64,000 nt of DNA, taken from NCBI RefSeq assembly GCF_031456545.1, contig NZ_JAVDUV010000002.1, positions 62,001 through 126,000 of the forward strand. The letters are read 5' to 3'. Source of the stretch: Agromyces sp. 3263 (lineage in GTDB: Bacteria > Actinomycetota > Actinomycetes > Actinomycetales > Microbacteriaceae). The notes beneath the pieces are model-generated. The model had not been told where the DNA came from and did not search any database. It was given only the letters and a program-made list of their open reading frames with translations. A program made the translations under genes and the position numbers. The stretch's first letter is position 1. The number at the start of each line of letters is the position of its first letter. Positions 1 to 64,000 of this stretch are shown here, piece by piece.

Positions 1-730
1 CCTGCTCGCCGAGATCGCGACGCGGTTCCCCGCGCCGGTGCGGTGGGTGGTGAACACGCACGCGCATTTCGACCACACGTTCGGCAACCAGGCCTTCGGC
101 CCCGGTTCGGCGACGGATGCCGCGATCCACGGCCATGCGGGCATCGCGGCGCACTTCGAGCGCTACGAGGGCCCGCGCCTCGCCGCGTGGCGGGCTGATC
201 ACACCCGCGAGCCCGGACGGCGGTGGCACGACGTGCGCCTCGTCCCGCCGACGCAACCGGTCGAACGGATGACGCGCCTCGACCTCGGCGGCCGCATCGT
301 CGAGCTGCGACCCCAGCCGCCGGCGCACACCGACACCGACCTGGTGCTGTTCGTCCCCGACGTGGGTACGTGGATCGTGGGCGACCTCGTCGAGGAGTCG
401 GGTCCGCCGATGTACGGGTCGGGCAGCTACCCGCTCGACTGGCCCGGGGTGCTCGAAGGGCTCGTCGCCGGCATGCGGGCGGGAGACGTCGTGGTGCCCG
501 GACACGGGCAGGTGGTCGATCGCGCCTTCGTGGCCCGGCAGGCCGCAGAGCTCGCCGAGGTCGCCCGCCGCTTCCGGGAGTCGCACGACGCGGGGCGGTC
601 GACGGCGGAGGCGTTGGCGGCCCACGCCGAGTGGCCGGTGCCGGTCGACGGACTCGGCGGCGCGGTGGAGCGTGCCTACGCGGCCCTCGACGGCCTGCCG
701 CTCGACGAGGGCAGCATCGAGGACGCCTGA
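1..730 (+). CDS. MBL-fold metallo-hydrolase (5' end cut by window edge)
   Basis: This is the C-terminal part of a metallo-beta-lactamase-fold hydrolase. The reading frame is open from base 2, and the start codon lies left of the window. The zinc-binding signature THAHFDHTFGN is visible near the left edge. A later Asp in VGDLVEE and a His in VVPGHGQVV match the remaining metal ligands of the fold. About 240 residues are present. The family includes glyoxalase II-like thioesterases, lactonases and beta-lactamase-like enzymes, and nothing here fixes the substrate. It converges with the MocR-type gene, 10 bases apart at their stops. The family call is firm, the reaction is not. Confidence 0.85.
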   Translation, partial: LLAEIATRFPAPVRWVVNTHAHFDHTFGNQAFGPGSATDAAIHGHAGIAAHFERYEGPRLAAWRADHTREPGRRWHDVRLVPPTQPVERMTRLDLGGRIVELRPQPPAHTDTDLVLFVPDVGTWIVGDLVEESGPPMYGSGSYPLDWPGVLEGLVAGMRAGDVVVPGHGQVVDRAFVARQAAELAEVARRFRESHDAGRSTAEALAAHAEWPVPVDGLGGAVERAYAALDGLPLDEGSIEDA

Positions 731-740
731 GCGGCACCGG

Positions 741-2144
741 TCAGCCGGTGTCGACCGAGCGTATGGCCCTGATCGCGACGTCGATCGCCTCGTCGAAGCG
801 ATGCGACGGGGGAGCGCCGTAGCCGACCACCATGGCCGGCGGATGCCGCCACTCGCTGCCTGCGAGGCGGAAGGAGGCCAGCCCGTCGAAGCGGAGTCCC
901 AGGCGTTCGGCTGCCTCGGTGACCTGCATCTCGCTCGTCGCGGGCGGCAGTTCGAGGAGGCAGTGCAGCCCGGCCGCGAGGCCCGTGATGCGGCATCCGG
1001 GCAGGTCATCCGCGACCCGGGCCTCGAGGGCGAGCCGTCGTGCCCGATACTCGGCGCGGAGCCGTCGGACGTTGCGGTCGTAGTCGTGCGCGGCGATGAA
1101 CCGCTCGAGGGTCCGCTGGTTCAACACATCGGAGGTGGCGCCTGTGAGCCGCCGTTGCGCCGAGATCGGTGCGAGCAGCCGCTCGGGCACCACCGCCCAC
1201 GCGAGGCCAACGGCGGGAGCGAGGCTCTTCGACGCGGTGCCCGCGTAGAGCACGTGGCGCGGCGCGAGCGCCTGGAGCGCGCCGACCGCACGTCGGTCGT
1301 AGCGGAACTCGCCGTCGTAGTCGTCCTCGATCACGAGCCCGCCGGTGCGCTCGGCCCACTCCACCACCGCGCGCCGCCGGGACGGGCTGAGCGGAACACC
1401 GACGGGGAACTGGTGCGCGGCGGTGAGGAGCACCGCGTCCACGTCGCCCAGTTCCTCGATCACGGCGCCGCCCGTGTCGACCCGCACCGGCACGGGTGCG
1501 AGCCCCGCCGCGCGGACGATCTCGCGGTGCGCCTCGTGGCCGACCTCCTCGACGGCGATGCGTCGCGCGCCCTCGGACGCGAGCGCGCGGCACGTCAGGC
1601 TCAGGAGCTCCCCGAATCCTCGGGTCACGATCGTGCGATCGGCGGTCGCGGCCACGCCGCGCACGCGGCCGAGGTACTCCGCGAGCGACGCACGCAGTGC
1701 CACGGTGCCGCGATCCGGCGCGTAGCCCAGCCCGGCCGCCGGCGCGTTCAGCACGGCGTACCTCGCAGCGGCGGCCCATGCGCGACGGGGGAACGACGAG
1801 GCGTCAGGGATGCCGCCTCGGAGGTCGAGGCCGGGGCGCGGCGCCGTCGCGGCATCCGTGGCCTGGGTCGTCGGCTCGGCGGCACGTCGGCTGACCCACG
1901 TGCCTGCGCCGACGCGGGCCTCGAGCCACCCCTCGGCGGTGAGCTGCGCGTAGACGTCGGCGATGCTGTTGCGCGCGATGCCGAGGTCGGCGGCGAGCGT
2001 GCGGGACGCGGGGAGCCTGGTGCCCGCGGCGAGACGGCCCTCGGTGATCGCCGATCGGAGCCCGTGCTCGAGCGCTGCCGCCCTCCCGCCCGCGCCGAGC
2101 TCGAGGTGCAGGTCGAGGCCCGGAATGGCCCATGTTCGGTCCAT
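741..2144 (-). CDS. MocR/PdxR-type GntR regulator with aminotransferase-like domain
   Basis: This 467-residue protein has an N-terminal GntR-type winged helix-turn-helix (about residues 10-75, with [20 protein letters not shown]) fused to a fold-type I aminotransferase domain. The PLP-binding lysine is visible in [17 protein letters not shown]. MocR proteins use this layout to sense PLP or an amino compound and to control a neighbouring gene. The start MDRTWAIPG was chosen because a TACAGT -10 box (2153-2158 on the minus strand) lies 8 bases upstream, which fits a leaderless message. A longer reading frame upstream lacks family similarity. It is divergent from the AhpD-like gene across only 45 bases, so that gene is the likely target. 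The target and ligand are inferred. Confidence 0.88.
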
Positions 2145-2189
2145 GGAATTGGACTGTAGCAGTGGGCCGTTCTTTCGTAGCGTTGAGCC
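2145..2189. promoter_or_regulatory. Face-to-face leaderless promoters of mocR-type gene and ahpD-like gene
   Basis: This is a 45-base divergent intergenic region. On the plus strand TAGCGT (2178-2183) sits 6 bases before the ATG at 2190. On the minus strand TACAGT (2153-2158) sits 8 bases before the ATG at 2144. Neither start has a Shine-Dalgarno sequence. The spacing predicts transcripts starting at or next to the start codon, with each -35 region lying close to or inside the opposite promoter. The boxes are seen directly. Promoter activity is inferred. Confidence 0.55.
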
Positions 2190-2681
2190 ATGACCTTCAC
2201 GGATTCGCTCGTCGACATCCCCGTCCGCCTCGACTTCGACCAGCTCGTGCCCCGCTTCTCGCGGGCCGTCGCCTCGCTCGACCACGCCGCCACGGGTGAG
2301 CTCGACCGCGCCGGGGTGGATCCGGCGCTCCGCGAGCTCGTGCGACTGCGAGCATCGCAACTCAACGGCTGCGCCTACTGCGTCGACCAGCACGCGAACG
2401 ACGGCCGCGCGGCGGGCGTCACCGACCAGAAGCTTCACGCCGTCGCGATCTGGCGCGACTCCGGCCTGTTCACCGCCGCCGAGCGGTCGGCCCTCGAACT
2501 GACCGAATCCGTCACGCGGCTCTCGGAGACGCATGTGCCCGACGCCGTCGTCGACCATGCTCGGGCCGTGCTCGGCGAGGAGCAGCTCGCCGCCCTGCTC
2601 TCGCTCATCGTCGCGATCAACGCCTGGAACATGATCGGGGTCACGACGCGCTGCTGGCCGGTGCACCGTACCGCCGGCTGA
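2190..2681 (+). CDS. AhpD-like carboxymuconolactone decarboxylase-family protein
   Basis: This 163-residue protein carries the AhpD/CMD-family core. [20 protein letters not shown] contains the paired redox cysteines (CxxC) followed by His, as in alkylhydroperoxidase AhpD. Members reduce peroxides with a dithiol or act as small redox proteins. This length is typical of the single-domain actinobacterial branch. ATG 2190 gives the full conserved N-terminus and lies 6 bases after a TAGCGT box, with no ribosome binding site, so the message is probably leaderless. The divergent MocR-type regulator probably controls it. The physiological substrate cannot be read from the sequence. Confidence 0.88.
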
Positions 2682-2796
2682 GCCGCCCCGCACCCCGCCC
2701 GAGCCGCACCCCAACCCGTGGCGGGATCGTGTCAAGCCGCTACCGCGCCCGCAGGTTCGCCGATAGGAACGGAAGGGACGACACGAAGGGCAGCAC

Positions 2797-3420
2797 ATGC
2801 GCATCACCGACCAGACCGTCCTCCTCCTCAACTGCACGCTGAAGCACGCCCCCGAGGAATCCAGTTGCCAGCTCATGGCCGAGCAGCTCCTCGGGGGCTT
2901 CGCGGGTCGGGGGGCCGACGGCGACATCGTGCGGGTCGTCGACCTCGATGTCGCTCCGGGCGTCGAGGCCGACATGGGCGAGGGCGACGCCTGGCCCGCG
3001 CTTCGCGCGCGCATCCTGGACGCCGACATCCTCGTCATCATCACGCCCACCTGGCTCGGCCACATGTCGAGCGTCGCCCAGCGGGTGCTCGAGCGGCTCG
3101 ACGCCGAGCTCTCCGCGTTCGACGACGAGGGCCGGCCGATCCTGTTCGGCCACGTTGCGGCGACCGCGGTGCTCGGCAACGAGGACGGGGCCCACAAGAT
3201 CACGGCCGACCTCCACCAGGCGCTGAACGACGTCGGGTTCACGGTGCCGGCGCAAGGGGGCACCTACTGGAACGGCGCCGCCATGGAGACGACCGACTAT
3301 AAGGATCTGGGCGAGACGCCGCCCGCCGTGCTCCAGGCGAACGCCACGCTCGTGGCGAACGCGGTGCATCTCGCACGCGTGCTGACGGAGCATCCGTACC
3401 CGGTCGTCCCGAGCAGCTGA
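2797..3420 (+). CDS. Flavodoxin-fold NAD(P)H-dependent FMN reductase family protein
   Basis: This 207-residue cytoplasmic protein has the flavodoxin-like / NADPH-dependent FMN reductase fold. It begins with a beta strand and phosphate loop ([16 protein letters not shown]), and [17 protein letters not shown] forms the second flavin-contact loop typical of WrbA/SsuE-like proteins. A later [17 protein letters not shown] segment is also characteristic. A purine-rich stretch before the ATG (GAAGGG) supports the start. It stands as a single gene between the AhpD-like gene and a glyoxalase-fold gene. Quinone or nitro-compound reduction would suit a stress-response neighbourhood, but the substrate is unknown. 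Confidence 0.82.
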
Positions 3421-3468
3421 TCACCGTCTCGGGTCGCGCGATCGGTGCCATCCTGCGAGGATGCGGCC

Positions 3469-3945
3469 ATGACGGATGCTCCAGCACGCCCGGTCCTCCA
3501 ACTCCGCGTCGTCGTCGAGGCGACCGACTACGACGCCGCGGTCGCGTTCTACCGCGACACCCTCGGCCTGCCCGAGTACCTCGCGTTCGCGGAGGGCGGC
3601 GACGAGCGCGTCGTCATCCTCGACGCCGGGCGTGCGACCCTCGAGATCGCGAACCCGGCGCACAAGCGCGCGATCGACCGCATCGAGGCGGGCGGCGCGG
3701 AGAGCCCGCACATCCGCCTCGCCTTCGAGGTCGAGGACGCGGCGGGGATGACCCGTCGTCTGGAGGGCGTCGGCGCGCGTGTCATCGCCGAACCGGTCGT
3801 CACGCCGTGGCAGTCACTGAACTCCCGGCTCGATGCGCCGGCCGGCGTGCAGGTCACGCTCTTCCAGGAACTCCTCGAGTCGGGCGAGCGCGCCGTGCTC
3901 GACGGCTTCGCCACCGACGAGGAGCGGGACGCGACGCCGAGCTAG
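3469..3945 (+). CDS. VOC (glyoxalase/bleomycin resistance) superfamily protein
   Basis: This 158-residue protein has two beta-alpha-beta-beta-beta modules of the vicinal oxygen chelate superfamily. It begins LQLRVVVEATDYDAAVAFYRDTLGLPEYL and contains HIRLAFEVEDAAGMTRRLEGVGA and a final strand VQVTLFQEL. ATG 3469 was chosen over an in-frame GTG at 3445 because the fold starts directly after it. Members range from lyases and dioxygenases to antibiotic-binding proteins. Metal ligands typical of enzymes are not all obvious here. Its stop codon shares the tetranucleotide CTAG with the stop of the convergent YchJ gene. Confidence 0.82.
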   Translation: MTDAPARPVLQLRVVVEATDYDAAVAFYRDTLGLPEYLAFAEGGDERVVILDAGRATLEIANPAHKRAIDRIEAGGAESPHIRLAFEVEDAAGMTRRLEGVGARVIAEPVVTPWQSLNSRLDAPAGVQVTLFQELLESGERAVLDGFATDEERDATPS

Positions 3946-4364
3946 TCGATCGCGTCGACGTAGCGCCACCGGCCCCGTTCGCGGAGGAAGCGGCTCGTCT
4001 CGTGCTGCACGCCGCGGTTGGTGCGGTCGGCGTGATTCCGCCAGTACGCGCGGAACTCGACGACGCCGTCACGGTCGAGCGGGCCACCGCGCTCCCGTCG
4101 CTCGATGTCGAGCCGATACCACCGCACGGCCGGGTCGAGCGCGAGCTCGGTGGGTCGCGTCGACGGATGCCACGTCTCGAGCAGGTAGTCGCGTGCCCCC
4201 ACTGCGTAGCCCGTGTACCTCGACCGCATGAGCTGCTCGGCCGTCGGCGCGTGCGCACCCCCGGTGAGGAACCGGTCGCAGCACTCGCCGAACGGCGACC
4301 CGCTGAGGCACGGGCACCGGTCACTCGCCGACGGCTGCGGGAAGGCACTGGAGGGAGTCGGCAT
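3942..4364 (-). CDS. YchJ-family (UPF0225) protein with SEC-C-type zinc motif
   Basis: This 140-residue protein starts with a SEC-C-like cysteine motif (RCPCLSGSPFGECCDRF). The YchJ/NTF2-like domain follows (MRSRYTGYAVGARDYLLETWHPSTRP) and ends with WRYVDAID. The family is conserved but its biochemical role is unknown. The cysteines probably bind zinc. At the chosen ATG the GGAGG lies directly against the start codon, too close for a standard Shine-Dalgarno, so the start could be leaderless or slightly different. The tail end overlaps the plus-strand glyoxalase-fold gene by three bases. Confidence 0.85.
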   Translation of the reverse strand: MPTPSSAFPQPSASDRCPCLSGSPFGECCDRFLTGGAHAPTAEQLMRSRYTGYAVGARDYLLETWHPSTRPTELALDPAVRWYRLDIERRERGGPLDRDGVVEFRAYWRNHADRTNRGVQHETSRFLRERGRWRYVDAID

Positions 4365-4514
4365 CCTCCCAGTATCCCGGGGGCGCGGCCGTCCGCAGTC
4401 ATAACTTGCACAGGACAAACTGAGGATCTGTCCAGATTCGCCCGGCAGAGTGTCTGACTTGTGCCCCGGCTCGGAGGCGCACCCCGACCACCTGTCCGAG
4501 CCGCCCCTGAACCT

Positions 4515-5363
4515 ATGCGAATCATCACTGCCATCACCCGTGCCCACTCCTCCACCCCCACGACCGACACCGCGAACCCCGGCTCCCGCCGTGGGCTGCG
4601 CCGCCGACGCCTCGGCCGCCGCCGCCTCATCGTGGCCGGCGCCGTCATCGCGACCGGTGTCCTCGTCGGCACCGGCTTCACCGTGCAGAACGCCGTCGCC
4701 ACCCAGGCCCGCGTCGACGCCACCATGGCGCTGAACGCCACCAGCGGCCTGCGCCACGAGCAGCTCGGCGTGTATCGCGGCATCGCCGCGGCCAAGGCCC
4801 TCGACAACGCCGAGGACACCATCACCGCCGCGAACGCGACCCTCGCCGCGGCGAACGGCAAGGTCGACGCGTCGGGTCTCGCGGCATCCGTCGCCTCGCT
4901 CAGCGGCTACCGCAGCATCCCGGTCGACGAGGTCGTCGACCTCACCAAGGTGACGCGCGCGGAGGCGGAGAAGACGGCGGCCGCCGCCGCCGCCTTCGAC
5001 CAGGCGCAGGCCGAGGCCGCCGCCGCCGCGGCCGCAGCGCTCGCTGCCGCGAACACCCCCGACGGTGCGCGCGCCTTCGCCGCCGACTTCGCAGCGTCCC
5101 AGTACGGCTGGGGCGCCGACCAGTTCCAGTGCCTCGACAAGCTCTGGCAGAAGGAGTCGGGCTGGTCGTACACCGCGTTCAACGCGGGTAGCGGCGCCAC
5201 CGGCATCCCGCAGTCGCTGCCCGGCAGCAAGATGGCCAGCGCCGGCGCCGACTGGGAGACCAACGCGGCCACGCAGATCAAGTGGGGCCTCGGCTACATC
5301 AAGGGCTCGTACGGCAGCCCCTGCAGCGCCTGGTCGCACTCGCAGTCGATGAACTGGTACTGA
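4515..5363 (+). CDS. Secreted or membrane-anchored SLT-like lytic transglycosylase
   Basis: This 282-residue exported protein has an Arg-rich N-terminus and a hydrophobic segment (LIVAGAVIATGVLVGTG, about residues 38-55) that acts as signal or anchor. An Ala-rich, probably coiled linker follows (about 70-190). The C-terminal 90 residues resemble the lysozyme-like/aggregation-promoting-factor domain of actinobacterial wall enzymes. LWQKESGWSYTAFN carries the likely catalytic Glu, and GATGIPQSLPGSKMASAGADW follows. It ends immediately after MNWY, as these proteins usually do. ATG 4515 gives the best N-terminus, and GTG 4461 is an in-frame alternative. The 150 bases upstream hold no clear riboswitch. 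Confidence 0.8.
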   Translation: MRIITAITRAHSSTPTTDTANPGSRRGLRRRRLGRRRLIVAGAVIATGVLVGTGFTVQNAVATQARVDATMALNATSGLRHEQLGVYRGIAAAKALDNAEDTITAANATLAAANGKVDASGLAASVASLSGYRSIPVDEVVDLTKVTRAEAEKTAAAAAAFDQAQAEAAAAAAAALAAANTPDGARAFAADFAASQYGWGADQFQCLDKLWQKESGWSYTAFNAGSGATGIPQSLPGSKMASAGADWETNAATQIKWGLGYIKGSYGSPCSAWSHSQSMNWY

Positions 5364-5444
5364 TCTCCCGGGTTCCCATTCCCCGCGCCCTGCGCTTGAC
5401 TGGTGGGGCGGATGCCACCGCGCACCGCGGAACGGGGAATTCGC

Positions 5445-5657
5445 ATGGACGACGGCGACGTGATCACGATGTCCAAGCGCGGCCAGTGGGTCAACCGCGT
5501 GGTGGGCGGCGAGGAGCTCTCCCAGAGCTTCCGCAGCCGCGATGAGGCGATCGACGCCGGGCGCTCGCTCGCGACGCAGCTCGGCAGCCGACATGTCGTG
5601 GTCGACAGCGAGGAGACCGGCGTGATCACCGACGAGGAGATCGACGACGGCACCTGA
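5445..5657 (+). CDS. Small DUF2188-like protein
   Basis: This is a 70-residue acidic protein. The segment GQWVNRVVGGEELSQSFRSRDEAIDAGRSLATQLGSRHVVVDSEE has the pattern of DUF2188, a short domain of unknown function found alone in many actinobacteria. It has a K/GxW start, an AI-AGR helix and a final beta strand. ATG 5445 follows AACGGGGA by a suitable distance. A GTG at 5403 in frame would add 14 residues of no evident homology. It lies 81 bases after the lytic transglycosylase. A -35-like TTGACT occurs at 5396-5401 but I could not assign a convincing -10. Confidence 0.68.
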   Translation: MDDGDVITMSKRGQWVNRVVGGEELSQSFRSRDEAIDAGRSLATQLGSRHVVVDSEETGVITDEEIDDGT

Positions 5658-5695
5658 GCGCGGACGCGACGGCGCCCGCGCCGACGCCGACGCGA

Positions 5696-6385
5696 CTACG
5701 ACCGGTCGGTCGTGACGAGCGGGGTCATCGCCGCGAGCTCGGGCCCGAGCCCCAGGTCGACGAGCTCGATGCGTCCGGCCCGGCTGGCGCCCGGCTCGAG
5801 GAGCAGCCCCGCCTTCACCGCGCCGAAGGTGACCGTGACCTCGGCGCGCAGCACCGTCGGATCGGGCACCGACCCGTCATCGGGATGGATGCCGCTCGGC
5901 AGGTCGACCGCGACGACCGGGATGCCGCGCTCCTCGACGATCGGCATCGCAGCGGCCACCAGGTCGCGGGCGGTGCCCCGGAGGGCCGGCGCAGCGCTCG
6001 TCCCCGTGCCGAGCAGTCCGTCGACGATGAGCGCCGCGGAACGGAGCGCCCGGTCGACCGCGGCCGCGTCGTCGCGGCCCTGGAACCGCACGCCCGCGGT
6101 TCGAGCCGCCACGGCGCCGTCCGCGTGGATCCGCTCCGAAGCCGGGATCGCGGTCACCGCCATGCCGTCGCCCGCGAGCTCCGCACCGGCGAACAGTGCG
6201 TCGCCGCCGTTGTCGCCCGACCCGACGAGGAGCACCACCGGCCCGCCCGCGGCATCCGACCGTCCCGCCTCGCGACGGATCACTCCCGCCAGCGCCGCCG
6301 CGGCCCGCAGCATGAGCGGCTCACCCGCGGCGAGGTGCGGGGCCTCGGCAGCGCGCACCTGCTCGGCGGAGTACCCGTCGACCAT
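5696..6385 (-). CDS. nnrE: NAD(P)H-hydrate epimerase (YjeF N-terminal domain only)
   Basis: This 229-residue protein matches the YjeF_N domain, which interconverts the R and S forms of hydrated NAD(P)H so that the dehydratase can repair them. Seen motifs are VVLLVGSGDNGGDALFAGAELA (nucleotide-binding loop), IVDGLLGTGTSA and VAVDLPSGIHPDDG. Many bacteria fuse this domain to the NAD(P)HX dehydratase. Here the protein stops after the epimerase, so the dehydratase must be encoded elsewhere. The ATG lies two bases after the stop of the small acetyltransferase gene, so the two are translationally coupled. Confidence 0.88.
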   Translation of the reverse strand: MVDGYSAEQVRAAEAPHLAAGEPLMLRAAAALAGVIRREAGRSDAAGGPVVLLVGSGDNGGDALFAGAELAGDGMAVTAIPASERIHADGAVAARTAGVRFQGRDDAAAVDRALRSAALIVDGLLGTGTSAAPALRGTARDLVAAAMPIVEERGIPVVAVDLPSGIHPDDGSVPDPTVLRAEVTVTFGAVKAGLLLEPGASRAGRIELVDLGLGPELAAMTPLVTTDRS

Positions 6386-6387
6386 GG

Positions 6388-6681
6388 TCAGGCCGTTCGG
6401 GGGTCGAGCATCGCGGCCCGGTCGGGATGCCGGTCGAACCACTCGCCGACGTACCAGCAGCTCGGCACGATGCGGCGATCGGAGGTCGCCTCGACGTCGT
6501 CGACGGCGAACTCGACGAGCTCGCCGGCCAGGCCGCTCCCGCGGTACCGCGGGTTCGTGAAGGTGCGCGTGAAGGCGACGGCGTCGCCGAGCACCCGGTA
6601 GTCGAGCACGCTGGCGATGTCGCCTCCGAGCCTCAGCACGTAGCGACGGGCATCCGGTTCGTGGGTGAGTTCCTTCTGCAC
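6388..6681 (-). CDS. Small GNAT-like N-acetyltransferase
   Basis: This 97-residue protein is of the short GNAT type (COG2388-like). It contains LDYRVLGDAVAFTRTFTNPRYRGSGLAGELVEFAVDDVE, where NPRYRGSGLA is the acetyl-CoA pyrophosphate-binding loop, and RIVPSCWYVGEWFDRHPD at the C-terminal end. Such minimal GNAT proteins are usually about 90-100 residues and their acceptors are unknown. It is the first gene of a two-gene unit with nnrE, whose start follows its stop by two bases. Family call is good, role unknown. Confidence 0.85.
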   Translation of the reverse strand: MQKELTHEPDARRYVLRLGGDIASVLDYRVLGDAVAFTRTFTNPRYRGSGLAGELVEFAVDDVEATSDRRIVPSCWYVGEWFDRHPDRAAMLDPRTA

Positions 6682-6717
6682 CGTTTCAGGCTACGCCCGG
6701 GAGGTCGCCACGGCGGC

Positions 6718-7086
6718 TCACCGGCCGCGCAGCCGCTCGAGGTCGCGTCGCTCGCGCTTCGTCGGACGCCCGGCGCCGCGGTCGCGCACCGGCACGATCG
6801 CCACCGTCTCGCGCGGGGGAGGCGGCGGCGTGAGGTCCTCGACGGCCGTGGCGGCGACCGTCGCCGAGACGCGCTTCACGAGCGTCTGGCGCACGACCAG
6901 CCGTCGATCGAAGCCGTCGACCCGCACGCGCACCTCGTCGCCCGGGCGCACCGACTGGGCGGCCTTGGCGCGCTCGCCGTTCACGCGCACATGTCCGGCA
7001 CGGCAGGCCGCCGTGGCCGCCGAGCGCGTCTTGAACTGGCGCACGGCCCACAGCCAGGCGTCGATGCGCACGGGTCCGTCGGGCAT
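6718..7086 (-). CDS. S4-domain RNA-binding protein (Hsp15-like)
   Basis: This 122-residue protein has an N-terminal S4 domain (VRIDAWLWAVRQFKTRSAATAACRAGHVRVNGERAKAAQSVRPGDEVRV). A basic tail follows with RPTKRERRDLERLRGR. In Escherichia coli the related Hsp15 (HslR) binds free 50S subunits carrying nascent chains, and the actinobacterial homologue is probably a ribosome-associated rescue or quality-control factor. The basic tail ending in RxRR is typical. It is 9 bases downstream of the carotenoid operon on the same strand and may be read through from it. Confidence 0.85.
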   Translation of the reverse strand: MPDGPVRIDAWLWAVRQFKTRSAATAACRAGHVRVNGERAKAAQSVRPGDEVRVRVDGFDRRLVVRQTLVKRVSATVAATAVEDLTPPPPPRETVAIVPVRDRGAGRPTKRERRDLERLRGR

Positions 7087-7095
7087 GCGTCCAGC

Positions 7096-8004
7096 CTACG
7101 ACCGGATGAGCGCCCACCAGATGAGGAGCATCGTCACGAGGAACCCGACCCCGTAGTTCATGGCGATGAACCACCGCCAGCCGCGGTTCGCGAGTCCCGA
7201 TTCCGCATCGCTCACCGACCGGTACGGCCATGCCGCGGCGAGGTATGGCAGCACGAGGAGCGCGGCCAGCGGCCCCGGCCACTCGGTCGCGAGCATCAGC
7301 AGTCCGGCCACAAGCCACAGCCCCAGCGCGATGCGCACGGTGGCGCGGGCGCCGAAGGCGGTCGCGATCGACGCGATGCCGGCCTCGCGGTCGGGCACGA
7401 CGTCCTGCACCGCGCCGAACGCGTGGCTGGCCATGCCCCAGCAGAAGAACGCGGCGAGCAGCGCGACCAGCTGCGGAGTCGCCACCGCTCCGGCCACCGC
7501 GAGCCCGTAGACGGCGGGGCTCACGAAGTGGGTGCTCGACGTGATCGAGTCGAGCACCGGACGTTCCTTGAACCGCAGCCCCGGCACCGAGTAGGCGAGC
7601 ACGGCGAACAGGCTCACCGCGAGCACCGCCCACGACCACGGATGCCCCGTGCCGCCGAGCCAGACCATCGCCACCAGCAACGGGGTCGCCGTGATGACGC
7701 CCGCCCACACCACCAGCCGGTGCAGGCGCGGTTCGAGGAGCGCCCCCTCGCTCCCGCCCTTGCGCGGATTCCGCAGGTCCGACTCGTAGTCGAAGACATC
7801 GTTGACGCCGTACATCACCAGGTTGTACGGGATGAGGAAGAACAGGGTGCCGACGACGAAGAGGGCATCGACCGTGCCGGCCGTCAGCAGGTAGGCGGCG
7901 GCGAACGGGAAGGCCGTGTTGATCCAGCTGATCGGCCGCGACGAGAGCAGCACCTGGGCGACGGTGTGGAGGATTCCCGGCTGCACCGTCTCAGTCTTCA
8001 TCAT
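7096..8004 (-). CDS. crtEb: Lycopene elongase (UbiA-family prenyltransferase)
   Basis: This 302-residue membrane prenyltransferase would add C5 units to the ends of lycopene, giving C45 and C50 products (nonaflavuxanthin, flavuxanthin). The UbiA aspartate motifs are NDVFDYESD (first, about residue 70) and DVVPDREAGI (second, about residue 200), within about nine hydrophobic helices. Position as the last gene of idi-crtE-crtB-crtI-crtYe-crtYf-crtEb matches the decaprenoxanthin clusters of Corynebacterium glutamicum and Agromyces mediolanus. The ATGATG start overlaps the end of crtYf by about 14 bases, so translation is coupled. Confidence 0.92.
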   Translation of the reverse strand: MMKTETVQPGILHTVAQVLLSSRPISWINTAFPFAAAYLLTAGTVDALFVVGTLFFLIPYNLVMYGVNDVFDYESDLRNPRKGGSEGALLEPRLHRLVVWAGVITATPLLVAMVWLGGTGHPWSWAVLAVSLFAVLAYSVPGLRFKERPVLDSITSSTHFVSPAVYGLAVAGAVATPQLVALLAAFFCWGMASHAFGAVQDVVPDREAGIASIATAFGARATVRIALGLWLVAGLLMLATEWPGPLAALLVLPYLAAAWPYRSVSDAESGLANRGWRWFIAMNYGVGFLVTMLLIWWALIRS

Positions 8005-8323
8005 GCGCCGCCTTCGCGCCCCGCCGCCGCGCGAGCGTCCACACGGCGGGCACGAGGAGCACCGTGGCGATCGGGTAGGCGAAGTCCTCGATCGGCGCGA
8101 GCCCGACGACGGGTCCCAGGCGCGTGCCGTCGGCGTAGCCGAAGAGTCCCGCGGCGATCATGACCGAATCGAAGACCGCGGTGAGCGCGAGCAGCACGGC
8201 CGCCGCGATCCCGGTCGACGCCCACCGTCGGCGTCGCTCGCCGGGCGGCAGCGTGCGCGTCGCGACGAGAGCCACGACGAGGGCGACGGCGAGGAACGGC
8301 AGGCAGATGAGCGCGTAGGTCAC
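7991..8323 (-). CDS. crtYf: C50 carotenoid epsilon-cyclase subunit f (lycopene cyclase domain)
   Basis: This 110-residue integral membrane protein of the lycopene cyclase domain family has three predicted helices. It works as one half of a heterodimeric cyclase with CrtYe, closing the ends of C50 flavuxanthin to form decaprenoxanthin. PIEDFAYPIATVLLVPAVW is the conserved segment carrying the acidic pair typical of this family. The GTG start is embedded in GTGA, overlapping the crtYe stop. The ring type (epsilon, beta or gamma) made by such pairs cannot be decided from sequence alone. Epsilon is inferred from cluster order. Confidence 0.9.
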   Translation of the reverse strand: MTYALICLPFLAVALVVALVATRTLPPGERRRRWASTGIAAAVLLALTAVFDSVMIAAGLFGYADGTRLGPVVGLAPIEDFAYPIATVLLVPAVWTLARRRGAKAAHDED

Positions 8324-8724
8324 GGATGCCCCCCGCCGGGCGTGCTCGCGGCATCGCCCGTCGGCGGTGCCGCCGTGGCCGACCCGCCCGAACGCGCGCG
8401 CCGGCGTCCGCCGTGGCGCAGCATCCGTTCGACGCCGAGCACGCACACCAAGGAGAGGTAGCAGAGGAAGAGCAGGAACACGGGCTCCTCGATCGGCAGC
8501 TCGGGCGCCAGCACGGCGCCGGTCGCCCATGGCGAGTCGCCGCGGAAGAACACCCCGAAGCCGATGCCGGTCAGGTCCCAGATGAGCAGCAGCACGGTGC
8601 CCGTACCCACCGCGAGCGCCGACGCGCCGGGTGAACGCCAGAAGGCGAGGCGCCACCGTGCATCGACGAGCGCCATGGCGGCGAGCGAGAGCAGCAGGCC
8701 CGCGAGGTAGGCGAACGGCGTCAT
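8320..8724 (-). CDS. crtYe: C50 carotenoid epsilon-cyclase subunit e (lycopene cyclase domain)
   Basis: This 134-residue membrane protein is the partner of CrtYf. It shows three hydrophobic helices, WDLTGIGFGVFFRGDSPWATG, and PIEEPVFLLFLCYLSLV with the acidic pair characteristic of heterodimeric lycopene cyclases. A flexible Gly/Ala/Pro-rich tail follows, longer than the core fold needs. The ATG overlaps the crtI stop in an ATGA quartet, and its own stop overlaps the crtYf start in GTGA. The two subunits are therefore likely made in fixed ratio. Confidence 0.9.
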   Translation of the reverse strand: MTPFAYLAGLLLSLAAMALVDARWRLAFWRSPGASALAVGTGTVLLLIWDLTGIGFGVFFRGDSPWATGAVLAPELPIEEPVFLLFLCYLSLVCVLGVERMLRHGGRRRARSGGSATAAPPTGDAASTPGGGHP

Positions 8725-10343
8725 TGCGGGTGTCGCTCCAACGGCGCCTCGGCCGTCGCCGGGGCTGGCGCGTCCACCGCGTGTTCGGGAAGCGGGCCGC
8801 TGGTCCGGTCTCCGCGCACCCGCTTCAGCACGTTCTCCGCACTGATGAGGCACATCGGCAGGCCGACGCCCGGCACGCTCGAACCGCCCGCGTAGAGCAG
8901 TCCCCGCACCCGGCGCGACCGGTTGGTGCCTCGCAGGAAGGCGCTCTGCCGCAGCGTGTGCGCCGGGCCGAGGGCGCCGCCGCTCCAGGAGTGGAGGTCG
9001 TCGGCGAAGTCGGCGGGACCGACGGTGCGGCGCACGACGATGCGTCGTTCGAGGTCGGGGGCGCCGGCCGCGACGGCCATGCGTGCGACCGCACGGTCGA
9101 CGGCCTGCTCGACGAGCCGGTCGCCCGTGCCGTCCTCGCCGCCGCGGCCGATCGACACGTCGGCGGGCACGGGGATGAGCACGAACAGATTGGAGTCGCC
9201 CGGCGGGGCGACCGTCGGGTCGGTCTCGCTGGGCTTGCACACGTAGAACGACGCGGGGTCGGGGATACGGGGATCGTCGCCGAAGATCTGGTCGAAGTTC
9301 TCCTCCCAGTCCTCGGTGAAGAAGAGCGTGTGGTGCAGGAGCCCGGGCAGGGCGCCCCGCACGCCGAGCATCGCGAGCACCGCGCCGGGGCCCGAGGTGC
9401 GCCGGTCCCACCAGGTCTCCGGGTAGGTCTGCGCCCGGCGCGGCAGCAGCTCGGTCTCGGTGTGGTGCAGGTCGGCGGCGGAGACGACGCGGTGCGCCGG
9501 TACGCGCCGGGAGTGGCCCGCGGCATCCGTCACGCGAACGCCGGTCACCGACGGCGTGGAGTCGTCGGTGAGCTCGATGGCCTGCACCTCGGCGCCGGTC
9601 ACGATCTCGACCCCGGCCGCCTCGGCGATCGCGGCGATGCGCGCGATCACGGTGCCGAACCCGCCCTGCGGGTACAGCACCCCCTGCTCGAGGTCCATGT
9701 GGCTCATGAGGTGGTACATCGCGGGCGCCGAGGACGGCGAGGCGCCGAGGAAGACCGCCGGATAGCCGAGCACCTGCTGCAGGCGCCGGTCGTGCACCGA
9801 ACGGGCCGCGAAGCGGTCGAGCGGCGTCGCGAGGAGCCGGCCCAGGCGAATCGCGCCCCCGAGCACCTCGGGTGCAGCGAAGGCCCGGATGTCGTCGAAG
9901 TTCGTGTAGAGGAAGCGGCGGCGCGCGATGTCGTACGTCGACGCCGCGGAGTCGAGGTATCGCTCGAGCGCGGCCCCCGCGCCCGGCTCGACCGACTCGA
10001 AGAGCGCCACGTTCTCGGCGCGGGAGGCGCGCAGGTCGAGGGGGGCGTCGTAGCCGTCGCCGTAGACCCGGTAGCCGGGGTCGAGCGGCGTGAGGTCGAG
10101 CTGCTCGGCGGCGCTCGTGCCGAAGAGCCGGAAGAAGTGGTCGAAGACCTCGGGCATGAGGTACCACGACGGACCGGTGTCGAATCGGAAGCCGCGCCGC
10201 TCCCAGGTGCCGGCACGCCCGCCCAGTTCTCCGCGCGCCTCGAGGAGGGTGACACGGTGTCCGTCCCGGGCGAGCAGCGCGGCGGAGGCCAGCCCGGCGA
10301 TGCCGCCGCCGATCACGACGATGCGCTCCGACGAGGCGGTCAT
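8721..10343 (-). CDS. crtI: Phytoene desaturase (lycopene-forming)
   Basis: This 540-residue FAD-dependent desaturase converts phytoene to lycopene. The N-terminus holds the dinucleotide-binding fold IVVIGGGIAGLASAALLARDG, followed by LLEARGELGGRAGTWERRGFRFDTGPSWYLMPEVFDHFF, both diagnostic of CrtI. The C-terminal GLLYAGGSSVPGVGLPMCLISAENV is the carotenoid desaturase signature. The length is close to the usual 500-550. It overlaps crtB and crtYe by ATGA quartets at both ends. Number of desaturation steps is inferred from the pathway. Confidence 0.95.
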   Translation of the reverse strand: MTASSERIVVIGGGIAGLASAALLARDGHRVTLLEARGELGGRAGTWERRGFRFDTGPSWYLMPEVFDHFFRLFGTSAAEQLDLTPLDPGYRVYGDGYDAPLDLRASRAENVALFESVEPGAGAALERYLDSAASTYDIARRRFLYTNFDDIRAFAAPEVLGGAIRLGRLLATPLDRFAARSVHDRRLQQVLGYPAVFLGASPSSAPAMYHLMSHMDLEQGVLYPQGGFGTVIARIAAIAEAAGVEIVTGAEVQAIELTDDSTPSVTGVRVTDAAGHSRRVPAHRVVSAADLHHTETELLPRRAQTYPETWWDRRTSGPGAVLAMLGVRGALPGLLHHTLFFTEDWEENFDQIFGDDPRIPDPASFYVCKPSETDPTVAPPGDSNLFVLIPVPADVSIGRGGEDGTGDRLVEQAVDRAVARMAVAAGAPDLERRIVVRRTVGPADFADDLHSWSGGALGPAHTLRQSAFLRGTNRSRRVRGLLYAGGSSVPGVGLPMCLISAENVLKRVRGDRTSGPLPEHAVDAPAPATAEAPLERHPQ

Positions 10344-11221
10344 CGCCCGATCCCGCCCGCCGTGAGTGCCGACCGCAGCGCGATGGCGAGCTTCTCGCCG
10401 TCGGGAACCCGGATGCGGGTGGCGATGAGCCGCTCCGCGGGAGTTCGCCGGCAGCGTGCCGTGAGGTGCGAGAAGAGTCCGTGCGCGGCCGCGACCGCGG
10501 CCCTGGCCCGTCGGGGGAGGCGGCGGATCGTGCGTCCCGCGATGTCGAGGTCGTCGTCGATGTCGTCGAGGATCCTCGCCTTGTCGGCCTCCGTGAAGGC
10601 GTCGGGGTCGAGCCACGGGAAGTAGTTGCGGCCGAGCTCATGCCAGTCGACCGCCAGGTCGCGAAGGAAGTTGATCTTCTGGAAGGCGGCGCCGAGGTGC
10701 ACCGCACCCTCCTCCAGGACCGCCCGCTCCGCCGCGTCCACCGGGTCCTCGACGAGGAACACCGCGAGGCACATGAGTCCCACCACCTCTGCCGACCCGT
10801 GGATGTAGGGCGCGATCTCGTCGGCCGTGAACGGCGCTGGGTCGAGGTCGCGGCGCATCGAGGCGAAGAAGGGGCGCGTGAGGCGTTCGTCGATCCCGGC
10901 TTCGCGTGCGGTCTTCGCGAACGCGTGCACGACGAGGTTCGCCGAGTAGCCTCGCCGCACCGCGATCTCGGTCTCCGCCTCGAGGTCGTCGAGCACGGTC
11001 AGCAGCTCGGCGTCCGAGAGGCCGGCCTCGCGAGCCGTGCCGTCGACCACCTCGTCGGCGACCCGCACGAGCGCATAGATCGAGCGGATGCGTCGCCGCG
11101 AGCTCTCGTCGAGCAGCCGCGCCGCCGCGCCGAACGAGGTCGAGTACCGGCTGATCACCACGGCGGCGCTCGCCTCGGCGGCGTCGTCGTAGCGGCCGAG
11201 CAGGGTCGGGTCGTCGGTCAT
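10340..11221 (-). CDS. crtB: Phytoene synthase
   Basis: This 293-residue squalene/phytoene synthase-family enzyme condenses two geranylgeranyl diphosphates to phytoene. Both Asp-rich substrate motifs are visible: RVADEVVDGTA (first, about residue 55) and FLRDLAVDWHELGRNYFP (second, about residue 175). SRYSTSFGAAARLL near the N-terminus is typical. It overlaps crtE and crtI by ATGA quartets, consistent with a single translationally coupled operon. Confidence 0.94.
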   Translation of the reverse strand: MTDDPTLLGRYDDAAEASAAVVISRYSTSFGAAARLLDESSRRRIRSIYALVRVADEVVDGTAREAGLSDAELLTVLDDLEAETEIAVRRGYSANLVVHAFAKTAREAGIDERLTRPFFASMRRDLDPAPFTADEIAPYIHGSAEVVGLMCLAVFLVEDPVDAAERAVLEEGAVHLGAAFQKINFLRDLAVDWHELGRNYFPWLDPDAFTEADKARILDDIDDDLDIAGRTIRRLPRRARAAVAAAHGLFSHLTARCRRTPAERLIATRIRVPDGEKLAIALRSALTAGGIGR

Positions 11222-12264
11222 CGCGCACGCTCCGCGGCTCGTCCGGCGAGCTCGCCCAGTTCGGTGCGGAGCGGCTCGGGCAGCTCGGCCGTGTCGAGCT
11301 CGAACCGGGCGAGGGTCACGTACTCGTCGGCGAGCCGGCGTGCGGCATCGAGTGCGCCGCAGCCGAGCAGCGCCTCACGGAGCAGGTCGGCGCCGGAATC
11401 GTCGAGCTCGGGGTCGCCCAGCCGCCCCGAGATCGACGGCCAGGCATCGGTGGTCGCCGCGTGCGCGGTGAGGGCGGTCTGCTTGCCCTCGCGCAGGTCG
11501 GACGTCGTGGACTTGCCGGTCGTGGCCGGATCGCCGAACACGCCGAGGATGTCATCGGTGATCTGGAACGCGACGCCCACGAAGCGACCGTACCGGGCGA
11601 GCGCGCCGACCGCAGCCTCGTCCGCTCCGGCGAGCACCGCCCCGGCGGTGAGCGGGCACTCGAACGAGTACACGGCGGTCTTCTGCTCGAGCGTCGCCAG
11701 CACGCGGGCGACCTCCGGCGGCTCGACGGAACCCGCGTGCACGACATCGGCGAGCTCGCCGGCCGCGGAGACGAAGACGGCACGGTCGAGGATGTCGAGC
11801 AGCCGGCCACGGCGCTCGGGCTCGATCGAGAGCATCGCGATCTCGCGGTGGGCGAGGCTCAGCGCGAGATCGCCGGCGAGCACGGCGGCCGTCTCGCCGA
11901 GCACCTCGCTCGCGCGGTCTCCCGCGCCGCGCGCCAGGGCACGGCCGGCGAACCGGGATGCGACGTTCGGCGCGCCACGGCGCACGGTGTCCCGGTCGAT
12001 CACGTCGTCGTGGATGAGGAACGCGGTGTGCAGCACCTCGAACGCCACGCCCACGCGAGTGGCGAGCGCGCGGTCGGCTCCGCCGAGTCCCACGTAGGCC
12101 GCATTCACGAGATGGGGCCGGATCCGCTTGCCGCCGGCGCTCTGCAGTTCGAGGGATTCCCAGAGGGCCGCGTAGTCCGCGCCGAACTCGTCGGCGCGGG
12201 CACGGGCATCGGCGAAGACCGCGCGCAACTCGTCGTCGATCGCCGAGTGCACGACGTCAGTCAC
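11218..12264 (-). CDS. crtE: Geranylgeranyl diphosphate synthase
   Basis: This 348-residue trans-isoprenyl diphosphate synthase supplies C20 GGPP for crtB. The first aspartate-rich motif HDDVIDRDTVRRG and the second ITDDILGVFGD are both present, as is GGKRIRPHLVNAAYVG near the N-terminus. The start is GTG at 12264, eight bases inside the idi reading frame. The gene is also annotated idsA in related actinobacteria. Chain length is inferred from its place in the carotenoid cluster. A second, diverged synthase lies at 32843-33955. Confidence 0.93.
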   Translation of the reverse strand: MTDVVHSAIDDELRAVFADARARADEFGADYAALWESLELQSAGGKRIRPHLVNAAYVGLGGADRALATRVGVAFEVLHTAFLIHDDVIDRDTVRRGAPNVASRFAGRALARGAGDRASEVLGETAAVLAGDLALSLAHREIAMLSIEPERRGRLLDILDRAVFVSAAGELADVVHAGSVEPPEVARVLATLEQKTAVYSFECPLTAGAVLAGADEAAVGALARYGRFVGVAFQITDDILGVFGDPATTGKSTTSDLREGKQTALTAHAATTDAWPSISGRLGDPELDDSGADLLREALLGCGALDAARRLADEYVTLARFELDTAELPEPLRTELGELAGRAAERAR

Positions 12265-12799
12265 GGAAGAGCTCCAGTTCTCGTGCCTGCAGCACTAGCC
12301 ACGGGCTGAACGCCCAGGGCGCGGCCTCGACGGCGCGGCCGAGCTCCTGCGGCGACACCCAGGCGTACTCGGCGATCTCACGGGGGTTCGGGTCGGGCTG
12401 GTCGTCGGTGAATGCGACGTAGACCGGGCACACCTCGTTCTCGACCGTGCCGTTGGCGTCGATCGCGCGGTACCGGAAGAGCGGGAGCGCCAGCTCCAGC
12501 TCGGTGAGCTCGATGCCGAGCTCGAACTCCGCACGCCGCCGCACGGCGGCGGTGAGCGATTCGGCCGGCTTCGGATGACCGCAGAAGGAGTTGGACCAGA
12601 CGCCGGGCCACGCCTGCTTGCTGAGTGCGCGGCGCGTCACCAGCACCTCGCCGAGCGCGTTCAGCACGTGACACGAGAAGGCGAGGTGCAGCGCCGTGTC
12701 AGGCCCGTGCGCAGCGCTCTTGGGGGCACGGCCGATGGGCGCGCCCGACTCGTCGAGGAGGACGACCTCGTCCTCGATCGCTTCGATCGTCTGCGACAT
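12257..12799 (-). CDS. idi: Isopentenyl-diphosphate delta-isomerase type I
   Basis: This 180-residue Nudix-fold enzyme balances IPP and DMAPP for the prenyl chain. HLAFSCHVLNALGEVLVTRRALSKQAWPGVWSNSFCGHPKPAES contains the catalytic Cys in NSFCGHP and the metal-binding His residues. NEVCPVYVAF carries the downstream catalytic Glu region. It is the first gene of the carotenoid operon. A strong GGAGGAAGCC precedes the ATG, so unlike the divergent regulator it is not leaderless. Confidence 0.94.
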   Translation of the reverse strand: MSQTIEAIEDEVVLLDESGAPIGRAPKSAAHGPDTALHLAFSCHVLNALGEVLVTRRALSKQAWPGVWSNSFCGHPKPAESLTAAVRRRAEFELGIELTELELALPLFRYRAIDANGTVENEVCPVYVAFTDDQPDPNPREIAEYAWVSPQELGRAVEAAPWAFSPWLVLQARELELFRD

Positions 12800-12861
12800 G
12801 GCTTCCTCCAGATCCGCCGAATTTGCTAACCAAGTTAGTGATCCGAAGATATCATCGCGCT
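12800..12861. promoter_or_regulatory. Divergent promoter region with palindromic operator for carotenoid operon and MarR gene
   Basis: The 62 bases between idi and the MarR gene contain the perfect inverted repeat CTAAC-CAA-GTTAG at 12826-12838. TATCAT (12850-12855) lies 6 bases before the MarR ATG and is a good leaderless -10. The palindrome falls on the -35 side of that promoter and near a TAGCAA (12823-12828, minus strand) that could serve idi. This arrangement matches C. glutamicum, where the MarR-type CrtR represses the crt operon and is released by geranylgeranyl diphosphate. Operator assignment is inferred. Confidence 0.6.
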
Positions 12862-13404
12862 ATGGCGTTGGGAACAACCGAAAGTTCGAGTGATGAGGGG
12901 TACTGGTACGACCGCTCGGACCCGTCGGCACTCGAGGTGCTCGAGGCCATCCGCCGACATCGCGACGCTGAGGCGGCCATGCGGCGGCGCACCCGCGAGG
13001 ACATGGACATGGGGGACACCGACCTGGCCGCCCTGCGCTGGATCATCCGCCAGGAGCGGTCGGGCCGGCTCGCCACCAGCGCGGCCCTGGCTCGAGAGCT
13101 CGGCATCACGAGCGCCGCGACCGTGAAGCTCGTCGGCCGGCTCGTCTCCGGCGGCTACGTCGAACGCCAGGAGCATCCCACCGACCGGCGGTCGTTGCTC
13201 CTCGGCACCCTGCCCGGTGCGCACGAACGGCTTCGGCGTGCGCTCGGTCCGATGCACGAGCGGATGCTGCGCCTCGCGTCGTCCCTCACCGCGGCGGAAC
13301 GGCTGGTGGTCGTCGGCTTCCTCGACCGCCTGTCGGAGATCGTCGAGGACGCCCCGGACCTCGGCGGGTCGCCGCCCTCGCCGTCGTCACCTCCCGCAAC
13401 CTGA
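12862..13404 (+). CDS. MarR-family regulator, CrtR-like
   Basis: This 180-residue winged-helix regulator contains TDLAALRWIIRQERSGRLATSAALARELGITSAATVKLVGRLVSGGYVERQEHPTDRRS, with the recognition helix and the DxR wing of MarR proteins. ATG 12862 is 6 bases after TATCAT with no Shine-Dalgarno. It is divergent from idi-crtE-crtB-crtI-crtYe-crtYf-crtEb and faces a shared palindrome, so it probably represses the operon and itself. By analogy with CrtR of C. glutamicum the inducer may be a polyprenyl diphosphate. That part is inference. Confidence 0.85.
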   Translation: MALGTTESSSDEGYWYDRSDPSALEVLEAIRRHRDAEAAMRRRTREDMDMGDTDLAALRWIIRQERSGRLATSAALARELGITSAATVKLVGRLVSGGYVERQEHPTDRRSLLLGTLPGAHERLRRALGPMHERMLRLASSLTAAERLVVVGFLDRLSEIVEDAPDLGGSPPSPSSPPAT

Positions 13405-13430
13405 CCGCCGGCGTGCGCCATGCTTGAGAG

Positions 13431-13880
13431 ATGAGCGGTGCGAGCGGCGATGCGTGGGTCGAGGGTCCCGACGGCGATCGGTACTGGGGGCGCTTCGGTG
13501 CCGCCGGCCTCCTCGTGGTGAGCCCCGACTTCGAGGTGCTGCTGCAGCACCGTGCCGAGTGGAGTCACTTCGGCGGCACGTGGGGCGTGCCCGGCGGGGC
13601 ACGGCACGAAGGCGAGACGGCGGTCGCCGCAGCCGTTCGCGAGGCGGGGGAGGAGGCGGGAGTGCCGGCCGATTCGCTCGACGTGCGGTTCACGACCGTG
13701 CTCGACCTCGGGTACTGGTCGTACACGACGGTGGTCGCCGACGCGTCGTCGCGCTTCACGCCCGTCGTCAGCGACCCGGAGAGCATCGCCCTTCGGTGGG
13801 TGCCGGTCGCCGACGTCGACGCCCTTCCGCTGCATCCGCGATTCGCCGAGTCCTGGCCCGGCCTGCGAAGTCGGCTTTGA
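13431..13880 (+). CDS. Nudix hydrolase
   Basis: This 149-residue protein has a complete Nudix box: GGARHEGETAVAAAVREAGEEAG, with the glutamates that bind magnesium (about residues 57-79). VSPDFEVLLQHRAEWSHFGGTWGVPG before it and a WVPVADVDALPLHPRFAESWP end are typical of the broad ADP-ribose/nucleotide pyrophosphatase-like group. The substrate cannot be assigned. It follows the MarR gene by 26 bases and converges with the DUF1295 gene. Confidence 0.88.
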   Translation: MSGASGDAWVEGPDGDRYWGRFGAAGLLVVSPDFEVLLQHRAEWSHFGGTWGVPGGARHEGETAVAAAVREAGEEAGVPADSLDVRFTTVLDLGYWSYTTVVADASSRFTPVVSDPESIALRWVPVADVDALPLHPRFAESWPGLRSRL

Positions 13881-13920
13881 AGGGGCCGCAGCACGAGCCG
13901 CCGCAGCACCGGCCGCCGCG

Positions 13921-14751
13921 TCAGGCGGTGCGCTCCTCACGAGCCGCCGCACGCGAGCGGGGGAACCAGGGCACGATCGGCGAGGTGCGCGCACGGTACT
14001 CGTCGTAGTCGGGGTACTTCACCCGCGAGATGGATTCGGTGAACACGGTCGAGCCGATGAAGAGGAGCGTGAGCAGCACCGCCCCGGCGATCGTCCAGTG
14101 CAGCCACACCGCGGTGGCGGCGACGGCGAAGCCGTAGAACACCCACCACTGGGCCTGCTCGAAGAAGAAGTTGGGATGCCGCGACACCCGGAACAGTCCG
14201 GTCGTGAGGAAGCCCGGACGCGGCGTGCGCCCTGCGGCGCGCTCGGCCGCCTTCCACCGGTGGAAGACCCACTGCTGCTGGTCGGCGACGCTCTCGCCGA
14301 CGAGGAACGCGACGAACACCGCCGTCAGCACCAGGTCCCAGATCCCGAGCGGCGAGCCGCCCGCCTCGAACACCGTGAACGCCGGGAGGCAGAACAGCAG
14401 GATCAGCGCGTTCTGGTAGATCGAGATGAAGAACAGGTTGAACAGCTGGTAGGCCGTCGGCGACATCCGCTCGCGCAGGACCGCCCAACGGTAGTCCTCG
14501 CCGCCGGCGCGGTAGCCGCCCTTCCGGGCGAAGTTGTAGGTGAGCCGGATGCCCCATGCGGTGACCAGGGCGGCCATCAGCACGAGCCGCGCGTCGAATC
14601 CGCTCGCCACCGCGAACACCCAGACGTAGACGACCGGCACGACGGACCAGATGCGGTCCACCCACGAGTACTCGCGGGTCAGCAGTGACGCGACCCAGGT
14701 TGCGGCGATGACGATCGCGCAGATCACGAGACACACGAGGAGGGGACCCAT
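13921..14751 (-). CDS. DUF1295 / steroid 5-alpha-reductase-like membrane protein
   Basis: This 276-residue integral membrane protein has about six hydrophobic helices. The C-terminal part contains TTGLFRVSRHPNFFFEQAQWWVFYGFA and a final KYPDYDEYRARTSPIVPWF, the signature of DUF1295 and the related isoprenylcysteine methyltransferase/steroid reductase fold, which binds NADPH or S-adenosylmethionine. The exact reaction is unknown. A TAGAAT -10 (14758-14763, minus strand) stands 6 bases before the ATG, so the message is probably leaderless. It is divergent from the pgsA-like gene across 32 bases. Confidence 0.85.
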   Translation of the reverse strand: MGPLLVCLVICAIVIAATWVASLLTREYSWVDRIWSVVPVVYVWVFAVASGFDARLVLMAALVTAWGIRLTYNFARKGGYRAGGEDYRWAVLRERMSPTAYQLFNLFFISIYQNALILLFCLPAFTVFEAGGSPLGIWDLVLTAVFVAFLVGESVADQQQWVFHRWKAAERAAGRTPRPGFLTTGLFRVSRHPNFFFEQAQWWVFYGFAVAATAVWLHWTIAGAVLLTLLFIGSTVFTESISRVKYPDYDEYRARTSPIVPWFPRSRAAAREERTA

Positions 14752-14783
14752 GGCCGCATTCTAGGGGTCGATAGGATCGCACC
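14752..14783. promoter_or_regulatory. 32-base divergent region with two leaderless promoters
   Basis: TAGAAT on the minus strand (14758-14763) is 6 bases from the DUF1295 ATG. TAGGAT on the plus strand (14772-14777) is 6 bases from the GTG at 14784. The two -10 boxes are only 8 bases apart and point outward, so each -35 element must lie on the far side, inside the other gene's first codons. Simultaneous occupation by two polymerases looks sterically impossible, which suggests mutually exclusive firing. The boxes are seen. The consequence is inferred. Confidence 0.5.
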
Positions 14784-15407
14784 GTGGGCGGGGACGATGC
14801 GGGGACGGTGAGCACGAGGATCTGGACGATCCCCAATGTGCTCACGATGCTCCGGCTCGCGCTCGTCCCGGCGTTCCTCGCCTTCATCGTGGTCGGCGAC
14901 TACGTCGCGGCACTGATCGTGCTCGTCGTCGCGAGCCTCACCGACGCGCTCGACGGCCACCTCGCCCGGCGGCTGGGCCAGGTGACGCGGTTGGGGCAGC
15001 TCCTCGACCCCGCGGCCGACCGGCTCTACATCTTCGCGGCGCTCGTCGGACTCGCGGCCAACGAGCTCGTCCCGTGGTGGATCGTGCTGGTCATCGTCGC
15101 GCGCGACGTGTTCCTCCTCGTGCTCGGCATCGTGCTCGCGAACCACGGCTACGGACCCCTGCCCGTGCACCAGCTCGGCAAGGTCGCCACGTTCGCCCTC
15201 TTCTTCGGGTTGCCCGTCATCATGCTCGGACTCGCGTTCCCGGCCGTCGAAGCGGTGAGCGAGCCGATCGGCTGGGCCATCACGATGTGGGGGGCGTTCC
15301 TCTACTGGTGGGCCGGCATCATCTACGCGATCGAGACGGCGCGCGTCATCCGCATTCCCCGTGTGGCGGACAAGTCACGATCCGATACGCTGGAACAGGG
15401 AGGTTAG
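14784..15407 (+). CDS. CDP-alcohol phosphatidyltransferase
   Basis: This 207-residue membrane enzyme would transfer a phosphatidyl group from CDP-diacylglycerol to an alcohol acceptor. The full signature D-G-x2-A-R-x8-G-x3-D-x3-D is present in LDGHLARRLGQVTRLGQLLDPAADR (about residues 58-82). About five hydrophobic helices follow, typical of PgsA/cardiolipin synthase relatives. The acceptor (glycerol phosphate, phosphatidylglycerol, inositol phosphate) is undetermined. The GTG lies 6 bases after TAGGAT, indicating a leaderless message. GTG 14808 is an alternative. It heads the FHA-FtsR cluster with 2-base spacing. Confidence 0.87.
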   Translation: MGGDDAGTVSTRIWTIPNVLTMLRLALVPAFLAFIVVGDYVAALIVLVVASLTDALDGHLARRLGQVTRLGQLLDPAADRLYIFAALVGLAANELVPWWIVLVIVARDVFLLVLGIVLANHGYGPLPVHQLGKVATFALFFGLPVIMLGLAFPAVEAVSEPIGWAITMWGAFLYWWAGIIYAIETARVIRIPRVADKSRSDTLEQGG

Positions 15408-15409
15408 CC

Positions 15410-15931
15410 GTGGCGGATGACGACATGACTCAGGCTGGCGCAGCTGGGGCCGACGACGGCGGGTCTCCGGCCACGCGGTCGAACGGCGCCGTCGGCGACG
15501 GCTCCACCGACACCACCATCGGATTCAGCCGCGAGGCGGCCGCGCAGCTCTCCGCCCTCGACGGTGACATCACTGCCGAGGAGCAGGAGGCGATCGCCGC
15601 GCTGCCCTCGGGGTCGGCGCTGCTCATCGTGCGCCGCGGTCCGAACAGCGGAGCCCGGTTCCTGCTCGACACCGACGTCACGACGGTCGGCCGTCACCCC
15701 GACGCCGACATCTTCCTCGACGACGTCACCGTCTCCCGACGGCACGCGGAGTTCCTCCGCCACCGCACGGCCTTCGAGGTGAAGGACCTCTCCTCGCTGA
15801 ACGGCACGTACTTCGACGGCGTGCGCATCGAGACGGCCCTCCTCAGTGACGGCGCAGAGGTGCAGATCGGCAAATACCGGCTCACCTTCTACGCCTCCCG
15901 ACGCGACCTGGCGCCGCTGGCGAGCAGCTAG
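15410..15931 (+). CDS. FHA-domain protein, GarA/OdhI-like
   Basis: This 173-residue protein has a C-terminal FHA domain (VTTVGRHPDADIFLDDVTVSRRHAEF, then LSSLNGTYFDG) that binds phosphothreonine. The N-terminal region carries DTTIGFSRE with adjacent Thr35/Thr36, corresponding to the ETTSVF motif of GarA and OdhI. There, phosphorylation by Ser/Thr kinases closes the protein on itself and relieves inhibition of 2-oxoglutarate dehydrogenase. The start GTG follows AGGGAGGTTAGCC. It lies 2 bases after the phosphatidyltransferase and overlaps ftsR by one base, an operon order conserved across actinobacteria. Confidence 0.9.
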   Translation: MADDDMTQAGAAGADDGGSPATRSNGAVGDGSTDTTIGFSREAAAQLSALDGDITAEEQEAIAALPSGSALLIVRRGPNSGARFLLDTDVTTVGRHPDADIFLDDVTVSRRHAEFLRHRTAFEVKDLSSLNGTYFDGVRIETALLSDGAEVQIGKYRLTFYASRRDLAPLASS

Positions 15932-16623
15932 TGCCGGGCACCGCCGCCTCCACGCACGCGAGCGGCCAGGCCCAACTGCTCGGCATCGGCCAGGTACTCG
16001 CGCTGCTTCAGCCCGAGTTCCCCGAGCTGACGCCGTCGAAGCTGCGATTCCTCGAGGAGCAGCGCCTCGTCTCGCCGGCGCGCACGCCGTCCGGCTATCG
16101 CAAGTTCTCGAACGCCGACGTGGAGCGCATCACCGTGGTGCTGTCGATGCAACGCGACCAGTACCTCCCGCTCAAGGTCATCCGGGCGCATCTCGAGGCG
16201 ATCGACGCCGGTGAGACGCCCGCCCTGCCCGGGGCGGTGAGCGCGGCATCCTTCCTCGCCGGTGCGCGCCGATACGGGCGGGACGAGCTGGTGGAGGTCG
16301 CCGGTGCGACGCGGACCCTGCTCGACGACGCCGTCTCCGCTTCGCTCCTGCCGGCCGCCGGACCCTACGGCGAGGAGGCGCTGACCGTGCTCCGGGCGCT
16401 CGTCGCCCTGCGCGAGGTCGGCATCGAGACCCGCCACCTCAGGGGCCTGCGCGCCGCCGCAGAACGGGAGGCCGCGCTCGTCGAGCGGGCGATCGCCCCG
16501 TCGCGACGCTCCGACCCGGCCGACAAGGCGCGTGCGGCAGAGCGCGCACGTGAGCTCGCCGAACAGCTCGAGACGGTGCGCAGCGCCGTGGTGAGGGACG
16601 CGCTCGCGCGACTCGCACGCTGA
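15931..16623 (+). CDS. ftsR: MerR-family cell-division regulator FtsR
   Basis: This 230-residue MerR-type protein has the DNA-binding helices LGIGQVLALLQPEFPELTPSKLRFLEEQRLVSPARTPSGYRKFSNADVERI (about residues 16-68), then a long helical effector region. This N-terminus is characteristic of the group containing Rv1828 and C. glutamicum FtsR, the latter an activator of ftsZ. GTG 15931 shares its first base with the TAG of the FHA gene. ftsZ of this genome lies 33 kb downstream with an inverted repeat in its leader, a candidate target. Confidence 0.88.
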   Translation: MPGTAASTHASGQAQLLGIGQVLALLQPEFPELTPSKLRFLEEQRLVSPARTPSGYRKFSNADVERITVVLSMQRDQYLPLKVIRAHLEAIDAGETPALPGAVSAASFLAGARRYGRDELVEVAGATRTLLDDAVSASLLPAAGPYGEEALTVLRALVALREVGIETRHLRGLRAAAEREAALVERAIAPSRRSDPADKARAAERARELAEQLETVRSAVVRDALARLAR

Positions 16624-16657
16624 TCCGCGACACGCCGTGACGTTCGGCCCGATGTGT

Positions 16658-16686
16658 TTGGCGCGGACCCTTGGCGTCGGTAGCGT
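16658..16686 (+). promoter_or_regulatory. Putative promoter of second MerR gene
   Basis: TTGGCG (16658-16663) and TAGCGT (16681-16686) are separated by 17 bases, a good fit to the housekeeping sigma consensus of actinobacteria. The MerR ATG follows 47 bases later with its own GAGGGGCG ribosome binding site. This suggests the second MerR gene can be transcribed separately from the ftsR operon. Confidence 0.45.
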
Positions 16687-16733
16687 GGGACTCGCGCCAT
16701 CGGGGTGCGGGCGTGAGAGTGAGGGGCGATCGG

Positions 16734-17288
16734 ATGAGCGAGCTCGACCGGAGTGAACGAGATCGCTACGACCTCGGCCTGCTGTTCACCGATGGGCTCC
16801 CCGATCACGACGACGCTGCGGGATATCGCGGAGCAGTCGCCGCGCGCGCGGCAGGTATCAGCTACCGGCAGCTCGACTACTGGGCACGCACCCAGCTCGT
16901 GGAACCGACCGTGCGCGGCGCGGCCGGCTCGGGTTCGCAGCGACTCTACGGATTCCGCGACATCCTCGTGCTCAAGCTCGTCAAGCGGCTCCTCGACACC
17001 GGCATCTCGCTCCAGCAGATCCGCACCGCGGTGACCCAGCTCCGCGAGGCGGGCATCGACGACCTGGCGCAGACGACGCTCATGAGCGATGGTGCGAGCG
17101 TCTACCTGTGCACCTCCGACGACGAGGTCATCGACCTCGTGAACCGCGGACAGGGCGTGTTCGGCATCGCCGTCGGCAAGGTCCTCCGCGAGGTCGAGTC
17201 GACGCTGGTCGAGCTCGACACGCATCCGGCCGACCCGATGGACGAATTGGCCGCGCGCCGCGGCGCGCGTTCGCGCAAGATCTCCTGA
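16734..17288 (+). CDS. MerR-family regulator (Rv1830/McdR-like)
   Basis: This 184-residue MerR protein has YRGAVAARAAGISYRQLDYWARTQLVEPTVRGAAGSGSQRLYGFRDILVLKLVKRLLDTGISLQQIRTAV as its DNA-binding part, a pattern typical of the mycobacterial Rv1830 group. The C-terminal half (ASVYLCTSDDEVIDLVNRGQGVFGIAVGKVLREVESTLVEL) is the conserved partner region. In mycobacteria the order is GarA, MerR, DUF151 nuclease, MerR. Here the DUF151 gene is absent from the 110-base gap. ATG 16734 follows GAGGGGCG. Confidence 0.87.
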   Translation: MSELDRSERDRYDLGLLFTDGLPDHDDAAGYRGAVAARAAGISYRQLDYWARTQLVEPTVRGAAGSGSQRLYGFRDILVLKLVKRLLDTGISLQQIRTAVTQLREAGIDDLAQTTLMSDGASVYLCTSDDEVIDLVNRGQGVFGIAVGKVLREVESTLVELDTHPADPMDELAARRGARSRKIS

Positions 17289-17398
17289 CCCTCAGCGGGC
17301 TCGGCGATCACGCCGTGCCACGGATCCGTTGACCGCTCCGCTGCCCGCCGTCGAGCCCATCGCAATGGTCGCGCCACGCCCGGGCGTCCCAGATGACG
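17289..17398. other. Convergent intergenic region between MerR and ParA genes
   Basis: This 110-base spacer separates two genes that end towards each other. It contains the perfect palindrome ACGCCCGGGCGT (17376-17387) and the distant pair GGGCTCG/CGAGCCC. Either could form a weak hairpin, but no T-tract follows, so a classical terminator is not evident. Confidence 0.4.
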
Positions 17399-18232
17399 TC
17401 AGATGACGGGCGACTCGAGCTCCAGCGGCGTGCCGGCGTACTCGGCGATCCTCGCCGTGCGGAGCACCCGGTCGAGGAGCTGGTCGAAGTGGTTCGACAT
17501 CTCCTCTGCACTCTCGCCCGGCCACATGTGGAGGGGCTTCGCCGCACCCTGCGCCTGCTGCAGCGACGTGCGCTCGGGCAGCTGGGGCGACAGCACGAGC
17601 GGACCGAACATGTCGCGCAGCTCCTTGATGCGGAACTGGTGCTCGAGGGACTGCACGCGGGCGCGGTTCACGATGATGCCGAGCGGCTGCAGCCTGGGGG
17701 AGAGGCCGCGGCGGATCTCCTCGATGGCGCGGAGGGCACGGTCGGCTGCGGCGACGGAGAAGAGGCCGGGCTCGGTGACCACGGCGACGCGGTCGCTTGC
17801 GGCCCAGGCCGTGCGGGTGAGCGCGTTCAAGGAGGGCGCGCAGTCGATGAGCACGAGCTCGTAGTCGGCCTCGACGTTCGCGAGCGCCTCCTCGAGCTTC
17901 CAGATGTCGCGGATCGACGGATGCGGGCCGTCGTAGTTGATGGCCGAGGGGCTGCCGATCATGACGTCGATCGTCGAGCTCGGGTTGGACCTGGTCCAGC
18001 CGCTCGGGGCGATCGCCGAGCGGACGATCTTCTCCTTCGGCGACGCGAGGACGTCGGCGACGTTGAGGTGGCCGGCCATCTGGATGTCCATGCCGGTCGA
18101 CACATCGGACTGCGGGTCGAGGTCGACGACGAGCGTCCGCACCCCTCGGGCGAAGGCCGCTGAGGCCAGTCCGAGGGTGACGGTCGTCTTGCCGACACCG
18201 CCCTTCAGGGAACTGACGCTGAGTACGTGCAC
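17399..18232 (-). CDS. ParA-family ATPase
   Basis: This 277-residue P-loop ATPase has the deviant Walker A motif [10 protein letters not shown] (about residues 9-18), VVDLDPQSDVSTGMDI (switch I) and ELVLIDCAPSLNALTRTAWAASD (Walker B region). These proteins position chromosomes or large complexes with a ParB-like partner. No parB is adjacent here, so this may be an orphan ParA of the type that positions polar or wall machinery rather than the chromosomal ParA. GTG 18232 follows a TAACGT box by 8 bases, a leaderless arrangement. Divergent from pyruvate carboxylase. Confidence 0.9.
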   Translation of the reverse strand: MHVLSVSSLKGGVGKTTVTLGLASAAFARGVRTLVVDLDPQSDVSTGMDIQMAGHLNVADVLASPKEKIVRSAIAPSGWTRSNPSSTIDVMIGSPSAINYDGPHPSIRDIWKLEEALANVEADYELVLIDCAPSLNALTRTAWAASDRVAVVTEPGLFSVAAADRALRAIEEIRRGLSPRLQPLGIIVNRARVQSLEHQFRIKELRDMFGPLVLSPQLPERTSLQQAQGAAKPLHMWPGESAEEMSNHFDQLLDRVLRTARIAEYAGTPLELESPVI

Positions 18233-18307
18233 GAACAGATACGTTACCTTTAGTCCTCGGGCGATACCTAAATGTTCGCTGTGCGGAAACCGCGTCGAAA
18301 GGCCTGC

Positions 18308-21300
18308 ATGTTCACGAAGATCCTGGTAGCCAACCGCGGGGAGATCGCCATCCGGGCGTTCCGTGCGGCCGTCGAACTCGGCGCGAAGACCGTCGCCGTG
18401 TATCCGTTCGAAGACCGCAACTCCCTGCATCGTCTGAAGGCCGACGAGGCGTACCAGATCGGCGTGCCCGGGCATCCGGTGCGGGCGTATCTCGACGTGG
18501 CCGAGATCATCCGCGTGGCGCGCGAGTCGGGCGCCGACGCGATCTACCCGGGCTACGGGTTCCTCTCGGAGAACCCCGAGCTCGCGCAGGCCGCGGCCGA
18601 GGCGGGCATCACCTTCATCGGCCCGCCGAAGCACGTGCTCGAGATGGCGGGCAACAAGGTCACCGCGAAGGAGCACGCGATCGCCGCGGGCGTGCCCGTG
18701 CTGAAGTCGACGCCGCCCTCGCGCGACATCGAGGCGCTCGTGGCCCAGGCCGACGAGATCGGTTTCCCGATCTTCGCCAAGGCGGTCGCCGGCGGTGGAG
18801 GTCGCGGCATGCGCCGCGTCAACACGAAGGACGAGCTGCGCGGCTCGCTCGAAGAGGCCATGCGCGAGGCCGACAGCGCCTTCGGCGATCCGACGATGTT
18901 CCTCGAGCAGGCGGTGCTCCGCCCCCGCCACATCGAGGTCCAGGTGCTGGCGGATGCCTCGGGCGAGACGGTGCACCTGTTCGAGCGCGACTGCTCGGTG
19001 CAGCGTCGTCACCAGAAGGTCATCGAGATCGCGCCGGCGCCGAACCTGTCCGACGACGTGCGCCAGGCGCTCTATCGCGACGCCATCGCGTTCGCGAAGT
19101 CGATCGGCTACGTCAACGCGGGCACCGTCGAATTCCTCCTCGACACCGCGGGCGAACGTGCCGGCGAGCACGTGTTCATCGAGATGAACCCGCGCATCCA
19201 GGTCGAGCACACCGTGACGGAGGAGGTCACCGACGTCGACCTCGTCGTCTCGCAGATCCGCATCGCGGCGGGAGAGACGCTCGCGAGCCTCGGCCTCGAG
19301 CAGGACCAGATCCGCCTGCGCGGCGCGGCGCTGCAGTGCCGCATCACGACGGAGGACCCCACGGCGGGCTTCCGGCCCGACACGGGCAAGATCACCACCT
19401 ACCGGTCGCCCGGCGGTGCGGGCATCCGCCTCGACGGCGGCACCATCAACCCCGGCGCCCAGATCAGCCCGCACTTCGACTCGATGCTCGCGAAGCTCAC
19501 GTGCCGCGGCCGTGACTACCCGGCCGCGGTGGCCCGGGCGAAGCGCGCCCTCGCCGAGTTCCGCATCCGCGGCGTCTCCACGAACATCCCGTTCCTCCAG
19601 GCGGTCCTCGAGGACCCGGCGTTCGTCGCCGGCGACCTCAGCACCTCCTTCATCGAGGAGCGCCCGCAGCTGGTCCGTGGCCGCGTGTCCAAGGACCGCG
19701 GCACGAAGATCCTGAACTGGCTCGCGGATGTCACCGTGAACCAGCCGAACGGACCGGCGCCCACGTCGGTGAACCCGGCCGAGAAGCTCCCGGCGCTCGA
19801 TCTCTCGGAGCCGGCGCCGGCGGGGTCGCGTCAGCGCCTCCTCGAGCTCGGCCCCACGGGCTTCGCCGCGGCCCTGCGTGCGCAGACGCCGCTCGCCGTC
19901 ACCGAGACGACGTTCCGGGACGCGCATCAGTCGCTGCTCGCGACCCGGGTGCGAACGAAGGACCTCGTCGCCGTCGCCCCCTACGTGGCTCGTATGACCC
20001 CCGAGCTGCTCTCGGTCGAGGCGTGGGGCGGCGCGACCTATGACGTGGCGCTCCGGTTCCTCGGCGAGGACCCGTGGGAGCGCCTCGCCGCGCTTCGCGA
20101 GGCACTGCCGAACGTGAACATCCAGATGCTCCTGCGTGGGCGCAACACGGTCGGCTACACGCCGTACCCGACCGAGGTCACCGACGCGTTCATCCGCGAG
20201 GCGGCAGCCACGGGCGTCGACATCTTCCGCATCTTCGACGCCCTCAACGACGTGAACCAGATGCGCCCGGCGATCGACGCAGTGCTGGCCACCGGCCACG
20301 CCGTTGCCGAGGTGGCCCTCTGCTACACGGGCGACCTGCTCGACCCCGCCGAAGACCTGTACACGCTCGACTACTACCTCGGGCTCGCGGACGAGATCGT
20401 CGCGGCGGGCGCGCACATCCTCGCGATCAAGGACATGGCCGGCCTTCTCCGTCCAGCCGCCGCCGAGCGCCTCGTGACGGCACTGCGCGAGCGCTTCGAC
20501 CTGCCGGTGCACCTGCACACCCACGACACCGCCGGCGGTCAGCTGGCCACGCTGCTCGCGGCCAGCCGCGCCGGCGTCGACGCGGTCGACGTGGCGAGCG
20601 CGCCGATGGCCGGCACCACGAGCCAGCCGTCCGCCTCGTCGTTGGTCGCGGCGCTCGCGCACACCGAGCGCGACACCGGCATCTCGCTGGACGCGGTCAC
20701 CGACCTCGAGCCGTACTGGGAATCGGTCCGCCGCCTCTACAAGCCGTTCGAGTCCGGCCTGCCCGGCCCCACCGGCCGCGTGTACCACCACGAGATCCCC
20801 GGCGGACAGCTCTCGAACCTGCGCCAGCAGGCGATCGCGCTCGGCCTGGCCGACGACTTCGAGCTCATCGAGGACATGTACGCCGCGGCCAACAAGATCC
20901 TCGGCCGCGTGCCGAAGGTGACGCCCTCGTCGAAGGTGGTCGGCGACCTCGCGCTGCACCTCGCGGCGGTCAAGGCGGATCCGGCCGACTTCGCGGAGAA
21001 CCCCGACAAGTACGACGTGCCCGACTCGGTCGTCGGCTTCATGGCCGGAGAGCTCGGCGACCTCCCGGGCGGGTGGCCCGAGCCCTTCCGCACGAAGGTG
21101 CTCGCCGGCCGTGACGTGCGCATCGGCGTGACGGAGCTCACCGACGACCAGCGCAGCGCCCTCGACGGGGACAGCGTCACCCGTCGCGCGACGCTCAACG
21201 CCCTGCTGTTCCCGGCACCCACGCGCCAGTTCGAGCAGATCCGGGAGCTCTTCGGCGACCTGTCGGTCGTCGACACCTCCGACTACCTCTACGGGCTGCG

Positions 21301-21712
21301 CCAGGGTTCCGAGCACGTGGTGGAGATCGACAAGGGCGTGCGGCTCTACGCCGGCCTCGAGGCGATCGGCGAGGCCGATGACAAGGGCATGCGCACGGTC
21401 ATGACCATCCTCAACGGCCAGCTCCGACCCGTCTTCGTGCGCGACCGCAGCATCGTGGTCGAGACCCGCGCGGCCGAGAAGGCGGATGCCTCGCAGCCCG
21501 GCCAGGTGGCCGCGCCCTTCTCGGGCGTCGTCACGCTGCAGGTCGAGCCGGGCGCGGAGATCGCCGCCGGGCAGAGCGTGGCGTCGATCGAGGCGATGAA
21601 GATGGAGGCGGCGATCACCTCGCCCGTCGCCGGTGTCGTGGAGCGGCTCGCCATCCCCAAGACGCAGCAGGTGGAGGCGGGCGATCTCCTCGTGGTGGTG
21701 CGCCCGCGCTAG
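18308..21712 (+). CDS. pyc: Pyruvate carboxylase (single-chain)
   Basis: This 1134-residue biotin enzyme makes oxaloacetate from pyruvate, bicarbonate and ATP. Domains in order are biotin carboxylase (1-450, with KAVAGGGGRGMR ATP-grasp loop and EMNPRIQVEHTVTEE), carboxyltransferase (about 530-800, with TTFRDAHQSLLATRVR and HTHDTAGG), the PYC/OADA tetramerisation region, and biotinyl domain (IEAMKMEA, biotinylated Lys near 1098). ATG 18308 follows GAAAGG. Its TAG stop is also the start of a TAGGCT -10 box serving the next gene. Length equals known actinobacterial Pyc. Confidence 0.97.
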   Translation: MFTKILVANRGEIAIRAFRAAVELGAKTVAVYPFEDRNSLHRLKADEAYQIGVPGHPVRAYLDVAEIIRVARESGADAIYPGYGFLSENPELAQAAAEAGITFIGPPKHVLEMAGNKVTAKEHAIAAGVPVLKSTPPSRDIEALVAQADEIGFPIFAKAVAGGGGRGMRRVNTKDELRGSLEEAMREADSAFGDPTMFLEQAVLRPRHIEVQVLADASGETVHLFERDCSVQRRHQKVIEIAPAPNLSDDVRQALYRDAIAFAKSIGYVNAGTVEFLLDTAGERAGEHVFIEMNPRIQVEHTVTEEVTDVDLVVSQIRIAAGETLASLGLEQDQIRLRGAALQCRITTEDPTAGFRPDTGKITTYRSPGGAGIRLDGGTINPGAQISPHFDSMLAKLTCRGRDYPAAVARAKRALAEFRIRGVSTNIPFLQAVLEDPAFVAGDLSTSFIEERPQLVRGRVSKDRGTKILNWLADVTVNQPNGPAPTSVNPAEKLPALDLSEPAPAGSRQRLLELGPTGFAAALRAQTPLAVTETTFRDAHQSLLATRVRTKDLVAVAPYVARMTPELLSVEAWGGATYDVALRFLGEDPWERLAALREALPNVNIQMLLRGRNTVGYTPYPTEVTDAFIREAAATGVDIFRIFDALNDVNQMRPAIDAVLATGHAVAEVALCYTGDLLDPAEDLYTLDYYLGLADEIVAAGAHILAIKDMAGLLRPAAAERLVTALRERFDLPVHLHTHDTAGGQLATLLAASRAGVDAVDVASAPMAGTTSQPSASSLVAALAHTERDTGISLDAVTDLEPYWESVRRLYKPFESGLPGPTGRVYHHEIPGGQLSNLRQQAIALGLADDFELIEDMYAAANKILGRVPKVTPSSKVVGDLALHLAAVKADPADFAENPDKYDVPDSVVGFMAGELGDLPGGWPEPFRTKVLAGRDVRIGVTELTDDQRSALDGDSVTRRATLNALLFPAPTRQFEQIRELFGDLSVVDTSDYLYGLRQGSEHVVEIDKGVRLYAGLEAIGEADDKGMRTVMTILNGQLRPVFVRDRSIVVETRAAEKADASQPGQVAAPFSGVVTLQVEPGAEIAAGQSVASIEAMKMEAAITSPVAGVVERLAIPKTQQVEAGDLLVVVRPR

Positions 21713-21715
21713 GCT
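21710..21715 (+). promoter_or_regulatory. TAGGCT -10 box overlapping the pyc stop codon
   Basis: The hexamer TAGGCT begins with the TAG stop codon of pyruvate carboxylase. It lies about 34 bases before the GTG of the MinD-like gene, which has its own ribosome binding site GAGGAGGG. The same overlap of stop codon and -10 recurs at 27410 and 51202. Confidence 0.45.
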
Positions 21716-21749
21716 GTCGATGTGTTCGCACTGGTGAGGAGGGCTATCC

Positions 21750-23141
21750 GTGGCTGACGACAGCAGTGATCGCGAGATGACGACACGTCGGGCGACCGGA
21801 GCGCGTCGAACCCCCGACGAGCACGGTGAGCTCGAGCCGACGACGGGCGCGCACGCAGCGAGTGCCCTCCCCGAGAGCCTGAACATCCGGGTCGACCTGC
21901 CTCCCGCGCCGCGGCCCGAGATGCCGGAAGACGAGGTCGCCGTCGCGATCGACGATGTGGCCGTGAATCCGGGCACCGTGGTCGGCGGCGGGCCCTCGAC
22001 CACCTCGGTCGAGGTCGTCACGCCGGCGCTCTCCAATGCCGGATATCGCAGTTCCTACCGGCGCGACGCGTCGCCCTACAGTGCGCTCCTCGCCTCCGAC
22101 GCCTCCAAGCTCCGGCGCGAGCGCGTGAGCACCGACACCGGCAGCCACGTCGCCGTCGTCGACGTGCCGACCGACCAGCTCGCACCCTCCGAGCTGCCCG
22201 AGCCGTCCGAGTCCCTCACCGCCGATCGGCTCATCGACCTGAACCGCACCACGCGGCCCGCGCCGCACGGCGGGTTCAACCGTTTCCTCTACGAGGCGTC
22301 GCTGCACCTCGTGAACCTCGGCGACTCGGCCAAGGCCCGGGCATACAAGGAGCTGACCGCTCGCATCCAGAAGCGCTTCGAGGGCGGCGCCCGCTTCGTG
22401 CCGGTCCTCACTCGCAAGGGCGGTGTCGGCAAGACGACGATCACCGCCCTGCTCGGCATGGCCCTCGCCGATGCGCGCGACGATCGCATCATCGCGATCG
22501 ACGCCAACCCCGACCGCGGCACGCTCGCCGAGCGCGTCGATCGCCAGACCCGCGAGACGGTGCGCGACGTCGTCACGAAGGCCTCGTCGATCGGCGGCTA
22601 CACGGACTTCTCCGCCTTCGTCTCCCGCGACGAGACGCGGCTCGACATCCTCGCGTCCGACACCGATCCGACGCTGTCAGAGGCGTTCGACGACAACGAC
22701 TACAACGTGGTCGCGGGGCTCGCGGCCCGGTACTACTCCCTCGTGCTCACCGACTGCGGAACCGGCATCGTGCACTCGGTGATGCGCGCCACCCTGCAGC
22801 GGGCCGACTCGATCGTCATCGTGTCAGGCGGCAGCGTCGACGAGGCGAGGCTCGCGTCCGAGACGCTCACCTGGCTGGAGGCCAACGGCTACGGCGAGCT
22901 CGTGCGGAACGCGGTCGTCGCGATCAACCTGGCGACCCAGGGCACCCACCTCGTCAAGGTCGACGAGATCGAGGCGCACTTCGCGTCGCGGGTGCGCGAG
23001 ATCGTGCGGATCCCCTACGACCCGCAGCTCGCCGCCGGATCCGTCGTGAACTGGCACGAGCTGCGTCCCGTGACCAAGCACGCGGCCCGCGAACTCGCGG
23101 CGCTCGTCGTGGAAGGCCTGCCCGCCGACCGCGGGTACTGA
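21750..23141 (+). CDS. MinD/ParA-like ATPase with long disordered N-terminus
   Basis: This 463-residue protein has about 170 low-complexity residues rich in Pro, Thr, Ser and acidic groups. A helical segment follows ([35 protein letters not shown]), then a ParA-like ATPase domain starting at [23 protein letters not shown] (about residue 215), with [17 protein letters not shown]. Proteins with this layout occur near ESX-type secretion or partition genes in other actinobacteria, but none is adjacent here. GTG 21750 follows GAGGAGGG. It lies 13 bases before def. Its cargo is unknown. Confidence 0.82.
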
Positions 23142-23154
23142 TATCGGAGCGCAC

Positions 23155-23646
23155 GTGCCGGAACGCCCCATTCGCCTGTTCGGCGACCCTGTCCTGAAGA
23201 CCGTCTCCGCCCCCGTCGAACAGATCGACGATGGCGTGCGCGCGCTCGTCGCCGACCTCATCGACAGTGTGAAGCTCCCGGGCCGTGCGGGGGTGGCGGC
23301 GTCGCAGATCGGGGTCAACCTGCGCGCGTTCAGCTACAACGTCGACGGCGAGGTCGGATACATCCTGAATCCCGAGATCGTCGAGGTGTCGGGCGAGGTC
23401 GAGGCCATCGACGAGGGGTGCCTGTCGGTTCCGGGGCTCTGGCACAAGACGCCGCGGCATCCGTTCGCCCGGGTTCGCGGCATCGACCTCGACGGCAACG
23501 AGGTCGAGCTCTCGGGCTCGGGCCTGATGGCGCAGGCACTGCAGCACGAGACCGACCACCTCGACGGCATCCTCTACCTCGACCGGCTCGAGAAGGCCGA
23601 ACGTCGGGTCGCGATGAAGGAGGTGCGCGAGTCGGACTGGTTCTGA
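23155..23646 (+). CDS. def: Peptide deformylase
   Basis: This 163-residue metalloenzyme removes the formyl group from nascent proteins. All three motifs are present: [13 protein letters not shown] (motif 1), DEGCLSVPG with the metal-binding Cys (motif 2), and [15 protein letters not shown] with the HExxH metal ligands (motif 3). The start is GTG with a weak upstream purine tract (GGAG). It is the last gene before a bidirectional terminator and probably shares a transcript with the MinD-like gene. Confidence 0.96.
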
Positions 23647-23679
23647 CCGCGCCGGGCCGACCCGGCCGTGACACGCATG

Positions 23680-23720
23680 ACGAAGAAGGGCCCCGCGGAT
23701 GCCGCGGGGCCCTTCTTCGT
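23680..23720. terminator. Perfect 19-bp hairpin, bidirectional terminator
   Basis: Arms at 23680-23698 and 23702-23720 are perfectly complementary over 19 bases with a 3-base loop. They include AAGAAGGGCCCCGCGG and its complement. It sits between the convergent def and acyl-CoA synthetase genes. The arms end in short A- and T-rich runs (GAAGAA / TTCTTC), so it can terminate from either side. The loop region also creates a copy of the CGGATGCCGC word. Confidence 0.85.
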
Positions 23721-23740
23721 GCAATCGACGATGCGTGGGC

Positions 23741-25570
23741 TCAGTGCACGATGGAGTGGCCTTCGGTGGCCGGGGCGCCCGAGTACATCGACTCGATCTG
23801 GCCCGAGAAGTCCTCGAGGATCACGTTGCGCTTGATGCTCAGCTTCGGGGTGAGGTGCCCGCTCGCCTCGGTGAGCTCGGTGGCCAGGATCGTGAACTTG
23901 CGGATGGATTCGGCGCGCGACACGTTCTCGTTGGCGGCGTCGATGGCCCGCTGCACCTCGGCGAGCACCGCGGCGTTGGTGGTGGCCTCCTCGAGGCTCA
24001 TGCCCGCGTCCTCGTTGTTGTTGTTGAGCCAGACGGGGAGCATCTCGGGGTCGAGGGTGACCAGCGCGGAGATGAACGGCTTCTTGTCGCCGACGACGAC
24101 GACCTGCCCCACCAGCGGGTTCGCGCGGATCGGGTCCTCGAGGGCGGCGGGCGACACGTTCTTGCCGCCGGCCGTGACGATGATCTCCTTCTTGCGCCCC
24201 GTGATCGAGAGGAAGCCGTCGCTGTCGAACGAGCCGAGGTCGCCGGTCTTGAACCACTCGCCGTTGAAGGTGTCGGCGGTAGCCTCGGGGTTCTTCCAGT
24301 ACTCCTTGAACACGTTGATGCCCTTGACCTCGATCTCGCCGTCGTCGGCGATGCGGACCGAGACGCCGGGAAGCGCCGGGCCGACCGAGCCGATCTTCGA
24401 CTTCGTGGCCAGGTTGACGGTCGCCGGCGCCGTCGTCTCGGTGAGGCCGTAGCCCTCGAGGATCGTGATGCCGAGGGCGTGGTAGAAGTGGCCGAGACGC
24501 GGCCCGAGGGGCGCCGAGCCCGATACCGCGTACTTCACGTTGCCGCCCATCGCGGCGCGCAGCTTCGAGAGCACGAGCCGGTCGAGGATGGCGAACTTGA
24601 CCTTCAGGCCGAACGGCACGGCGCCCGACTCCTTCGCCATCGAGTAGGCGACGGCCGTCTCGGCGGCGGCGCGGAAGATCTTGCCCTTGCCGCCGGCCTC
24701 GGCCTTCTGCTCGGAGACGTTGTAGACCTTCTCGAACACGCGCGGGACGGCGAGCAGGAACGTGGGCTTGAAGCTGCCGAGGCTCGGGAGCAGCTGCTTG
24801 GTGTCCGGCTGGTGGCCGACCCGCACGCCCGCGTGCACCGCGAGCACGGCGATGAAGCGCGCGAAGATGTGCGCGGTCGTGATGAAGAGCAGGGTCGACG
24901 CGCCGGGCTCGGACACGACCTCCTTGAGCGCCACGGCGGAGTTGCGGCAGAGCTCGACGAAGTTCGAGTGGGTGAGCACGCAGCCCTTCGGCTTGCCGGT
25001 GGAGCCCGAGGTGTAGATCAGCGTCGCGATGTCGGAGCCGACCGCGAGGTTGCGTCGCCGCTCGATCTCCTCGTCGGCCACGCCGGTGCCCGACGCGGCG
25101 AGTTTGTCGAGATCGCCGAGGTCGATCTGCCAGACGTTCCGGATGGCCGGCAGCTCGGGGTGCACCTCGTCGAAGCGCGCGAAGTGGTCGGGCGTCTCGA
25201 GGATCACGGAGACGGCGCCCGAGTCGCTGAGGTTCCACTTGACCTGCGAGGGGGAGTTCGTCTCGTAGATCGGCACGAGCACCGCGCCGGCGAACCAGGT
25301 GGCGAAGTCGATGAGGGTCCACTCGTACCGGGTCTTGCACATGAGCCCGATCTTGTCGCCCGGCTGGATGCCAGCGGCCACGAGGCCCTTCGCGAGCGCG
25401 ATGACCTGGTCGTAGAACTCGCGGGTCGTGACCGGCGACCAGCCGCCGTCGGCCGTCGGGAGGGAGAACAGCACCGAGTCGGGCGTGGCGGCGACCCGGT
25501 CGACGAGGAGGTCGGTCGCGTTCGCGTCGGGGTCGGCCGGGACGACGGCGGGGGTATCGAACTGGATCAC
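23741..25570 (-). CDS. Long-chain acyl-CoA synthetase (FadD15-like)
   Basis: This 609-residue AMP-forming ligase would activate fatty acids to acyl-CoA. The AMP-binding signature IATLIYTSGSTGKPKGCVLTHSNF is near residue 180. GYGLTETTAPATVN is the adenine-binding motif, and FKTGDLGSFDSDGFLSITGRKKEIIVTAGGKNVSP is the hinge of acyl-CoA synthetases. Length and the overall pattern match FadD15 of mycobacteria. The start is GTG preceded by GGAGCTACC. Chain-length preference is not readable. Confidence 0.9.
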   Translation of the reverse strand: MIQFDTPAVVPADPDANATDLLVDRVAATPDSVLFSLPTADGGWSPVTTREFYDQVIALAKGLVAAGIQPGDKIGLMCKTRYEWTLIDFATWFAGAVLVPIYETNSPSQVKWNLSDSGAVSVILETPDHFARFDEVHPELPAIRNVWQIDLGDLDKLAASGTGVADEEIERRRNLAVGSDIATLIYTSGSTGKPKGCVLTHSNFVELCRNSAVALKEVVSEPGASTLLFITTAHIFARFIAVLAVHAGVRVGHQPDTKQLLPSLGSFKPTFLLAVPRVFEKVYNVSEQKAEAGGKGKIFRAAAETAVAYSMAKESGAVPFGLKVKFAILDRLVLSKLRAAMGGNVKYAVSGSAPLGPRLGHFYHALGITILEGYGLTETTAPATVNLATKSKIGSVGPALPGVSVRIADDGEIEVKGINVFKEYWKNPEATADTFNGEWFKTGDLGSFDSDGFLSITGRKKEIIVTAGGKNVSPAALEDPIRANPLVGQVVVVGDKKPFISALVTLDPEMLPVWLNNNNEDAGMSLEEATTNAAVLAEVQRAIDAANENVSRAESIRKFTILATELTEASGHLTPKLSIKRNVILEDFSGQIESMYSGAPATEGHSIVH

Positions 25571-25717
25571 GGTAGCTCCTTCGGCACCGGAGGAGGCCGC
25601 GCGGCCTCGGGGCGCGCGAACCTCGGCGTTGGGGTCGATTACACTCTAGTCGTTGCTCGTGCGGCCCTGAGGCCCCGGGATCATTCGGCCTCACCCCGTA
25701 CGAAAGGCGGCTTGCTG

Positions 25718-26668
25718 GTGCATGCGATCGGTATCGACATCGGCGGGACGAAGATCGCAGGAGCGGTCGTCGACGAGTTCGGGGCCATCGTGCGCAGCGA
25801 GCGCGTTCCGACCGCCGCCGGCGATCCCGCGCTCCTCGAGGACGCCGTCGTCGCCATGATCCAGTCGCTCTCGGCCGACGGCGACGTCGCGGCCGTCGGC
25901 GTCGCCGCTGCTGGGTTCATCGACGCCGCCCAGTCGACGGTCTACTACGCGCCGAACATCAACTGGCGCAACGAGCCGTTCCGCGAGAAGCTCGAGGCCC
26001 GCGTCGGCACGACGGTGGTCGTCGACAACGACGCGAATGCCGCGGGGTGGGCCGAGTTCCGGTTCGGTGCGGGCCGCCTCGTGAGCGACATGGTGATGCT
26101 CACGATCGGCACGGGCGTCGGCGGCGCGATCGTCGCGGGCGACCGCCTGTTCCGCGGCGGCTTCGGCGCCGGCGCCGAGCTCGGCCACGTCCGGGTCGTG
26201 CCGGGCGGCATCGCCTGCGGCTGCGGGCAGCACGGATGCCTCGAGCAGTACGGTTCGGGCCGGGCGCTGCTGCGCATGGCCAACGAGATCGCCGACGCGG
26301 GCGGCATCGGACAGTCGCTCGCGCGGGTGCGCGACGAGCACGGCGCCCTCGACGGTCGGCTCGTCGGCTCGCTCATCGAGGCCGAGGACCCGGGGGCGGT
26401 CGCCGCGCTCCGCCAGCTCGGCCACTGGCTGGGGCAGGCCTCGGCGTCCCTCGCGGCCGTGCTCGACCCGCAGCGCTTCGTGTTCGGCGGCGGCGTGGCG
26501 GTGGCGGGGGAGCTGCTCCTGGCTCCCATTCGCGAGTCGTTCTTCGAGCACCTCCCGGCGCGCGGCTACCACCCCGAGCCCGATTTCGTGATCGCCGAGC
26601 TCGTCAACGACGCCGGAGTGGTCGGCGCGGCCGACCTGGCACGCGTCTGGGTCCAGGACCACGCCTGA
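25718..26668 (+). CDS. ROK-family glucokinase
   Basis: This 316-residue cytoplasmic sugar kinase has an N-terminal phosphate loop HAIGIDIGGTKIAGAVVD. VVVDNDANAAGWAEFRFG carries the catalytic Asp, and GAELGHVRVVPGGIACGCGQHGCLEQYGSG carries the ROK zinc-binding CxCGxxGCxE motif. Lack of a winged-helix domain makes it a kinase rather than a ROK repressor. GTG 25718 is preferred because AAAGGCGG lies 8 bases upstream, and TTG 25712 is also possible. The preceding 147 bases hold the divergent promoters. Confidence 0.9.
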   Translation: MHAIGIDIGGTKIAGAVVDEFGAIVRSERVPTAAGDPALLEDAVVAMIQSLSADGDVAAVGVAAAGFIDAAQSTVYYAPNINWRNEPFREKLEARVGTTVVVDNDANAAGWAEFRFGAGRLVSDMVMLTIGTGVGGAIVAGDRLFRGGFGAGAELGHVRVVPGGIACGCGQHGCLEQYGSGRALLRMANEIADAGGIGQSLARVRDEHGALDGRLVGSLIEAEDPGAVAALRQLGHWLGQASASLAAVLDPQRFVFGGGVAVAGELLLAPIRESFFEHLPARGYHPEPDFVIAELVNDAGVVGAADLARVWVQDHA

Positions 26669-26722
26669 CGCGCGCCCGGCGCTAGGCTGAAGCGTTCGTC
26701 CGCACGGGAGGGGAGTCCGCCG

Positions 26723-27412
26723 GTGTTCTACTGGATCATGAAGCACATCGTGATCGGCCCGATCCTCCTCGCGATCTTCCGGCCGTGGGTGGTCGGCCTC
26801 GAGCACGTGCCAAAGCAGGGCGCGGTGGTGCTGGCGAGCAACCACCTCTCGTTCATCGACTCGATCTTCCTCCCGCTCGTCGTCGACCGACCGGTGGTGT
26901 TCCTCGCGAAGAGCGAGTACTTCACCGGCAAGGGCCTCAAGGGCTGGGCGACGAAGACGTTCTTCCAGGCGGCGGGGCAGCTGCCCATCGACCGGTCAGG
27001 TGGCAAGGCGTCGGAGGCGTCACTCCTCACCGGTCTCCGCGTGCTCGGCGAAGGCGGCATCCTCGGCATCTATCCCGAGGGCACCCGCAGCCCGGATGCG
27101 CGGCTCTATCGTGGCCGCACCGGGGTCGCGCGCATGGTGCTCGAGGCCGGCGTGCCCGTGCTCCCCGTCGCGATGATCGGCACCGAGAAGGTCATGCCGA
27201 TCGGCACGAGGCTGCCGAAGATCCGGCGCATCGGCATCATCATCGGCGAGCCGCTCGACTTCACCCGGTTCGAGGGCCTCGAGGGCGATCGCTTCGTGTT
27301 GCGCTCCGTGACGGACGAGCTCGTCTACGAACTCCGGGCGCTGAGCGGCCAGCAGTACGTCGACGTCTACGCGAGCTCCGTGCGGGAGCAACGCGCGACG
27401 ACCTCGGGGTAG
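26723..27412 (+). CDS. plsC: 1-acyl-sn-glycerol-3-phosphate acyltransferase (PlsC-like)
   Basis: This 229-residue membrane-associated acyltransferase would make phosphatidic acid. The conserved blocks are NHLSFIDSIFLPL (catalytic NHxxxxD), GILGIYPEGTRSPDARLYRGRTGVARM (glycerophosphate binding) and VLPVAMIGTEKVMP. GTG 26723 follows GGGAGGGGAG. A TAGGCT at 26683-26688 gives a plausible promoter. Adjacent to class II DAHP synthase, as in many actinobacteria. The stop TAG overlaps a TAGGCT box. Confidence 0.9.
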   Translation: MFYWIMKHIVIGPILLAIFRPWVVGLEHVPKQGAVVLASNHLSFIDSIFLPLVVDRPVVFLAKSEYFTGKGLKGWATKTFFQAAGQLPIDRSGGKASEASLLTGLRVLGEGGILGIYPEGTRSPDARLYRGRTGVARMVLEAGVPVLPVAMIGTEKVMPIGTRLPKIRRIGIIIGEPLDFTRFEGLEGDRFVLRSVTDELVYELRALSGQQYVDVYASSVREQRATTSG

Positions 27413-27415
27413 GCT
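27410..27415 (+). promoter_or_regulatory. TAGGCT -10 box overlapping the plsC stop codon
   Basis: TAGGCT starts on the TAG stop of plsC and lies 79 bases before the GTG of the DAHP synthase. The leader between them is GC-rich and partly self-complementary (GGCGCGACGTGCGGCGCC region), but I see no regulatory peptide. Confidence 0.4.
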
Positions 27416-27494
27416 CGATGCAGCGGCGGCGCGACGTGCGGCGCCGCGTTCCCATTCCCGGCGCACCGCGCCCCGCACCCCTCAGGACACTTCC

Positions 27495-28865
27495 GTGGTA
27501 CAGCTCGTCGAGCCCGTCATCAGTGCAGATCCCTCCGTGATCGACGGTCTCGACTATTGGCGCACCCTGCCGATCAAGCAGCAGCCGCAGTGGCCCGACG
27601 CCGAGGCCGCGCACGCGGCATCCGCCGAGCTCGCGACCCTGCCGCCGCTCGTGTTCGCCGGCGAGGTCGACATGCTGCGCACCCGGCTCGCCGCCGCGTC
27701 GCGTGGCGAGGCGTTCCTGTTGCAGGGCGGCGACTGCGCCGAGACGTTCGCCGGAGCGACCGCCGACCAGATCCGCAACCGCGTGAAGACGGTGCTGCAG
27801 ATGGCCGTGGTGCTCACGTACGGCGCCTCGATGCCGGTCGTGAAGATGGGCCGGATGGCCGGGCAGTTCGCGAAGCCCCGGTCGAGCGACACCGAGACGC
27901 GTGGCGAGGTCACCCTGCCCGCGTACCGCGGCGACATCGTCAACGGCTACGACTTCACGCCCGAGTCCCGCGCGGCCGACCCGGCCCGACTGGTGCGCGG
28001 CTACCACATGGCCGCGTCGACGCTGAACCTCATCCGCGCCTTCACCACGGGCGGATTCGCCGACCTGCGCCAGGTCCACTCCTGGAACCAGGGCTTCTCG
28101 GTGAACCCGGCGAACGCCCGCTACGAGTCGCTCGCACGCGAGATCGACCGCGCGATCAAGTTCATGGAGGCGTGCGGTGCCGACTTCGAGGCGCTGAAGC
28201 ACACCGAGTTCTACACGGGCCACGAGGGCTTGCTCATGGACTACGAGCGGCCGATGACGCGTATCGACTCGCGCACCGGCACGCCGTACGACACGTCGAG
28301 CCACTTCATCTGGATCGGGGAGCGCACGCGCGATCTCGATGGCGCGCACGTCGACTTCCTGTCGCGCGTCCGCAACCCGATCGGCGTGAAGCTCGGCCCG
28401 TCGACGACGCCCGAGACGATGCTCGAGCTCGTCGAGAAGCTCGATCCCGATCGCGAGCCGGGCCGCCTCACGTTCATCACGCGTATGGGCGCCGGCAAGA
28501 TCCGCGATGCGCTGCCCCCGCTCCTCGAGGCCATCAAGCGCAGCGACGCCAACCCGCTGTGGGTCACCGACCCGATGCACGGCAACGGCATCACGACGCC
28601 GAACGGCTACAAGACGCGTCGCTTCGACGACGTGGTCGACGAGGTGCGCGGCTTCTTCGAGGCGCACCGTGCGGCCGGCACGTACCCGGGCGGCATCCAC
28701 GTCGAGCTCACCGGCGACGACGTCACCGAGTGCCTCGGCGGGTCCGAGCACATCGACGAGGCGACGCTGGCGACCCGGTACGAGTCGCTGTGCGACCCGC
28801 GACTGAACCACATGCAGTCGCTCGAGCTGGCGTTCCTCGTGGCCGAGGAGCTGACCGCTCGCTGA
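27495..28865 (+). CDS. aroG: Class II 3-deoxy-D-arabino-heptulosonate-7-phosphate synthase
   Basis: This 456-residue enzyme is the first of the shikimate pathway, condensing phosphoenolpyruvate and erythrose 4-phosphate. Class II hallmarks include LLQGGDCAETFAG, RMAGQFAKPRSSDTE, GYHMAASTLNLIRAF, KHTEFYTGHEGLLMDYE, WVTDPMHGNG and GIHVELTGDDVTECLGGSE. It is the AroG type of M. tuberculosis, which also lies next to pknL. GTG 27495 follows an AGGAC sequence. It converges with pknL across a hairpin. Confidence 0.96.
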   Translation: MVQLVEPVISADPSVIDGLDYWRTLPIKQQPQWPDAEAAHAASAELATLPPLVFAGEVDMLRTRLAAASRGEAFLLQGGDCAETFAGATADQIRNRVKTVLQMAVVLTYGASMPVVKMGRMAGQFAKPRSSDTETRGEVTLPAYRGDIVNGYDFTPESRAADPARLVRGYHMAASTLNLIRAFTTGGFADLRQVHSWNQGFSVNPANARYESLAREIDRAIKFMEACGADFEALKHTEFYTGHEGLLMDYERPMTRIDSRTGTPYDTSSHFIWIGERTRDLDGAHVDFLSRVRNPIGVKLGPSTTPETMLELVEKLDPDREPGRLTFITRMGAGKIRDALPPLLEAIKRSDANPLWVTDPMHGNGITTPNGYKTRRFDDVVDEVRGFFEAHRAAGTYPGGIHVELTGDDVTECLGGSEHIDEATLATRYESLCDPRLNHMQSLELAFLVAEELTAR

Positions 28866-28873
28866 GCGTCCGG

Positions 28874-28901
28874 CGTGGGGCATCCGTGCGGGTGTCCCAC
28901 G
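28874..28901. terminator. Hairpin between aroG and pknL
   Basis: This 28-base hairpin has a 12-bp stem with two G-U pairs (CGTGGGGCATCC / GGGTGTCCCACG) and a GTGC loop between the convergent genes. No T-run follows in either direction, so efficiency is uncertain. Its position between convergent stops makes termination its likely role. Confidence 0.6.
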
Positions 28902-28946
28902 TCGCGCATGATCGCGGCCGTCGTGCAGACGACGCGCGTGGCCGGT

Positions 28947-30869
28947 TCAGCCGAAGTTGACCGTGACCTCTGCGCCGCGCTTGAGCTTCTCGCCGGCGGC
29001 CGGGCTCTGCACGGATGCCACGACGGCGCCTTCGAGGAAGGCCGGCACGTTCGATGTGACCGTGAAGCCGAGCGCCTCGAGCTGCTCGCGCGCCTGCGCG
29101 ATCGTGCCGCCGGTGATGACGTTGGGCACCTCGACGAGGTCCTCGCCCTTCGAAAGGGTGAGGACGACGGTGTCGCCCGGTCGAACCGGGTCGGTGGCGG
29201 GCGTCGCCGAGATGACATGGTCGAGCGGCACGTCGTCGCTGAACTCGGCTTCGGCGTAGTCGACCGCGAGGTTGACGCCGGCGAGGGCCGCCTCGGCGTC
29301 GGCGACCGGCATGCCGGTGACGTCGGGGACGGCGCCGACGGAGACCACGAGCGTGATGTCGCCGAGCTCGGGATACTCAGCCCCCAAGGGGTTGCCGTCG
29401 GCACCGAGTGCCGCCACCACGGAGCCGGGCGGCACGTCGGCGGAGAACTGCTGCGCGCTCTGCTCGGCGACGGTGAAGTCGGCGAGGGCGGCTCGTGCAT
29501 CGGCCTCGGGCTGGCCGACCACGTCGGGAACGGCCAGGATGCGCGGCCCCAGCGAGACGAACATCGTCACCTCGGAGCCCTTGCGCGCCTGTGCACCACC
29601 GGCGGGGTCGGTACCCGACACCTGCCCCACCGGTACCGTCGGGTCGTTGCGCTCGGCGGCGACGACCTCGAAGCCGGCCTCCTCGAGCACCTGCTGGGCG
29701 TTCTCGGGCAGGAACGTGGCCGTCTCGGGCACGGTGGCGAGCGCCCCGGGGCCTGCCCCGAAGTACCACCCGGTGCCGGCCGCGAGTCCGGTCAGGAGGA
29801 GCACGAGTGCGAAGATCCAGTAGCCGCGGCGCTTGCGGCGGTCGGCGCTCGTCGAGAGGACCGCGGCGTCGTGGCCGTCGTCGCCACCGGATGCCTCGGG
29901 CGTCGTCACCGGAGCAGCGGCGACCGCTCCGCCGAGCACCGTCGTCTCCGCCGTGACGCCACCCGCTGCCATGGCTCCGCCCGCGAGCACCATCGTGGCC
30001 TGGGTGCGTCCGTGCGGCCGCGGCGAGCGGATGTCGGGTTCCACCTCGCGCAGGCGCTCGAGCATGACCCGGGCGTCGTTCGGGCGCTCCTCGGGATCGC
30101 GTGCCGTGGCCCAGAGCACGAGCTCGTCGAGCTCGACCGGCACGCCCGGGTTCTTCGAGCTGGGCGTCGGCACGGTGTCGTTCGCGTGCTGGTAGGCGAT
30201 CTGCATGGGCGCCTCGCCCACGTACGGCTGCTCGCCCGTGAGCATCTCGTACATCATGATGCCGACGGCGTAGATGTCGCTGCGAGCGTCGGCGACGCCG
30301 CGCGTGACGAGCTCGGGGGAGAGGTACGCGATCGTGCCGAGCAGCGCCTGCCCGGTCGCGGTGTTCGCGCTGGCCGCCCTGGCCAGCCCGAAGTCGCCGA
30401 GCTTGATGCGGCCGTCGTCGGCGAGCAGCACGTTCTCTGGCTTGAGGTCGCGGTGGACGATGCCCGCCTGGTGTGCTGCGGCGAGGCCCGAGAGCACGGC
30501 GTCCATGATGTCGACGGTCTGCTCGGGTGTGAGCTTCTTGTAGTCCTTCAGCAGTTCCCGGAGGGTGATGCCCGGCAGGTACTCCATGACGAGGTACGCC
30601 ATGTCGGAGTCCTGGCCCTGGTCGAACACGTTCACCACGTTCGGGTGGGCGAGGCGGGCCGCCGAGCGGGCCTCCTGCACGAACCGGGTCTTGAAGGTGT
30701 TGTCGTCGGCGAGGTGGCCGTGCATGATCTTGATCGCGACCCGTCGCTCGAGGCGGAGGTCGGTCGCGAGGTACACCGTGGCCATGCCGCCGCGGGCGAT
30801 CCGCGAGCGCACCTGATAGCGGCCGTCGACGAGACGGCCGATCATGGGGTCGGCGGGCGCGGTGGTCAC
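28947..30869 (-). CDS. pknL: PASTA-domain Ser/Thr protein kinase, PknL-like
   Basis: This 640-residue transmembrane kinase has a Hanks-type kinase domain at about residues 15-280. It holds IARGGMATVYLA, VAIKIM with the catalytic Lys, HRDLKPENVLL, DFGLARAA and GTIAYLSPE. A variable Thr-rich linker and one membrane segment (about 348-368) follow, and then four extracellular PASTA repeats expected to bind muropeptides. Neighbours aroG, an Rv2175c-family gene and an idsA2-type gene match the mycobacterial pknL region. GTG 30869 is 6 bases after TACACT, a leaderless arrangement. Confidence 0.92.
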   Translation of the reverse strand: MTTAPADPMIGRLVDGRYQVRSRIARGGMATVYLATDLRLERRVAIKIMHGHLADDNTFKTRFVQEARSAARLAHPNVVNVFDQGQDSDMAYLVMEYLPGITLRELLKDYKKLTPEQTVDIMDAVLSGLAAAHQAGIVHRDLKPENVLLADDGRIKLGDFGLARAASANTATGQALLGTIAYLSPELVTRGVADARSDIYAVGIMMYEMLTGEQPYVGEAPMQIAYQHANDTVPTPSSKNPGVPVELDELVLWATARDPEERPNDARVMLERLREVEPDIRSPRPHGRTQATMVLAGGAMAAGGVTAETTVLGGAVAAAPVTTPEASGGDDGHDAAVLSTSADRRKRRGYWIFALVLLLTGLAAGTGWYFGAGPGALATVPETATFLPENAQQVLEEAGFEVVAAERNDPTVPVGQVSGTDPAGGAQARKGSEVTMFVSLGPRILAVPDVVGQPEADARAALADFTVAEQSAQQFSADVPPGSVVAALGADGNPLGAEYPELGDITLVVSVGAVPDVTGMPVADAEAALAGVNLAVDYAEAEFSDDVPLDHVISATPATDPVRPGDTVVLTLSKGEDLVEVPNVITGGTIAQAREQLEALGFTVTSNVPAFLEGAVVASVQSPAAGEKLKRGAEVTVNFG

Positions 30870-30875
30870 CGTTCG

Positions 30876-30881
30876 AGTGTA
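30876..30881 (-). promoter_or_regulatory. Leaderless -10 (TACACT) of pknL
   Basis: TACACT on the minus strand is separated by exactly 6 bases (CGAACG) from the GTG start of the kinase, with no ribosome binding site. A transcript from it would begin at or within two bases of the start codon. The rest of the 118-base gap to the lytic enzyme shows no other clear signal. Confidence 0.5.
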
Positions 30882-30987
30882 CGAAGAGGTGTATGCCCGT
30901 CGCCGACTAAACGCCGCGCAACGCCGAGATCGAAACGCCTTCGTGACCGACGGATGCCGCGTGCCGGCCCCGTGCGCATGCTCGCCG

Positions 30988-32280
30988 TCAGCCGAGCTCC
31001 GACAGCCAGGCGCGCGCCTGGGCCTCCCATTTCGCGTAGTGGTCGGGATGCGCCGACCGCTGCACGGCCTGGGCGGCCTGGGTGACGCTCATCGACTCCC
31101 ACCCGGGGATGTCGAGGAGACCCAGCGTGCGGCCCGGGTTCGGGTTCGTCGGGCCGCCGTAGAACGCGGTCGCCGCACGCACCGGGTCGAGCACCTCCTC
31201 GGGCGTGCCCCAGCCCTGGCTCGGCCGTTGCTGGAAGACGCCGAGCGAGTCGAGGTCGCCGGAGTGCACGTTCTTCAGGCCCGACTCCTGGGCCGCGGCG
31301 GCGAGGGCGACGACGATGCCCTGGTCGGGCACGCCGAGCGATCGGCCGACGTCGACGATGAGCTGCGCGTTGCTCCGGGTCTCGTCGGTCAGCGGCATGC
31401 TCACCGCGGCGACGGCGACGGCCACGACCGGATCAGGCCGCCGCGTGAGGAGCACCTGGCCGGGAACGATCAGGGTCGACCCGCCGAGGCCGTTCAGGGC
31501 GTCCAGCTCAGCGACGCTCAGGCCCGCGGCCGCGGCGATCCCCGACAGCGTGTCGCCGGCGACGACGACGTGCTGGTCGCCGCCGGGCTCGACCGGCGAG
31601 GCGGGAGGCGCGGGCTCGGGCGCGGGGTCCGGAGCGGGAGCGGGTGCCGGGGGCGGCTCTGCCGCGGGTGGCGCTGGCTCGCCGGTCGGACCGGAGAGCG
31701 GCAGCACGATCGCCTGACCCGGGAAGATGAGGCTCGACGAGCTCAGCCCGTTGGCACTGAGCACGTCCGCCAGCGTCAGCCCGTATGCGGCGGCGATGCC
31801 GCTGACCGTGTCTCCCTCCGCCACGATGTGGCGGGCGATCTCAGGGGCGACGGCGATCGGCGCCGGGACTGCGTCGGGCGCAAGGCCGCCGGGCAACGCC
31901 AGTCGCTGACCCGGGAAGATCAGGCTCGACCACCCCAGTCCGTTCGCCGCGAGCACCTCGGCGGTCGCGAGACCGAATCGCTCGGCGATGCCGCTGACGG
32001 TGTCGCCTTCGGCGACGACGTACTCGCCCGGTGGCTGCGTTGCAGCGGTGGCTCGCACGATCCGGTGCACGTCGGCGCCCTGGGCCCTCGGCTTCGCCTG
32101 CCGCTTGACCTGCGGTGGTGCCGCGTCGGCAGGCTGGGCGATGCCGAGCGTGACGGCCACGGTGCTGACGATCGCGATGGGCACCCCGAGGAGCACCCGG
32201 ATGCCGCGGCGGCGCGGTCGCGCGGCCCTGTCGGCGTCGCCGCCACCCGCAGCCCGGAATGCGTCCGTCTCGTTCGCCAT
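30988..32280 (-). CDS. LysM-repeat secreted peptidoglycan hydrolase
   Basis: This 430-residue exported protein has an N-terminal Arg-rich stretch and a signal sequence (VLLGVPIAIVSTVAVTLGIAQPADA). Three LysM modules follow (YVVAEGDTVSGIAERFG, HIVAEGDTVSGIAAAYG, HVVVAGDTLSGIAAAAG), each about 45 residues and binding peptidoglycan. A Pro/Ala linker separates modules two and three. The C-terminal 130 residues (VALAAAAQESGLKNVHSGDLDSLGVFQQRPSQGWGTPEEVLDP) look like a lysozyme-like lytic transglycosylase domain with Glu in QESGL. The start has GGGGGAACG before ATG. Confidence 0.86.
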   Translation of the reverse strand: MANETDAFRAAGGGDADRAARPRRRGIRVLLGVPIAIVSTVAVTLGIAQPADAAPPQVKRQAKPRAQGADVHRIVRATAATQPPGEYVVAEGDTVSGIAERFGLATAEVLAANGLGWSSLIFPGQRLALPGGLAPDAVPAPIAVAPEIARHIVAEGDTVSGIAAAYGLTLADVLSANGLSSSSLIFPGQAIVLPLSGPTGEPAPPAAEPPPAPAPAPDPAPEPAPPASPVEPGGDQHVVVAGDTLSGIAAAAGLSVAELDALNGLGGSTLIVPGQVLLTRRPDPVVAVAVAAVSMPLTDETRSNAQLIVDVGRSLGVPDQGIVVALAAAAQESGLKNVHSGDLDSLGVFQQRPSQGWGTPEEVLDPVRAATAFYGGPTNPNPGRTLGLLDIPGWESMSVTQAAQAVQRSAHPDHYAKWEAQARAWLSELG

Positions 32281-32322
32281 CGTTCCCCCTGAAGTCGGCG
32301 TCGGACCTCCTCGTCCGTCGCC

Positions 32323-32351
32323 ACGGTCGCACAGGGGGTAGGGCGAGTCAA
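32323..32351 (-). promoter_or_regulatory. Putative promoter of LysM hydrolase
   Basis: On the minus strand TTGACT (32346-32351) and GACCGT (32323-32328) are 17 bases apart, upstream of the ATG at 32280 with its ribosome binding site. The -35 is strong, the -10 is weak. Confidence 0.35.
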
Positions 32352-32428
32352 CGACCTCGCCGCGAGTCCGCGGACTCCATGCGCGAACCGCCCCGGGACG
32401 GTGGACGCGGCGCGCGGCAGGCCTCGGG

Positions 32429-32456
32429 ACCCGCGACGGCTTTCCGAGTCGCGGGT
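32429..32456. promoter_or_regulatory. Inverted repeat upstream of Rv2175c-family gene
   Basis: ACCCGCGAC (32429-32437) and GTCGCGGGT (32448-32456) form perfect 9-base arms around a 10-base centre, 20 bases before the GTG at 32477. The downstream arm ends 8 bases before the likely -10. It could be an operator, possibly for the DNA-binding product itself, or a weak terminator. No T-run follows. Confidence 0.4.
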
Positions 32457-32464
32457 TCGTCTGG

Positions 32465-32470
32465 CAGGCT
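32465..32470 (+). promoter_or_regulatory. Leaderless -10 (CAGGCT) of Rv2175c-family gene
   Basis: CAGGCT is followed by six bases (GGAGCC) and then the GTG at 32477. The spacing matches the leaderless pattern seen at pknL, idsA2, pgsA and the MarR gene, although the first base deviates from T. Confidence 0.4.
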
Positions 32471-32476
32471 GGAGCC

Positions 32477-32815
32477 GTGACCGACGCCGACCAGACCGAC
32501 TGGCTGACTGTTCCCGACCTCGTCGAACTGCTCGGGCAGAGCCCGAGCAGGATCCGACGGCTCATCGACGACCGCCACCTGCTCGCCGCCCGCGTGGACG
32601 GCGTGCTGAAGGTGCCCGCGACGTTCCTCCGCGACGCCGCTCCGCTGCCCGAGCTGCACGGCACGGCCATCGTGCTCGCCGATGCCGGCTTCTCCGACGC
32701 CGAGGCGCTGGAGTGGCTGCTCGGTGAGGACGACAGCCTCGGCACCACGCCGATCGCCGCCCTGCGTGCCGGTCGCAAGTCCGAGGTGCGGCGAGTCGCG
32801 CAGGCGCTCGCCTGA
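32477..32815 (+). CDS. Rv2175c-family DNA-binding protein
   Basis: This 112-residue protein has a winged helix-turn-helix (TDWLTVPDLVELLGQSPSRIRRLIDDRHLLAARVDGVLKVPATFL) and a C-terminal helical part ending in KSEVRRVAQALA. It matches the pattern of Rv2175c, a DNA-binding substrate of PknL in M. tuberculosis whose phosphorylation prevents DNA binding. It also lies close to a PknL-like kinase here, separated only by the LysM gene. The N-terminal Thr residues before the HTH are candidate phosphosites. Regulated genes are unknown. Confidence 0.82.
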   Translation: MTDADQTDWLTVPDLVELLGQSPSRIRRLIDDRHLLAARVDGVLKVPATFLRDAAPLPELHGTAIVLADAGFSDAEALEWLLGEDDSLGTTPIAALRAGRKSEVRRVAQALA

Positions 32816-32842
32816 CGCCACGAGCGGCAGGCCGACGGGTGG

Positions 32843-33955
32843 TCAGCTCGTGCGCCGCGAGACCGCCCTGGCGAGTGAGCCGAGCTCGGCGCGCGCATCG
32901 CGGCTGATCGGTGCATCGGCGAGGACCGCGGTGGCGCGCGCGACGTGCTCGGCGATGAGTCGCTCGATCTCGTCGACGGCGCCGCAGTCCGAGATGGTGC
33001 GCTGCAGCATCCGCACCTGCTCGGCGTCGAGATCGGCGTCGCCGAGGAGCTCGTCGAGCAGGCGACGCGGTCCGGCGGCGAGACGCTCACGCGCGATCGC
33101 CACGAGCAGGGTGCGCTTGCCCTCGCGGAGGTCGTCGCCACTGGGCTTGCCCGTGACCTCGGGATCGCCGTACACCCCGAGCAGGTCGTCGCGCAGCTGG
33201 AACGCGATGCCGAGCGGCAACCCGAACGCGCGCAACGCGGCCACCTGGGCTGAGGACGCACCGGCGATCGCCCCGCCGATCACGAGCGGTGACTCGACCG
33301 AGTACTTGGCGGCCTTGTAGACGATGACGCGCTCGGCGCGCGTGCGCTGGTCGGCGTCGGACTGCACCACCCAGGCCCGTTCCTCGAGGATGTCGAGGTA
33401 TTGGCCGGCCGTCACCTCGGTGCGCATGCGCATGAACTCGGCCCGTGCCGCGCGGGCGTCCTGTCGGTCGGGAAGCGCCTGCAGCCCCTCGTCGAGGAGC
33501 TCGTCGCTCCAGCCGAGTAGGAGGTCGCCGAGCAGGATGGCCGATGCCCGCCCGAAGTCGGCCGGGCTTCCGGCCCACCCGGAGTCGGCATGGAGCTGCT
33601 CGAACAGCTTGTGCGCCGCCGGGGCGCCGCGGCGGGTGTCGGAGTTGTCGATGATGTCGTCGTGCACGAGCGCCGCCGCGTGGAAGAGCTCGAGGGCGGA
33701 CGCCGCCGAGACGACGGGGAACCAGTCGCGTCCCGCCTCCGATTCGAAGGGATCGAAGCCACGTCCGCCGACCGCCTCCCACCCCCAGTAGCAGAACCGG
33801 GCCCGGAAGCGCTTGCCGCCGCTGAGAAACCGCCTTGAGAACTCGTCGAGGGAGTCCAGGTCTGGGCCGATCGAGCGGAGAATGGAGGTGCGTTCGGAGA
33901 GGAACTCCTCGATGCGCGCTTGCACCAGATCGACCAGCCGGGAACCGTGAGCCAC
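32843..33955 (-). CDS. idsA2: Trans-polyprenyl diphosphate synthase (IdsA2-like)
   Basis: This 370-residue prenyl synthase has the first Asp-rich motif VHDDIIDNSDTRRG and second LRDDLLGVYGDPEVTGKPSGDDLREGKRTLL, both intact. SGGKRFRARFCYWGWEA is near the N-terminus. It is a second geranylgeranyl (or related) diphosphate synthase besides crtE, and the position beside pknL and the division cluster matches idsA2 (Rv2173). It may feed menaquinone or wall lipid synthesis rather than pigments. GTG 33955 is 6 bases after TAGGCT. Confidence 0.9.
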   Translation of the reverse strand: MAHGSRLVDLVQARIEEFLSERTSILRSIGPDLDSLDEFSRRFLSGGKRFRARFCYWGWEAVGGRGFDPFESEAGRDWFPVVSAASALELFHAAALVHDDIIDNSDTRRGAPAAHKLFEQLHADSGWAGSPADFGRASAILLGDLLLGWSDELLDEGLQALPDRQDARAARAEFMRMRTEVTAGQYLDILEERAWVVQSDADQRTRAERVIVYKAAKYSVESPLVIGGAIAGASSAQVAALRAFGLPLGIAFQLRDDLLGVYGDPEVTGKPSGDDLREGKRTLLVAIARERLAAGPRRLLDELLGDADLDAEQVRMLQRTISDCGAVDEIERLIAEHVARATAVLADAPISRDARAELGSLARAVSRRTS

Positions 33956-33961
33956 CCGCCT

Positions 33962-33967
33962 AGCCTA
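33962..33967 (-). promoter_or_regulatory. Leaderless -10 (TAGGCT) of idsA2
   Basis: TAGGCT on the minus strand is separated by exactly 6 bases from the GTG of the prenyl synthase, with no ribosome binding site. It faces the TAGAAT box of the DUF3040 gene (33985-33990) 17 bases away on the other strand. Confidence 0.55.
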
Positions 33968-33984
33968 GTGAGGCGGGGCGGGGC

Positions 33985-33990
33985 TAGAAT
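33985..33990 (+). promoter_or_regulatory. -10 box (TAGAAT) of DUF3040 gene
   Basis: TAGAAT lies 39 bases before the ATG at 34030, which has a GAGGGGAATGAG ribosome binding site, so this transcript has a conventional leader. Confidence 0.45.
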
Positions 33991-34029
33991 GACCTCGGAT
34001 GCGTCGAGCCCGAGCCTGAGGGGAATGAG

Positions 34030-34407
34030 ATGCCGCTTTCAGAGCAGGAGCAACGTCTTCTCGAGGAGATGGAGCGGAACCTCTACCGCAATGACGCGGA
34101 CTTCGTGCATGCCGTCGGCGGCGTACGTGGTCGACGACCCAATTACCGGGCGATCGTGCTTGGAGTGCTGGTCGCGGTCGCCGGCGTCGGAGCCCTCATC
34201 GCCGGCGTCGCACTCCAGTTGCTCATCGTCGGCATCCTCGGCTTCGCCCTCATGTTCGCCGGCGTGCTCATCGCGATCACGCCCAGCAAGCGCGGAGCGG
34301 CGACGCCCGCGCCCGCCGAACCGGCCTCGGGCAAGGCTCGACGCTCGGGCGGGTTCATGGACCGCCTGAACGAGCGTTGGGACCGTCGCCAGGACGGTCA
34401 CGACTAG
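34030..34407 (+). CDS. DUF3040 small membrane protein
   Basis: This 125-residue protein begins with MPLSEQEQRLLEEMERNLYRNDADF, the hallmark of DUF3040, followed by two hydrophobic helices (about residues 42-85) and a basic tail. The family is found almost only in actinobacteria, often just upstream of mraZ as here. Function is unknown. The short acidic N-terminal helix and paired helices suggest a membrane adaptor. It ends before a T-run terminator. Confidence 0.88.
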   Translation: MPLSEQEQRLLEEMERNLYRNDADFVHAVGGVRGRRPNYRAIVLGVLVAVAGVGALIAGVALQLLIVGILGFALMFAGVLIAITPSKRGAATPAPAEPASGKARRSGGFMDRLNERWDRRQDGHD

Positions 34408-34430
34408 GCCCTCCACTTCGCACCACCGCA

Positions 34431-34460
34431 ACGGGTCGATCCTCGGATCGGCCCGTTTTT
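34431..34460 (+). terminator. Rho-independent terminator after DUF3040 gene
   Basis: Stem CGGGTCGATCC / GGATCGGCCCG with a 2-base TC loop and one G-U pair is followed by TTTTT. It separates the DUF3040 transcript from the division cluster, so mraZ needs its own promoter. Confidence 0.88.
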
Positions 34461-34729
34461 CGTTGCGCCGACGCTGATCCGGGGGCGCCCGCTTCCCCTC
34501 CGTGCGTCTCCACACCGCCAATCCTGCGACCCGCAGCGGAGCGAGTGCGTGCCGGCGACTCCCTGGATGGCACATTCCCTCCACTCGCCTCCACCGTCCG
34601 TCTCGCCCGTATTCACAGGGATCTCACACCTCCCAGTGGCCGAAACCGAGCGAATGTCGTTGATCGGTGGATGAGAGTGGAGTAAAGTGGGGTTACCTGG
34701 ATTCTGGCCGGAGGAAAGGGGGTGGTGCG
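34461..34729 (+). promoter_or_regulatory. Long regulatory region upstream of mraZ
   Basis: The 322-base gap from 34408 to 34729 has no gene. It holds the terminator at 34431-34460 and a promoter with MraZ boxes at 34660-34690. On the minus strand there are pairs of GTGG words spaced 10 bases apart (CCAC on plus at 34413/34423 and 34581/34591). No further gene is evident. Confidence 0.5.
34660..34690 (+). promoter_or_regulatory. mraZ promoter with three MraZ boxes
   Basis: TTGATC (34660-34665) and TAAAGT (34683-34688) are 17 bases apart. Within and across the spacer lie three direct repeats GTGGA, GTGGA, GTGGG starting at 34667, 34677 and 34687, each separated by exactly 5 bases. This is the known MraZ recognition layout (TGGGN-type repeats with 5-base spacers). 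Bound MraZ would block the promoter, giving autorepression of the whole cluster. Confidence 0.8.
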
Positions 34730-35161
34730 GTGTTCCTCGGGACCTACGAGCCGAAGCTCGACGAGAAGGGCCGCGTCATTCTTCCGGCGAAATTCCGGGA
34801 CGAGCTGTCGAGCGGCCTCGTGCTCACGCGCGGGCAGGAGCGCTGCATCTACGTGTTCAGCGCACGCGAGTTCGAGAGCATGAGCGACAAGATCCGCCAG
34901 GCCCCGGTAACGAGCAAGCAGGCGCGCGACTACATGCGCGTCTTCCTCTCGGGGGCATCCGCGGAGACCCCCGACAAGCAGCATCGCGTCACCATCCCCG
35001 CAACGCTCCGCGCGTATGCGGGCCTGGACCGGGACCTCACGGTCATCGGCACGGGCAGCCGAGTGGAGATCTGGGATGCGACGGCGTGGCAGACATACCT
35101 CGCCGAGCAGGAGGCGGCCTTCGCGGACACGGCGGAGGAGGTGATCCCGGGACTCTTCTAG
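34730..35161 (+). CDS. mraZ: Transcriptional regulator MraZ
   Basis: This 143-residue AbrB-like protein is the usual length of MraZ. It begins [26 protein letters not shown], with the conserved SpoVT/AbrB half, and repeats with [18 protein letters not shown]. MraZ forms an octameric or dodecameric ring that binds repeats upstream of its own operon and represses it. The GTG was chosen because the family begins MFLG. A longer in-frame start would run through the promoter repeats. It heads the division cluster. Confidence 0.95.
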
Positions 35162-35259
35162 TCCCGGATTGCGACTCCCAGCCGTACGCGCCTGATGCAC
35201 TTCCCCGCACCAGGACGAACGGATGGGGATCGGAATCCGGGACCAGTCCCGAAGGAATC

Positions 35260-36213
35260 ATGGACATCGAAGGCATCCACACCCCGGTCATGCTCGAGCG
35301 CACGCTCGAGCTGCTCGCCCCGGCCATCGAGGCCGACGGCGCCGTGCTCGTCGACGCCACCCTCGGCATGGGCGGGCACGCGAGCGCCTTCCTCACCCGC
35401 TTCCCGAAGCTCACGGTCATCGGGCTCGACCGCGACACCGACGCCCTCGCGATCGCGCGGGAGCGTCTCGCGCCGTTCGGCGATCGGGCGCGCTTCGTGC
35501 ACACGGTCTACGACGGCATCGCCGAGGCCGTGCGGTCGGAGGGCTTCAGCGAGGTGCAGGGTGTGCTGTTCGACCTCGGCGTCTCCTCGCTCCAGCTCGA
35601 CCGTGCCGAGCGAGGGTTCGCCTACTCGAAGGATGCTCCGCTCGACATGCGCATGGACTTCACCCAGGGCCGCACCGCGGCCGAGGTGATCGCCGAGTCG
35701 AGCGAGGACGAACTGCGACGCATCTTCCAGGACTACGGCGAAGAGAAGCTGTCGGCCAGGTACGCCCGGGCGATCGTCAAGGCGAGGGCGGATGCCCCCA
35801 TCACCCGGTCGGCCCAGCTCGTCGCCGTCATCACGGCGGCGACGCCCGTCGCGGTGCAGCGGCAGGGGCATCCGGCCAAGCGCGTGTTCCAGGCCCTTCG
35901 CATCGAGGTGAACGAGGAACTGTCCGTGCTGCAGCGGGCGATGCCCGCGGCGCTCGACACGGTGGCGGTCGGCGGCAGGATCGTGGTGCTCGCCTACCAG
36001 TCCCTCGAGGACCGCATCGTGAAGCGCGTGCTCCAGGCCGCCTCGAGCTCCACGGCACCCGCCGGGCTCCCGATGGAGCTGCCCGAGCACCGTCCGCAGT
36101 TCCGGCTCCTCGTGCGCGGAGCCGAACTGGCGAGCGAGTCGGAGCAGGCCGAGAACCCGCGCGCCAAGCCCGTGCGGCTGCGTGCGGCCGAACGAGTGAG
36201 GAGGCCGTCATGA
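35260..36213 (+). CDS. rsmH: 16S rRNA (cytosine1402-N4)-methyltransferase
   Basis: This 317-residue S-adenosylmethionine-dependent enzyme (MraW) modifies C1402 of 16S rRNA at the decoding site. It contains HTPVMLERTLELLAP, VDATLGMGGHASAFL (SAM-binding) and LFDLGVSSLQLDRAERGFAYSKDAPLDMRMD. The C-terminal YQSLEDRIVKR and RLLVRGAELASESEQAENPRAKPVRLRAAER blocks complete the family. ATG 35260 follows GAAGGA. It overlaps ftsL by an ATGA quartet. A 98-base gap separates it from mraZ. Confidence 0.96.
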   Translation: MDIEGIHTPVMLERTLELLAPAIEADGAVLVDATLGMGGHASAFLTRFPKLTVIGLDRDTDALAIARERLAPFGDRARFVHTVYDGIAEAVRSEGFSEVQGVLFDLGVSSLQLDRAERGFAYSKDAPLDMRMDFTQGRTAAEVIAESSEDELRRIFQDYGEEKLSARYARAIVKARADAPITRSAQLVAVITAATPVAVQRQGHPAKRVFQALRIEVNEELSVLQRAMPAALDTVAVGGRIVVLAYQSLEDRIVKRVLQAASSSTAPAGLPMELPEHRPQFRLLVRGAELASESEQAENPRAKPVRLRAAERVRRPS

Positions 36214-36794
36214 CCGCACTGCCGGCCCACGGCGCTCCGGCCCCACGGCGGAGCCCGGCACCACGACCCGAACGGCGACTCCGCCCGGCGCCGCAGCCGA
36301 ACGGGCGCGCCAAGCCGCGGCTCGCCTACGCCGTCATCGCGCTGGGCGGGGTCGCCGTGATCGTCGTCGCGCAACTGCTCCTCTCGATCGCGGTGGCGCA
36401 GGGCGCCTACGAGATCGACGGCTACCAGGTTCGCCAGGCCGAACTGGAACGAGAGCACCAGAAGCTCGCAGAGGACCTCGACCGGGTCGAGTCACCGCAG
36501 TACCTCGCGAAGAACGCGGAGGCGCTCGGCATGGTGCCCAACGCCAACCCGGTCTATCTGCGGCTCTCCGACGGCGCCGTGCTCGGGCAGCCCACGCCGG
36601 CGAGCGGCGGCGCCGCGGCATCCGCCCCGCTCGTGCCGAATGCGCTCATCGACGGCGTGCCGCTCGTGACCGAGCAGGCGACGGGGGAGACTCCGAACGG
36701 AACGACACCCGGGGAGGGTGCGGCGGCGGCGCCCGACGCCGCGGCCGTGGTCCCGCCACCGGCCGACGGCCTGCCGACGCCCGCGACGCACTGA
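36210..36794 (+). CDS. ftsL: Divisome protein FtsL-like
   Basis: This 194-residue bitopic membrane protein sits between rsmH and ftsI, where FtsL always lies. An N-terminal Pro/Arg-rich cytoplasmic tail (1-38) is followed by a membrane helix (LAYAVIALGGVAVIVVAQLLLS) and a coiled-coil-like stretch (QVRQAELEREHQKLAEDLDRVESPQYLAKNAEALGM). An unusually long Ala/Pro-rich C-terminal tail of about 75 residues ends the protein. FtsL scaffolds FtsQ/FtsB and FtsW/FtsI. The tail is longer than the core family needs. Confidence 0.82.
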   Translation: MTALPAHGAPAPRRSPAPRPERRLRPAPQPNGRAKPRLAYAVIALGGVAVIVVAQLLLSIAVAQGAYEIDGYQVRQAELEREHQKLAEDLDRVESPQYLAKNAEALGMVPNANPVYLRLSDGAVLGQPTPASGGAAASAPLVPNALIDGVPLVTEQATGETPNGTTPGEGAAAAPDAAAVVPPPADGLPTPATH

Positions 36795-36819
36795 CCAGCA
36801 CCCGACGAGGAAGGCGCGA

Positions 36820-38613
36820 ATGAACCGCACGAGCCGACACCCGATGCGGCGAATCCTCCTGGCCGGCGTGATCCTGGTGGCGCTCGTCGGCGTGTTCGTC
36901 GTGCGTCTCGTCGACATCCAGGTCGTGCGGGCCGCGGAGCTCAGCGCCGAGGCCGAGGGCCGGCGCTCGACGGACGTGAAGGTGTACGGGTCGCGCGGCG
37001 ATATCGTCGACGCGAACGGCATCGTGCTCGCCGACACCGTCATGCGGTACGACATCGCCCTCTCGCCGAAGAACGCGAGCGCCGGTCCGATCATCCGCGA
37101 GGAGCCCGATCCCGCCGACCCCGACACGACGAAGCGGGTCAAGGTGCCGCTCGAGCAGTCCGCCGCCGAGCTCGGTGCGGTGGTCGGGCTGACGGGCGAG
37201 CAGGTGCAGGCGATCATCACCGACGCCCTCGCCGGCGACCCCGAGTCGGACTTCGCGTTCGTCGCGAAGCTCGTGGACACCGACACCTACGAGCAGGTGA
37301 AGGCGCTCGACATCCCGTGGGTCGTGCCGTGGGAGCATCCCAGCCGGCGGTACCCGAACGGCGCCGTCGCGGGCAACCTGCTGGGCTTCGTCGATCCCGA
37401 CGGCAACGCCGTGGCCGGACTCGAATACTCCGAGGACGAGTGCCTCGCGGGCGAGGACGGCGAGCTCAGCTACCTGCACAGCCTGCAGGACTGGGTGCAG
37501 ATCCCGGGCACGCAGGTGATCCACAAGCAGGCGCACGACGGCGGCACGCTGAAGCTCACGATCGACTCCGACCTGCAGTGGATGGTGCAGCGCATCGCCG
37601 AGGCGCAGGTGCAGGCCGTCGGGGCCGACTGGGCGACGGTGACGGTCATGGAGGCGAAGACGGGGCGTCTCCTCGCCGTCGCCGATGTGCCCACGGTCGA
37701 TCCCAACGATCCCTCCTCGACCGACGAGGACGACCGCGGCTCGCGCTCGTTCACCGCCCCGTTCGAGCCCGGGTCCACCTTCAAGGCGCTCACCGCGGCA
37801 TCCGTCATCGACGCCGGCAAGGCCGACCCGCTGAGCCAGATCGTGGCGCCCTATCGCTATCGGCCGCCGAACGAGGCTGACATCAACGACAGCGCCTTCC
37901 ACGAGGACGAGCGGCTCACGCTCACCGGCGTGCTCATCGAGTCGTCGAACACCGGCATGTCGAAGTTCGGCGAGCTGATGACCGACCGCGAGCGCTACGA
38001 CGACATGCGGAAGTTCGGGCTGGGCCAGGAGACCGAGGTCGGCTTCCCGGCCGAGGCGTCCGGAGACCTGCACGGCGACCCCGACGACTGGGACAACCAG
38101 ACCAAGTACGCGACCATGTTCGGCCAGGGCCTCACCACGACGGCCGTGCAGATCGCGAGCGCCTACCAGACCATCGCGAACGGCGGCGTGCGCATGCCCG
38201 TGCGCCTGGTCGACGGCTGCGGCGACGACGCCACGGCTGAGCCGGCGGGCACCAGGGTCGTCTCCGAGCAGGCGGCCGACCAGACCAGCCAGATGCTCGA
38301 GCGCGTGTACCTCGAGGGCTGGCTCGCCGACGAGTGGGAGATCCCCGGCTACCGGGTCGCCGCGAAGACCGGCACGGCGCAGGTGCCCGACGGGAACGGC
38401 CACTACCTCCACGGCTACCTCGTCTCCGTGTCGGGCTTCGCGCCGGCGGACGATCCGCAGTTCGTCGTTTCGGTGAGCATCATGAATCCCGTTAAGATGA
38501 ATTCGTCCGCCGCATCCGCTCCCGTCTTCCAACAGGTGATGAGCCAGGTGCTGAAGAAGTATCGGACCGTTCCATCCGGCGCCCCGGCGCCCGAGCTGCC
38601 AGCCACCTGGTGA
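36820..38613 (+). CDS. ftsI: Septal peptidoglycan transpeptidase FtsI (PBP3)
   Basis: This 597-residue class B penicillin-binding protein has an N-terminal membrane anchor (RRILLAGVILVALVGVFVV). The dimerisation domain follows, then the transpeptidase with the three active-site motifs: GSTFKAL (SxxK, catalytic Ser), ESSNTGM (SxN) and AAKTGTAQV (KTG). It cross-links septal wall together with FtsW. ATG 36820 follows GACGAGGAAGGCG. Length is near the usual 580-610. Confidence 0.95.
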   Translation: MNRTSRHPMRRILLAGVILVALVGVFVVRLVDIQVVRAAELSAEAEGRRSTDVKVYGSRGDIVDANGIVLADTVMRYDIALSPKNASAGPIIREEPDPADPDTTKRVKVPLEQSAAELGAVVGLTGEQVQAIITDALAGDPESDFAFVAKLVDTDTYEQVKALDIPWVVPWEHPSRRYPNGAVAGNLLGFVDPDGNAVAGLEYSEDECLAGEDGELSYLHSLQDWVQIPGTQVIHKQAHDGGTLKLTIDSDLQWMVQRIAEAQVQAVGADWATVTVMEAKTGRLLAVADVPTVDPNDPSSTDEDDRGSRSFTAPFEPGSTFKALTAASVIDAGKADPLSQIVAPYRYRPPNEADINDSAFHEDERLTLTGVLIESSNTGMSKFGELMTDRERYDDMRKFGLGQETEVGFPAEASGDLHGDPDDWDNQTKYATMFGQGLTTTAVQIASAYQTIANGGVRMPVRLVDGCGDDATAEPAGTRVVSEQAADQTSQMLERVYLEGWLADEWEIPGYRVAAKTGTAQVPDGNGHYLHGYLVSVSGFAPADDPQFVVSVSIMNPVKMNSSAASAPVFQQVMSQVLKKYRTVPSGAPAPELPATW

Positions 38614-38626
38614 GAAAGTTGGGTTC

Positions 38627-40174
38627 GTGACCGGATCGCCCCCCGCGGCCCTCCGGCCGCAGCATCCGAGCCCCCGATCGCTCCACGGCCTGGCCGAGAC
38701 GTTCGGCCTCGAGGTGCACGGCGACATCGACGACCTCGAGGTGACGGGCGTGGTGCTCGCCTCGTCGGCGGTGCGGCCCGGCGACCTCTACGTCGGCGTG
38801 CCGGGGCGCAACGCGCACGGCGCTCGCTACGCCGATGCCGCGCGCGATGCCGGTGCCGTCGCCGTCATGACGGATGCCGAGGGCGCCGAGCTCGCGCGCG
38901 GCTCGGGCCTGCCCGTCCTCGTCACTCCCGACGCCCGCGCCGCCCTCGGCGAAGTCGCCGCGTGGATCCACCGCACGGCCGAGAACCCCGCGACGCTGTT
39001 CGCCGTGACCGGCACGAACGGCAAGACGAGCGTCGTCTACCTGCTCTACGGCATCCTGCGCCAGCTGGGGGTGACCGCGGGCCTCACGTCGACGGCCGAG
39101 CGGCGCATCGGCGACGAGGCGGTCACCAGCTCGCTGACGACGCCCGAGGCGAGCGAGCTCCACGCCCTGCTCGCCCGCATGCGCGAGGTCGACGTGCGCG
39201 CCGTGGGCGTCGAGGTGTCGGCGCAGGCGCTCTCCCGTCACCGGGTCGACGGCCTCGTCTTCGACGTCGTCGGCTTCACGAACCTCACGCACGACCACCT
39301 CGACGACTACGCCTCGATGGACGCCTACTTCGAGGCGAAGCGAGAGCTGTTCCAGCCCGAGCGCGCCCGGCGCGGCGTGGTCACGATCGACTCCGAGTGG
39401 GGTCGGCGCCTGCTCGCCGAGTCGCGCGTGCCTGTCACGACGCTGTCGACCGACCCCGCGATCGAGGCCGACTGGCGCCTCACCGTGCTCGAGGAGACCC
39501 CCACCGACACCGCGTTCGTGCTCGAGGGCACGGCGGGTCGCCGGCTCGAGACCCGGGTTCCCCTGCTCGGCTGGTACATGGCGGCGAACGCGGCCCTGGC
39601 CATCGTGATGCTCGTCGAATCGGGCTACGACCTCGAGCAGATCGCGGAAGTGCTCGAGCGCGACGGCGGTGTCGACGCCTACATTCCGGGCCGGGCCGAG
39701 CGCATCTCGGGCGACCGCGGGCCGATCGTCTACATCGACTACGGGCACAGCCCCGACGCGTTCCTGCAGACGCTGGGAGCGATCCGGCGGTCGACCGCCG
39801 GACGCGTCATCATGCTGTTCGGCGCCGACGGCGACCGCGACACCACGAAACGCGCCGACATGGGCGCCATCGCGGCGCGGGGCGCGGACGTCGTGGTGAT
39901 CACCGACTTCCACCCCAGGTGGGAGGATCCGGCCGCCATCCGCGCTGCGCTCATCGCCGGAGCGCGCGAGGCCGTTCCCGATCGGGAGATCCACGAGATC
40001 GCCGATCCCCGCGAGGCGTTCCGGGCGGCGTTGGCCATGGCCGGCGAGGGCGACGCGATCCTCTACGCCGGCCCCGGCCATGAGGACTACCACGAGGTGA
40101 AGGGCGTGAAGATCCCCTATTCAGCGCGAGACGACGCGAAGCAGGCACTGCGTGAGGCGGGCTGGGGCGCATGA
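38627..40174 (+). CDS. murE: UDP-MurNAc-tripeptide synthetase MurE with non-DAP specificity motif
   Basis: This 515-residue Mur ligase has an N-terminal UDP-binding domain, central ATP-binding domain with [16 protein letters not shown], and C-terminal domain. It adds the third amino acid to UDP-MurNAc-L-Ala-D-Glu (or the Gly-variant). At the specificity site, where diaminopimelate enzymes read DNPR and lysine enzymes usually DNPA/DDPN, this protein reads ITDFHPRWEDP (residues 425-435), that is FHPR. Many Microbacteriaceae use diaminobutyrate, ornithine, lysine or homoserine at this position. GTG 38627; it overlaps murF by ATGA. Confidence 0.94.
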   Translation: MTGSPPAALRPQHPSPRSLHGLAETFGLEVHGDIDDLEVTGVVLASSAVRPGDLYVGVPGRNAHGARYADAARDAGAVAVMTDAEGAELARGSGLPVLVTPDARAALGEVAAWIHRTAENPATLFAVTGTNGKTSVVYLLYGILRQLGVTAGLTSTAERRIGDEAVTSSLTTPEASELHALLARMREVDVRAVGVEVSAQALSRHRVDGLVFDVVGFTNLTHDHLDDYASMDAYFEAKRELFQPERARRGVVTIDSEWGRRLLAESRVPVTTLSTDPAIEADWRLTVLEETPTDTAFVLEGTAGRRLETRVPLLGWYMAANAALAIVMLVESGYDLEQIAEVLERDGGVDAYIPGRAERISGDRGPIVYIDYGHSPDAFLQTLGAIRRSTAGRVIMLFGADGDRDTTKRADMGAIAARGADVVVITDFHPRWEDPAAIRAALIAGAREAVPDREIHEIADPREAFRAALAMAGEGDAILYAGPGHEDYHEVKGVKIPYSARDDAKQALREAGWGA

Positions 40175-41583
40175 TCGCGCTCACCCTCGCCGAGATCGCC
40201 TCGGTGATCGGCGGCAGCCTGCACCTGGGCGGCACGGATGCCACTGGCGAGACGGTCGTCGACGGAACCGTCACGACGGACTCGCGTGAGATCGAGCCGG
40301 GCGATGTCTTCTTCGCGAAGCGCGGAGAGTTCGACGACGGGCACCGGTTCGCGCCGGCCGCCGTCGAGCGGGGCGCTGCGCTGCTGGTCGTGGAGCACCC
40401 GCTCGACCTTCCCGCCCCGCAGATCGTGGTCGCCGACACCGTCGACGCGCTCGGCGCCCTCGCGACCGAGGTCGTGGCCCGCGTGCGGGCCGGCGGCGAC
40501 CTCAGGATCGTCGGCGTGACCGGCTCCAACGGCAAGACGACGACGAAGAACCTGCTGCGCGCCGTGCTCGAGCGCGTCGGCCCCACGGTCGCCGCGCGCG
40601 CCTCGTACAACAACGAGGTCGGCGCGCCGATCACGATGCTCGAGCTCGCTGCCGACACGCGGTACCTCGTCGCCGAGATGGGTGCGTCGGGCGTGGGTGA
40701 GATCGCCCGCCTCGTGCGCATGGCGCGTCCGGACATCGGCATCGTGTTGAAGGTCGGCCTGGCGCACGCCGGCGAGTTCGGCGGCATCGAGCAGACGGTG
40801 CGCGCGAAGTCCGAGATGGTCACCGACCTGCTCGACACGGATGTCGCGGTGCTGAACCTCGACGACCCGCGCGTCGCTCCCATGGCGGGCCTCACCGCCG
40901 CGCGCGTGGTCTGGTTCGGGCTCGGCGCGGACGCGCACGTGCGGGCCGTCGACATCTCCGCGCACGCGCGCGGCACCGACTTCACCGTCGAGCTTGCTGG
41001 GGGCGAGTCCTCCCGGGTCCGCTTCGGGGTGCTCGGCGAGCACCACGTGATGAACGCCCTCGCGACGATCGCGGCGGCGACCGAGCTCGGCGTGCCCCTC
41101 GACGAGATCGTCGCGGCGCTCGAGTCCGTCACGCTCGCCGAGCGCTGGCGCATGCAGCTCATGGGCGGCCGCGACGGCATCACCGTCATCAACGACGCGT
41201 ACAACGCCAGCCCCGACTCGGTGGCGGCGGCGCTCAAGACGCTGGCCCAGGTGCGCGCACCCGGCTCGCAGGCGATCGCCGTGCTCGGCGAGATGAGCGA
41301 GCTCGGCGAGTTCTCGGGGGAGGAGCACGACCGCATCGGCCTGCTCGCCGTGCGCCTCGGCATCTCGCAGCTCGTGGTCGTCGGCGAGGGTGCGCGGCGC
41401 CTGCACATCACGGCCATCAACGAGGGCTCGTGGGACGGCGAATCGACGTACGTCGAGCAGGCCGACGAGGCCTACGACCTCGTGACGGGCCTGGCCCGCC
41501 CGGGTGACACGATCCTCGTGAAATCCTCGAACTCGGCGGGTCTCCGCCACCTCGGCGACCGACTGGGAGAATGGTTCTCGTGA
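40171..41583 (+). CDS. murF: UDP-MurNAc-tripeptide:D-Ala-D-Ala ligase
   Basis: This 470-residue Mur ligase would add the D-Ala-D-Ala dipeptide to the tripeptide precursor. The ATP-binding loop is [56 protein letters not shown] is the conserved middle block, and the C-terminal ADxxNASPDS appears as [12 protein letters not shown]. Start ATG overlaps the murE stop, stop overlaps the mraY GTG. No ddl gene is in the window, so the dipeptide ligase is elsewhere. Confidence 0.95.
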
Positions 41584-42677
41584 GAGCACTGTTGACCGCC
41601 GGGGCGTTGTCGCTCGCTTTCACGCTCTTCCTGACGCCGCTCTTCATCCGGCTGTTCACGCGGTTGGGCTGGGGCCAGTTCATCCGCGACGACGGGCCGA
41701 AGAGCCACCACGTCAAGCGCGGCACGCCCACGATGGGCGGCATCGTCTTCATCCTCGGCAGCCTCTTCGGGTACTTCACCTCGACGCTGCTCGTGTCGAA
41801 CGAGCCGCCGACGGCCTCCGCCATGCTCGTGCTCTTGATGATGGTGGGCCTCGGCATCGTCGGCTTCATCGACGACTTCCTGAAGACCCGCAAGAAGCAG
41901 AGCCTCGGGCTCGGCGGGTGGGCGAAGGTGCTCGGGCAGGTGGTGGTGGCCACCGCGTTCGCGCTCCTCGCGCTCCAGTTCCCGAACGACGACGGCGTCA
42001 CGCCCGCGAACACGAGCATCTCGTTCATCCGCGACCTGCCGCTCGACTTCATGGTCTTCGGCACGATCGTGGGCGTGATCCTCTACGTCATCTGGATCTG
42101 CCTGCTCACGGCCGGCGCGTCGAACGGGGTGAACGTCACCGACGGCCTCGACGGGCTCGCCGGCGGCGCCTCCATCCTCGCGATCGGGTCCTTCGTCGTC
42201 ATCGGCTTCTGGCAGTTCAACCAGTCCTGCTTCAGCGAGAGCCTCAACCAGAGCGACGCCTACCGGTGCTACGACGTACGCGACCCGCTCGACATCGCCA
42301 TCGTCGCCACGGCCATCGTGGGCGGGCTCATCGGATTCCTCTGGTGGAACACGAACCCGGCCCACATCTACATGGGCGACACCGGGTCGCTCGCCCTCGG
42401 CGGCGCGCTCGCGGCGCTCGCGATCGTCAGCCACACCGAACTGCTCCTGCTCCTCATCGGCGGCCTCTTCGTGATCGAGACCGGCTCGGTGATCGTGCAA
42501 CGGGCGTACTTCAAGCTCACCGGGGGCAAGCGAATCTTCCTGATGAGCCCGATCCACCATCACTTCGAGCTCAAGGGCTGGGCCGAGGTCACCATCGTCG
42601 TGCGCTTCTGGATCATCGGCGGCCTGTTCGTGGCGGCCGGCGTCGGCAGCTTCTACTTCGAATGGCTGCAGAGTTGA
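41580..42677 (+). CDS. mraY: Phospho-MurNAc-pentapeptide transferase
   Basis: This 365-residue integral membrane enzyme makes lipid I by transferring phospho-MurNAc-pentapeptide to undecaprenyl phosphate. Conserved sites are [25 protein letters not shown] (Asp pair), [12 protein letters not shown] and [11 protein letters not shown], and the [13 protein letters not shown] motif appears as [13 protein letters not shown]. About ten helices. GTG 41580 was chosen because GGGAGAA lies about 9 bases before it. An ATG at 41571 would have the Shine-Dalgarno touching it. Confidence 0.96.
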
Positions 42678-44218
42678 GCGGGTCGGATGCCGCGGCCGTC
42701 GCCGACCGCCTCGAGACGCTCACCAGCTGGAACGCCGAGTGGCGCGGCCTCCGGGTGGCGGTGCTCGGCCTCGGCGTCACGGGGTTCGCGGTCGCCGACA
42801 CGCTGACGGAGCTGGGCGCCGACGTGCTGGTGCTCGCACCCGCGGCCGACGACGATCGCGCTCGCATCCTCGAGGTCATCGGCGCGCGGTTGGTACGGCA
42901 TCCGCTCGATTCGGTGCCCGACGAGCTCGTCGCCTTCGCACCAGAGCTCGTGGTCGCCTCCCCGGGCTTCCATCCCGACCATCCCGTGCTGGACTGGGCG
43001 GCCGAGCACGAGGTGGCCGTCTGGGGCGACGTCGAGCTCGCCTGGCGCGTCCGCGACAAGGTGAACGCCGCCGACTGGATCCTCGTCACCGGCACCAACG
43101 GCAAGACCACGACGGTGCAGATGACGGCGACGTTCCTCGCGGCCAACGGCCTTCGGGCGGCGCCGTGCGGCAACATCGGCGTGCCCGTGCTGGATGCCGT
43201 GCGCGATCCCGGCGGCTTCGACGTCCTCGTCGTGGAGCTGTCGAGCTATCAGCTCCACCACCTGCCCACGGTGGGCCCGGGTGCGCTGCATCCGTGGGCC
43301 AGCGTCGTGCTGAACATCGCCGACGACCATCTCGACTGGCACGGCTCCGCCGAGGCGTACCGGGCGGCGAAGGCCACCGTGTACGCGAACACGAAGGTGG
43401 CCTGCGTCTACAACCGTGCCGACGAGGCGACCATGCACATGGTCGAGGACGCGGAGGTCGAGGAGGGCGCGCGCGCCATCGGCTTCGGCCTCGACGTGCC
43501 GGGGCCGAGCGACTTCGGCGTCGTCGAGGGCATCCTCTGCGACCGCGCCTTCCTCGACGAGCGTCGCACCGCCGCGCTCGAGATCATCACCCTCGGCGAG
43601 CTCGAGCCGCACGGCCTCGACGCACCGCACGTCGTGCAGAACATCCTCGCCGCCTCGGCGCTCGCGCGGTCCTACGGCGTGCCGGTCGGTGTCATCCACG
43701 ATGCGCTCGGCGACTTCCGCCTCGACGCGCACCGGATCGAGACGGTCGCGGTGGCCGGCGGCATCCGCTGGATCGACGACTCGAAGGCGACGAACCCGCA
43801 CGCGGCCGAGGCGTCGCTGCGCGCGTTCGGCCGCGTGGTGTGGATCGTCGGCGGGCTCCTCAAGGGGGTCGATGCCGACGCGCTCGTGGCCGCGCACGCC
43901 GGGCGGCTGCGCGCGGCGATCGTGATCGGCGTCGACCGGAGCGCGCTCGTCTCGGCGTTCCAGCGACACGCGCCCGAGCTGCCCCTCTTCGAGGTCGTCA
44001 CCGACGACACTGAGACGGTGATGCCCGACGCGGTCGCACTGGCGGCGTCGGTGGCGGAGCCGGGGGACACCGTGCTCCTCGCACCGGCGGCGGCGTCGAT
44101 GGACCAGTTCGCCGACTACGCCGACCGGGGCCGGCGGTTCCACGAGGCGGTCAGAGCAAGGCTGGGAGGCGAGGCGGATGGCGACTTCGACCGGCACCGC
44201 CCGACCGGCCACGGCTGA
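42662..44218 (+). CDS. murD: UDP-N-acetylmuramoylalanine-D-glutamate ligase
   Basis: This 518-residue Mur ligase has an N-terminal dinucleotide-like fold ([27 protein letters not shown]), a central ATP-binding domain with [20 protein letters not shown], and [21 protein letters not shown]. The C-terminal domain contains [20 protein letters not shown]. It adds D-Glu to UDP-MurNAc-L-Ala. The ATG is inside the last codons of mraY (overlap of 16 bases), and its last 41 bases overlap ftsW. Confidence 0.94.
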
Positions 44219-45431
44219 GCCTGCGGGCGTCTCGGCCGCCCGCATCCGCCTCGGCCGCGTCTTCCGGGTCGAGTCCAAGGACTACTTCCTGCTGCTCGGC
44301 ACGACGGTCTTCCTCGTCGTGTTCGGACTCGTGATGGTGCTCTCGTCGTCATCAGTCGAGTCGAACCTCGAGGACGGGGGGTTCTTCGTCCAGGCGTCGC
44401 GGCAGGGCCTCTACGCCCTGTTCGGGCTGCCCATCATGCTCATCGCGAGCCGAGTGCCCGAACGCATGTGGATGCGGGTGGCGTGGCCGCTGCTCATCGT
44501 GTCGTGCGTGCTGCAGCTGCTCGTGGTCGCGACACCGCTGGGCGTCACGGTCGGCGGGAACACGAACTGGCTCCAGCTCGGTCCCATCCCGCCCTTCCAG
44601 CCCTCGGAGCTGATCAAGGTCTCGCTGGTCATCTGGCTGGGGCTCATCGTGACGAAGAAGCAGGCGCAGCTCGGCGACTTCGTGCACGGCATCCTCCCGA
44701 TCCTCCTCGTGGGCGGCGGCGCGATCGGCCTGGTGCTCCTCGGCGGCGACCTCGGCACGGTGATGGTCATGGGCGGGATGCTGCTGGGGGCGCTGTTCCT
44801 CATCGGCGTGCGCTTCCGGCTGCTGCTGCCGCCGGTGCTCCTCGGCTCGGCCCTCTTCGCATTCGTCGCGGTGTCGAGCGACAGCCGGATGCGGCGCATC
44901 ACCGCGTTCCTGCAGGAGAACTGCGCCACCATCGACGAGGCCGACTGCTGGCAGATCCAGCACGGCCGGTTCGCGCTGGCCAACGGCGGCATCTTCGGCG
45001 TCGGGCTCGGCAACTCCACGGCGAAGTGGTCGTGGCTGCCCGCAGCCGACAACGACTTCATCTTCGCGATCATCGGCGAGGAGCTCGGGCTCATCGGCGC
45101 GATCGTCGTCATCGCCCTGTTCGTCGTACTCGCCGTCGCCTTCGCCCGGGTGCTCCGTGCGGCCAGGACGCCGTTCGCGAAGGCGGCCACCGCGGCGGTC
45201 CTCGTGTGGGTCGTCGGCCAGGCGTGTGTCAATATCGGTGTCGTGCTCGGAGTCTTCCCCGTCCTCGGCGTGCCGTTGCCCCTCGTCTCGGCGGGCGGCA
45301 CCGCCCTGCTCACGACGCTGTTCGCGATCGGCGTGGTGCTCTCGGTTGCGCGCGACCCCGAGGCGGCGTCGCGTGCGGAGGCCCGCGCGGTCGCCCGCGC
45401 GGCCGCGCGTTCGGGGCGGCCCGCCCGATGA
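44178..45431 (+). CDS. ftsW: Septal peptidoglycan polymerase FtsW
   Basis: This 417-residue SEDS-family glycosyltransferase has about ten membrane helices. It contains GGNTNWLQLGPIPPFQPSELIKVSLVIWL, LGGDLGTVMVMGGMLL, and FIFAIIGEELGLIGAIVVI, with the final VFPVLGVPLPLVSAGGTALLTTLFAIGVVLSV, all typical of FtsW/RodA. It polymerises septal glycan from lipid II with FtsI. ATG 44178 follows GGGAGGCGAGGCGG and starts 41 bases inside murD, an unusually long overlap for this operon. Confidence 0.94.
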   Translation: MATSTGTARPATAEPAGVSAARIRLGRVFRVESKDYFLLLGTTVFLVVFGLVMVLSSSSVESNLEDGGFFVQASRQGLYALFGLPIMLIASRVPERMWMRVAWPLLIVSCVLQLLVVATPLGVTVGGNTNWLQLGPIPPFQPSELIKVSLVIWLGLIVTKKQAQLGDFVHGILPILLVGGGAIGLVLLGGDLGTVMVMGGMLLGALFLIGVRFRLLLPPVLLGSALFAFVAVSSDSRMRRITAFLQENCATIDEADCWQIQHGRFALANGGIFGVGLGNSTAKWSWLPAADNDFIFAIIGEELGLIGAIVVIALFVVLAVAFARVLRAARTPFAKAATAAVLVWVVGQACVNIGVVLGVFPVLGVPLPLVSAGGTALLTTLFAIGVVLSVARDPEAASRAEARAVARAAARSGRPAR

Positions 45432-46528
45432 CGACCTACCTGCTGGCCGGCGGCGGGACCGCGGGCCACGTGAATCCCCTGCTCGCCGTCGCCGACCGCC
45501 TGCGCGATCGACGGCCCGACGACGAGGTGCTCGTGCTCGGCACGGCGGAGGGACTCGAGGCGCGGCTCGTGCCGGCTCGCGGCTACGAGCTCCTGACGAT
45601 CGCCAAGGTGCCATTCCCGCGTCGTCCGAACCGCGCCGCCGTCGCGTTCCCCTCCCGCTTCCGCACGTCGATCGACGATGTCGCCACGATCATCGCGGAG
45701 CGCGGCGTCGAGGTCGTCGTCGGCTTCGGCGGGTACGTCTCGACCCCCGCCTACCTGGCCGCGCGACGGGCGCACGTGCCGGTGGCCATCCACGAGGCGA
45801 ACGCCAGGCCGGGGCTGGCGAATCGCCTCGGCGCGCGCTGGGCGGCATCGGTGGGCGTCGCCTTCGGCGGCTCGCCGCTCCGTGGCGCCGAGGTCGTCGG
45901 CATGCCCCTCCGCCGTGAGATCGAGACGCTCGACCGTCGGGCGCTTCGCGAGGAGGCGGCCGGGTTCTTCGGCCTCGATCCCCAGCGCCCGGTGCTCCTC
46001 GCGACGGGCGGCTCGCTCGGCGCCCGCCGCATCAACCGCACGATGGTCGAGAGCGCGAGCACCCTCACGGGCTCCGACTGGCAGGTGCTCCACATCACGG
46101 GCGCGTCCTCCGACGTGGTCGACCCGGCGATTCCCGGCTATCGCTTGGTCGAGTACGCCGACCGCATGGACCTGGCGCTGGCCCTCGCCGACGCCGCCGT
46201 CTCGCGCGCGGGCGCCGCGACGGTGAGCGAGCTGGCCGCCCTCGGCATCCCCGCCGTCTACGTGCCGTATCCCGTCGGCAACGGCGAGCAGCGCTTCAAC
46301 GCTGCCGAGGTCGTGGCCGCGGGCGGCGGCGTGCTCGTCGACGACGCCGGGTTCGTCCCCGACTGGGTCCGCCGGGAGCTCGTCCTGTTGCTCGCCGACC
46401 GCGAGCGCGTGGCGCGCATGGCCGCGGCCGCGGCATCCGTCGGCCACCGCGACGGCACCGACCGCATGATCGCCCTCGTCGACGCCGCGCTCGGCGGGGG
46501 TGCCGGCGCCGCCACGCGCAGCGCGTAA
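45428..46528 (+). CDS. murG: UDP-GlcNAc transferase MurG
   Basis: This 366-residue peripheral membrane glycosyltransferase makes lipid II from lipid I. The glycine-rich LLAGGGTAGHVNPLLAVAD loop, VVGFGGYVSTPAYLAARR, PVAIHEANARPGLANRLGARW, LLATGGSLGARRINRTMV and SRAGAATVSELAALGIPAVYVPYP (UDP-GlcNAc site) are all present. ATG overlaps the ftsW stop in ATGA. Confidence 0.96.
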   Translation: MTTYLLAGGGTAGHVNPLLAVADRLRDRRPDDEVLVLGTAEGLEARLVPARGYELLTIAKVPFPRRPNRAAVAFPSRFRTSIDDVATIIAERGVEVVVGFGGYVSTPAYLAARRAHVPVAIHEANARPGLANRLGARWAASVGVAFGGSPLRGAEVVGMPLRREIETLDRRALREEAAGFFGLDPQRPVLLATGGSLGARRINRTMVESASTLTGSDWQVLHITGASSDVVDPAIPGYRLVEYADRMDLALALADAAVSRAGAATVSELAALGIPAVYVPYPVGNGEQRFNAAEVVAAGGGVLVDDAGFVPDWVRRELVLLLADRERVARMAAAAASVGHRDGTDRMIALVDAALGGGAGAATRSA

Positions 46529-46603
46529 CGTGGAGTGAGCGGATGCCGTGGCATCCGTGGCACGCCGACCCGAACGCATCACCCCGAGGAAGAGCCGCAG
46601 CAC

Positions 46604-48004
46604 GTGACCATCAAGCCCGACCTGAACGCCCAGATCCCCGCCGAGCTCGGCGCCGTGCACTTCGTCGGCATCGGCGGCTCGGGCATGAGCGGGATCGCCC
46701 GGCTCTTCATCGGCGCCGGGCACCGGGTCACCGGATCCGACGTGCGCGACTCCGCGAACATCGCGGCGCTGCGTGAGCTCGGTGCCGAGATCGCGATCGG
46801 GCACGACGCCGCGAACGTCGGCGACGCCGAGGCGCTCGTCGTCACGGGCGCGCTGTGGCAGGACAACCCCGAGTACCAGCTCGCGCTCGAGCGCGGCCTC
46901 CCGGTGCTGCATCGCTCCCAGGCGCTCGCCTGGCTCATCGCCGGCCAGCGCCTCGTGTCGGTCGCCGGGGCGCATGGCAAGACGACGTCCACGGGCATGA
47001 TCATCACCGGGCTGCTCGAGCTGGGCGAGGACCCGAGCTTCGTCAACGGCGGCGTCATCGAGGAGCTCGGCGTCAGCGCGGCCTCCGGCACAGGTGAGCT
47101 CTTCGTCGTCGAGGCCGACGAGTCCGACGGGTCGTTCCTGCTCTACGACACCTCGGTCGCGCTCATCACCAACGTCGACCCCGACCACCTCGACCACTAC
47201 GGTTCGCGGGAGGCCTTCGAGCAGGCCTTCGTGGACTTCGCCGACCGTGCGAGCGAGCTCGTCGTCATCTCCTCCGACGACCCCGGAGCCACGCGCGTCG
47301 CCGCCCCCCTCTCGCACGAGCGGGTCGTCAGCTTCGGCGAGGCGGCGGATGCGACCGTGCGGGTGCACTCCATCGAGACCGACGGACCCGTGTCGTTCGC
47401 CATCGACCACGAGGGCGTGACGCATCGGGCGACCCTGCGGATCCCAGGGCGCCACAACGCCATCAACGCGGCCGGAGCGTTCGCCGTGCTCGTCGGACTC
47501 GGGTTCGACCCCGCGGCATCCCTCGCCGGCATCGCGCGCTTCGCCGGCACCGGTCGTCGCTTCGAGCTGCACGGCACGGTGGGCGGTGTCAGCGTGTACG
47601 ACGACTACGCGCACCATCCCACCGAGGTCGCCGCGGCCCTGTCGGCGGCGCGCACCGTCGTCGGCGCCGGTCGCATCATCGCCGTGCACCAGCCGCACAC
47701 GTACAGCCGCACCCAGACGTTCGCGAAGGAGTTCGCCGAGGTGCTCGAGCAGTACGCCGACGAGACCGTCGTGCTCGATGTCTACGGCGCCCGCGAGGAC
47801 CCCGTCCCGGGCGTCACCGGAGCGCTCGTGAGCGAGCGCTTCGCCGACGCGTCGCACGTCGCGTACGTGCCCGACTGGCAGGAGGCCGCCGACTACACGG
47901 CGCGCATCGCCGAGGAGGGCGACTTCGTGATCACGCTCGGCTGCGGCGACGTGTACCGCATCGTGCCGCAACTGCTCGGCTCGCTCGAGCGGGAGCGCGG
48001 ATGA
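46604..48004 (+). CDS. murC: UDP-N-acetylmuramate-L-alanine ligase
   Basis: This 466-residue Mur ligase adds the first amino acid to UDP-MurNAc. It begins with [31 protein letters not shown], the UDP-binding loop. The ATP loop is [21 protein letters not shown], and [11 protein letters not shown] and [14 protein letters not shown] follow. The C-terminal [18 protein letters not shown] is diagnostic of MurC. GTG 46604 was chosen with GAGGAAGAG upstream. No ddl follows, unlike in many Gram-negatives. Confidence 0.96.
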
Positions 48005-48017
48005 GGGCCCGCCGCGC

Positions 48018-49097
48018 GTGAAGCGGCCCCAGGGCTTCGACCGGCCGCCCGCACCGCGGGCGACCGCACGTGCGCAGGCCGCTGCGCCGTCGGCGGGGGA
48101 TGCCCGGACCGACGCGCGTCGGTCGGTGGATGCCGCGAGCGCCGGTGCCTCGTCGGCGGATGCCCCGGTGGCCACCGCCTCCCGGCCGGCCGACCGCGAC
48201 CGGGTGGCGACCGAGCCGATCCCCGTGGTCGCCGGGCCCACCGCCGGATCGCCGGGAGACACGATCGCTCCGACGTCGCCCGCGGCATCCGACGTCGTTC
48301 CGATCGACCTGCCGACCGATTCGCCCGCCGACGCGCGCGCCTCGAAGCGCGCCATCGCCGCGGCGGCCCGGGAACGCCGGCGCTACGAGCGCCAGGAGGT
48401 ACGCCGTTTCACGAAGCGGTCGCGCCGACGCCGCATCACGTGGGCGGTCGTCACGGGCGCGGTCCTCGCACTCGTGGCGGTCATCGGCGTGGGCGCCTAC
48501 TCGCCGCTCATGGCGCTGCGCGACGTGCGCGTCGAGGGTGCGCAGCGCATCCCCGCCGCCGACGTGCAGGCCGCGTTCGCCGGAGTGATGGGAACCCCGC
48601 TCCCGCTCATCGACTCCGGCGACGTGCAGGCGGCGCTCGCGCGATTCCCGCTCATCGAGACCTACGTGACCGAGACGATCCCGCCGGGCACGCTCGTCGT
48701 GCGCATCGTCGAGCGGACCCCGGTCGGCGTGATCGACACGGGGTCGGGCCTCGAACTGGTGGATGCCGCCGGCGTGGTCATCGACCGGCCCGAGACGGTG
48801 CCCGCCGGCCAGCCGCTCATCGAGGTCGACGGCGGCATCGCCGACGAGGGCTTCCGTGCCGTCGCCTCGGTCGTGCGCAGCCTTCCGGCCGAGGTCCGCG
48901 GACAGCTGACCCGTGCGACGGCGGCGACGGCCGACGACGTGCGGCTCGAGCTGGGGGGCGGCGCGAGCGTGGTCTGGGGGAGTGCCGAGGACTCGGTGCT
49001 GAAGGCCGACGTGCTCGCCGGGCTGATGCGCGCGGCGCCGCCCGACACGGTGGCGTTGTACGACGTCTCGGCACCCACGAGCCCCGTGACCGAGTGA
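48018..49097 (+). CDS. ftsQ: Divisome protein FtsQ
   Basis: This 359-residue bitopic protein has a long disordered cytoplasmic N-terminus (about 130 residues, Ala/Pro/Asp-rich), a membrane helix (ITWAVVTGAVLALVAVIGVGAYS) and an extracellular POTRA domain starting SPLMALRDVRVEGAQRIPAADV. A beta domain continues with ETIPPGTLVVRIVERTPVGVI. FtsQ bridges early and late divisome proteins. The N-terminus contains three copies of GGATGCC within about 65 bases at the DNA level. Confidence 0.9.
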   Translation: MKRPQGFDRPPAPRATARAQAAAPSAGDARTDARRSVDAASAGASSADAPVATASRPADRDRVATEPIPVVAGPTAGSPGDTIAPTSPAASDVVPIDLPTDSPADARASKRAIAAAARERRRYERQEVRRFTKRSRRRRITWAVVTGAVLALVAVIGVGAYSPLMALRDVRVEGAQRIPAADVQAAFAGVMGTPLPLIDSGDVQAALARFPLIETYVTETIPPGTLVVRIVERTPVGVIDTGSGLELVDAAGVVIDRPETVPAGQPLIEVDGGIADEGFRAVASVVRSLPAEVRGQLTRATAATADDVRLELGGGASVVWGSAEDSVLKADVLAGLMRAAPPDTVALYDVSAPTSPVTE

Positions 49098-49240
49098 CGT
49101 CCGGGCTCGACGCACCGTGCGGCGCGGCGGCGCTCGGCGCCAATCCTGGCGGCGGTTCGCGACACGCGGGGGCGCCTTGCGGAGCGGGGCGCGGCGGGCA
49201 CCTACCGTCGAGTCAGGAATTGCATACTCAGCAAGACTTT

Positions 49241-49258
49241 AACCTTCGACTTGAGGTT
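49241..49258. promoter_or_regulatory. Inverted repeat in the ftsZ leader
   Basis: AACCT (49241-49245) and AGGTT (49254-49258) are perfect arms around 8 bases, within a TTTAACCTTCGACTTGAGGTTCA context, about 32 bases before the ftsZ ATG. A direct repeat GGTTCAG follows. The 192-base gap from ftsQ is the only large gap in this part of the cluster and must hold the ftsZ promoter. I could not choose a -10 with confidence. Confidence 0.45.
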
Positions 49259-49289
49259 CAGGGTTCAGAGTTCGCACGGAGGGCCGGAC

Positions 49290-50501
49290 ATGTCGTCTAA
49301 CCAGAACTACCTCGCCGTCATCAAGGTCGTCGGCATCGGCGGCGGTGGCGTCAACGCCGTCAACCGCATGATCGAGCTCGGCCTGCGCGGCGTCGAGTTC
49401 ATCGCGATCAACACCGATGCCCAGGCACTGCTGATGAGCGATGCCGACGTCAAGCTCGACGTCGGCCGAGATCTGACCCGTGGCCTCGGCGCGGGTGCCG
49501 ACCCCGAGGTCGGTCGCCGCGCCGCGGAGGATCACGCCGAGGAGATCGAGGAGGCGCTGGCCGGCGCCGACATGGTCTTCGTGACCGCGGGCGAGGGCGG
49601 CGGCACCGGCACGGGCGGCGCGCCCGTCGTCGCGCGCATCGCGAAGTCGATCGGCGCCCTCACCATCGGTGTCGTCACGAAGCCGTTCGGATTCGAGGGC
49701 AAGCGCCGCCAGACGCAGGCGGAGCAGGGCGTCGCACGCCTGAAGGAGGAGGTCGACACCCTCATCGTCGTGCCGAACGACCGGTTGCTCGAGATCAGCG
49801 ACCGCGGCATCTCGATGCTCGAGGCGTTCGCGACGGCCGACCAGGTGCTCCTCGCCGGTGTCCAGGGCATCACCGACCTGATCACCACGCCGGGCCTCAT
49901 CAACCTGGACTTCGCCGACGTGAAGTCGGTCATGCAGGGCGCCGGATCGGCGCTCATGGGCATCGGCTCGTCGCGCGGCGCCGATCGCGCGATCAAGGCG
50001 GCCGAGCTGGCCGTCGCGAGCCCGCTGCTCGAGGCGTCGATCGACGGCGCCCACGGCGTGCTCCTCTCCATCCAGGGCGGCTCGAACCTCGGCATCTTCG
50101 AGATCAACGACGCGGCCCGCCTCGTGCAGGAGGCCGTGCACCCCGAGGCCAACATCATCTTCGGCGCCGTCATCGACGACACCCTCGGCGACGAGGTGCG
50201 CGTCACCGTCATCGCCGCGGGCTTCGACGGCGGTGAGCCGAACGCCAAGCAGCCCGTCGAGGCGCGGCGCACGAACTTCGTGCCCGCGGCCGTGGGCGTC
50301 GGCGCGGCGGTCGGCGGGTCGTCGCTCGGCGGTCCGGGCGCCGAGGCCGTGTCCGAGGCGATCGGCGAGATCGACATCGACGAGCTCGTCGAGACGGCGA
50401 ACTGGGGCGAGGCGTCGCCGGCCGCTGCCGACCAGATCGTCTCCGACCCCGCGTTCGACGATGACGGCGACGACCTCGACATCCCCGACTTCCTGAAGTG
50501 A
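49290..50501 (+). CDS. ftsZ: Cell division tubulin FtsZ
   Basis: This 403-residue GTPase polymerises into the Z ring. The tubulin signature appears as [33 protein letters not shown]. The N-terminal [33 protein letters not shown] and the T7 loop [11 protein letters not shown] with its catalytic Asp are also present. The C-terminal tail [11 protein letters not shown] is the conserved peptide that binds partners such as SepF. ATG 49290 follows ACGGAGGG. Confidence 0.98.
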
Positions 50502-50532
50502 GCCGGGCCGTGTCGGCCGAACGGGGGAGCAG

Positions 50533-51204
50533 ATGAGCGAGCTCGCCGACCGACTCGCGTCCGTCCGAGGCAGCATCGCGGATGCCGCGCGCGACGCCGG
50601 ACGGCATCCGAACGAGATCACGACCATCGTGGTGACGAAGTTCCAGCCGGCGTCGCTCGTGGCGGAGCTCGCCGCGCTCGGCGTCGAGGACTTCGGCGAG
50701 AACCGGCACCAGGAGGCGCAGGCGAAGGCCGCAGAGCTCGCCTCCCTCGGAGTCCGGTGGCACTTCGTCGGGCAGCTGCAGAGCAAGAAGGCCAGGCAGG
50801 TCCGCGGGTATGCCACGGCGATCCATTCCGTCGACCGCGCGTCGCTCGTCGACGCCCTTCGATCGGATGCCGCGACCATCGACGCGTTCGTGCAGGTCAA
50901 CCTCACCGACGACCCCGGTCGCGGCGGCGTGCAGCCCGACGAGGTCGACCGGCTGGCGGAGCAGGTGCTCGCGACTCCAGGCCTGCGCCTGCGGGGACTG
51001 ATGGCCGTGGCGCCGCTCGGCGAGCCGCCCCGTCCGGCGTTCGCACGGATGCACCTGCTCTCCGAGCGGGTGCAAAACCTGGCACCCGACGCACAGGCGT
51101 TGTCCATGGGGATGTCGCACGATTTCCGTGAGGCGATCTTGGAGGGCGCGACACACCTGCGGATCGGCACCGCAATCACCGGGAATCGGCCGGACGCCGG
51201 TTAG
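50533..51204 (+). CDS. PLP-homeostasis protein YggS
   Basis: This 223-residue protein of the YggS/COG0325 family binds pyridoxal phosphate through the Lys in IVVTKFQPAS. Other marks are DFGENRHQEAQAKA, RWHFVGQLQSKKARQV, LRGLMAVAP and LSMGMSHDFREAILEGATHLRIGTAI. It controls free PLP levels and amino-acid pools. Its place between ftsZ and sepF is widespread in Gram-positives. Its stop TAG overlaps TAGCCT, a candidate -10 for sepF. Confidence 0.95.
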   Translation: MSELADRLASVRGSIADAARDAGRHPNEITTIVVTKFQPASLVAELAALGVEDFGENRHQEAQAKAAELASLGVRWHFVGQLQSKKARQVRGYATAIHSVDRASLVDALRSDAATIDAFVQVNLTDDPGRGGVQPDEVDRLAEQVLATPGLRLRGLMAVAPLGEPPRPAFARMHLLSERVQNLAPDAQALSMGMSHDFREAILEGATHLRIGTAITGNRPDAG

Positions 51205-51207
51205 CCT
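51202..51207 (+). promoter_or_regulatory. TAGCCT -10 box overlapping the yggS stop codon
   Basis: TAGCCT begins on the TAG stop of yggS and lies 30 bases before the sepF ATG. It is the third case in the window of a stop codon shared with a -10 hexamer. Confidence 0.4.
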
Positions 51208-51237
51208 CGAACAGACGGAACACAGACGGAGGCAGCG

Positions 51238-51711
51238 ATGTCCAACCCGCTCAAGAAGACCATGGTCTACCTCGGACTCGCCGATGAGGAGTTCGAGCAG
51301 GAGGCCCCGCAGGCTCCGGCGCCCGCTGCACCCATCGTGCACGCGGCTCCTGCCGCCCCGAAGACCGGAGCGGCCGTCACGCCGCTCCGGAAGCACCAGG
51401 TCCAACCGACTACACCGCAGGCGGAGATGAACGAGATCCTCACCGTGCACCCGCGTCAGTACCGTGACGCGCAGGTGATCGCCGAATCCTTCCGCGAGGG
51501 AGTCCCCGTGATCATCAACCTCTCGCAGATGTCGGATGGCGACGCGCGTCGCCTGATCGATTTCGCGAGCGGCCTGTCCCAGGGGCTCTACGGCAAGATC
51601 GAGCGCGTCACGAGCAAGGTGTTCCTGCTCTCGCCGGCGCACGTCGTCGTCTCGGGCGAGGCCGGCGAGGCCGAAGGCGACGTCGACGCGTCGTTCTTCA
51701 CGCACGCGTAG
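51238..51711 (+). CDS. sepF: Cell division protein SepF
   Basis: This 157-residue protein starts with an amphipathic membrane-targeting helix ([20 protein letters not shown]), then a flexible Ala/Pro linker. The C-terminal SepF core is [69 protein letters not shown]. SepF tethers FtsZ to the membrane in bacteria lacking FtsA, as here. ATG 51238 follows ACGGAGGCAGCG. Confidence 0.95.
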
Positions 51712-51716
51712 CCGCC

Positions 51717-52034
51717 GTGGGCGCACTGGCCGTCGTCTGGAACATCCTCTACACGCTGCTCCTCGTCTACTTCTTCGTGATGTGGGCGAGGTTCGTGCTG
51801 GACCTCGTCCGCACGTTCAACCGCTCGTGGAGGCCGCGCGGCGCCTGGCTCGTCGTCGTCGAGACGGTGTACAGCGTCACGGATCCGCCCGTGCGCTTCT
51901 TCCGGCGGATCGTGCCGCCGATCCGCATCGGCCAGGTCGCACTCGATCTCGGGTGGAGTCTGGCGATGCTGCTGGTCATCGTCGCCATGACCGTGGTGTC
52001 CTGGCTGGCGGCGGGCGCCGCGGCATCCGCCTGA
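51717..52034 (+). CDS. YggT-family membrane protein
   Basis: This 105-residue protein has two hydrophobic segments (WNILYTLLLVYFFVMWARFVLDLV and LGWSLAMLLVIVAMTVVSWLAAG), with PPVRFFRRIVPPIRIGQVALDLGW between them, the YggT signature. It lies between sepF and divIVA, its usual place in Gram-positives, and probably takes part in membrane organisation at the septum. GTG start 5 bases after sepF, without a strong ribosome binding site, so coupling is likely. Confidence 0.9.
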   Translation: MGALAVVWNILYTLLLVYFFVMWARFVLDLVRTFNRSWRPRGAWLVVVETVYSVTDPPVRFFRRIVPPIRIGQVALDLGWSLAMLLVIVAMTVVSWLAAGAAASA

Positions 52035-52092
52035 TGATCTCCTGCGAGGTGGCGGGCCGTGACGTTCGGCACTGCGGTCGCGTGGAGGTCTT

Positions 52093-52106
52093 TGCTACCG
52101 TTAGCA
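52093..52106. promoter_or_regulatory. Palindrome in divIVA promoter region
   Basis: TGCTA-CCGT-TAGCA forms perfect 5-base arms around a 4-base centre, 40 bases before the divIVA ATG. It contains TACCGT (52096-52101), a plausible -10, so a bound protein would cover the promoter. Its centre resembles the carotenoid-operon palindrome only loosely. Confidence 0.4.
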
Positions 52107-52146
52107 GAACGTTCGAACAGCTCGACAGATTTGAGGGTGGGAAGCC

Positions 52147-52830
52147 ATGGCGCTAACTCCGGAAGATGTGGTCAACAAGCGCTTCCAGGCGACGAAGTTC
52201 CGGGAGGGCTACGACCAGGACGAGGTCGACGACTTCCTCGACGAGGTGGTCGTCGAACTGCGCCGACTGAACCAGGAGAACGAGGAGCTGCGCCAGCGTC
52301 TGTCCGCGGCCGAGTCCCGTGCTGCGGAGGCCGGCAAGGCCGCCCCCGCCGCGCCGGCCCCCGCCGCGGTCTACACGGAGCCGGCCGCGCCGCCTCCCAC
52401 GGTCGCCGTGCCGACGCAGGCACCCGTGCAGACGCAGTCCGAGCTCGACGAGCAGACGTCCACGACGAACCTGCTCCAGCTCGCGCGCCGCCTCCACGAG
52501 GAGCATGTCCGCGAGGGCATCGAGAAGCGCGACGCGCTGATCGCCGAGGGTCACGCCACCGCCGCGCGCGTCGTGGCCGAGGCCGAGGCGAAGCAGCGCC
52601 AGCAGATGGGCATCCTCGACCAGGAGCGCATCGCGCTCGAGAAGCGCGTCGACGAGCTCCGCATCTTCGAGCGCGACTACCGTCTCAAGCTGAAGAGCTA
52701 CATCGAGGGCCAGCTGCGCGAGCTCGACACCGCAGCGCCGGTGCAGGTCTCGGGCAACCAGGGCTTCTCCGCCCCGGTGAGCGCGGGCGACCAGACGCCG
52801 GCACCGACCTTCCAGGGCTTTGGCGGCTGA
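52147..52830 (+). CDS. divIVA: Polar growth scaffold DivIVA/Wag31
   Basis: This 227-residue coiled-coil protein has the DivIVA N-terminal domain ALTPEDVVNKRFQATKFREGYDQDEVDDFLDEVVVELRRLNQENEELRQRL. An Ala/Pro/Gln-rich linker follows (about 60-105), then a second coiled coil through residue 200. It senses curved membranes and directs tip growth in actinobacteria, and is essential there. GAGGGTGGGAAGCC precedes the ATG. It is the last strictly division gene of the cluster and overlaps lspA. Confidence 0.95.
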   Translation: MALTPEDVVNKRFQATKFREGYDQDEVDDFLDEVVVELRRLNQENEELRQRLSAAESRAAEAGKAAPAAPAPAAVYTEPAAPPPTVAVPTQAPVQTQSELDEQTSTTNLLQLARRLHEEHVREGIEKRDALIAEGHATAARVVAEAEAKQRQQMGILDQERIALEKRVDELRIFERDYRLKLKSYIEGQLRELDTAAPVQVSGNQGFSAPVSAGDQTPAPTFQGFGG

Positions 52831-53506
52831 GCGGGCCGCGAAGGTCGGCACCACCACTGCACTCCTCATCCTGGTCGGCGGCGCCCTCGCGGTGTACGGC
52901 CTCGACCAGCTGAGCAAGTACCTCGTCGTCACGAACCTCACCGAGGGTGAGGTCGTGCCGGTGCTCGGCACCGTGCTGCAGTGGCAGTTCGTGCGGAACC
53001 CCGGTGCGGCCTTCTCGCTCGCCAGCGGCATGACCTGGATCTTCACGATCCTCGCCGCGGGCGTGATCACGTTCATCATCTGGTTCGCGCGGCGCATCCG
53101 CTCGGTCGCATGGGCGCTCGTGTTCGCGCTGCTGCTCGGCGGGGTGCTCGGCAACCTCACGGACCGGCTCCTCCGCGAGCCGAGCTTCGGCCTCGGACAT
53201 GTCGTCGACTTCATCTCGACGCCGTGGCTGATCCCCGCGATCTACAACGTCGCCGACATGGCGATCGTCTCGAGCATGGTGCTGTTCATGATCCTGACGA
53301 TCCGCGGCGTCGGCCTCGACGGCTCTCGCGAGTCGAGGCGAGCGGATGCCACGGCCGAGGCCGGCGGCGATCCCGTTGCGGACGCGGAACCCGCCGCGCC
53401 CGCCGCTCCAGGCGCCGCCACGGCCGATGGGGCGAACGGCGCCCCGGCGACCGGCGAGGGCACCACGACGCCTCGCGTGGGTGCGCCGCTCGCGGCCGAG
53501 TCCTGA
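52820..53506 (+). CDS. lspA: Lipoprotein signal peptidase
   Basis: This 228-residue membrane aspartyl protease cleaves prolipoproteins. It has four helices. The two catalytic Asp residues lie in [25 protein letters not shown] and in [13 protein letters not shown] disordered Ala/Pro/Glu-rich C-terminal tail of about 70 residues is added, more than the family core. TTG 52820 is the only reasonable start, 11 bases inside divIVA, so translation is coupled. Confidence 0.9.
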
Positions 53507-53508
53507 GC

Positions 53509-54429
53509 ATGGAGCACCGCTCGTTCCCCGTGCCCGACGGGCTCGACGGCGTGCGCGTCGACCAGGGCCTCGCGAAGCTCCTCGGCTTCTCCCGTACGCA
53601 GGCGGCGGAGATCGCCGGGTCGGGCGGGGCGGTGCTCGACGGGGCATCCGTCGACAAGTCCGACCGGCTGCGCGCGGGGGGCTGGCTCGAGGTGAGCTGG
53701 GAGCCGCCGCGCACGGTGCAGGTCGAGGCGATCCCCGTGCCCGACCTCGGCATCGTGCACGACGACGACGACCTCGTGGTGGTCGACAAGCCCGCGGGGG
53801 TCGCCGCGCATCCGTCGCTCGGCTGGAACGGTCCCACGGTCGTGGGCGCCCTCGCCGCCGCGGGGTTCCGCATCTCCACCTCGGGCGCGCCCGAGCGCCA
53901 GGGTGTCGTGCACCGGCTCGACGCGGGCACGAGCGGCCTCATGGTCGTCGCGAAGTCCGAGCGGGCGTACACCGAGCTGAAGCGCCAGTTCCACGACCGG
54001 GAGGTCGAGAAGATCTACCACACCGTGGTGCAGGGTCATCCCGACCCGCTCGCGGGCACGATCGACGCACCAGTCGGGCGGCATCCGCGGTCGGAGTGGA
54101 AGTTCGCCGTGACCGCCGACGGCAAGCACGCGGTGACCCACTACGAGACGATCGAGGCCTTCCCGTACGCGTCGCTGCTCGAGGTGCACCTCGAGACGGG
54201 GCGCACGCACCAGATCCGCGTGCACATGGCGGCGCAGCGGCATCCGTGCGCCGGAGATGCGATGTACGGAGCCGATCCGACGCTGTCGGCGCGACTCGGC
54301 CTCACCCGCCAGTGGCTCCATGCCAGGCAGCTGTCGCTGACGCATCCCGGCACGGGCTCCTGGACGACGTTCGAGTCGGAGTACCCCGCCGATCTCTCCC
54401 ACGCGCTCGAACTGCTCCGCGGGGACTGA
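53509..54429 (+). CDS. RluA-family pseudouridine synthase (RluD-like)
   Basis: This 306-residue rRNA or tRNA modifying enzyme has an N-terminal S4 domain ([49 protein letters not shown]). The catalytic RluA domain holds [22 protein letters not shown] with the catalytic Asp, and [28 protein letters not shown]. The site modified is unassigned. ATG 53509 lies 2 bases after lspA. Confidence 0.9.
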
Positions 54430-54518
54430 GCGGGCGCGTCCGGTCCCCGGCGTGGGTGGCCGGCCGTAGAATTCGAACACCCCCAGAACCGACTCGCAGC
54501 ACCCCGAAGAGGAGCCCA

Positions 54519-57500
54519 GTGGCCGCCGATTCCTTCGTCCACCTCCACGTGCACAGCGAGTACTCGATGCTCGACGGCGCCGCCCGGGTGGGGGAGCTCA
54601 TCAAGGCGGCGCAGGGCGAGGGCATGCCCGCCGTGGCGGTCACCGACCACGGCAACGTGTTCGGCGCCTACGACTTCTGGAAGCAGGCCACCGACGCCGG
54701 CATCAAGCCGATCATCGGCACCGAGGCCTACATCACGCCGGGCACGCACCGCGGCGACAAGACCCGGGTGCGATGGGGGAACGGCGGCGGCGACGACGTC
54801 TCGGGCTCGGGCGCCTACACGCACATGACCCTGCTGTCCGAGACGACCGAGGGCATGCACAACCTCTTCCGGCTCTCGAGCCGCGCCTCGATCGAGGGCT
54901 ACTACTTCAAGCCGCGCATGGACCGCGAGCTGCTCGAGACGTACTCGACGGGCCTCATCGCCACGACCGGATGCCCCTCCGGGGAGGTGCAGACCCGCCT
55001 GCGGCTCGGGCAGTACGACGAGGCCGTGCGCGCGGCATCCGAGTACCGCGACATCTTCGGGAAGGAGAACTACTTCGCCGAGATCATGGACCACGGGCTC
55101 GGCATCGAGACCCGCATCATGGAGGACCTGCTGCGGCTCGCGAAGCAGCTCGACCTGCCGCTGGTCGCGACGAACGACCTGCACTACACGCACGCGCATG
55201 ACGCGAAGAGCCACGCGGCACTGCTCTGCGTGCAGTCGGGTTCGACGCTCGACGACCCGAACCGGTTCAAGTTCGACGCCGACGAGTTCTACCTGAAGAC
55301 GGCCGCCGAGATGCGGCACCTCTTCCGCGACCACCCCGAGGCGTGCGACAACACCCTGCTCATCGCCGAGCGCGCAGACGTGCAGTTCAACACCAACGCG
55401 AACTACATGCCCCGCTTCCCCGTGCCCGAGGGCGAGAGCGAGGAGAGCTGGTTCGTGAAGGAGGTGGACCGCGGGCTCGCCGTGCGCTACCCCGACGGCA
55501 TCCCCAGCGAGGTGCGCAAGCAGGCCGACTACGAGGTCGGCGTCATCCTGCAGATGGGCTTCCCCGGGTACTTCCTCGTCGTCGCCGACTTCATCAACTG
55601 GTCGAAGAACAACGGCATCCGCGTCGGACCGGGTCGTGGCTCCGGCGCGGGGTCGATGGCCGCCTACGCGATGCGCATCACCGACCTCGACCCGCTGCAG
55701 CACGGGCTCATCTTCGAGCGGTTCCTGAACCCCGACCGCGTCTCGATGCCCGACTTCGACGTGGACTTCGACGAGCGTCGTCGCGGCGAGGTCATCAAGT
55801 ACGTCACCGAGAAGTACGGCGACGAGCGCGTCGCGCAGATCGTCACCTACGGCACCATCAAGGCCAAGCAGGCGCTGAAGGACTCGAGCCGCGTGCTCGG
55901 GTTCCCGTTCGGCATGGGCGAGAAGCTCACCAAGGCCATGCCGCCGGCGATCATGGGCAAGGACATCCCGCTGTCGGGCATCCTCGACTCGGCTCATCCG
56001 CGCTACAAGGAGGCCGGTGACATCCGGGCCATCATCGAGACCGACGCCGAGGCGAAGACGGTCTTCGAGACGGCCCTCGGCCTCGAGAACCTGAAGCGCC
56101 AGTGGGGCGTGCACGCGGCCGGCGTGATCATGTCGAGCGACCCGCTCATCGACATCATCCCGATCATGAAGCGGGAGCAGGACGGCCAGATCGTCACGCA
56201 GTTCGACTACCCCGCATGCGAGTCGCTCGGCCTCATCAAGATGGACTTCCTGGGGCTGCGCAACCTCACCATCATCGACGACGCGCTCGACAACATCGAG
56301 GCCAACCGCGGCTTCCGTCCCGTGCTCGAAGACCTCGCGCTCGACGACCCCGAGGCCTATGCGCTCCTCTCCCGCGGTGACACGCTCGGCGTCTTCCAGC
56401 TCGACGGCGGACCGATGCGCTCGCTGCTCCGGCAGATGAAGCCCGACAACTTCGAGGACATCTCGGCCGTCATCGCCCTCTACCGGCCGGGCCCGATGGG
56501 CGCGAACTCGCACATCAACTACGCGCTCCGCAAGAACGGCCTGCAGCCGATCACGCCGATCCATCCCGAGCTCGAGGAGCCGCTGAAGGACATCCTCGAC
56601 ACCAGCTACGGCCTGATCATCTACCAGGAGCAGGTCATGGCGATCGCCCAGCGCGTCGCGGGCTTCTCGCTCGGGCAGGCCGACATCCTCCGGCGCGCGA
56701 TGGGCAAGAAGAAGAAGTCCGAGCTCGACAAGCAGTACGAGGGCTTCTCGGGGGGCATGAAGGCCAACGGGTTCTCGGATGCCGCGGTCAAGACGCTGTG
56801 GGACATCCTCCTGCCCTTCTCCGACTACGCCTTCAACAAGGCGCACTCCGCCGCCTACGGCGTGCTCAGCTATTGGACGGCCTACCTCAAGGCCCACTAC
56901 CCGGCCGAGTACATGGCCGCACTGCTCACGAGCGTCGGCGACGCCCGCGACAAGCTCGCGCTCTACCTCAACGAGTGCCGCCGCATGGGCATCAAGGTGC
57001 TGCCGCCCGACGTGAACGAGTCGATCGGCTACTTCGCGGCGGTCGGCGAGGACATCCGGTTCGGGCTCGGCGCCGTGCGCAACGTCGGGTTCAACGTGGT
57101 CGACGCGATCCGCGCCGCTCGCGAGCAGAAGGGCCGGTTCGAGTCGTTCCACGACTTCCTGAAGAAGTCGCCGATCCAGGTCGCGAACAAGCGCACCGTC
57201 GAGTCGCTGGTGAAGGCGGGCGCCTTCGACTCGCTCGGCCACACGCGGCGGGCGCTCGTCGAGATCCACGAGGGCGCCGTCGAGTCGGCCGTCAAGGAGA
57301 AGCGGGCCGAGGAGGTCGGCGACGTCGGCTTCGATTTCGACAGCCTCTTCGAGGACCACGAGCGCGAGTCGGTCCCGTCGCTCGTACCCGACCGGCCCGA
57401 GTGGGCCAAGCGCGACAAGCTGGCGTTCGAGCGCGAGATGCTCGGGCTCTACGTCTCCGACCACCCCCTCGCCGGGCTCGAGGTGCCGCTCGCGAAGCAC

Positions 57501-58037
57501 GCCTCGACGACGATCACCGAGCTCCTGTCGTCGGATGCCACGCAGGACGGCGACACCGTGACCATCGCGGGTCTCGTCACGAGCGTGCAGCACCGCGTCG
57601 CACGCCAGAGCGGCAACCAGTACGGCATGATCCAGGTCGAGGACTTCTCGGGCGAGATCACCGTCATGTTCATGGGCAAGGCGTACCAGGAGTTCGCGCC
57701 GGGACTGAAGGCCGACTCGATCGCGGTCGTGCGCGGCCGGGTGAGCCTTCGCGACGACGGCATGAACCTGCACGCCTACAGCGTCTTCTCGCCCGAGCTC
57801 GGGCAGGGCGACGAGTCGGGTCCGGTCGTCATCTCGCTGCCCGACATCCGCGCGACCACCGACACGATCTCGGCCCTCGGCGACGTGCTGATCCGGCATG
57901 CCGGTGACACCGAGGTGCGGCTGAAGCTCGTGAAGGGCCGCACCGCGCGGGTGTTCGAGCTCCCGTACCCCGTCAAGGTGACGGCGGACTTCTACGGCGA
58001 GATCAAGAGCCTCCTCGGTCCGAACTGCCTCGTGTGA
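54519..58037 (+). CDS. dnaE: DNA polymerase III alpha subunit
   Basis: This 1172-residue replicative polymerase of the DnaE1 type has an N-terminal PHP domain (FVHLHVHSEYSMLDGAARVGELI, AVTDHGNVFGAYDF) with its metal-binding His and Asp residues intact, suggesting proofreading ability as in mycobacterial DnaE1. Palm catalytic residues are in MPDFDVDFDERRRGEVI. The fingers, tandem HhH and OB domains follow. GTG 54519 follows GAAGAGGAGCCC. A TAGAAT lies at 54467-54472. Confidence 0.96.
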   Translation: MAADSFVHLHVHSEYSMLDGAARVGELIKAAQGEGMPAVAVTDHGNVFGAYDFWKQATDAGIKPIIGTEAYITPGTHRGDKTRVRWGNGGGDDVSGSGAYTHMTLLSETTEGMHNLFRLSSRASIEGYYFKPRMDRELLETYSTGLIATTGCPSGEVQTRLRLGQYDEAVRAASEYRDIFGKENYFAEIMDHGLGIETRIMEDLLRLAKQLDLPLVATNDLHYTHAHDAKSHAALLCVQSGSTLDDPNRFKFDADEFYLKTAAEMRHLFRDHPEACDNTLLIAERADVQFNTNANYMPRFPVPEGESEESWFVKEVDRGLAVRYPDGIPSEVRKQADYEVGVILQMGFPGYFLVVADFINWSKNNGIRVGPGRGSGAGSMAAYAMRITDLDPLQHGLIFERFLNPDRVSMPDFDVDFDERRRGEVIKYVTEKYGDERVAQIVTYGTIKAKQALKDSSRVLGFPFGMGEKLTKAMPPAIMGKDIPLSGILDSAHPRYKEAGDIRAIIETDAEAKTVFETALGLENLKRQWGVHAAGVIMSSDPLIDIIPIMKREQDGQIVTQFDYPACESLGLIKMDFLGLRNLTIIDDALDNIEANRGFRPVLEDLALDDPEAYALLSRGDTLGVFQLDGGPMRSLLRQMKPDNFEDISAVIALYRPGPMGANSHINYALRKNGLQPITPIHPELEEPLKDILDTSYGLIIYQEQVMAIAQRVAGFSLGQADILRRAMGKKKKSELDKQYEGFSGGMKANGFSDAAVKTLWDILLPFSDYAFNKAHSAAYGVLSYWTAYLKAHYPAEYMAALLTSVGDARDKLALYLNECRRMGIKVLPPDVNESIGYFAAVGEDIRFGLGAVRNVGFNVVDAIRAAREQKGRFESFHDFLKKSPIQVANKRTVESLVKAGAFDSLGHTRRALVEIHEGAVESAVKEKRAEEVGDVGFDFDSLFEDHERESVPSLVPDRPEWAKRDKLAFEREMLGLYVSDHPLAGLEVPLAKHASTTITELLSSDATQDGDTVTIAGLVTSVQHRVARQSGNQYGMIQVEDFSGEITVMFMGKAYQEFAPGLKADSIAVVRGRVSLRDDGMNLHAYSVFSPELGQGDESGPVVISLPDIRATTDTISALGDVLIRHAGDTEVRLKLVKGRTARVFELPYPVKVTADFYGEIKSLLGPNCLV

Positions 58038-58069
58038 CCGTGGCCGACGTCGCCCCTCGCCACGCTCGG

Positions 58070-58075
58070 TAGGCT
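58070..58075 (+). promoter_or_regulatory. -10 box (TAGGCT) of hisD
   Basis: TAGGCT is 9 bases before the hisD ATG with no ribosome binding site between, predicting a leader of only a few bases. Confidence 0.5.
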
Positions 58076-58084
58076 GGTCGCCTC

Positions 58085-59392
58085 ATGCTGCGAACCATCG
58101 ACTTGCGCGGAACCCGTCCATCGGCGAGCGAACTGCTCGCCCTCGTGCCACGCGCCGCGACCGACGTCACGGCGGCGCTCGACCCGGCGCGCGCCCTCAT
58201 CGACGCCGTGCGCGAGCGCGGCGAGTCGGCGCTCCTCGACCAGGCCGAGCGGTTCGACCGAGTCCGCCCGGCGGCGGTGCGGGTGCCGGCGGCAGAGCTC
58301 GGGGCCGCCCTCGACGCGCTCGCGGGCGACGTGCGCTCGGCCCTCGAGTCGACGATCGCCCGCGTCCGGGCTGCGAGCGCCGCACAGGTGCCGGCGCCCG
58401 AGCGCACGCAACTGGCCGACGGCGCGATCGTCGAGCAGCGGTGGCAGCCGGTGGCCCGCGTCGGCCTGTACGTGCCGGGCGGCAAGGCGGTCTACCCGTC
58501 GAGCGTCGTGATGAACGTCGTCCCCGCGCAGGTCGCCGGAGTGCGGTCGATCGCGCTCGCCTCACCCCCGCAGGCCGAGTTCGGCGGCCGCATCCACCCG
58601 ACGATCGCGGCGGCGGCGGCGCTCCTCGGCGTCACCGAGGTGTACGCGATGGGCGGCGCGGGCGCCATCGGTGCCTTCGCGTACGGCGTCCCCGAGATCG
58701 GGCTCGATCCCGTGCAGCGCGTCACCGGCCCGGGCAACGTGTACGTCGCCGCGGCGAAGCGACTCGTGCAGGGCGTCACCGGCATCGACGCGGAGGCCGG
58801 CCCGACCGACATCCTCGTCATCGCCGACGACGCGGCCGATCCCGACCTCGTCGCCGCCGACCTCGTGAGCCAAGCCGAGCACGACGAGCTCGCGGCATCC
58901 GTGCTCGTCACCGACTCGGCCGAGTTCGCCGACCTCGTTCGCGACCGACTCGAGGCGCGCGTGGCCGCCACGAAGCACGCGGCGCGCGTGCGCACGGCCG
59001 TCGAGGGCGTGCAGTCGGCCGTGGTGCTCGTCGACGACCTCGAGCGCGCAGCCGACTTCTCGAACGCGTTCGGACCCGAGCACCTCGAGATCCAGGTGCG
59101 CGACACCGACGCCGTGCTCGCCCGCATCGAGAACGCCGGCGCGATCTTCGTCGGCCCGTACTCGCCGGTGAGCCTCGGCGACTACGCCGCGGGCTCCAAC
59201 CACGTGCTGCCCACGGGCGGGCAGGCCAGGTCGACCGCCGGCCTCTCGGCCGCGACGTTCCTGCGCCCGCAGCAGGTCGTCCGCTACGACGAGCGTGCGT
59301 TGCGCGAGGTCGCCCCGGTCATCGCCGCGCTGTCGGCCGAGGAGGACCTGCCCGCGCACGGCGAGGCGGTCACGGCGCGCTTCGAGCGCTGA
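58085..59392 (+). CDS. hisD: Histidinol dehydrogenase
   Basis: This 435-residue enzyme carries out the last two steps of histidine synthesis with NAD. It contains VGLYVPGGKAVYPSSVVMNVVPAQVAGV, GGAGAIGAFAYG, VTGPGNVYVAAAKRLVQG, and ALSAEEDLPAHGEAVTAR at the end. Zinc-binding residues lie in SQAEHDELA and FGPEHLEIQ. ATG 58085 is 9 bases after TAGGCT, near-leaderless. No other his gene is adjacent in the window. Confidence 0.96.
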   Translation: MLRTIDLRGTRPSASELLALVPRAATDVTAALDPARALIDAVRERGESALLDQAERFDRVRPAAVRVPAAELGAALDALAGDVRSALESTIARVRAASAAQVPAPERTQLADGAIVEQRWQPVARVGLYVPGGKAVYPSSVVMNVVPAQVAGVRSIALASPPQAEFGGRIHPTIAAAAALLGVTEVYAMGGAGAIGAFAYGVPEIGLDPVQRVTGPGNVYVAAAKRLVQGVTGIDAEAGPTDILVIADDAADPDLVAADLVSQAEHDELAASVLVTDSAEFADLVRDRLEARVAATKHAARVRTAVEGVQSAVVLVDDLERAADFSNAFGPEHLEIQVRDTDAVLARIENAGAIFVGPYSPVSLGDYAAGSNHVLPTGGQARSTAGLSAATFLRPQQVVRYDERALREVAPVIAALSAEEDLPAHGEAVTARFER

Positions 59393-59420
59393 GCGCGGGG
59401 GATGGGCGCCGCTCCGCCGC

Positions 59421-59426
59421 TAGGCT
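59421..59426 (+). promoter_or_regulatory. -10 box (TAGGCT) of nrdR
   Basis: TAGGCT is 9 bases before the nrdR ATG, the same spacing as at hisD, again predicting a transcript that starts almost on the start codon. Confidence 0.5.
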
Positions 59427-59435
59427 GGGAGCACC

Positions 59436-59909
59436 ATGTACTGTCCGTTCTGCCGTCACCCCGATTCCCGCGTCATCGACTCGCGCACGAGTGATGACGG
59501 ACTCTCGATCAGGCGGCGCAGGCAGTGCCCCGAGTGCGGACGCCGGTTCTCCACGACCGAGACCGCGAGCCTCGCGGTGATCAAGCGCAGCGGCGTCATC
59601 GAGCCGTTCAGCCGCGAGAAGGTCGTGCTGGGCGTGAAGAAGGCCTGCCAGGGCAGGCCGGTCACCGACTCCGACCTCGCCGTGCTCGCGCAGAAGGTCG
59701 AGGAGACCATCCGCTCGACGGGCGCATCGCAGATCGAGGCGAACGACATCGGGCTCGCCATCCTGCCGCCGCTGCGCGAGCTCGACGAGGTGGCCTACCT
59801 CCGCTTCGCCAGCGTGTACCAGGCGTTCGAGTCGCTCGACGACTTCGAGTCGGCGATCGGCCAGCTCCGCGCCGAGCACGGCCGGTTGCCGGCGCGACCC
59901 GTCGAGTGA
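59436..59909 (+). CDS. nrdR: Ribonucleotide reductase regulator NrdR
   Basis: This 157-residue repressor has a zinc ribbon ([43 protein letters not shown]) followed by an ATP-cone ([29 protein letters not shown]). It senses ATP/dATP and binds NrdR boxes before ribonucleotide reductase genes. None of those genes lies in the window. Length is typical (about 150-160). Confidence 0.97.
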
Positions 59910-60002
59910 GGATGCCGCCCCGCGACGTCGACGCGTGACAGCGAGGGAGTCGTGTCGCCCCGTCGGACTCATGCGCGCACCTCCGATAGCCTGAGTCCCG
60001 GC

Positions 60003-61070
60003 ATGTATCGACTCCTCTTCTCCCTCGTCCTCTCCCGCATGGATCCCGAAGACGCGCACCACCTCGCGTTCCGGGTCATCCGGATGCTGCCGGCGCTCGG
60101 GTTTGGACGGCTCGTCGAGCTCGCCACGCGGCCCGATCCGTCGCTCGCGGTGCGCGCGCTCGGCCGCACGTTCGCGTCGCCGTTCGGCGTCGCCGCCGGC
60201 TTCGACAAGGACGGGTTCGCCGTGCGCGGCCTCGGCAACCTCGGCTTCGGGCACGTCGAGGTCGGCACGATCACGGCCGTCGCCCAGCCCGGCAACGAGC
60301 GGCCCCGGCTGTTCCGCCTGGTGCGCGACCGCGCCCTCGTGAACCGCATGGGCTTCAACAACGGCGGGGCGGATGCCGCGGTCGGCCGCCTGTCGCGGCT
60401 CTCTCGCCGATCGCACCGTCCCGTGCTCGGGGTGAACATCGGCAAGAGCCGGGTCACCGCCGTCGAGGACGCGGTGGGCGACTACGAACGGAGCGCCCGC
60501 GTGCTGGCGCCGTTCGCCGACTACCTCGTCGTCAACGTCAGCTCGCCGAACACGCCGGGCCTGCGGGGCCTGCAGGAGCTCGACGCGCTCGCGCCGCTGC
60601 TCGAGGCCGTACGGGCGATCGCGGGCACCACCCCGCTCCTCGTCAAGATCGCCCCCGACCTTGCCGACGACGAGGTGGTGCGCATCTGCGAGCTGGCGAC
60701 GCGCCTGGGCCTCGACGGGATCATCGCCACGAACACGACGATCTCCCGCGACGGGCTCACTGCCTCCGCGGCCGAGCTCGAGCGGATCGGCGCCGGGGGG
60801 CTTTCGGGTGCGCCGCTCGCCGCGCGCTCCATGGAGGTGCTGCGCCTCGTTCGCGCGAACGTGCCCGCGGACCTCTGCGTGATCTCGGTGGGCGGGGTGG
60901 AGACCGCCGAGGACGTGCAGTCCCGTATCGACGCGGGCGCCACGCTCGTGCAGGGCTACTCGGCCTTCATCTACCGCGGGCCGCTCTGGGCACGCCAGGT
61001 CAACCGCGGGCTCGCGCGCATCCGCCGGTCTTCCGGTCGAGCGGATGCCGCGGCGCCCGGCGGCGACTGA
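60003..61070 (+). CDS. pyrD: Dihydroorotate dehydrogenase (quinone), class 2
   Basis: This 355-residue flavoenzyme of pyrimidine synthesis is membrane-linked through an N-terminal extension (MYRLLFSLVLSRMDPEDAHHLAFRVIRML), marking class 2. Core motifs are FGVAAGFDKDGFAVRGLGNLGFGHVEVGTIT, RMGFNNGGADA, VVNVSSPNTPGLRGLQ with the catalytic Ser, and the FMN-binding SVGGVETAEDVQSRIDAGATLVQGYSAFIYRGP. ATG 60003 is 10 bases after TAGCCT (59987-59992). GTG 59952 would add an N-terminus unlike the family. Confidence 0.95.
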   Translation: MYRLLFSLVLSRMDPEDAHHLAFRVIRMLPALGFGRLVELATRPDPSLAVRALGRTFASPFGVAAGFDKDGFAVRGLGNLGFGHVEVGTITAVAQPGNERPRLFRLVRDRALVNRMGFNNGGADAAVGRLSRLSRRSHRPVLGVNIGKSRVTAVEDAVGDYERSARVLAPFADYLVVNVSSPNTPGLRGLQELDALAPLLEAVRAIAGTTPLLVKIAPDLADDEVVRICELATRLGLDGIIATNTTISRDGLTASAAELERIGAGGLSGAPLAARSMEVLRLVRANVPADLCVISVGGVETAEDVQSRIDAGATLVQGYSAFIYRGPLWARQVNRGLARIRRSSGRADAAAPGGD

Positions 61071-61074
61071 TCGC

Positions 61075-62133
61075 TCAGAGCAGTCCGTGCTCGCCGAGGC
61101 GGTCGGCCAGTGTCGAGCCGTCGCTCGCGGACACCCAGGGCACGTCGGCCCCGTGCTGCTCCGCCTTCGAGCGACCACCCGCGAGCACGGCCTCGCCGGT
61201 GGAGAGTTCGCGGATGGCCACCGCGGCGACGCGACCGGGATGCTCGGCGGCGAAGTTCGCGTAGTGCTCCTCGTCGTGCTGGCCGTCGTCGCCGATGAGG
61301 AGCCAGCGAACGTCGGGGAACTCCTCGGCCAGGCGGCGGAGGTTCTCCTCCTTGTGCGCCCTGCCGCTGCGGAACAGCCGGTCGTGCGTCGGACCCCAGT
61401 CGGTGAGCAGGAGCGGCCCGGCGGGGTAGAGGTTGCGCGAGAGGAAGCGCGTCAGGGTCGGTGCCACGTTCCATGCGCCAGTCGAGAGGTAGATCACCGG
61501 CGCGCCGGGGTGGGCCCGCACCAGCCGCTCGTACAGCACCGCCATCCCGGGGGTGGGGATGCGCGCGTGCTCGTCGAGCACGAACGTGTTCCAGAAGGCG
61601 ACGAAGGGGCGCGGGAGCGCGGTCACCATCACGGTGTCGTCGACGTCGGAGATGATGCCGAAGTGCACGTCGGGGCCGACGATCCAGATCGGCGCCTCCA
61701 CCGGCTCGGACCCCTCGGTCCGCAGGGTCGCCTGGTGCCATCCGGGGGCCAGCGACACCGGGACGCGCGTGTCGACCACGCCGCCTCGGTCGGCGAGCAC
61801 CTCGATGCGCTCACCGCCGACCTCGATGACGACCGGCACGTCGCCGACGGGCACGCTCGTGAAGCTCCGCCAACCCCGGATGCCCTGCTCCCGGCGCTTG
61901 CGCCGTCGCTTCGACGGCTCGTCGGCCGCGATCGGCCGGCTGAGCAGCACGCGGCAGAGGACGCGCACCCATTCGGTGGACCCGTAGCCCGTGTAGGGCA
62001 CCACGGTCGGCACGTGCCCGCGTCGGCGCGCCCATCGCTCCCGGATGTCGTGCAACCAGTCTTCGAGGCGCGCGGCACGGTGCCGGACCTGGTGCTCTCG
62101 AGATCCGGCCGGGGTTGGGGGACTCGCCGGCAT
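61075..62133 (-). CDS. App1-family phosphatase (DUF2183)
   Basis: This 352-residue protein has a HAD-like phosphatase core with catalytic Asp motif IISDVDDTVMVTALP (about residue 165). WNVAPTLTRFLSRNLYPAGPLLLTDWGPT and KEENLRRLAEEFPDVRWLLIGDDGQHDEEHY follow, a combination diagnostic of App1/DUF2183. Yeast App1 is a phosphatidate phosphatase. The bacterial substrate is unproven. It converges with pyrD across 4 bases. Confidence 0.86.
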   Translation of the reverse strand: MPASPPTPAGSREHQVRHRAARLEDWLHDIRERWARRRGHVPTVVPYTGYGSTEWVRVLCRVLLSRPIAADEPSKRRRKRREQGIRGWRSFTSVPVGDVPVVIEVGGERIEVLADRGGVVDTRVPVSLAPGWHQATLRTEGSEPVEAPIWIVGPDVHFGIISDVDDTVMVTALPRPFVAFWNTFVLDEHARIPTPGMAVLYERLVRAHPGAPVIYLSTGAWNVAPTLTRFLSRNLYPAGPLLLTDWGPTHDRLFRSGRAHKEENLRRLAEEFPDVRWLLIGDDGQHDEEHYANFAAEHPGRVAAVAIRELSTGEAVLAGGRSKAEQHGADVPWVSASDGSTLADRLGEHGLL

Positions 62134-62242
62134 CCACTCAGTCTGTCACGCGGGCGCGACCGGCCGGAAACACGGGCCTTGCGGTGGTCGGATGGATGCC
62201 GGCCCGGCCGGTAGAGTGGACCCCGCAAATGAGGGAGGTTCC

Positions 62243-62905
62243 GTGCCGAATGTCGACCTGATCCTGGGGGCCGATCCGAGTCGGAGGGTCGCGGTGCGCA
62301 CCGAGCCGACGCAACGGCGCAGCACCCAGCGTCTCGACGCGCTGCTCGACGCCGCCGCCGAGATCGTCGACGAGACCGGGTTCGAGCGGCTGACCACCCA
62401 GATGGTCGCCGAGCGCGCCGGCGCGTCGATCGGCACCGTCTACCGCTACTTCCCCGACCGCGTCGCCGTGCTCCACGCACTGCGCGAGCGGTCGATCCGG
62501 CGCTTCCGTGAGCGAGTGGCCGACGACATGGAGCGCACGGCGCTCACGACGTGGTGGGACGTGGTCGACGTCTCGCTCGACGCGTTCGCCGCCCTCTACC
62601 GTGACGAGCCCGGCTTCAGCGTGGTGCACGCCGGGCGACGCGAGACGGCCGACGGCGACATCGAGCCCGAGTTCGCCCACCGCCTTGCGAGCCTCATCGA
62701 GGCCGAGTTCGGCGGGGTCGCCGACGCCGAGGAGCTCCGCTTCCGCCTGGGCGTGGCGATCGAGCTCGGCGACGCGCTCATCAGCCGGGCATTCGAGCGC
62801 AAGCCCGTCGGCGACGACCGCTACCTCGCCGAGGCGAAGCGCCTCGTGCACGACTACCTCGCCGAGCACCTCGGCGAGGCGCGCGCCGCCAGTTCCGCGG
62901 CCTGA
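62243..62905 (+). CDS. TetR-family regulator
   Basis: This 220-residue regulator has an N-terminal HTH (RLDALLDAAAEIVDETGFERLTTQMVAERAGASIGTVYRYFPDRVAVLHALRER) and an all-helical ligand domain. GTG 62243 follows GAGGGAGGTTCC. A TAGAGT (62212-62217) precedes it. Target genes are not clear. The downstream osmoprotectant-type transporter, 129 bases away on the same strand, is a candidate but has its own leader. Confidence 0.87.
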   Translation: MPNVDLILGADPSRRVAVRTEPTQRRSTQRLDALLDAAAEIVDETGFERLTTQMVAERAGASIGTVYRYFPDRVAVLHALRERSIRRFRERVADDMERTALTTWWDVVDVSLDAFAALYRDEPGFSVVHAGRRETADGDIEPEFAHRLASLIEAEFGGVADAEELRFRLGVAIELGDALISRAFERKPVGDDRYLAEAKRLVHDYLAEHLGEARAASSAA

Positions 62906-63034
62906 ACCACGGGCTCGGGCGCGGCACGACCCTCATGTGACGCGCCGAGTGTCAACGCGTTGCCCTGACGGGGGAATGATGTTTGGCTTGGACTCCGGCT
63001 TCCGGGCGACGACCCGAGACGAGTGAGGCAGCCC

Positions 63035-63847
63035 ATGATCGAGTTCCGCCGCGTCACCAAGCAGTTCCCCGACGGCACCGTCGCGGTCGAGAACGTCGAC
63101 ATCGTGATTCCGCCGCGCAAGACGACCGTGCTGGTCGGGTCGTCCGGATCGGGCAAGACGACGCTCCTTCGGATGATCAACCGCATGGTCGACCCGAGCG
63201 GCGGCCAGGTGCTCATCGACGGCACCGACGTCGCCACGGTCGATCCGGTGCAGTTGCGCCGCGGTATCGGCTACGTCATGCAGAACTCGGGCCTCCTCCC
63301 GCACCGCACCGTCATCGACAACGTCGCCACCGTCCCGCTGCTCCGCGGCACCGGCAAGCGCCAGGCCTATGATCGCGCGCTGGAGCTCATGGACACCGTG
63401 GGCCTCGACCGTTCGCTCGCCGACCGATATCCGAGCCAGCTCTCCGGGGGTCAGCAGCAGCGGGTCGGCGTCGCGCGCGGGCTCGCCGTGGACCCGAACA
63501 TCCTGCTCATGGACGAGCCGTTCGGCGCGGTCGATCCGATCGTCCGGGCCGAGTTGCAACAGGAGCTGCTCCGGCTGCAGGGCGAGCTCGGCAAGACGGT
63601 GGTCTTCGTCACCCACGACATCGACGAGGCGTTCCTGCTCGGCGATCAGGTGGTCATCATGCAGCGCGGCGGGAAGATCTCGCAGGCCGCCTCGCCGAGC
63701 GAGATCCTCGCGCGCCCGGCCGACGCGTTCGTGGCCGACTTCGTGGGCGCCGACCGCGGCAAGCGCGCGCTGCACCTGACGGACGTCGACGGACGCCGAG
63801 TGGTCGTCGACGCCGACGGACGTCCGGCGGGGGTCCTCGCCCCGTGA
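63035..63847 (+). CDS. ABC transporter ATPase, osmoprotectant (OpuA/ProV) type
   Basis: This 270-residue ATPase has Walker A VLVGSSGSGKTTLLRMINRM, Q-loop YVMQNSGLLPHRTVIDNVA, signature LSGGQQQRVGVARGLAVDPNILLMDEPFGAVDPIVR with Walker B, and the H-loop FVTHDIDEAF. The wording MVDPSGGQVLIDG and PLLRGTGKRQ is typical of glycine betaine/choline transporters, although no CBS domain is present. ATG 63035 is preferred over GTG 63023. Stop overlaps the permease GTG in GTGA. Confidence 0.88.
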   Translation: MIEFRRVTKQFPDGTVAVENVDIVIPPRKTTVLVGSSGSGKTTLLRMINRMVDPSGGQVLIDGTDVATVDPVQLRRGIGYVMQNSGLLPHRTVIDNVATVPLLRGTGKRQAYDRALELMDTVGLDRSLADRYPSQLSGGQQQRVGVARGLAVDPNILLMDEPFGAVDPIVRAELQQELLRLQGELGKTVVFVTHDIDEAFLLGDQVVIMQRGGKISQAASPSEILARPADAFVADFVGADRGKRALHLTDVDGRRVVVDADGRPAGVLAP

Positions 63848-64000
63848 ACTGGCTCTGGTCGAACCTCGACCTCGTCGGCGAGCTCATGCTCGTGCACCTG
63901 GCATTGTCGGTGCCCGCGATCATACTGAGCTTCGTGGCGTCGGTCCCCATCGGATGGCTCGCGCACCGCTACCGGTGGTCGCGAGGCGTGCTCCTGTCCC
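63844..64000 (+). CDS. ABC transporter permease, osmoprotectant type (3' end cut by window edge)
   Basis: Only the first 52 residues are present, beginning NWLWSNLDLVGELMLVHLALS and continuing PAIILSFVASVPIGWLAHRY. This matches the start of OpuBB-like permeases, where the first membrane helix is followed by a basic loop. It overlaps the ATPase stop in GTGA, so they are translated together. The remainder, including any binding protein, is outside the window. Confidence 0.8.
   Translation, partial: MNWLWSNLDLVGELMLVHLALSVPAIILSFVASVPIGWLAHRYRWSRGVLLS

Follow-up and report, generated by a model that had tools for sequence, protein, structure and literature searches.

To our knowledge, genomes marked by uptake words are known from only two Gram-negative families. 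The known receptor, ComP, belongs to the class of type IVa pili. Haemophilus influenzae has about 1,500 uptake signal sequences (USS) in 1.8 Mb, and Micrococcus luteus belongs to the same order as the Microbacteriaceae. These two uptake-word families are named at the start of one abstract (PMC7811141). The DNA uptake sequence (DUS) of the Neisseriaceae comes in dialects, is sited permissively between genes, and forms inverted pairs at terminators (PMC3630211). Micrococcus luteus is naturally transformed by way of a Flp/Tad pilus (PMC6370729, PMC8467076), and the term “uptake sequence” is absent from the two papers on this bacterium that were searched for it. The HIP words of cyanobacteria occur at 1000–2000 per Mb, have replacement variants that include GGGATCCC, and show a link to orphan methyltransferases (PMC4390886).

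Agromyces sp. 3263 carries a word, CGGATGCCGC, that resembles each of these in part. Like the DUS, it is a non-palindromic 10- to 12-mer with very many copies, inverted terminator pairs, intergenic siting, and related dialects (PMC3630211). Unlike the DUS, it has another sequence, belongs to another phylum, and has no known ComP-type receptor. It shares with the USS of the Pasteurellaceae a similar density and more than one specificity within the family, whereas the receptor candidate proposed there, ComN, is a minor pilin from the type IV pilus of Gram-negative cells (PMC12616744). As in M. luteus, there are comEA-comEC and a Flp/Tad locus, and the N-terminus of Flp is very similar in the two (PMC6370729, PMC8467076). 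Literature searches returned no description of uptake signal sequences or transformation for the Microbacteriaceae, and as far as the literature searched goes, the word pattern is without earlier description for this bacterial branch. Judged from sequence, the word may be a DUS-like “self” tag of the Microbacteriaceae, probably read through ComEA/ComEC and Flp pili, a reading to which we give a probability of about 0.5.

Abundance of the Word

The window is the whole stretch of 64,000 nt that was analyzed (Agromyces sp. 3263, GCF_031456545.1, NZ_JAVDUV010000002.1, 62,001–126,000, forward strand), and its source genome is labeled G000. A preliminary description had counted by eye about 85 copies of GGATGCC/GGCATCC, roughly equal in both orientations, and 25–28 copies of a longer word. 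The actual numbers are 87 (42 and 45) and, for the 10-mer CGGATGCCGC/GCGGCATCCG, 28 (11 and 17). Sixteen of its 17 example coordinates were right within one base, and 32210 should be 32198 (Table 1). Under a third-order Markov model of the window, 21.4 copies of the 7-mer, 1.5 of the 10-mer, and 8.3 of the core CGGATGCC are expected; 58 copies of the core are observed. A maximal-order model expects 66.9 and 23.0 and so takes up most of the excess, since the sub-words are enriched too. The excess holds across the whole genome, and the window is a small part of the pattern. There are 2,784 copies of CGGATGCCGC in 4,072,969 bases (1385 forward, 1399 reverse), or approximately 680 per Mb, and 55 copies of a backwards-read control pattern (29 and 26). 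This is a short, non-palindromic word enriched genome-wide, as are the DUS and USS.

Table 1. Copies of the word and of its core in the 64-kb window.
Feature	Position	Strand	Predicted hairpin
CGGATGCCGC copy, in gene	114..123	+	
CGGATGCCGC copy, uncalled gap 730-2190 (probably gene missed by simple caller)	840..849	+	
CGGATGCCGC copy, uncalled gap 730-2190	990..999	-	
CGGATGCCGC copy, uncalled gap 730-2190	1849..1858	-	
CGGATGCCGC copy, in gene	4881..4890	-	
CGGATGCCGC copy, in gene	6249..6258	-	
CGGATGCCGC copy, in gene	9520..9529	-	
CGGATGCCGC copy, in gene	23454..23463	-	
CGGATGCCGC copy, loop of terminator-like hairpin, convergent genes	23696..23705	+	-45.0 kcal/mol, 68 bases
CGGATGCCGC copy, in DAHP synthase gene	27615..27624	-	
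Core CGGATGCC copy, hairpin between convergent genes	28879..28886	-	-37.2 kcal/mol, 68 bases
CGGATGCCGC copy, intergenic	30951..30960	+	
CGGATGCCGC copy, in gene	32198..32207	+	
CGGATGCCGC copy, in gene	36615..36624	-	
CGGATGCCGC copy, in penicillin-binding protein gene	37795..37804	-	
CGGATGCCGC copy, uncalled gap 42677-43672	42684..42693	+	
CGGATGCCGC copy, in called gene	43758..43767	-	
CGGATGCCGC copy, in gene	46430..46439	-	
Inverted core pair (+ at 46540, - at 46550), hairpin right after stop codon	46540..46557	.	
CGGATGCCGC copy, in gene	48282..48291	-	
CGGATGCCGC copy, first arm of inverted pair; core copy 24 bases on	50579..50588	+	
CGGATGCCGC copy, in gene	50864..50873	+	
CGGATGCCGC copy, at gene end	52020..52029	-	
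CGGATGCCGC copy, in gene	54078..54087	-	
CGGATGCCGC copy, in gene	54237..54246	-	
CGGATGCCGC copy, in DNA polymerase III alpha gene	55032..55041	-	
CGGATGCCGC copy, in DNA polymerase III alpha gene	56776..56785	+	
CGGATGCCGC copy, in gene	58892..58901	-	
CGGATGCCGC copy, in gene	60370..60379	+	
CGGATGCCGC copy, in gene	61042..61051	+	

Codon Use

The word encodes common peptides in some frames (Ala-Ala-Ser, Asp-Ala), and it could be made by codon, codon-pair, or amino-acid preference or by base composition. The chance of this is negligible. The genic copies of CGGATGCCGC number 213, against 18.3 after a synonymous shuffle, 44 after a context-preserving shuffle, and 131.6 (s.d. 4.9) with both neighboring codons fixed; these shuffles refute the codon, codon-pair, and amino-acid explanations. 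Neither refuting outcome named in the preliminary description was obtained: even the last of these shuffles falls short of the observed count, and the enrichment is not limited to one frame, with all six reading frame/orientation classes above the shuffled expectation. The remark in the preliminary description that many copies use rare codons was right: GCA makes up 6.0% of the Ala codons, GCA-TCC is found 174 times against 15 expected, and GAT-GCC 237 times against 78. The fold excess is larger between genes. It had also been held that amino-acid preference alone is insufficient, and the shuffles bear this out, as do the copies in a terminator loop and in intergenic gaps.

Consensus and Siting

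The word has the consensus (A/G)CGGATGCC, after which GCG is preferred (74, 89, and 70% in 80 copies outside called genes). Of 269 sampled 10-mer copies, 218 lie inside called genes. The gene caller was simple and missed some genes (for example, at 730–2190), so that the non-coding figures are contaminated in these counts and in those for the consensus, the conservation in congeners, and the dialects. The intergenic test in G000 was repeated with short gaps only. Gaps of 20–150 bp hold 30 word copies against 0.38 expected. Core density in the short gaps of G000 is 11.2/kb between convergent genes, 2.9/kb between tandem genes, and 1.0/kb between divergent genes, and it is 0.92/kb inside genes. 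Of the core pairs closer than 60 bp in G000, 33 of 36 are inverted, often as terminator-like hairpins, and in a subset of intergenic inverted pairs, 12 of 14 have a stop codon no more than 100 bp away. The copy at 23696, described earlier as lying in the loop of a terminator, is indeed in a strong hairpin loop between two convergent genes. In G000 the word thus prefers intergenic sequence and forms inverted pairs where genes end, both of which are known from DUS and USS genomes; the pairing is not clear in every relative (10 of 23 pairs in G524, where a 6-mer was used, and 5 of 11 in G164).

The two orientations are about equal, as with the DUS and USS. Orientation along the chromosome was checked, and all seven chunks with copies were near 1:1 with no bias (each p > 0.2). 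With respect to genes, the core leans mildly toward the antisense direction (196 antisense and 146 sense in G000). Even spacing was sought, and the copies are spaced about randomly. A strong flank beyond approximately 12 bases was not found, and with most of the sampled copies genic, the word does not take the form of the longer intergenic element of the REP/BIME type.

Dialects in the Family

Strong enrichment is confined to one family among the 20 sampled, which is taken to be the Microbacteriaceae. The core excess was at most about twofold in loci of Arthrobacter, Kocuria, and Rothia, and the word was not enriched in two phages whose hosts belong to the family. When the word was sought in other Microbacteriaceae, the relatives were found to carry their own versions. 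These species dialects, CGGATGCCGC, CGGATGYCTC, CAGGATCCG, CGGATCC, and AGGAGGCG, are largely but not strictly exclusive; G126 has 794 copies of CGGATGCCGC and 170 of CAGGATCCG. There are 499 copies of CAGGATCCG in G285, and CGGATCC is a strong word in G164. Related dialects among relatives are also a property of the DUS and USS. The AGGAGGCG word of G110 shows no obvious relation to the other dialects. It was considered as a ribosome-binding site and rejected, with 39 of 41 intergenic copies not near starts. No clear word was found in G045, for which GCTGCTCGA was dropped because it looks codon-driven (24 sense, 5 antisense). One dialect table omits G194 (12.6 kb).

Congeners of 81–83% identity keep 34 of 74, 33 of 74, 30 of 75, 22 of 64, and 21 of 64 core sites, and permuted control words are kept at 26–30% in the same congeners. 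Outside called genes, 50–78% of the core sites (7–11 sites each) are kept against 12–23% of controls. In genes, the more distant congeners are barely above the control (0.30 against 0.29 in G079). At cores common to G000 and G524, 4 of 12 G's of G000 are T in G524, against a background of 2.9%; this shift at shared sites was not seen in G079 (1 of 9). No clear difference in density was found between core and accessory sequence when the aligned parts of the G000 region were compared with the unaligned ones. The 10-mer is missing altogether from a 20-kb polysaccharide-type locus, and this is no independent test because the locus was picked for its emptiness of words.

Competence and Pilus Genes

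Matches to ComEC and T2SSE-family ATPases are present in 66 of 66 genomes tested, and therefore they do not separate word-rich from word-poor genomes. The ComEC match of G285 is split into two pieces in different frames. ComEA was found by Pfam in G000. Across dialects, ComEA and ComEC are present in all 11 relatives compared, and topA-linked Flp/Tad genes in 13 of the 14 fetched. The topA-linked tad locus of G164 is split and no Flp was found, although this genome has its strong CGGATCC word; G045 has a full Flp locus and no clear word. The competence machinery that accompanies the DUS and USS is thus represented by ComEC, ComEA, and the Flp/Tad locus. Identities of ComEA and ComEC compared across dialects indicate general divergence only. 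The reading across dialects also took in the pilins Flp, TadE, and TadF.

The type IVa pilus marker PilM is present in 37 of 66 genomes overall and in 19 of 32 word-rich genomes. It is absent from the other 13, among them the two richest, and this rejects a type IVa pilus receptor as a requirement. The genomes without it include that of Agromyces sp. 3263 itself, G142, G280, G240, and G079. Genomes that do have it include the third richest, G102, as well as G212, G063, and the poorer congeners G194 and G524. By this marker, the type IVa minor-pilin receptor of DUS and USS systems is not found as a common property of the 66 genomes. The word is not filed as a member of the DUS/USS class because no receptor was found.

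Possible Roles of the Word

The main rival to the uptake reading is a HIP1-like, highly iterated word associated with an orphan DNA methyltransferase, with copies kept by methylation-linked repair, recombination, or replication control. HIP words likewise form a group-wide iterated 8-mer at comparable or higher density with variants that replace each other, and GGGATCCC resembles the CGGATCC word of G164 (PMC4390886). Matches to methyltransferase family PF01555 are present in 41 of 41 genomes, and 19 genomes, which together cover all dialects, contain a conserved orphan-looking enzyme of roughly 270–320 aa, with no obvious adjoining restriction gene in six of six contexts read by eye. However, HIP words are palindromic and methyltransferase-linked, and the consensus here is not a palindromic 8-mer. 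Of the other two methyltransferase families searched, PF02086 is present in only 5 of 41 genomes and PF07669 in 22 of 41. The conserved enzyme does not visibly track dialect, because by eye it aligns closely between genomes whose words are unrelated, for example G000 and G110. We consider this rival unlikely.

A binding site for a nucleoid, chromosome-organizing, or transcription-termination protein, under direct selection at gene ends and elsewhere, could explain why the word is so strongly over-represented between convergent genes and within hairpins. The many copies within called genes, in both orientations and all frames, argue against it, and rapid change of dialect among congeners would be hard on an essential binding protein, which makes this role rather improbable. 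The preliminary description had offered Chi-like and uptake-type roles as well. A Chi- or KOPS-like polar signal for recombination or segregation would suit a GC-rich, asymmetric, genome-wide word, but it was rejected because none of the seven chunks with copies has the orientation bias of such a signal; nor is a polar signal expected to pair inverted. It is very improbable. The uptake-type role fits best because of the lack of orientation bias, the inverted pairs at gene ends, the restriction to one family, the dialects, and the conserved com and Flp loci. Counting against it are the occurrence of ComEC and T2SSE-family ATPases in all genomes tested, the split ComEC match of G285, the genomes that lack PilM, the loci of G164 and G045, the pairing, genic conservation, and shared-site shift that are slight or unclear in some relatives, the overlap of dialects in G126, the similar density in aligned and unaligned sequence, and the random spacing.

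For an uptake word, we infer transformability, a preference for word-bearing DNA, and the identity of the protein that reads it. DNA would enter through a ComEA-ComEC channel loaded by a Flp/Tad-type pilus, and a surface receptor, possibly a pilin-like protein or ComEA itself, would prefer DNA that bears the word. Kin DNA imported in this manner would recombine, and copies would spread and be kept where they do little harm, reaching their highest density in intergenic sequence and at the 3′ ends of genes, where they form inverted hairpin pairs. As receptor specificity drifted, the word of the genome would drift along with it and give rise to dialects.

From these sequence comparisons we tentatively propose, with somewhat less than even expectation, that Actinomycetota evolved sequence-specific uptake of self DNA independently of the Neisseriaceae and Pasteurellaceae. 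This would include family-wide words, species dialects, a receptor linked to the Flp/Tad pilus or ComEA instead of a type IVa minor pilin, and barriers to interspecies gene flow. If true, a Gram-positive family with uptake-word marks on a different pilus would represent an independent origin. It would allow a comparative test of the long-debated question of why uptake specificity evolves, whether as mate choice, as drive, or as a by-product, and it would point to barriers to recombination between many related bacteria. Should the uptake reading prove wrong, family-wide, replaceable genome words would still demand an explanation.

Copy number and composition

By eye, the preliminary description had counted about 85 copies of the 7-mer GGATGCC and 25 to 28 copies of the longer 10-mer CGGATGCCGC in the window. 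These counts were correct. There are 87 and 28, where a third-order Markov model predicts 21.4 and 1.5. A maximal-order model masks most of this excess because sub-words are also enriched. In the whole source genome (G000; 4,072,969 bases, 3 contigs), where the window spans C2:62001-126000, the 10-mer occurs 1385 times on the forward and 1399 times on the reverse strand, one per 1.46 kb, versus 29 and 26 for the reversed pattern.

Codon or amino-acid preference was ruled out as the cause by codon shuffles and by a larger excess between genes. A 449.6-kb sample of G000, window included, has 213 copies within 433 called ORFs. The count fell to 18.3 (s.d. 3.6) when synonymous codons were shuffled within genes, to 44.3 when context was preserved, and to 131.6 (s.d. 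4.9) under the codon-pair shuffle set as a check by the preliminary description, with both neighbouring codons fixed. Enrichment is not limited to one frame: every one of the six frame and orientation classes lies above its expected count, by factors between 1.4 (Gly-Ile-Arg frame of the core, CGGATGCC) and about 80. The use of rare codons, pointed out earlier, was borne out: GCA-TCC encodes 174 Ala-Ser pairs versus 15 expected, and GCA makes up 6% of Ala codons. In 189 gaps of 20-150 bp (14.4 kb), the 10-mer occurs 30 times (0.38 expected) and the core 52 times (2.6 expected), a larger fold excess than within genes.

Anatomy and siting

The core is preceded by A or G and followed preferentially by G-C-G. 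Outside called genes, the 11-base consensus occurs 39 times and each single-base change inside the core 0-4 times; variants at flank positions are commoner than changes within the core. Forward and reverse copies are balanced in all seven chunks of G000 where the word occurs; relative to genes, the core is slightly more often antisense (196) than sense (146). Spacing is near random. Neighbouring cores no more than 60 bp apart are inverted in 33 of 36 pairs. In relatives, where numbers are small, such pairs are inverted in G280 (3/3), G004 (4/4), G063 (5/6), G215 (8/9), and G006 (10/11), and more weakly in G142 (2/3), G079 (4/6), and G110 (15/26). The inverted excess is absent in G524 (10/23, 6-mer used) and G164 (5/11), and G240 has no close pairs. 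Core density in G000 is 11.2 per kb in convergent gaps, 2.9 in tandem gaps, 1.0 in divergent gaps, and 0.92 in genes.

Coordinates of word sites and associated loci
Feature	Position	Located in
Core/word copy in hairpin between convergent genes	23696	window
Core/word copy in hairpin between convergent genes	28879	window
Pair of copies forming hairpin 3' of a stop	46540/46550	window
Word-empty stretch	C1:505-525 kb	G000
Further Tad-like locus	G000:C1:1190522-1191358 (L106:8435-15482)	G000
ComEC match in two pieces, different frames	G285:C1:2981383-2982173	G285
Conserved PF01555 methyltransferase	L205:4869-5759	
Run of many small ORFs	G000:C2:576001-592000 (L206)	G000

Distribution and dialects

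Among 299 genomes of the family, which the closest named loci suggest is Microbacteriaceae, G000 has the most copies of CGGATGCCGC. G142 has 2441, G102 1702, G280 1637, G212 1441, and G063 1358, and some genomes are at control level. An order-level survey covered 297 genomes, 274 of them outside the family (19 other families, counted from the listing). None of the 274 exceeds 152 copies (G521, control 52). Most appear by eye to be near their own control, and some are above it at low counts, such as G513 (59 versus 6). In 23-kb named loci, where counts are small, Microbacterium (with the exception of MAG L096), Cryobacterium, Humibacter, Glaciibacter, and Mycetocola show the core at roughly 2 to 6 times its expected count; Curtobacterium and Plantibacter show no enrichment, and Arthrobacter reaches at most about twofold.

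Several genomes low in CGGATGCCGC have other words. Among congeners, CGGATGCCGC is common to G142 and G280, G240 uses CGGATGCCTC and CGGATGCCGC about equally, and G524 and G079 prefer CGGATGCCTC together with CGGATGTCTC and CGGATGCCAC, respectively. In other genera, G004 has 62 genic copies of AGGATCCG (7.5 expected) and 16 intergenic (0.5), and G164 has 168 genic copies of CGGATCC (39) and 34 intergenic (8.8). In 140 kb of G110 (L141-L142, L150-L154), AGGAGGCG occurs 81 times in genes (33) and 40 times between them (2.3), with G and C preferred further downstream; ribosome-binding sites were rejected as an explanation. Of 14 genomes compared, most are rich in a single word type, with the other types close to their expected numbers; the exceptions are sub-dialects with the common CGGATGCC core and the overlap of AGGATCCG with CGGATCC. 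G045 has no clear word in this comparison. Copies of CAGGATCCG versus CGGATGCCGC among the 299 genomes are 816 and 41 in G004, 677 and 48 in G087, 499 and 85 in G285, 352 and 29 in G047, 338 and 56 in G201, 313 and 36 in G150, and 247 and 58 in G164. Exclusivity is not strict, since G126 has 794 CGGATGCCGC and 170 CAGGATCCG. The words of G164 and G215 differ although these belong to one genus.

Other recurrent sequences were seen. G045 (L143-L144) carries a GGTCTCGATACGCC-like sequence, perhaps an intergenic repeat element, with CGTATCGAGA 9 times in 40 kb (0.05 expected). In 40 kb of G004 (L135-L136) there are 5 copies of CATTTGGCGG (0.02 expected).

Conservation and foreign DNA

Core sites of a 104-kb region were compared in five congeners of 81-83% identity, with 300 permuted control words. 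They are kept at 46, 45, 40, 34, and 33%, against 26-30% for permuted words, and the in-gene margin is small in the last congener (30 versus 29%). Outside called genes, 50-78% are kept versus 12-23% (7-11 sites each). Sites are kept above the controls, though incompletely; thus they are preferentially kept yet turn over. The base after shared cores is T instead of G in 4 of 12 cases in G524, 2 of 19 in G240, and 1 of 9 in G079, all small numbers.

Phage Min1 is not enriched (6 cores, 5.4 expected, no 10-mer), and the first 50 kb of Clavibacter phage CMP1 (L186) have none of the window's word. CGGATCC occurs there 18 times (8.1 expected). A 20-kb stretch of G000 with what look by eye like glycosyltransferase genes, chosen because it was empty of words, contains 6 cores but not one 10-mer. 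Word-poor foreign DNA is what any slow spread of the word would leave behind and is not specific to uptake. The short contig G000:C3 (L020, 5.6 kb, 56% GC), also without a single word, is perhaps a collapsed rRNA operon.

Possible roles in uptake or methylation

A ComEC match is present in all 66 genomes searched, word-rich or word-poor alike, and therefore does not discriminate. It is partial in G096 and in two pieces in G285, despite the 499 copies of CAGGATCCG there. In G000, comEA-comEC lie about 14 kb past the window end, and ComEA was identified by its HhH and SLBB domains. PilM, the type IVa pilus marker, is found in 37 of the 66 genomes and 19 of 32 word-rich ones, including G102, G212, and G063. 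The other 13 lack it, and these include the two genomes with the most copies, G000 and G142. Here the word departs from DNA uptake sequences, whose known receptors belong to this pilus class. T2SSE-family ATPases, to which Tad ATPases belong, occur in 66 of 66. Excerpts of two papers describe transformation of M. luteus by Flp/Tad pili and ComEA/EC (PMC6370729, PMC8467076), and the Flp of a Tad-like locus in G000 is similar to an M. luteus Flp sequence given in the first. This locus adjoins a topA-like gene (names except the ATPase by eye), and all five of its genes have counterparts in 13 of 14 relatives fetched. By eye, the locus of G164 is split (L193, L201): TadE/TadF remain by topA next to a TIR-like gene, and TadA/TadC sit on a different contig, with a transposase-like gene as neighbour. 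No Flp was seen at this locus. A further Tad-like locus of G000 has an ATPase of the higher-scoring class of T2SSE-family matches. Among the matches listed, this class is found in G000, G142, G280, G063, G182, G143, and G241, all word-rich.

The word could instead be HIP1-like and tied to an orphan DNA methyltransferase. Each of 41 genomes searched, covering all dialects, has PF01555 methyltransferases, and one conserved, orphan-looking enzyme (relatives in L207-L224) was read in 19 genomes, without an obvious adjoining restriction gene by eye in the six contexts printed. According to an excerpt of PMC4390886, the HIP words of cyanobacteria likewise come in variants and are linked to orphan methyltransferases. 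However, the conserved enzyme aligns closely by eye across dialects; such a tie is the main rival of the uptake reading and less probable than it. The small-ORF run of L206, possibly a mobile element as judged by eye, has further N6/N4 methyltransferase matches.

In the open-licence literature, no paper was found for six forms of the word or for uptake signals or transformation in the family, and titles and abstract openings of the few papers otherwise listed do not mention such a word. The genome word is real, family-wide, and dialect-forming. In most genomic features tested it resembles DNA uptake sequences, and its role in these bacteria would be that of a putative uptake tag.
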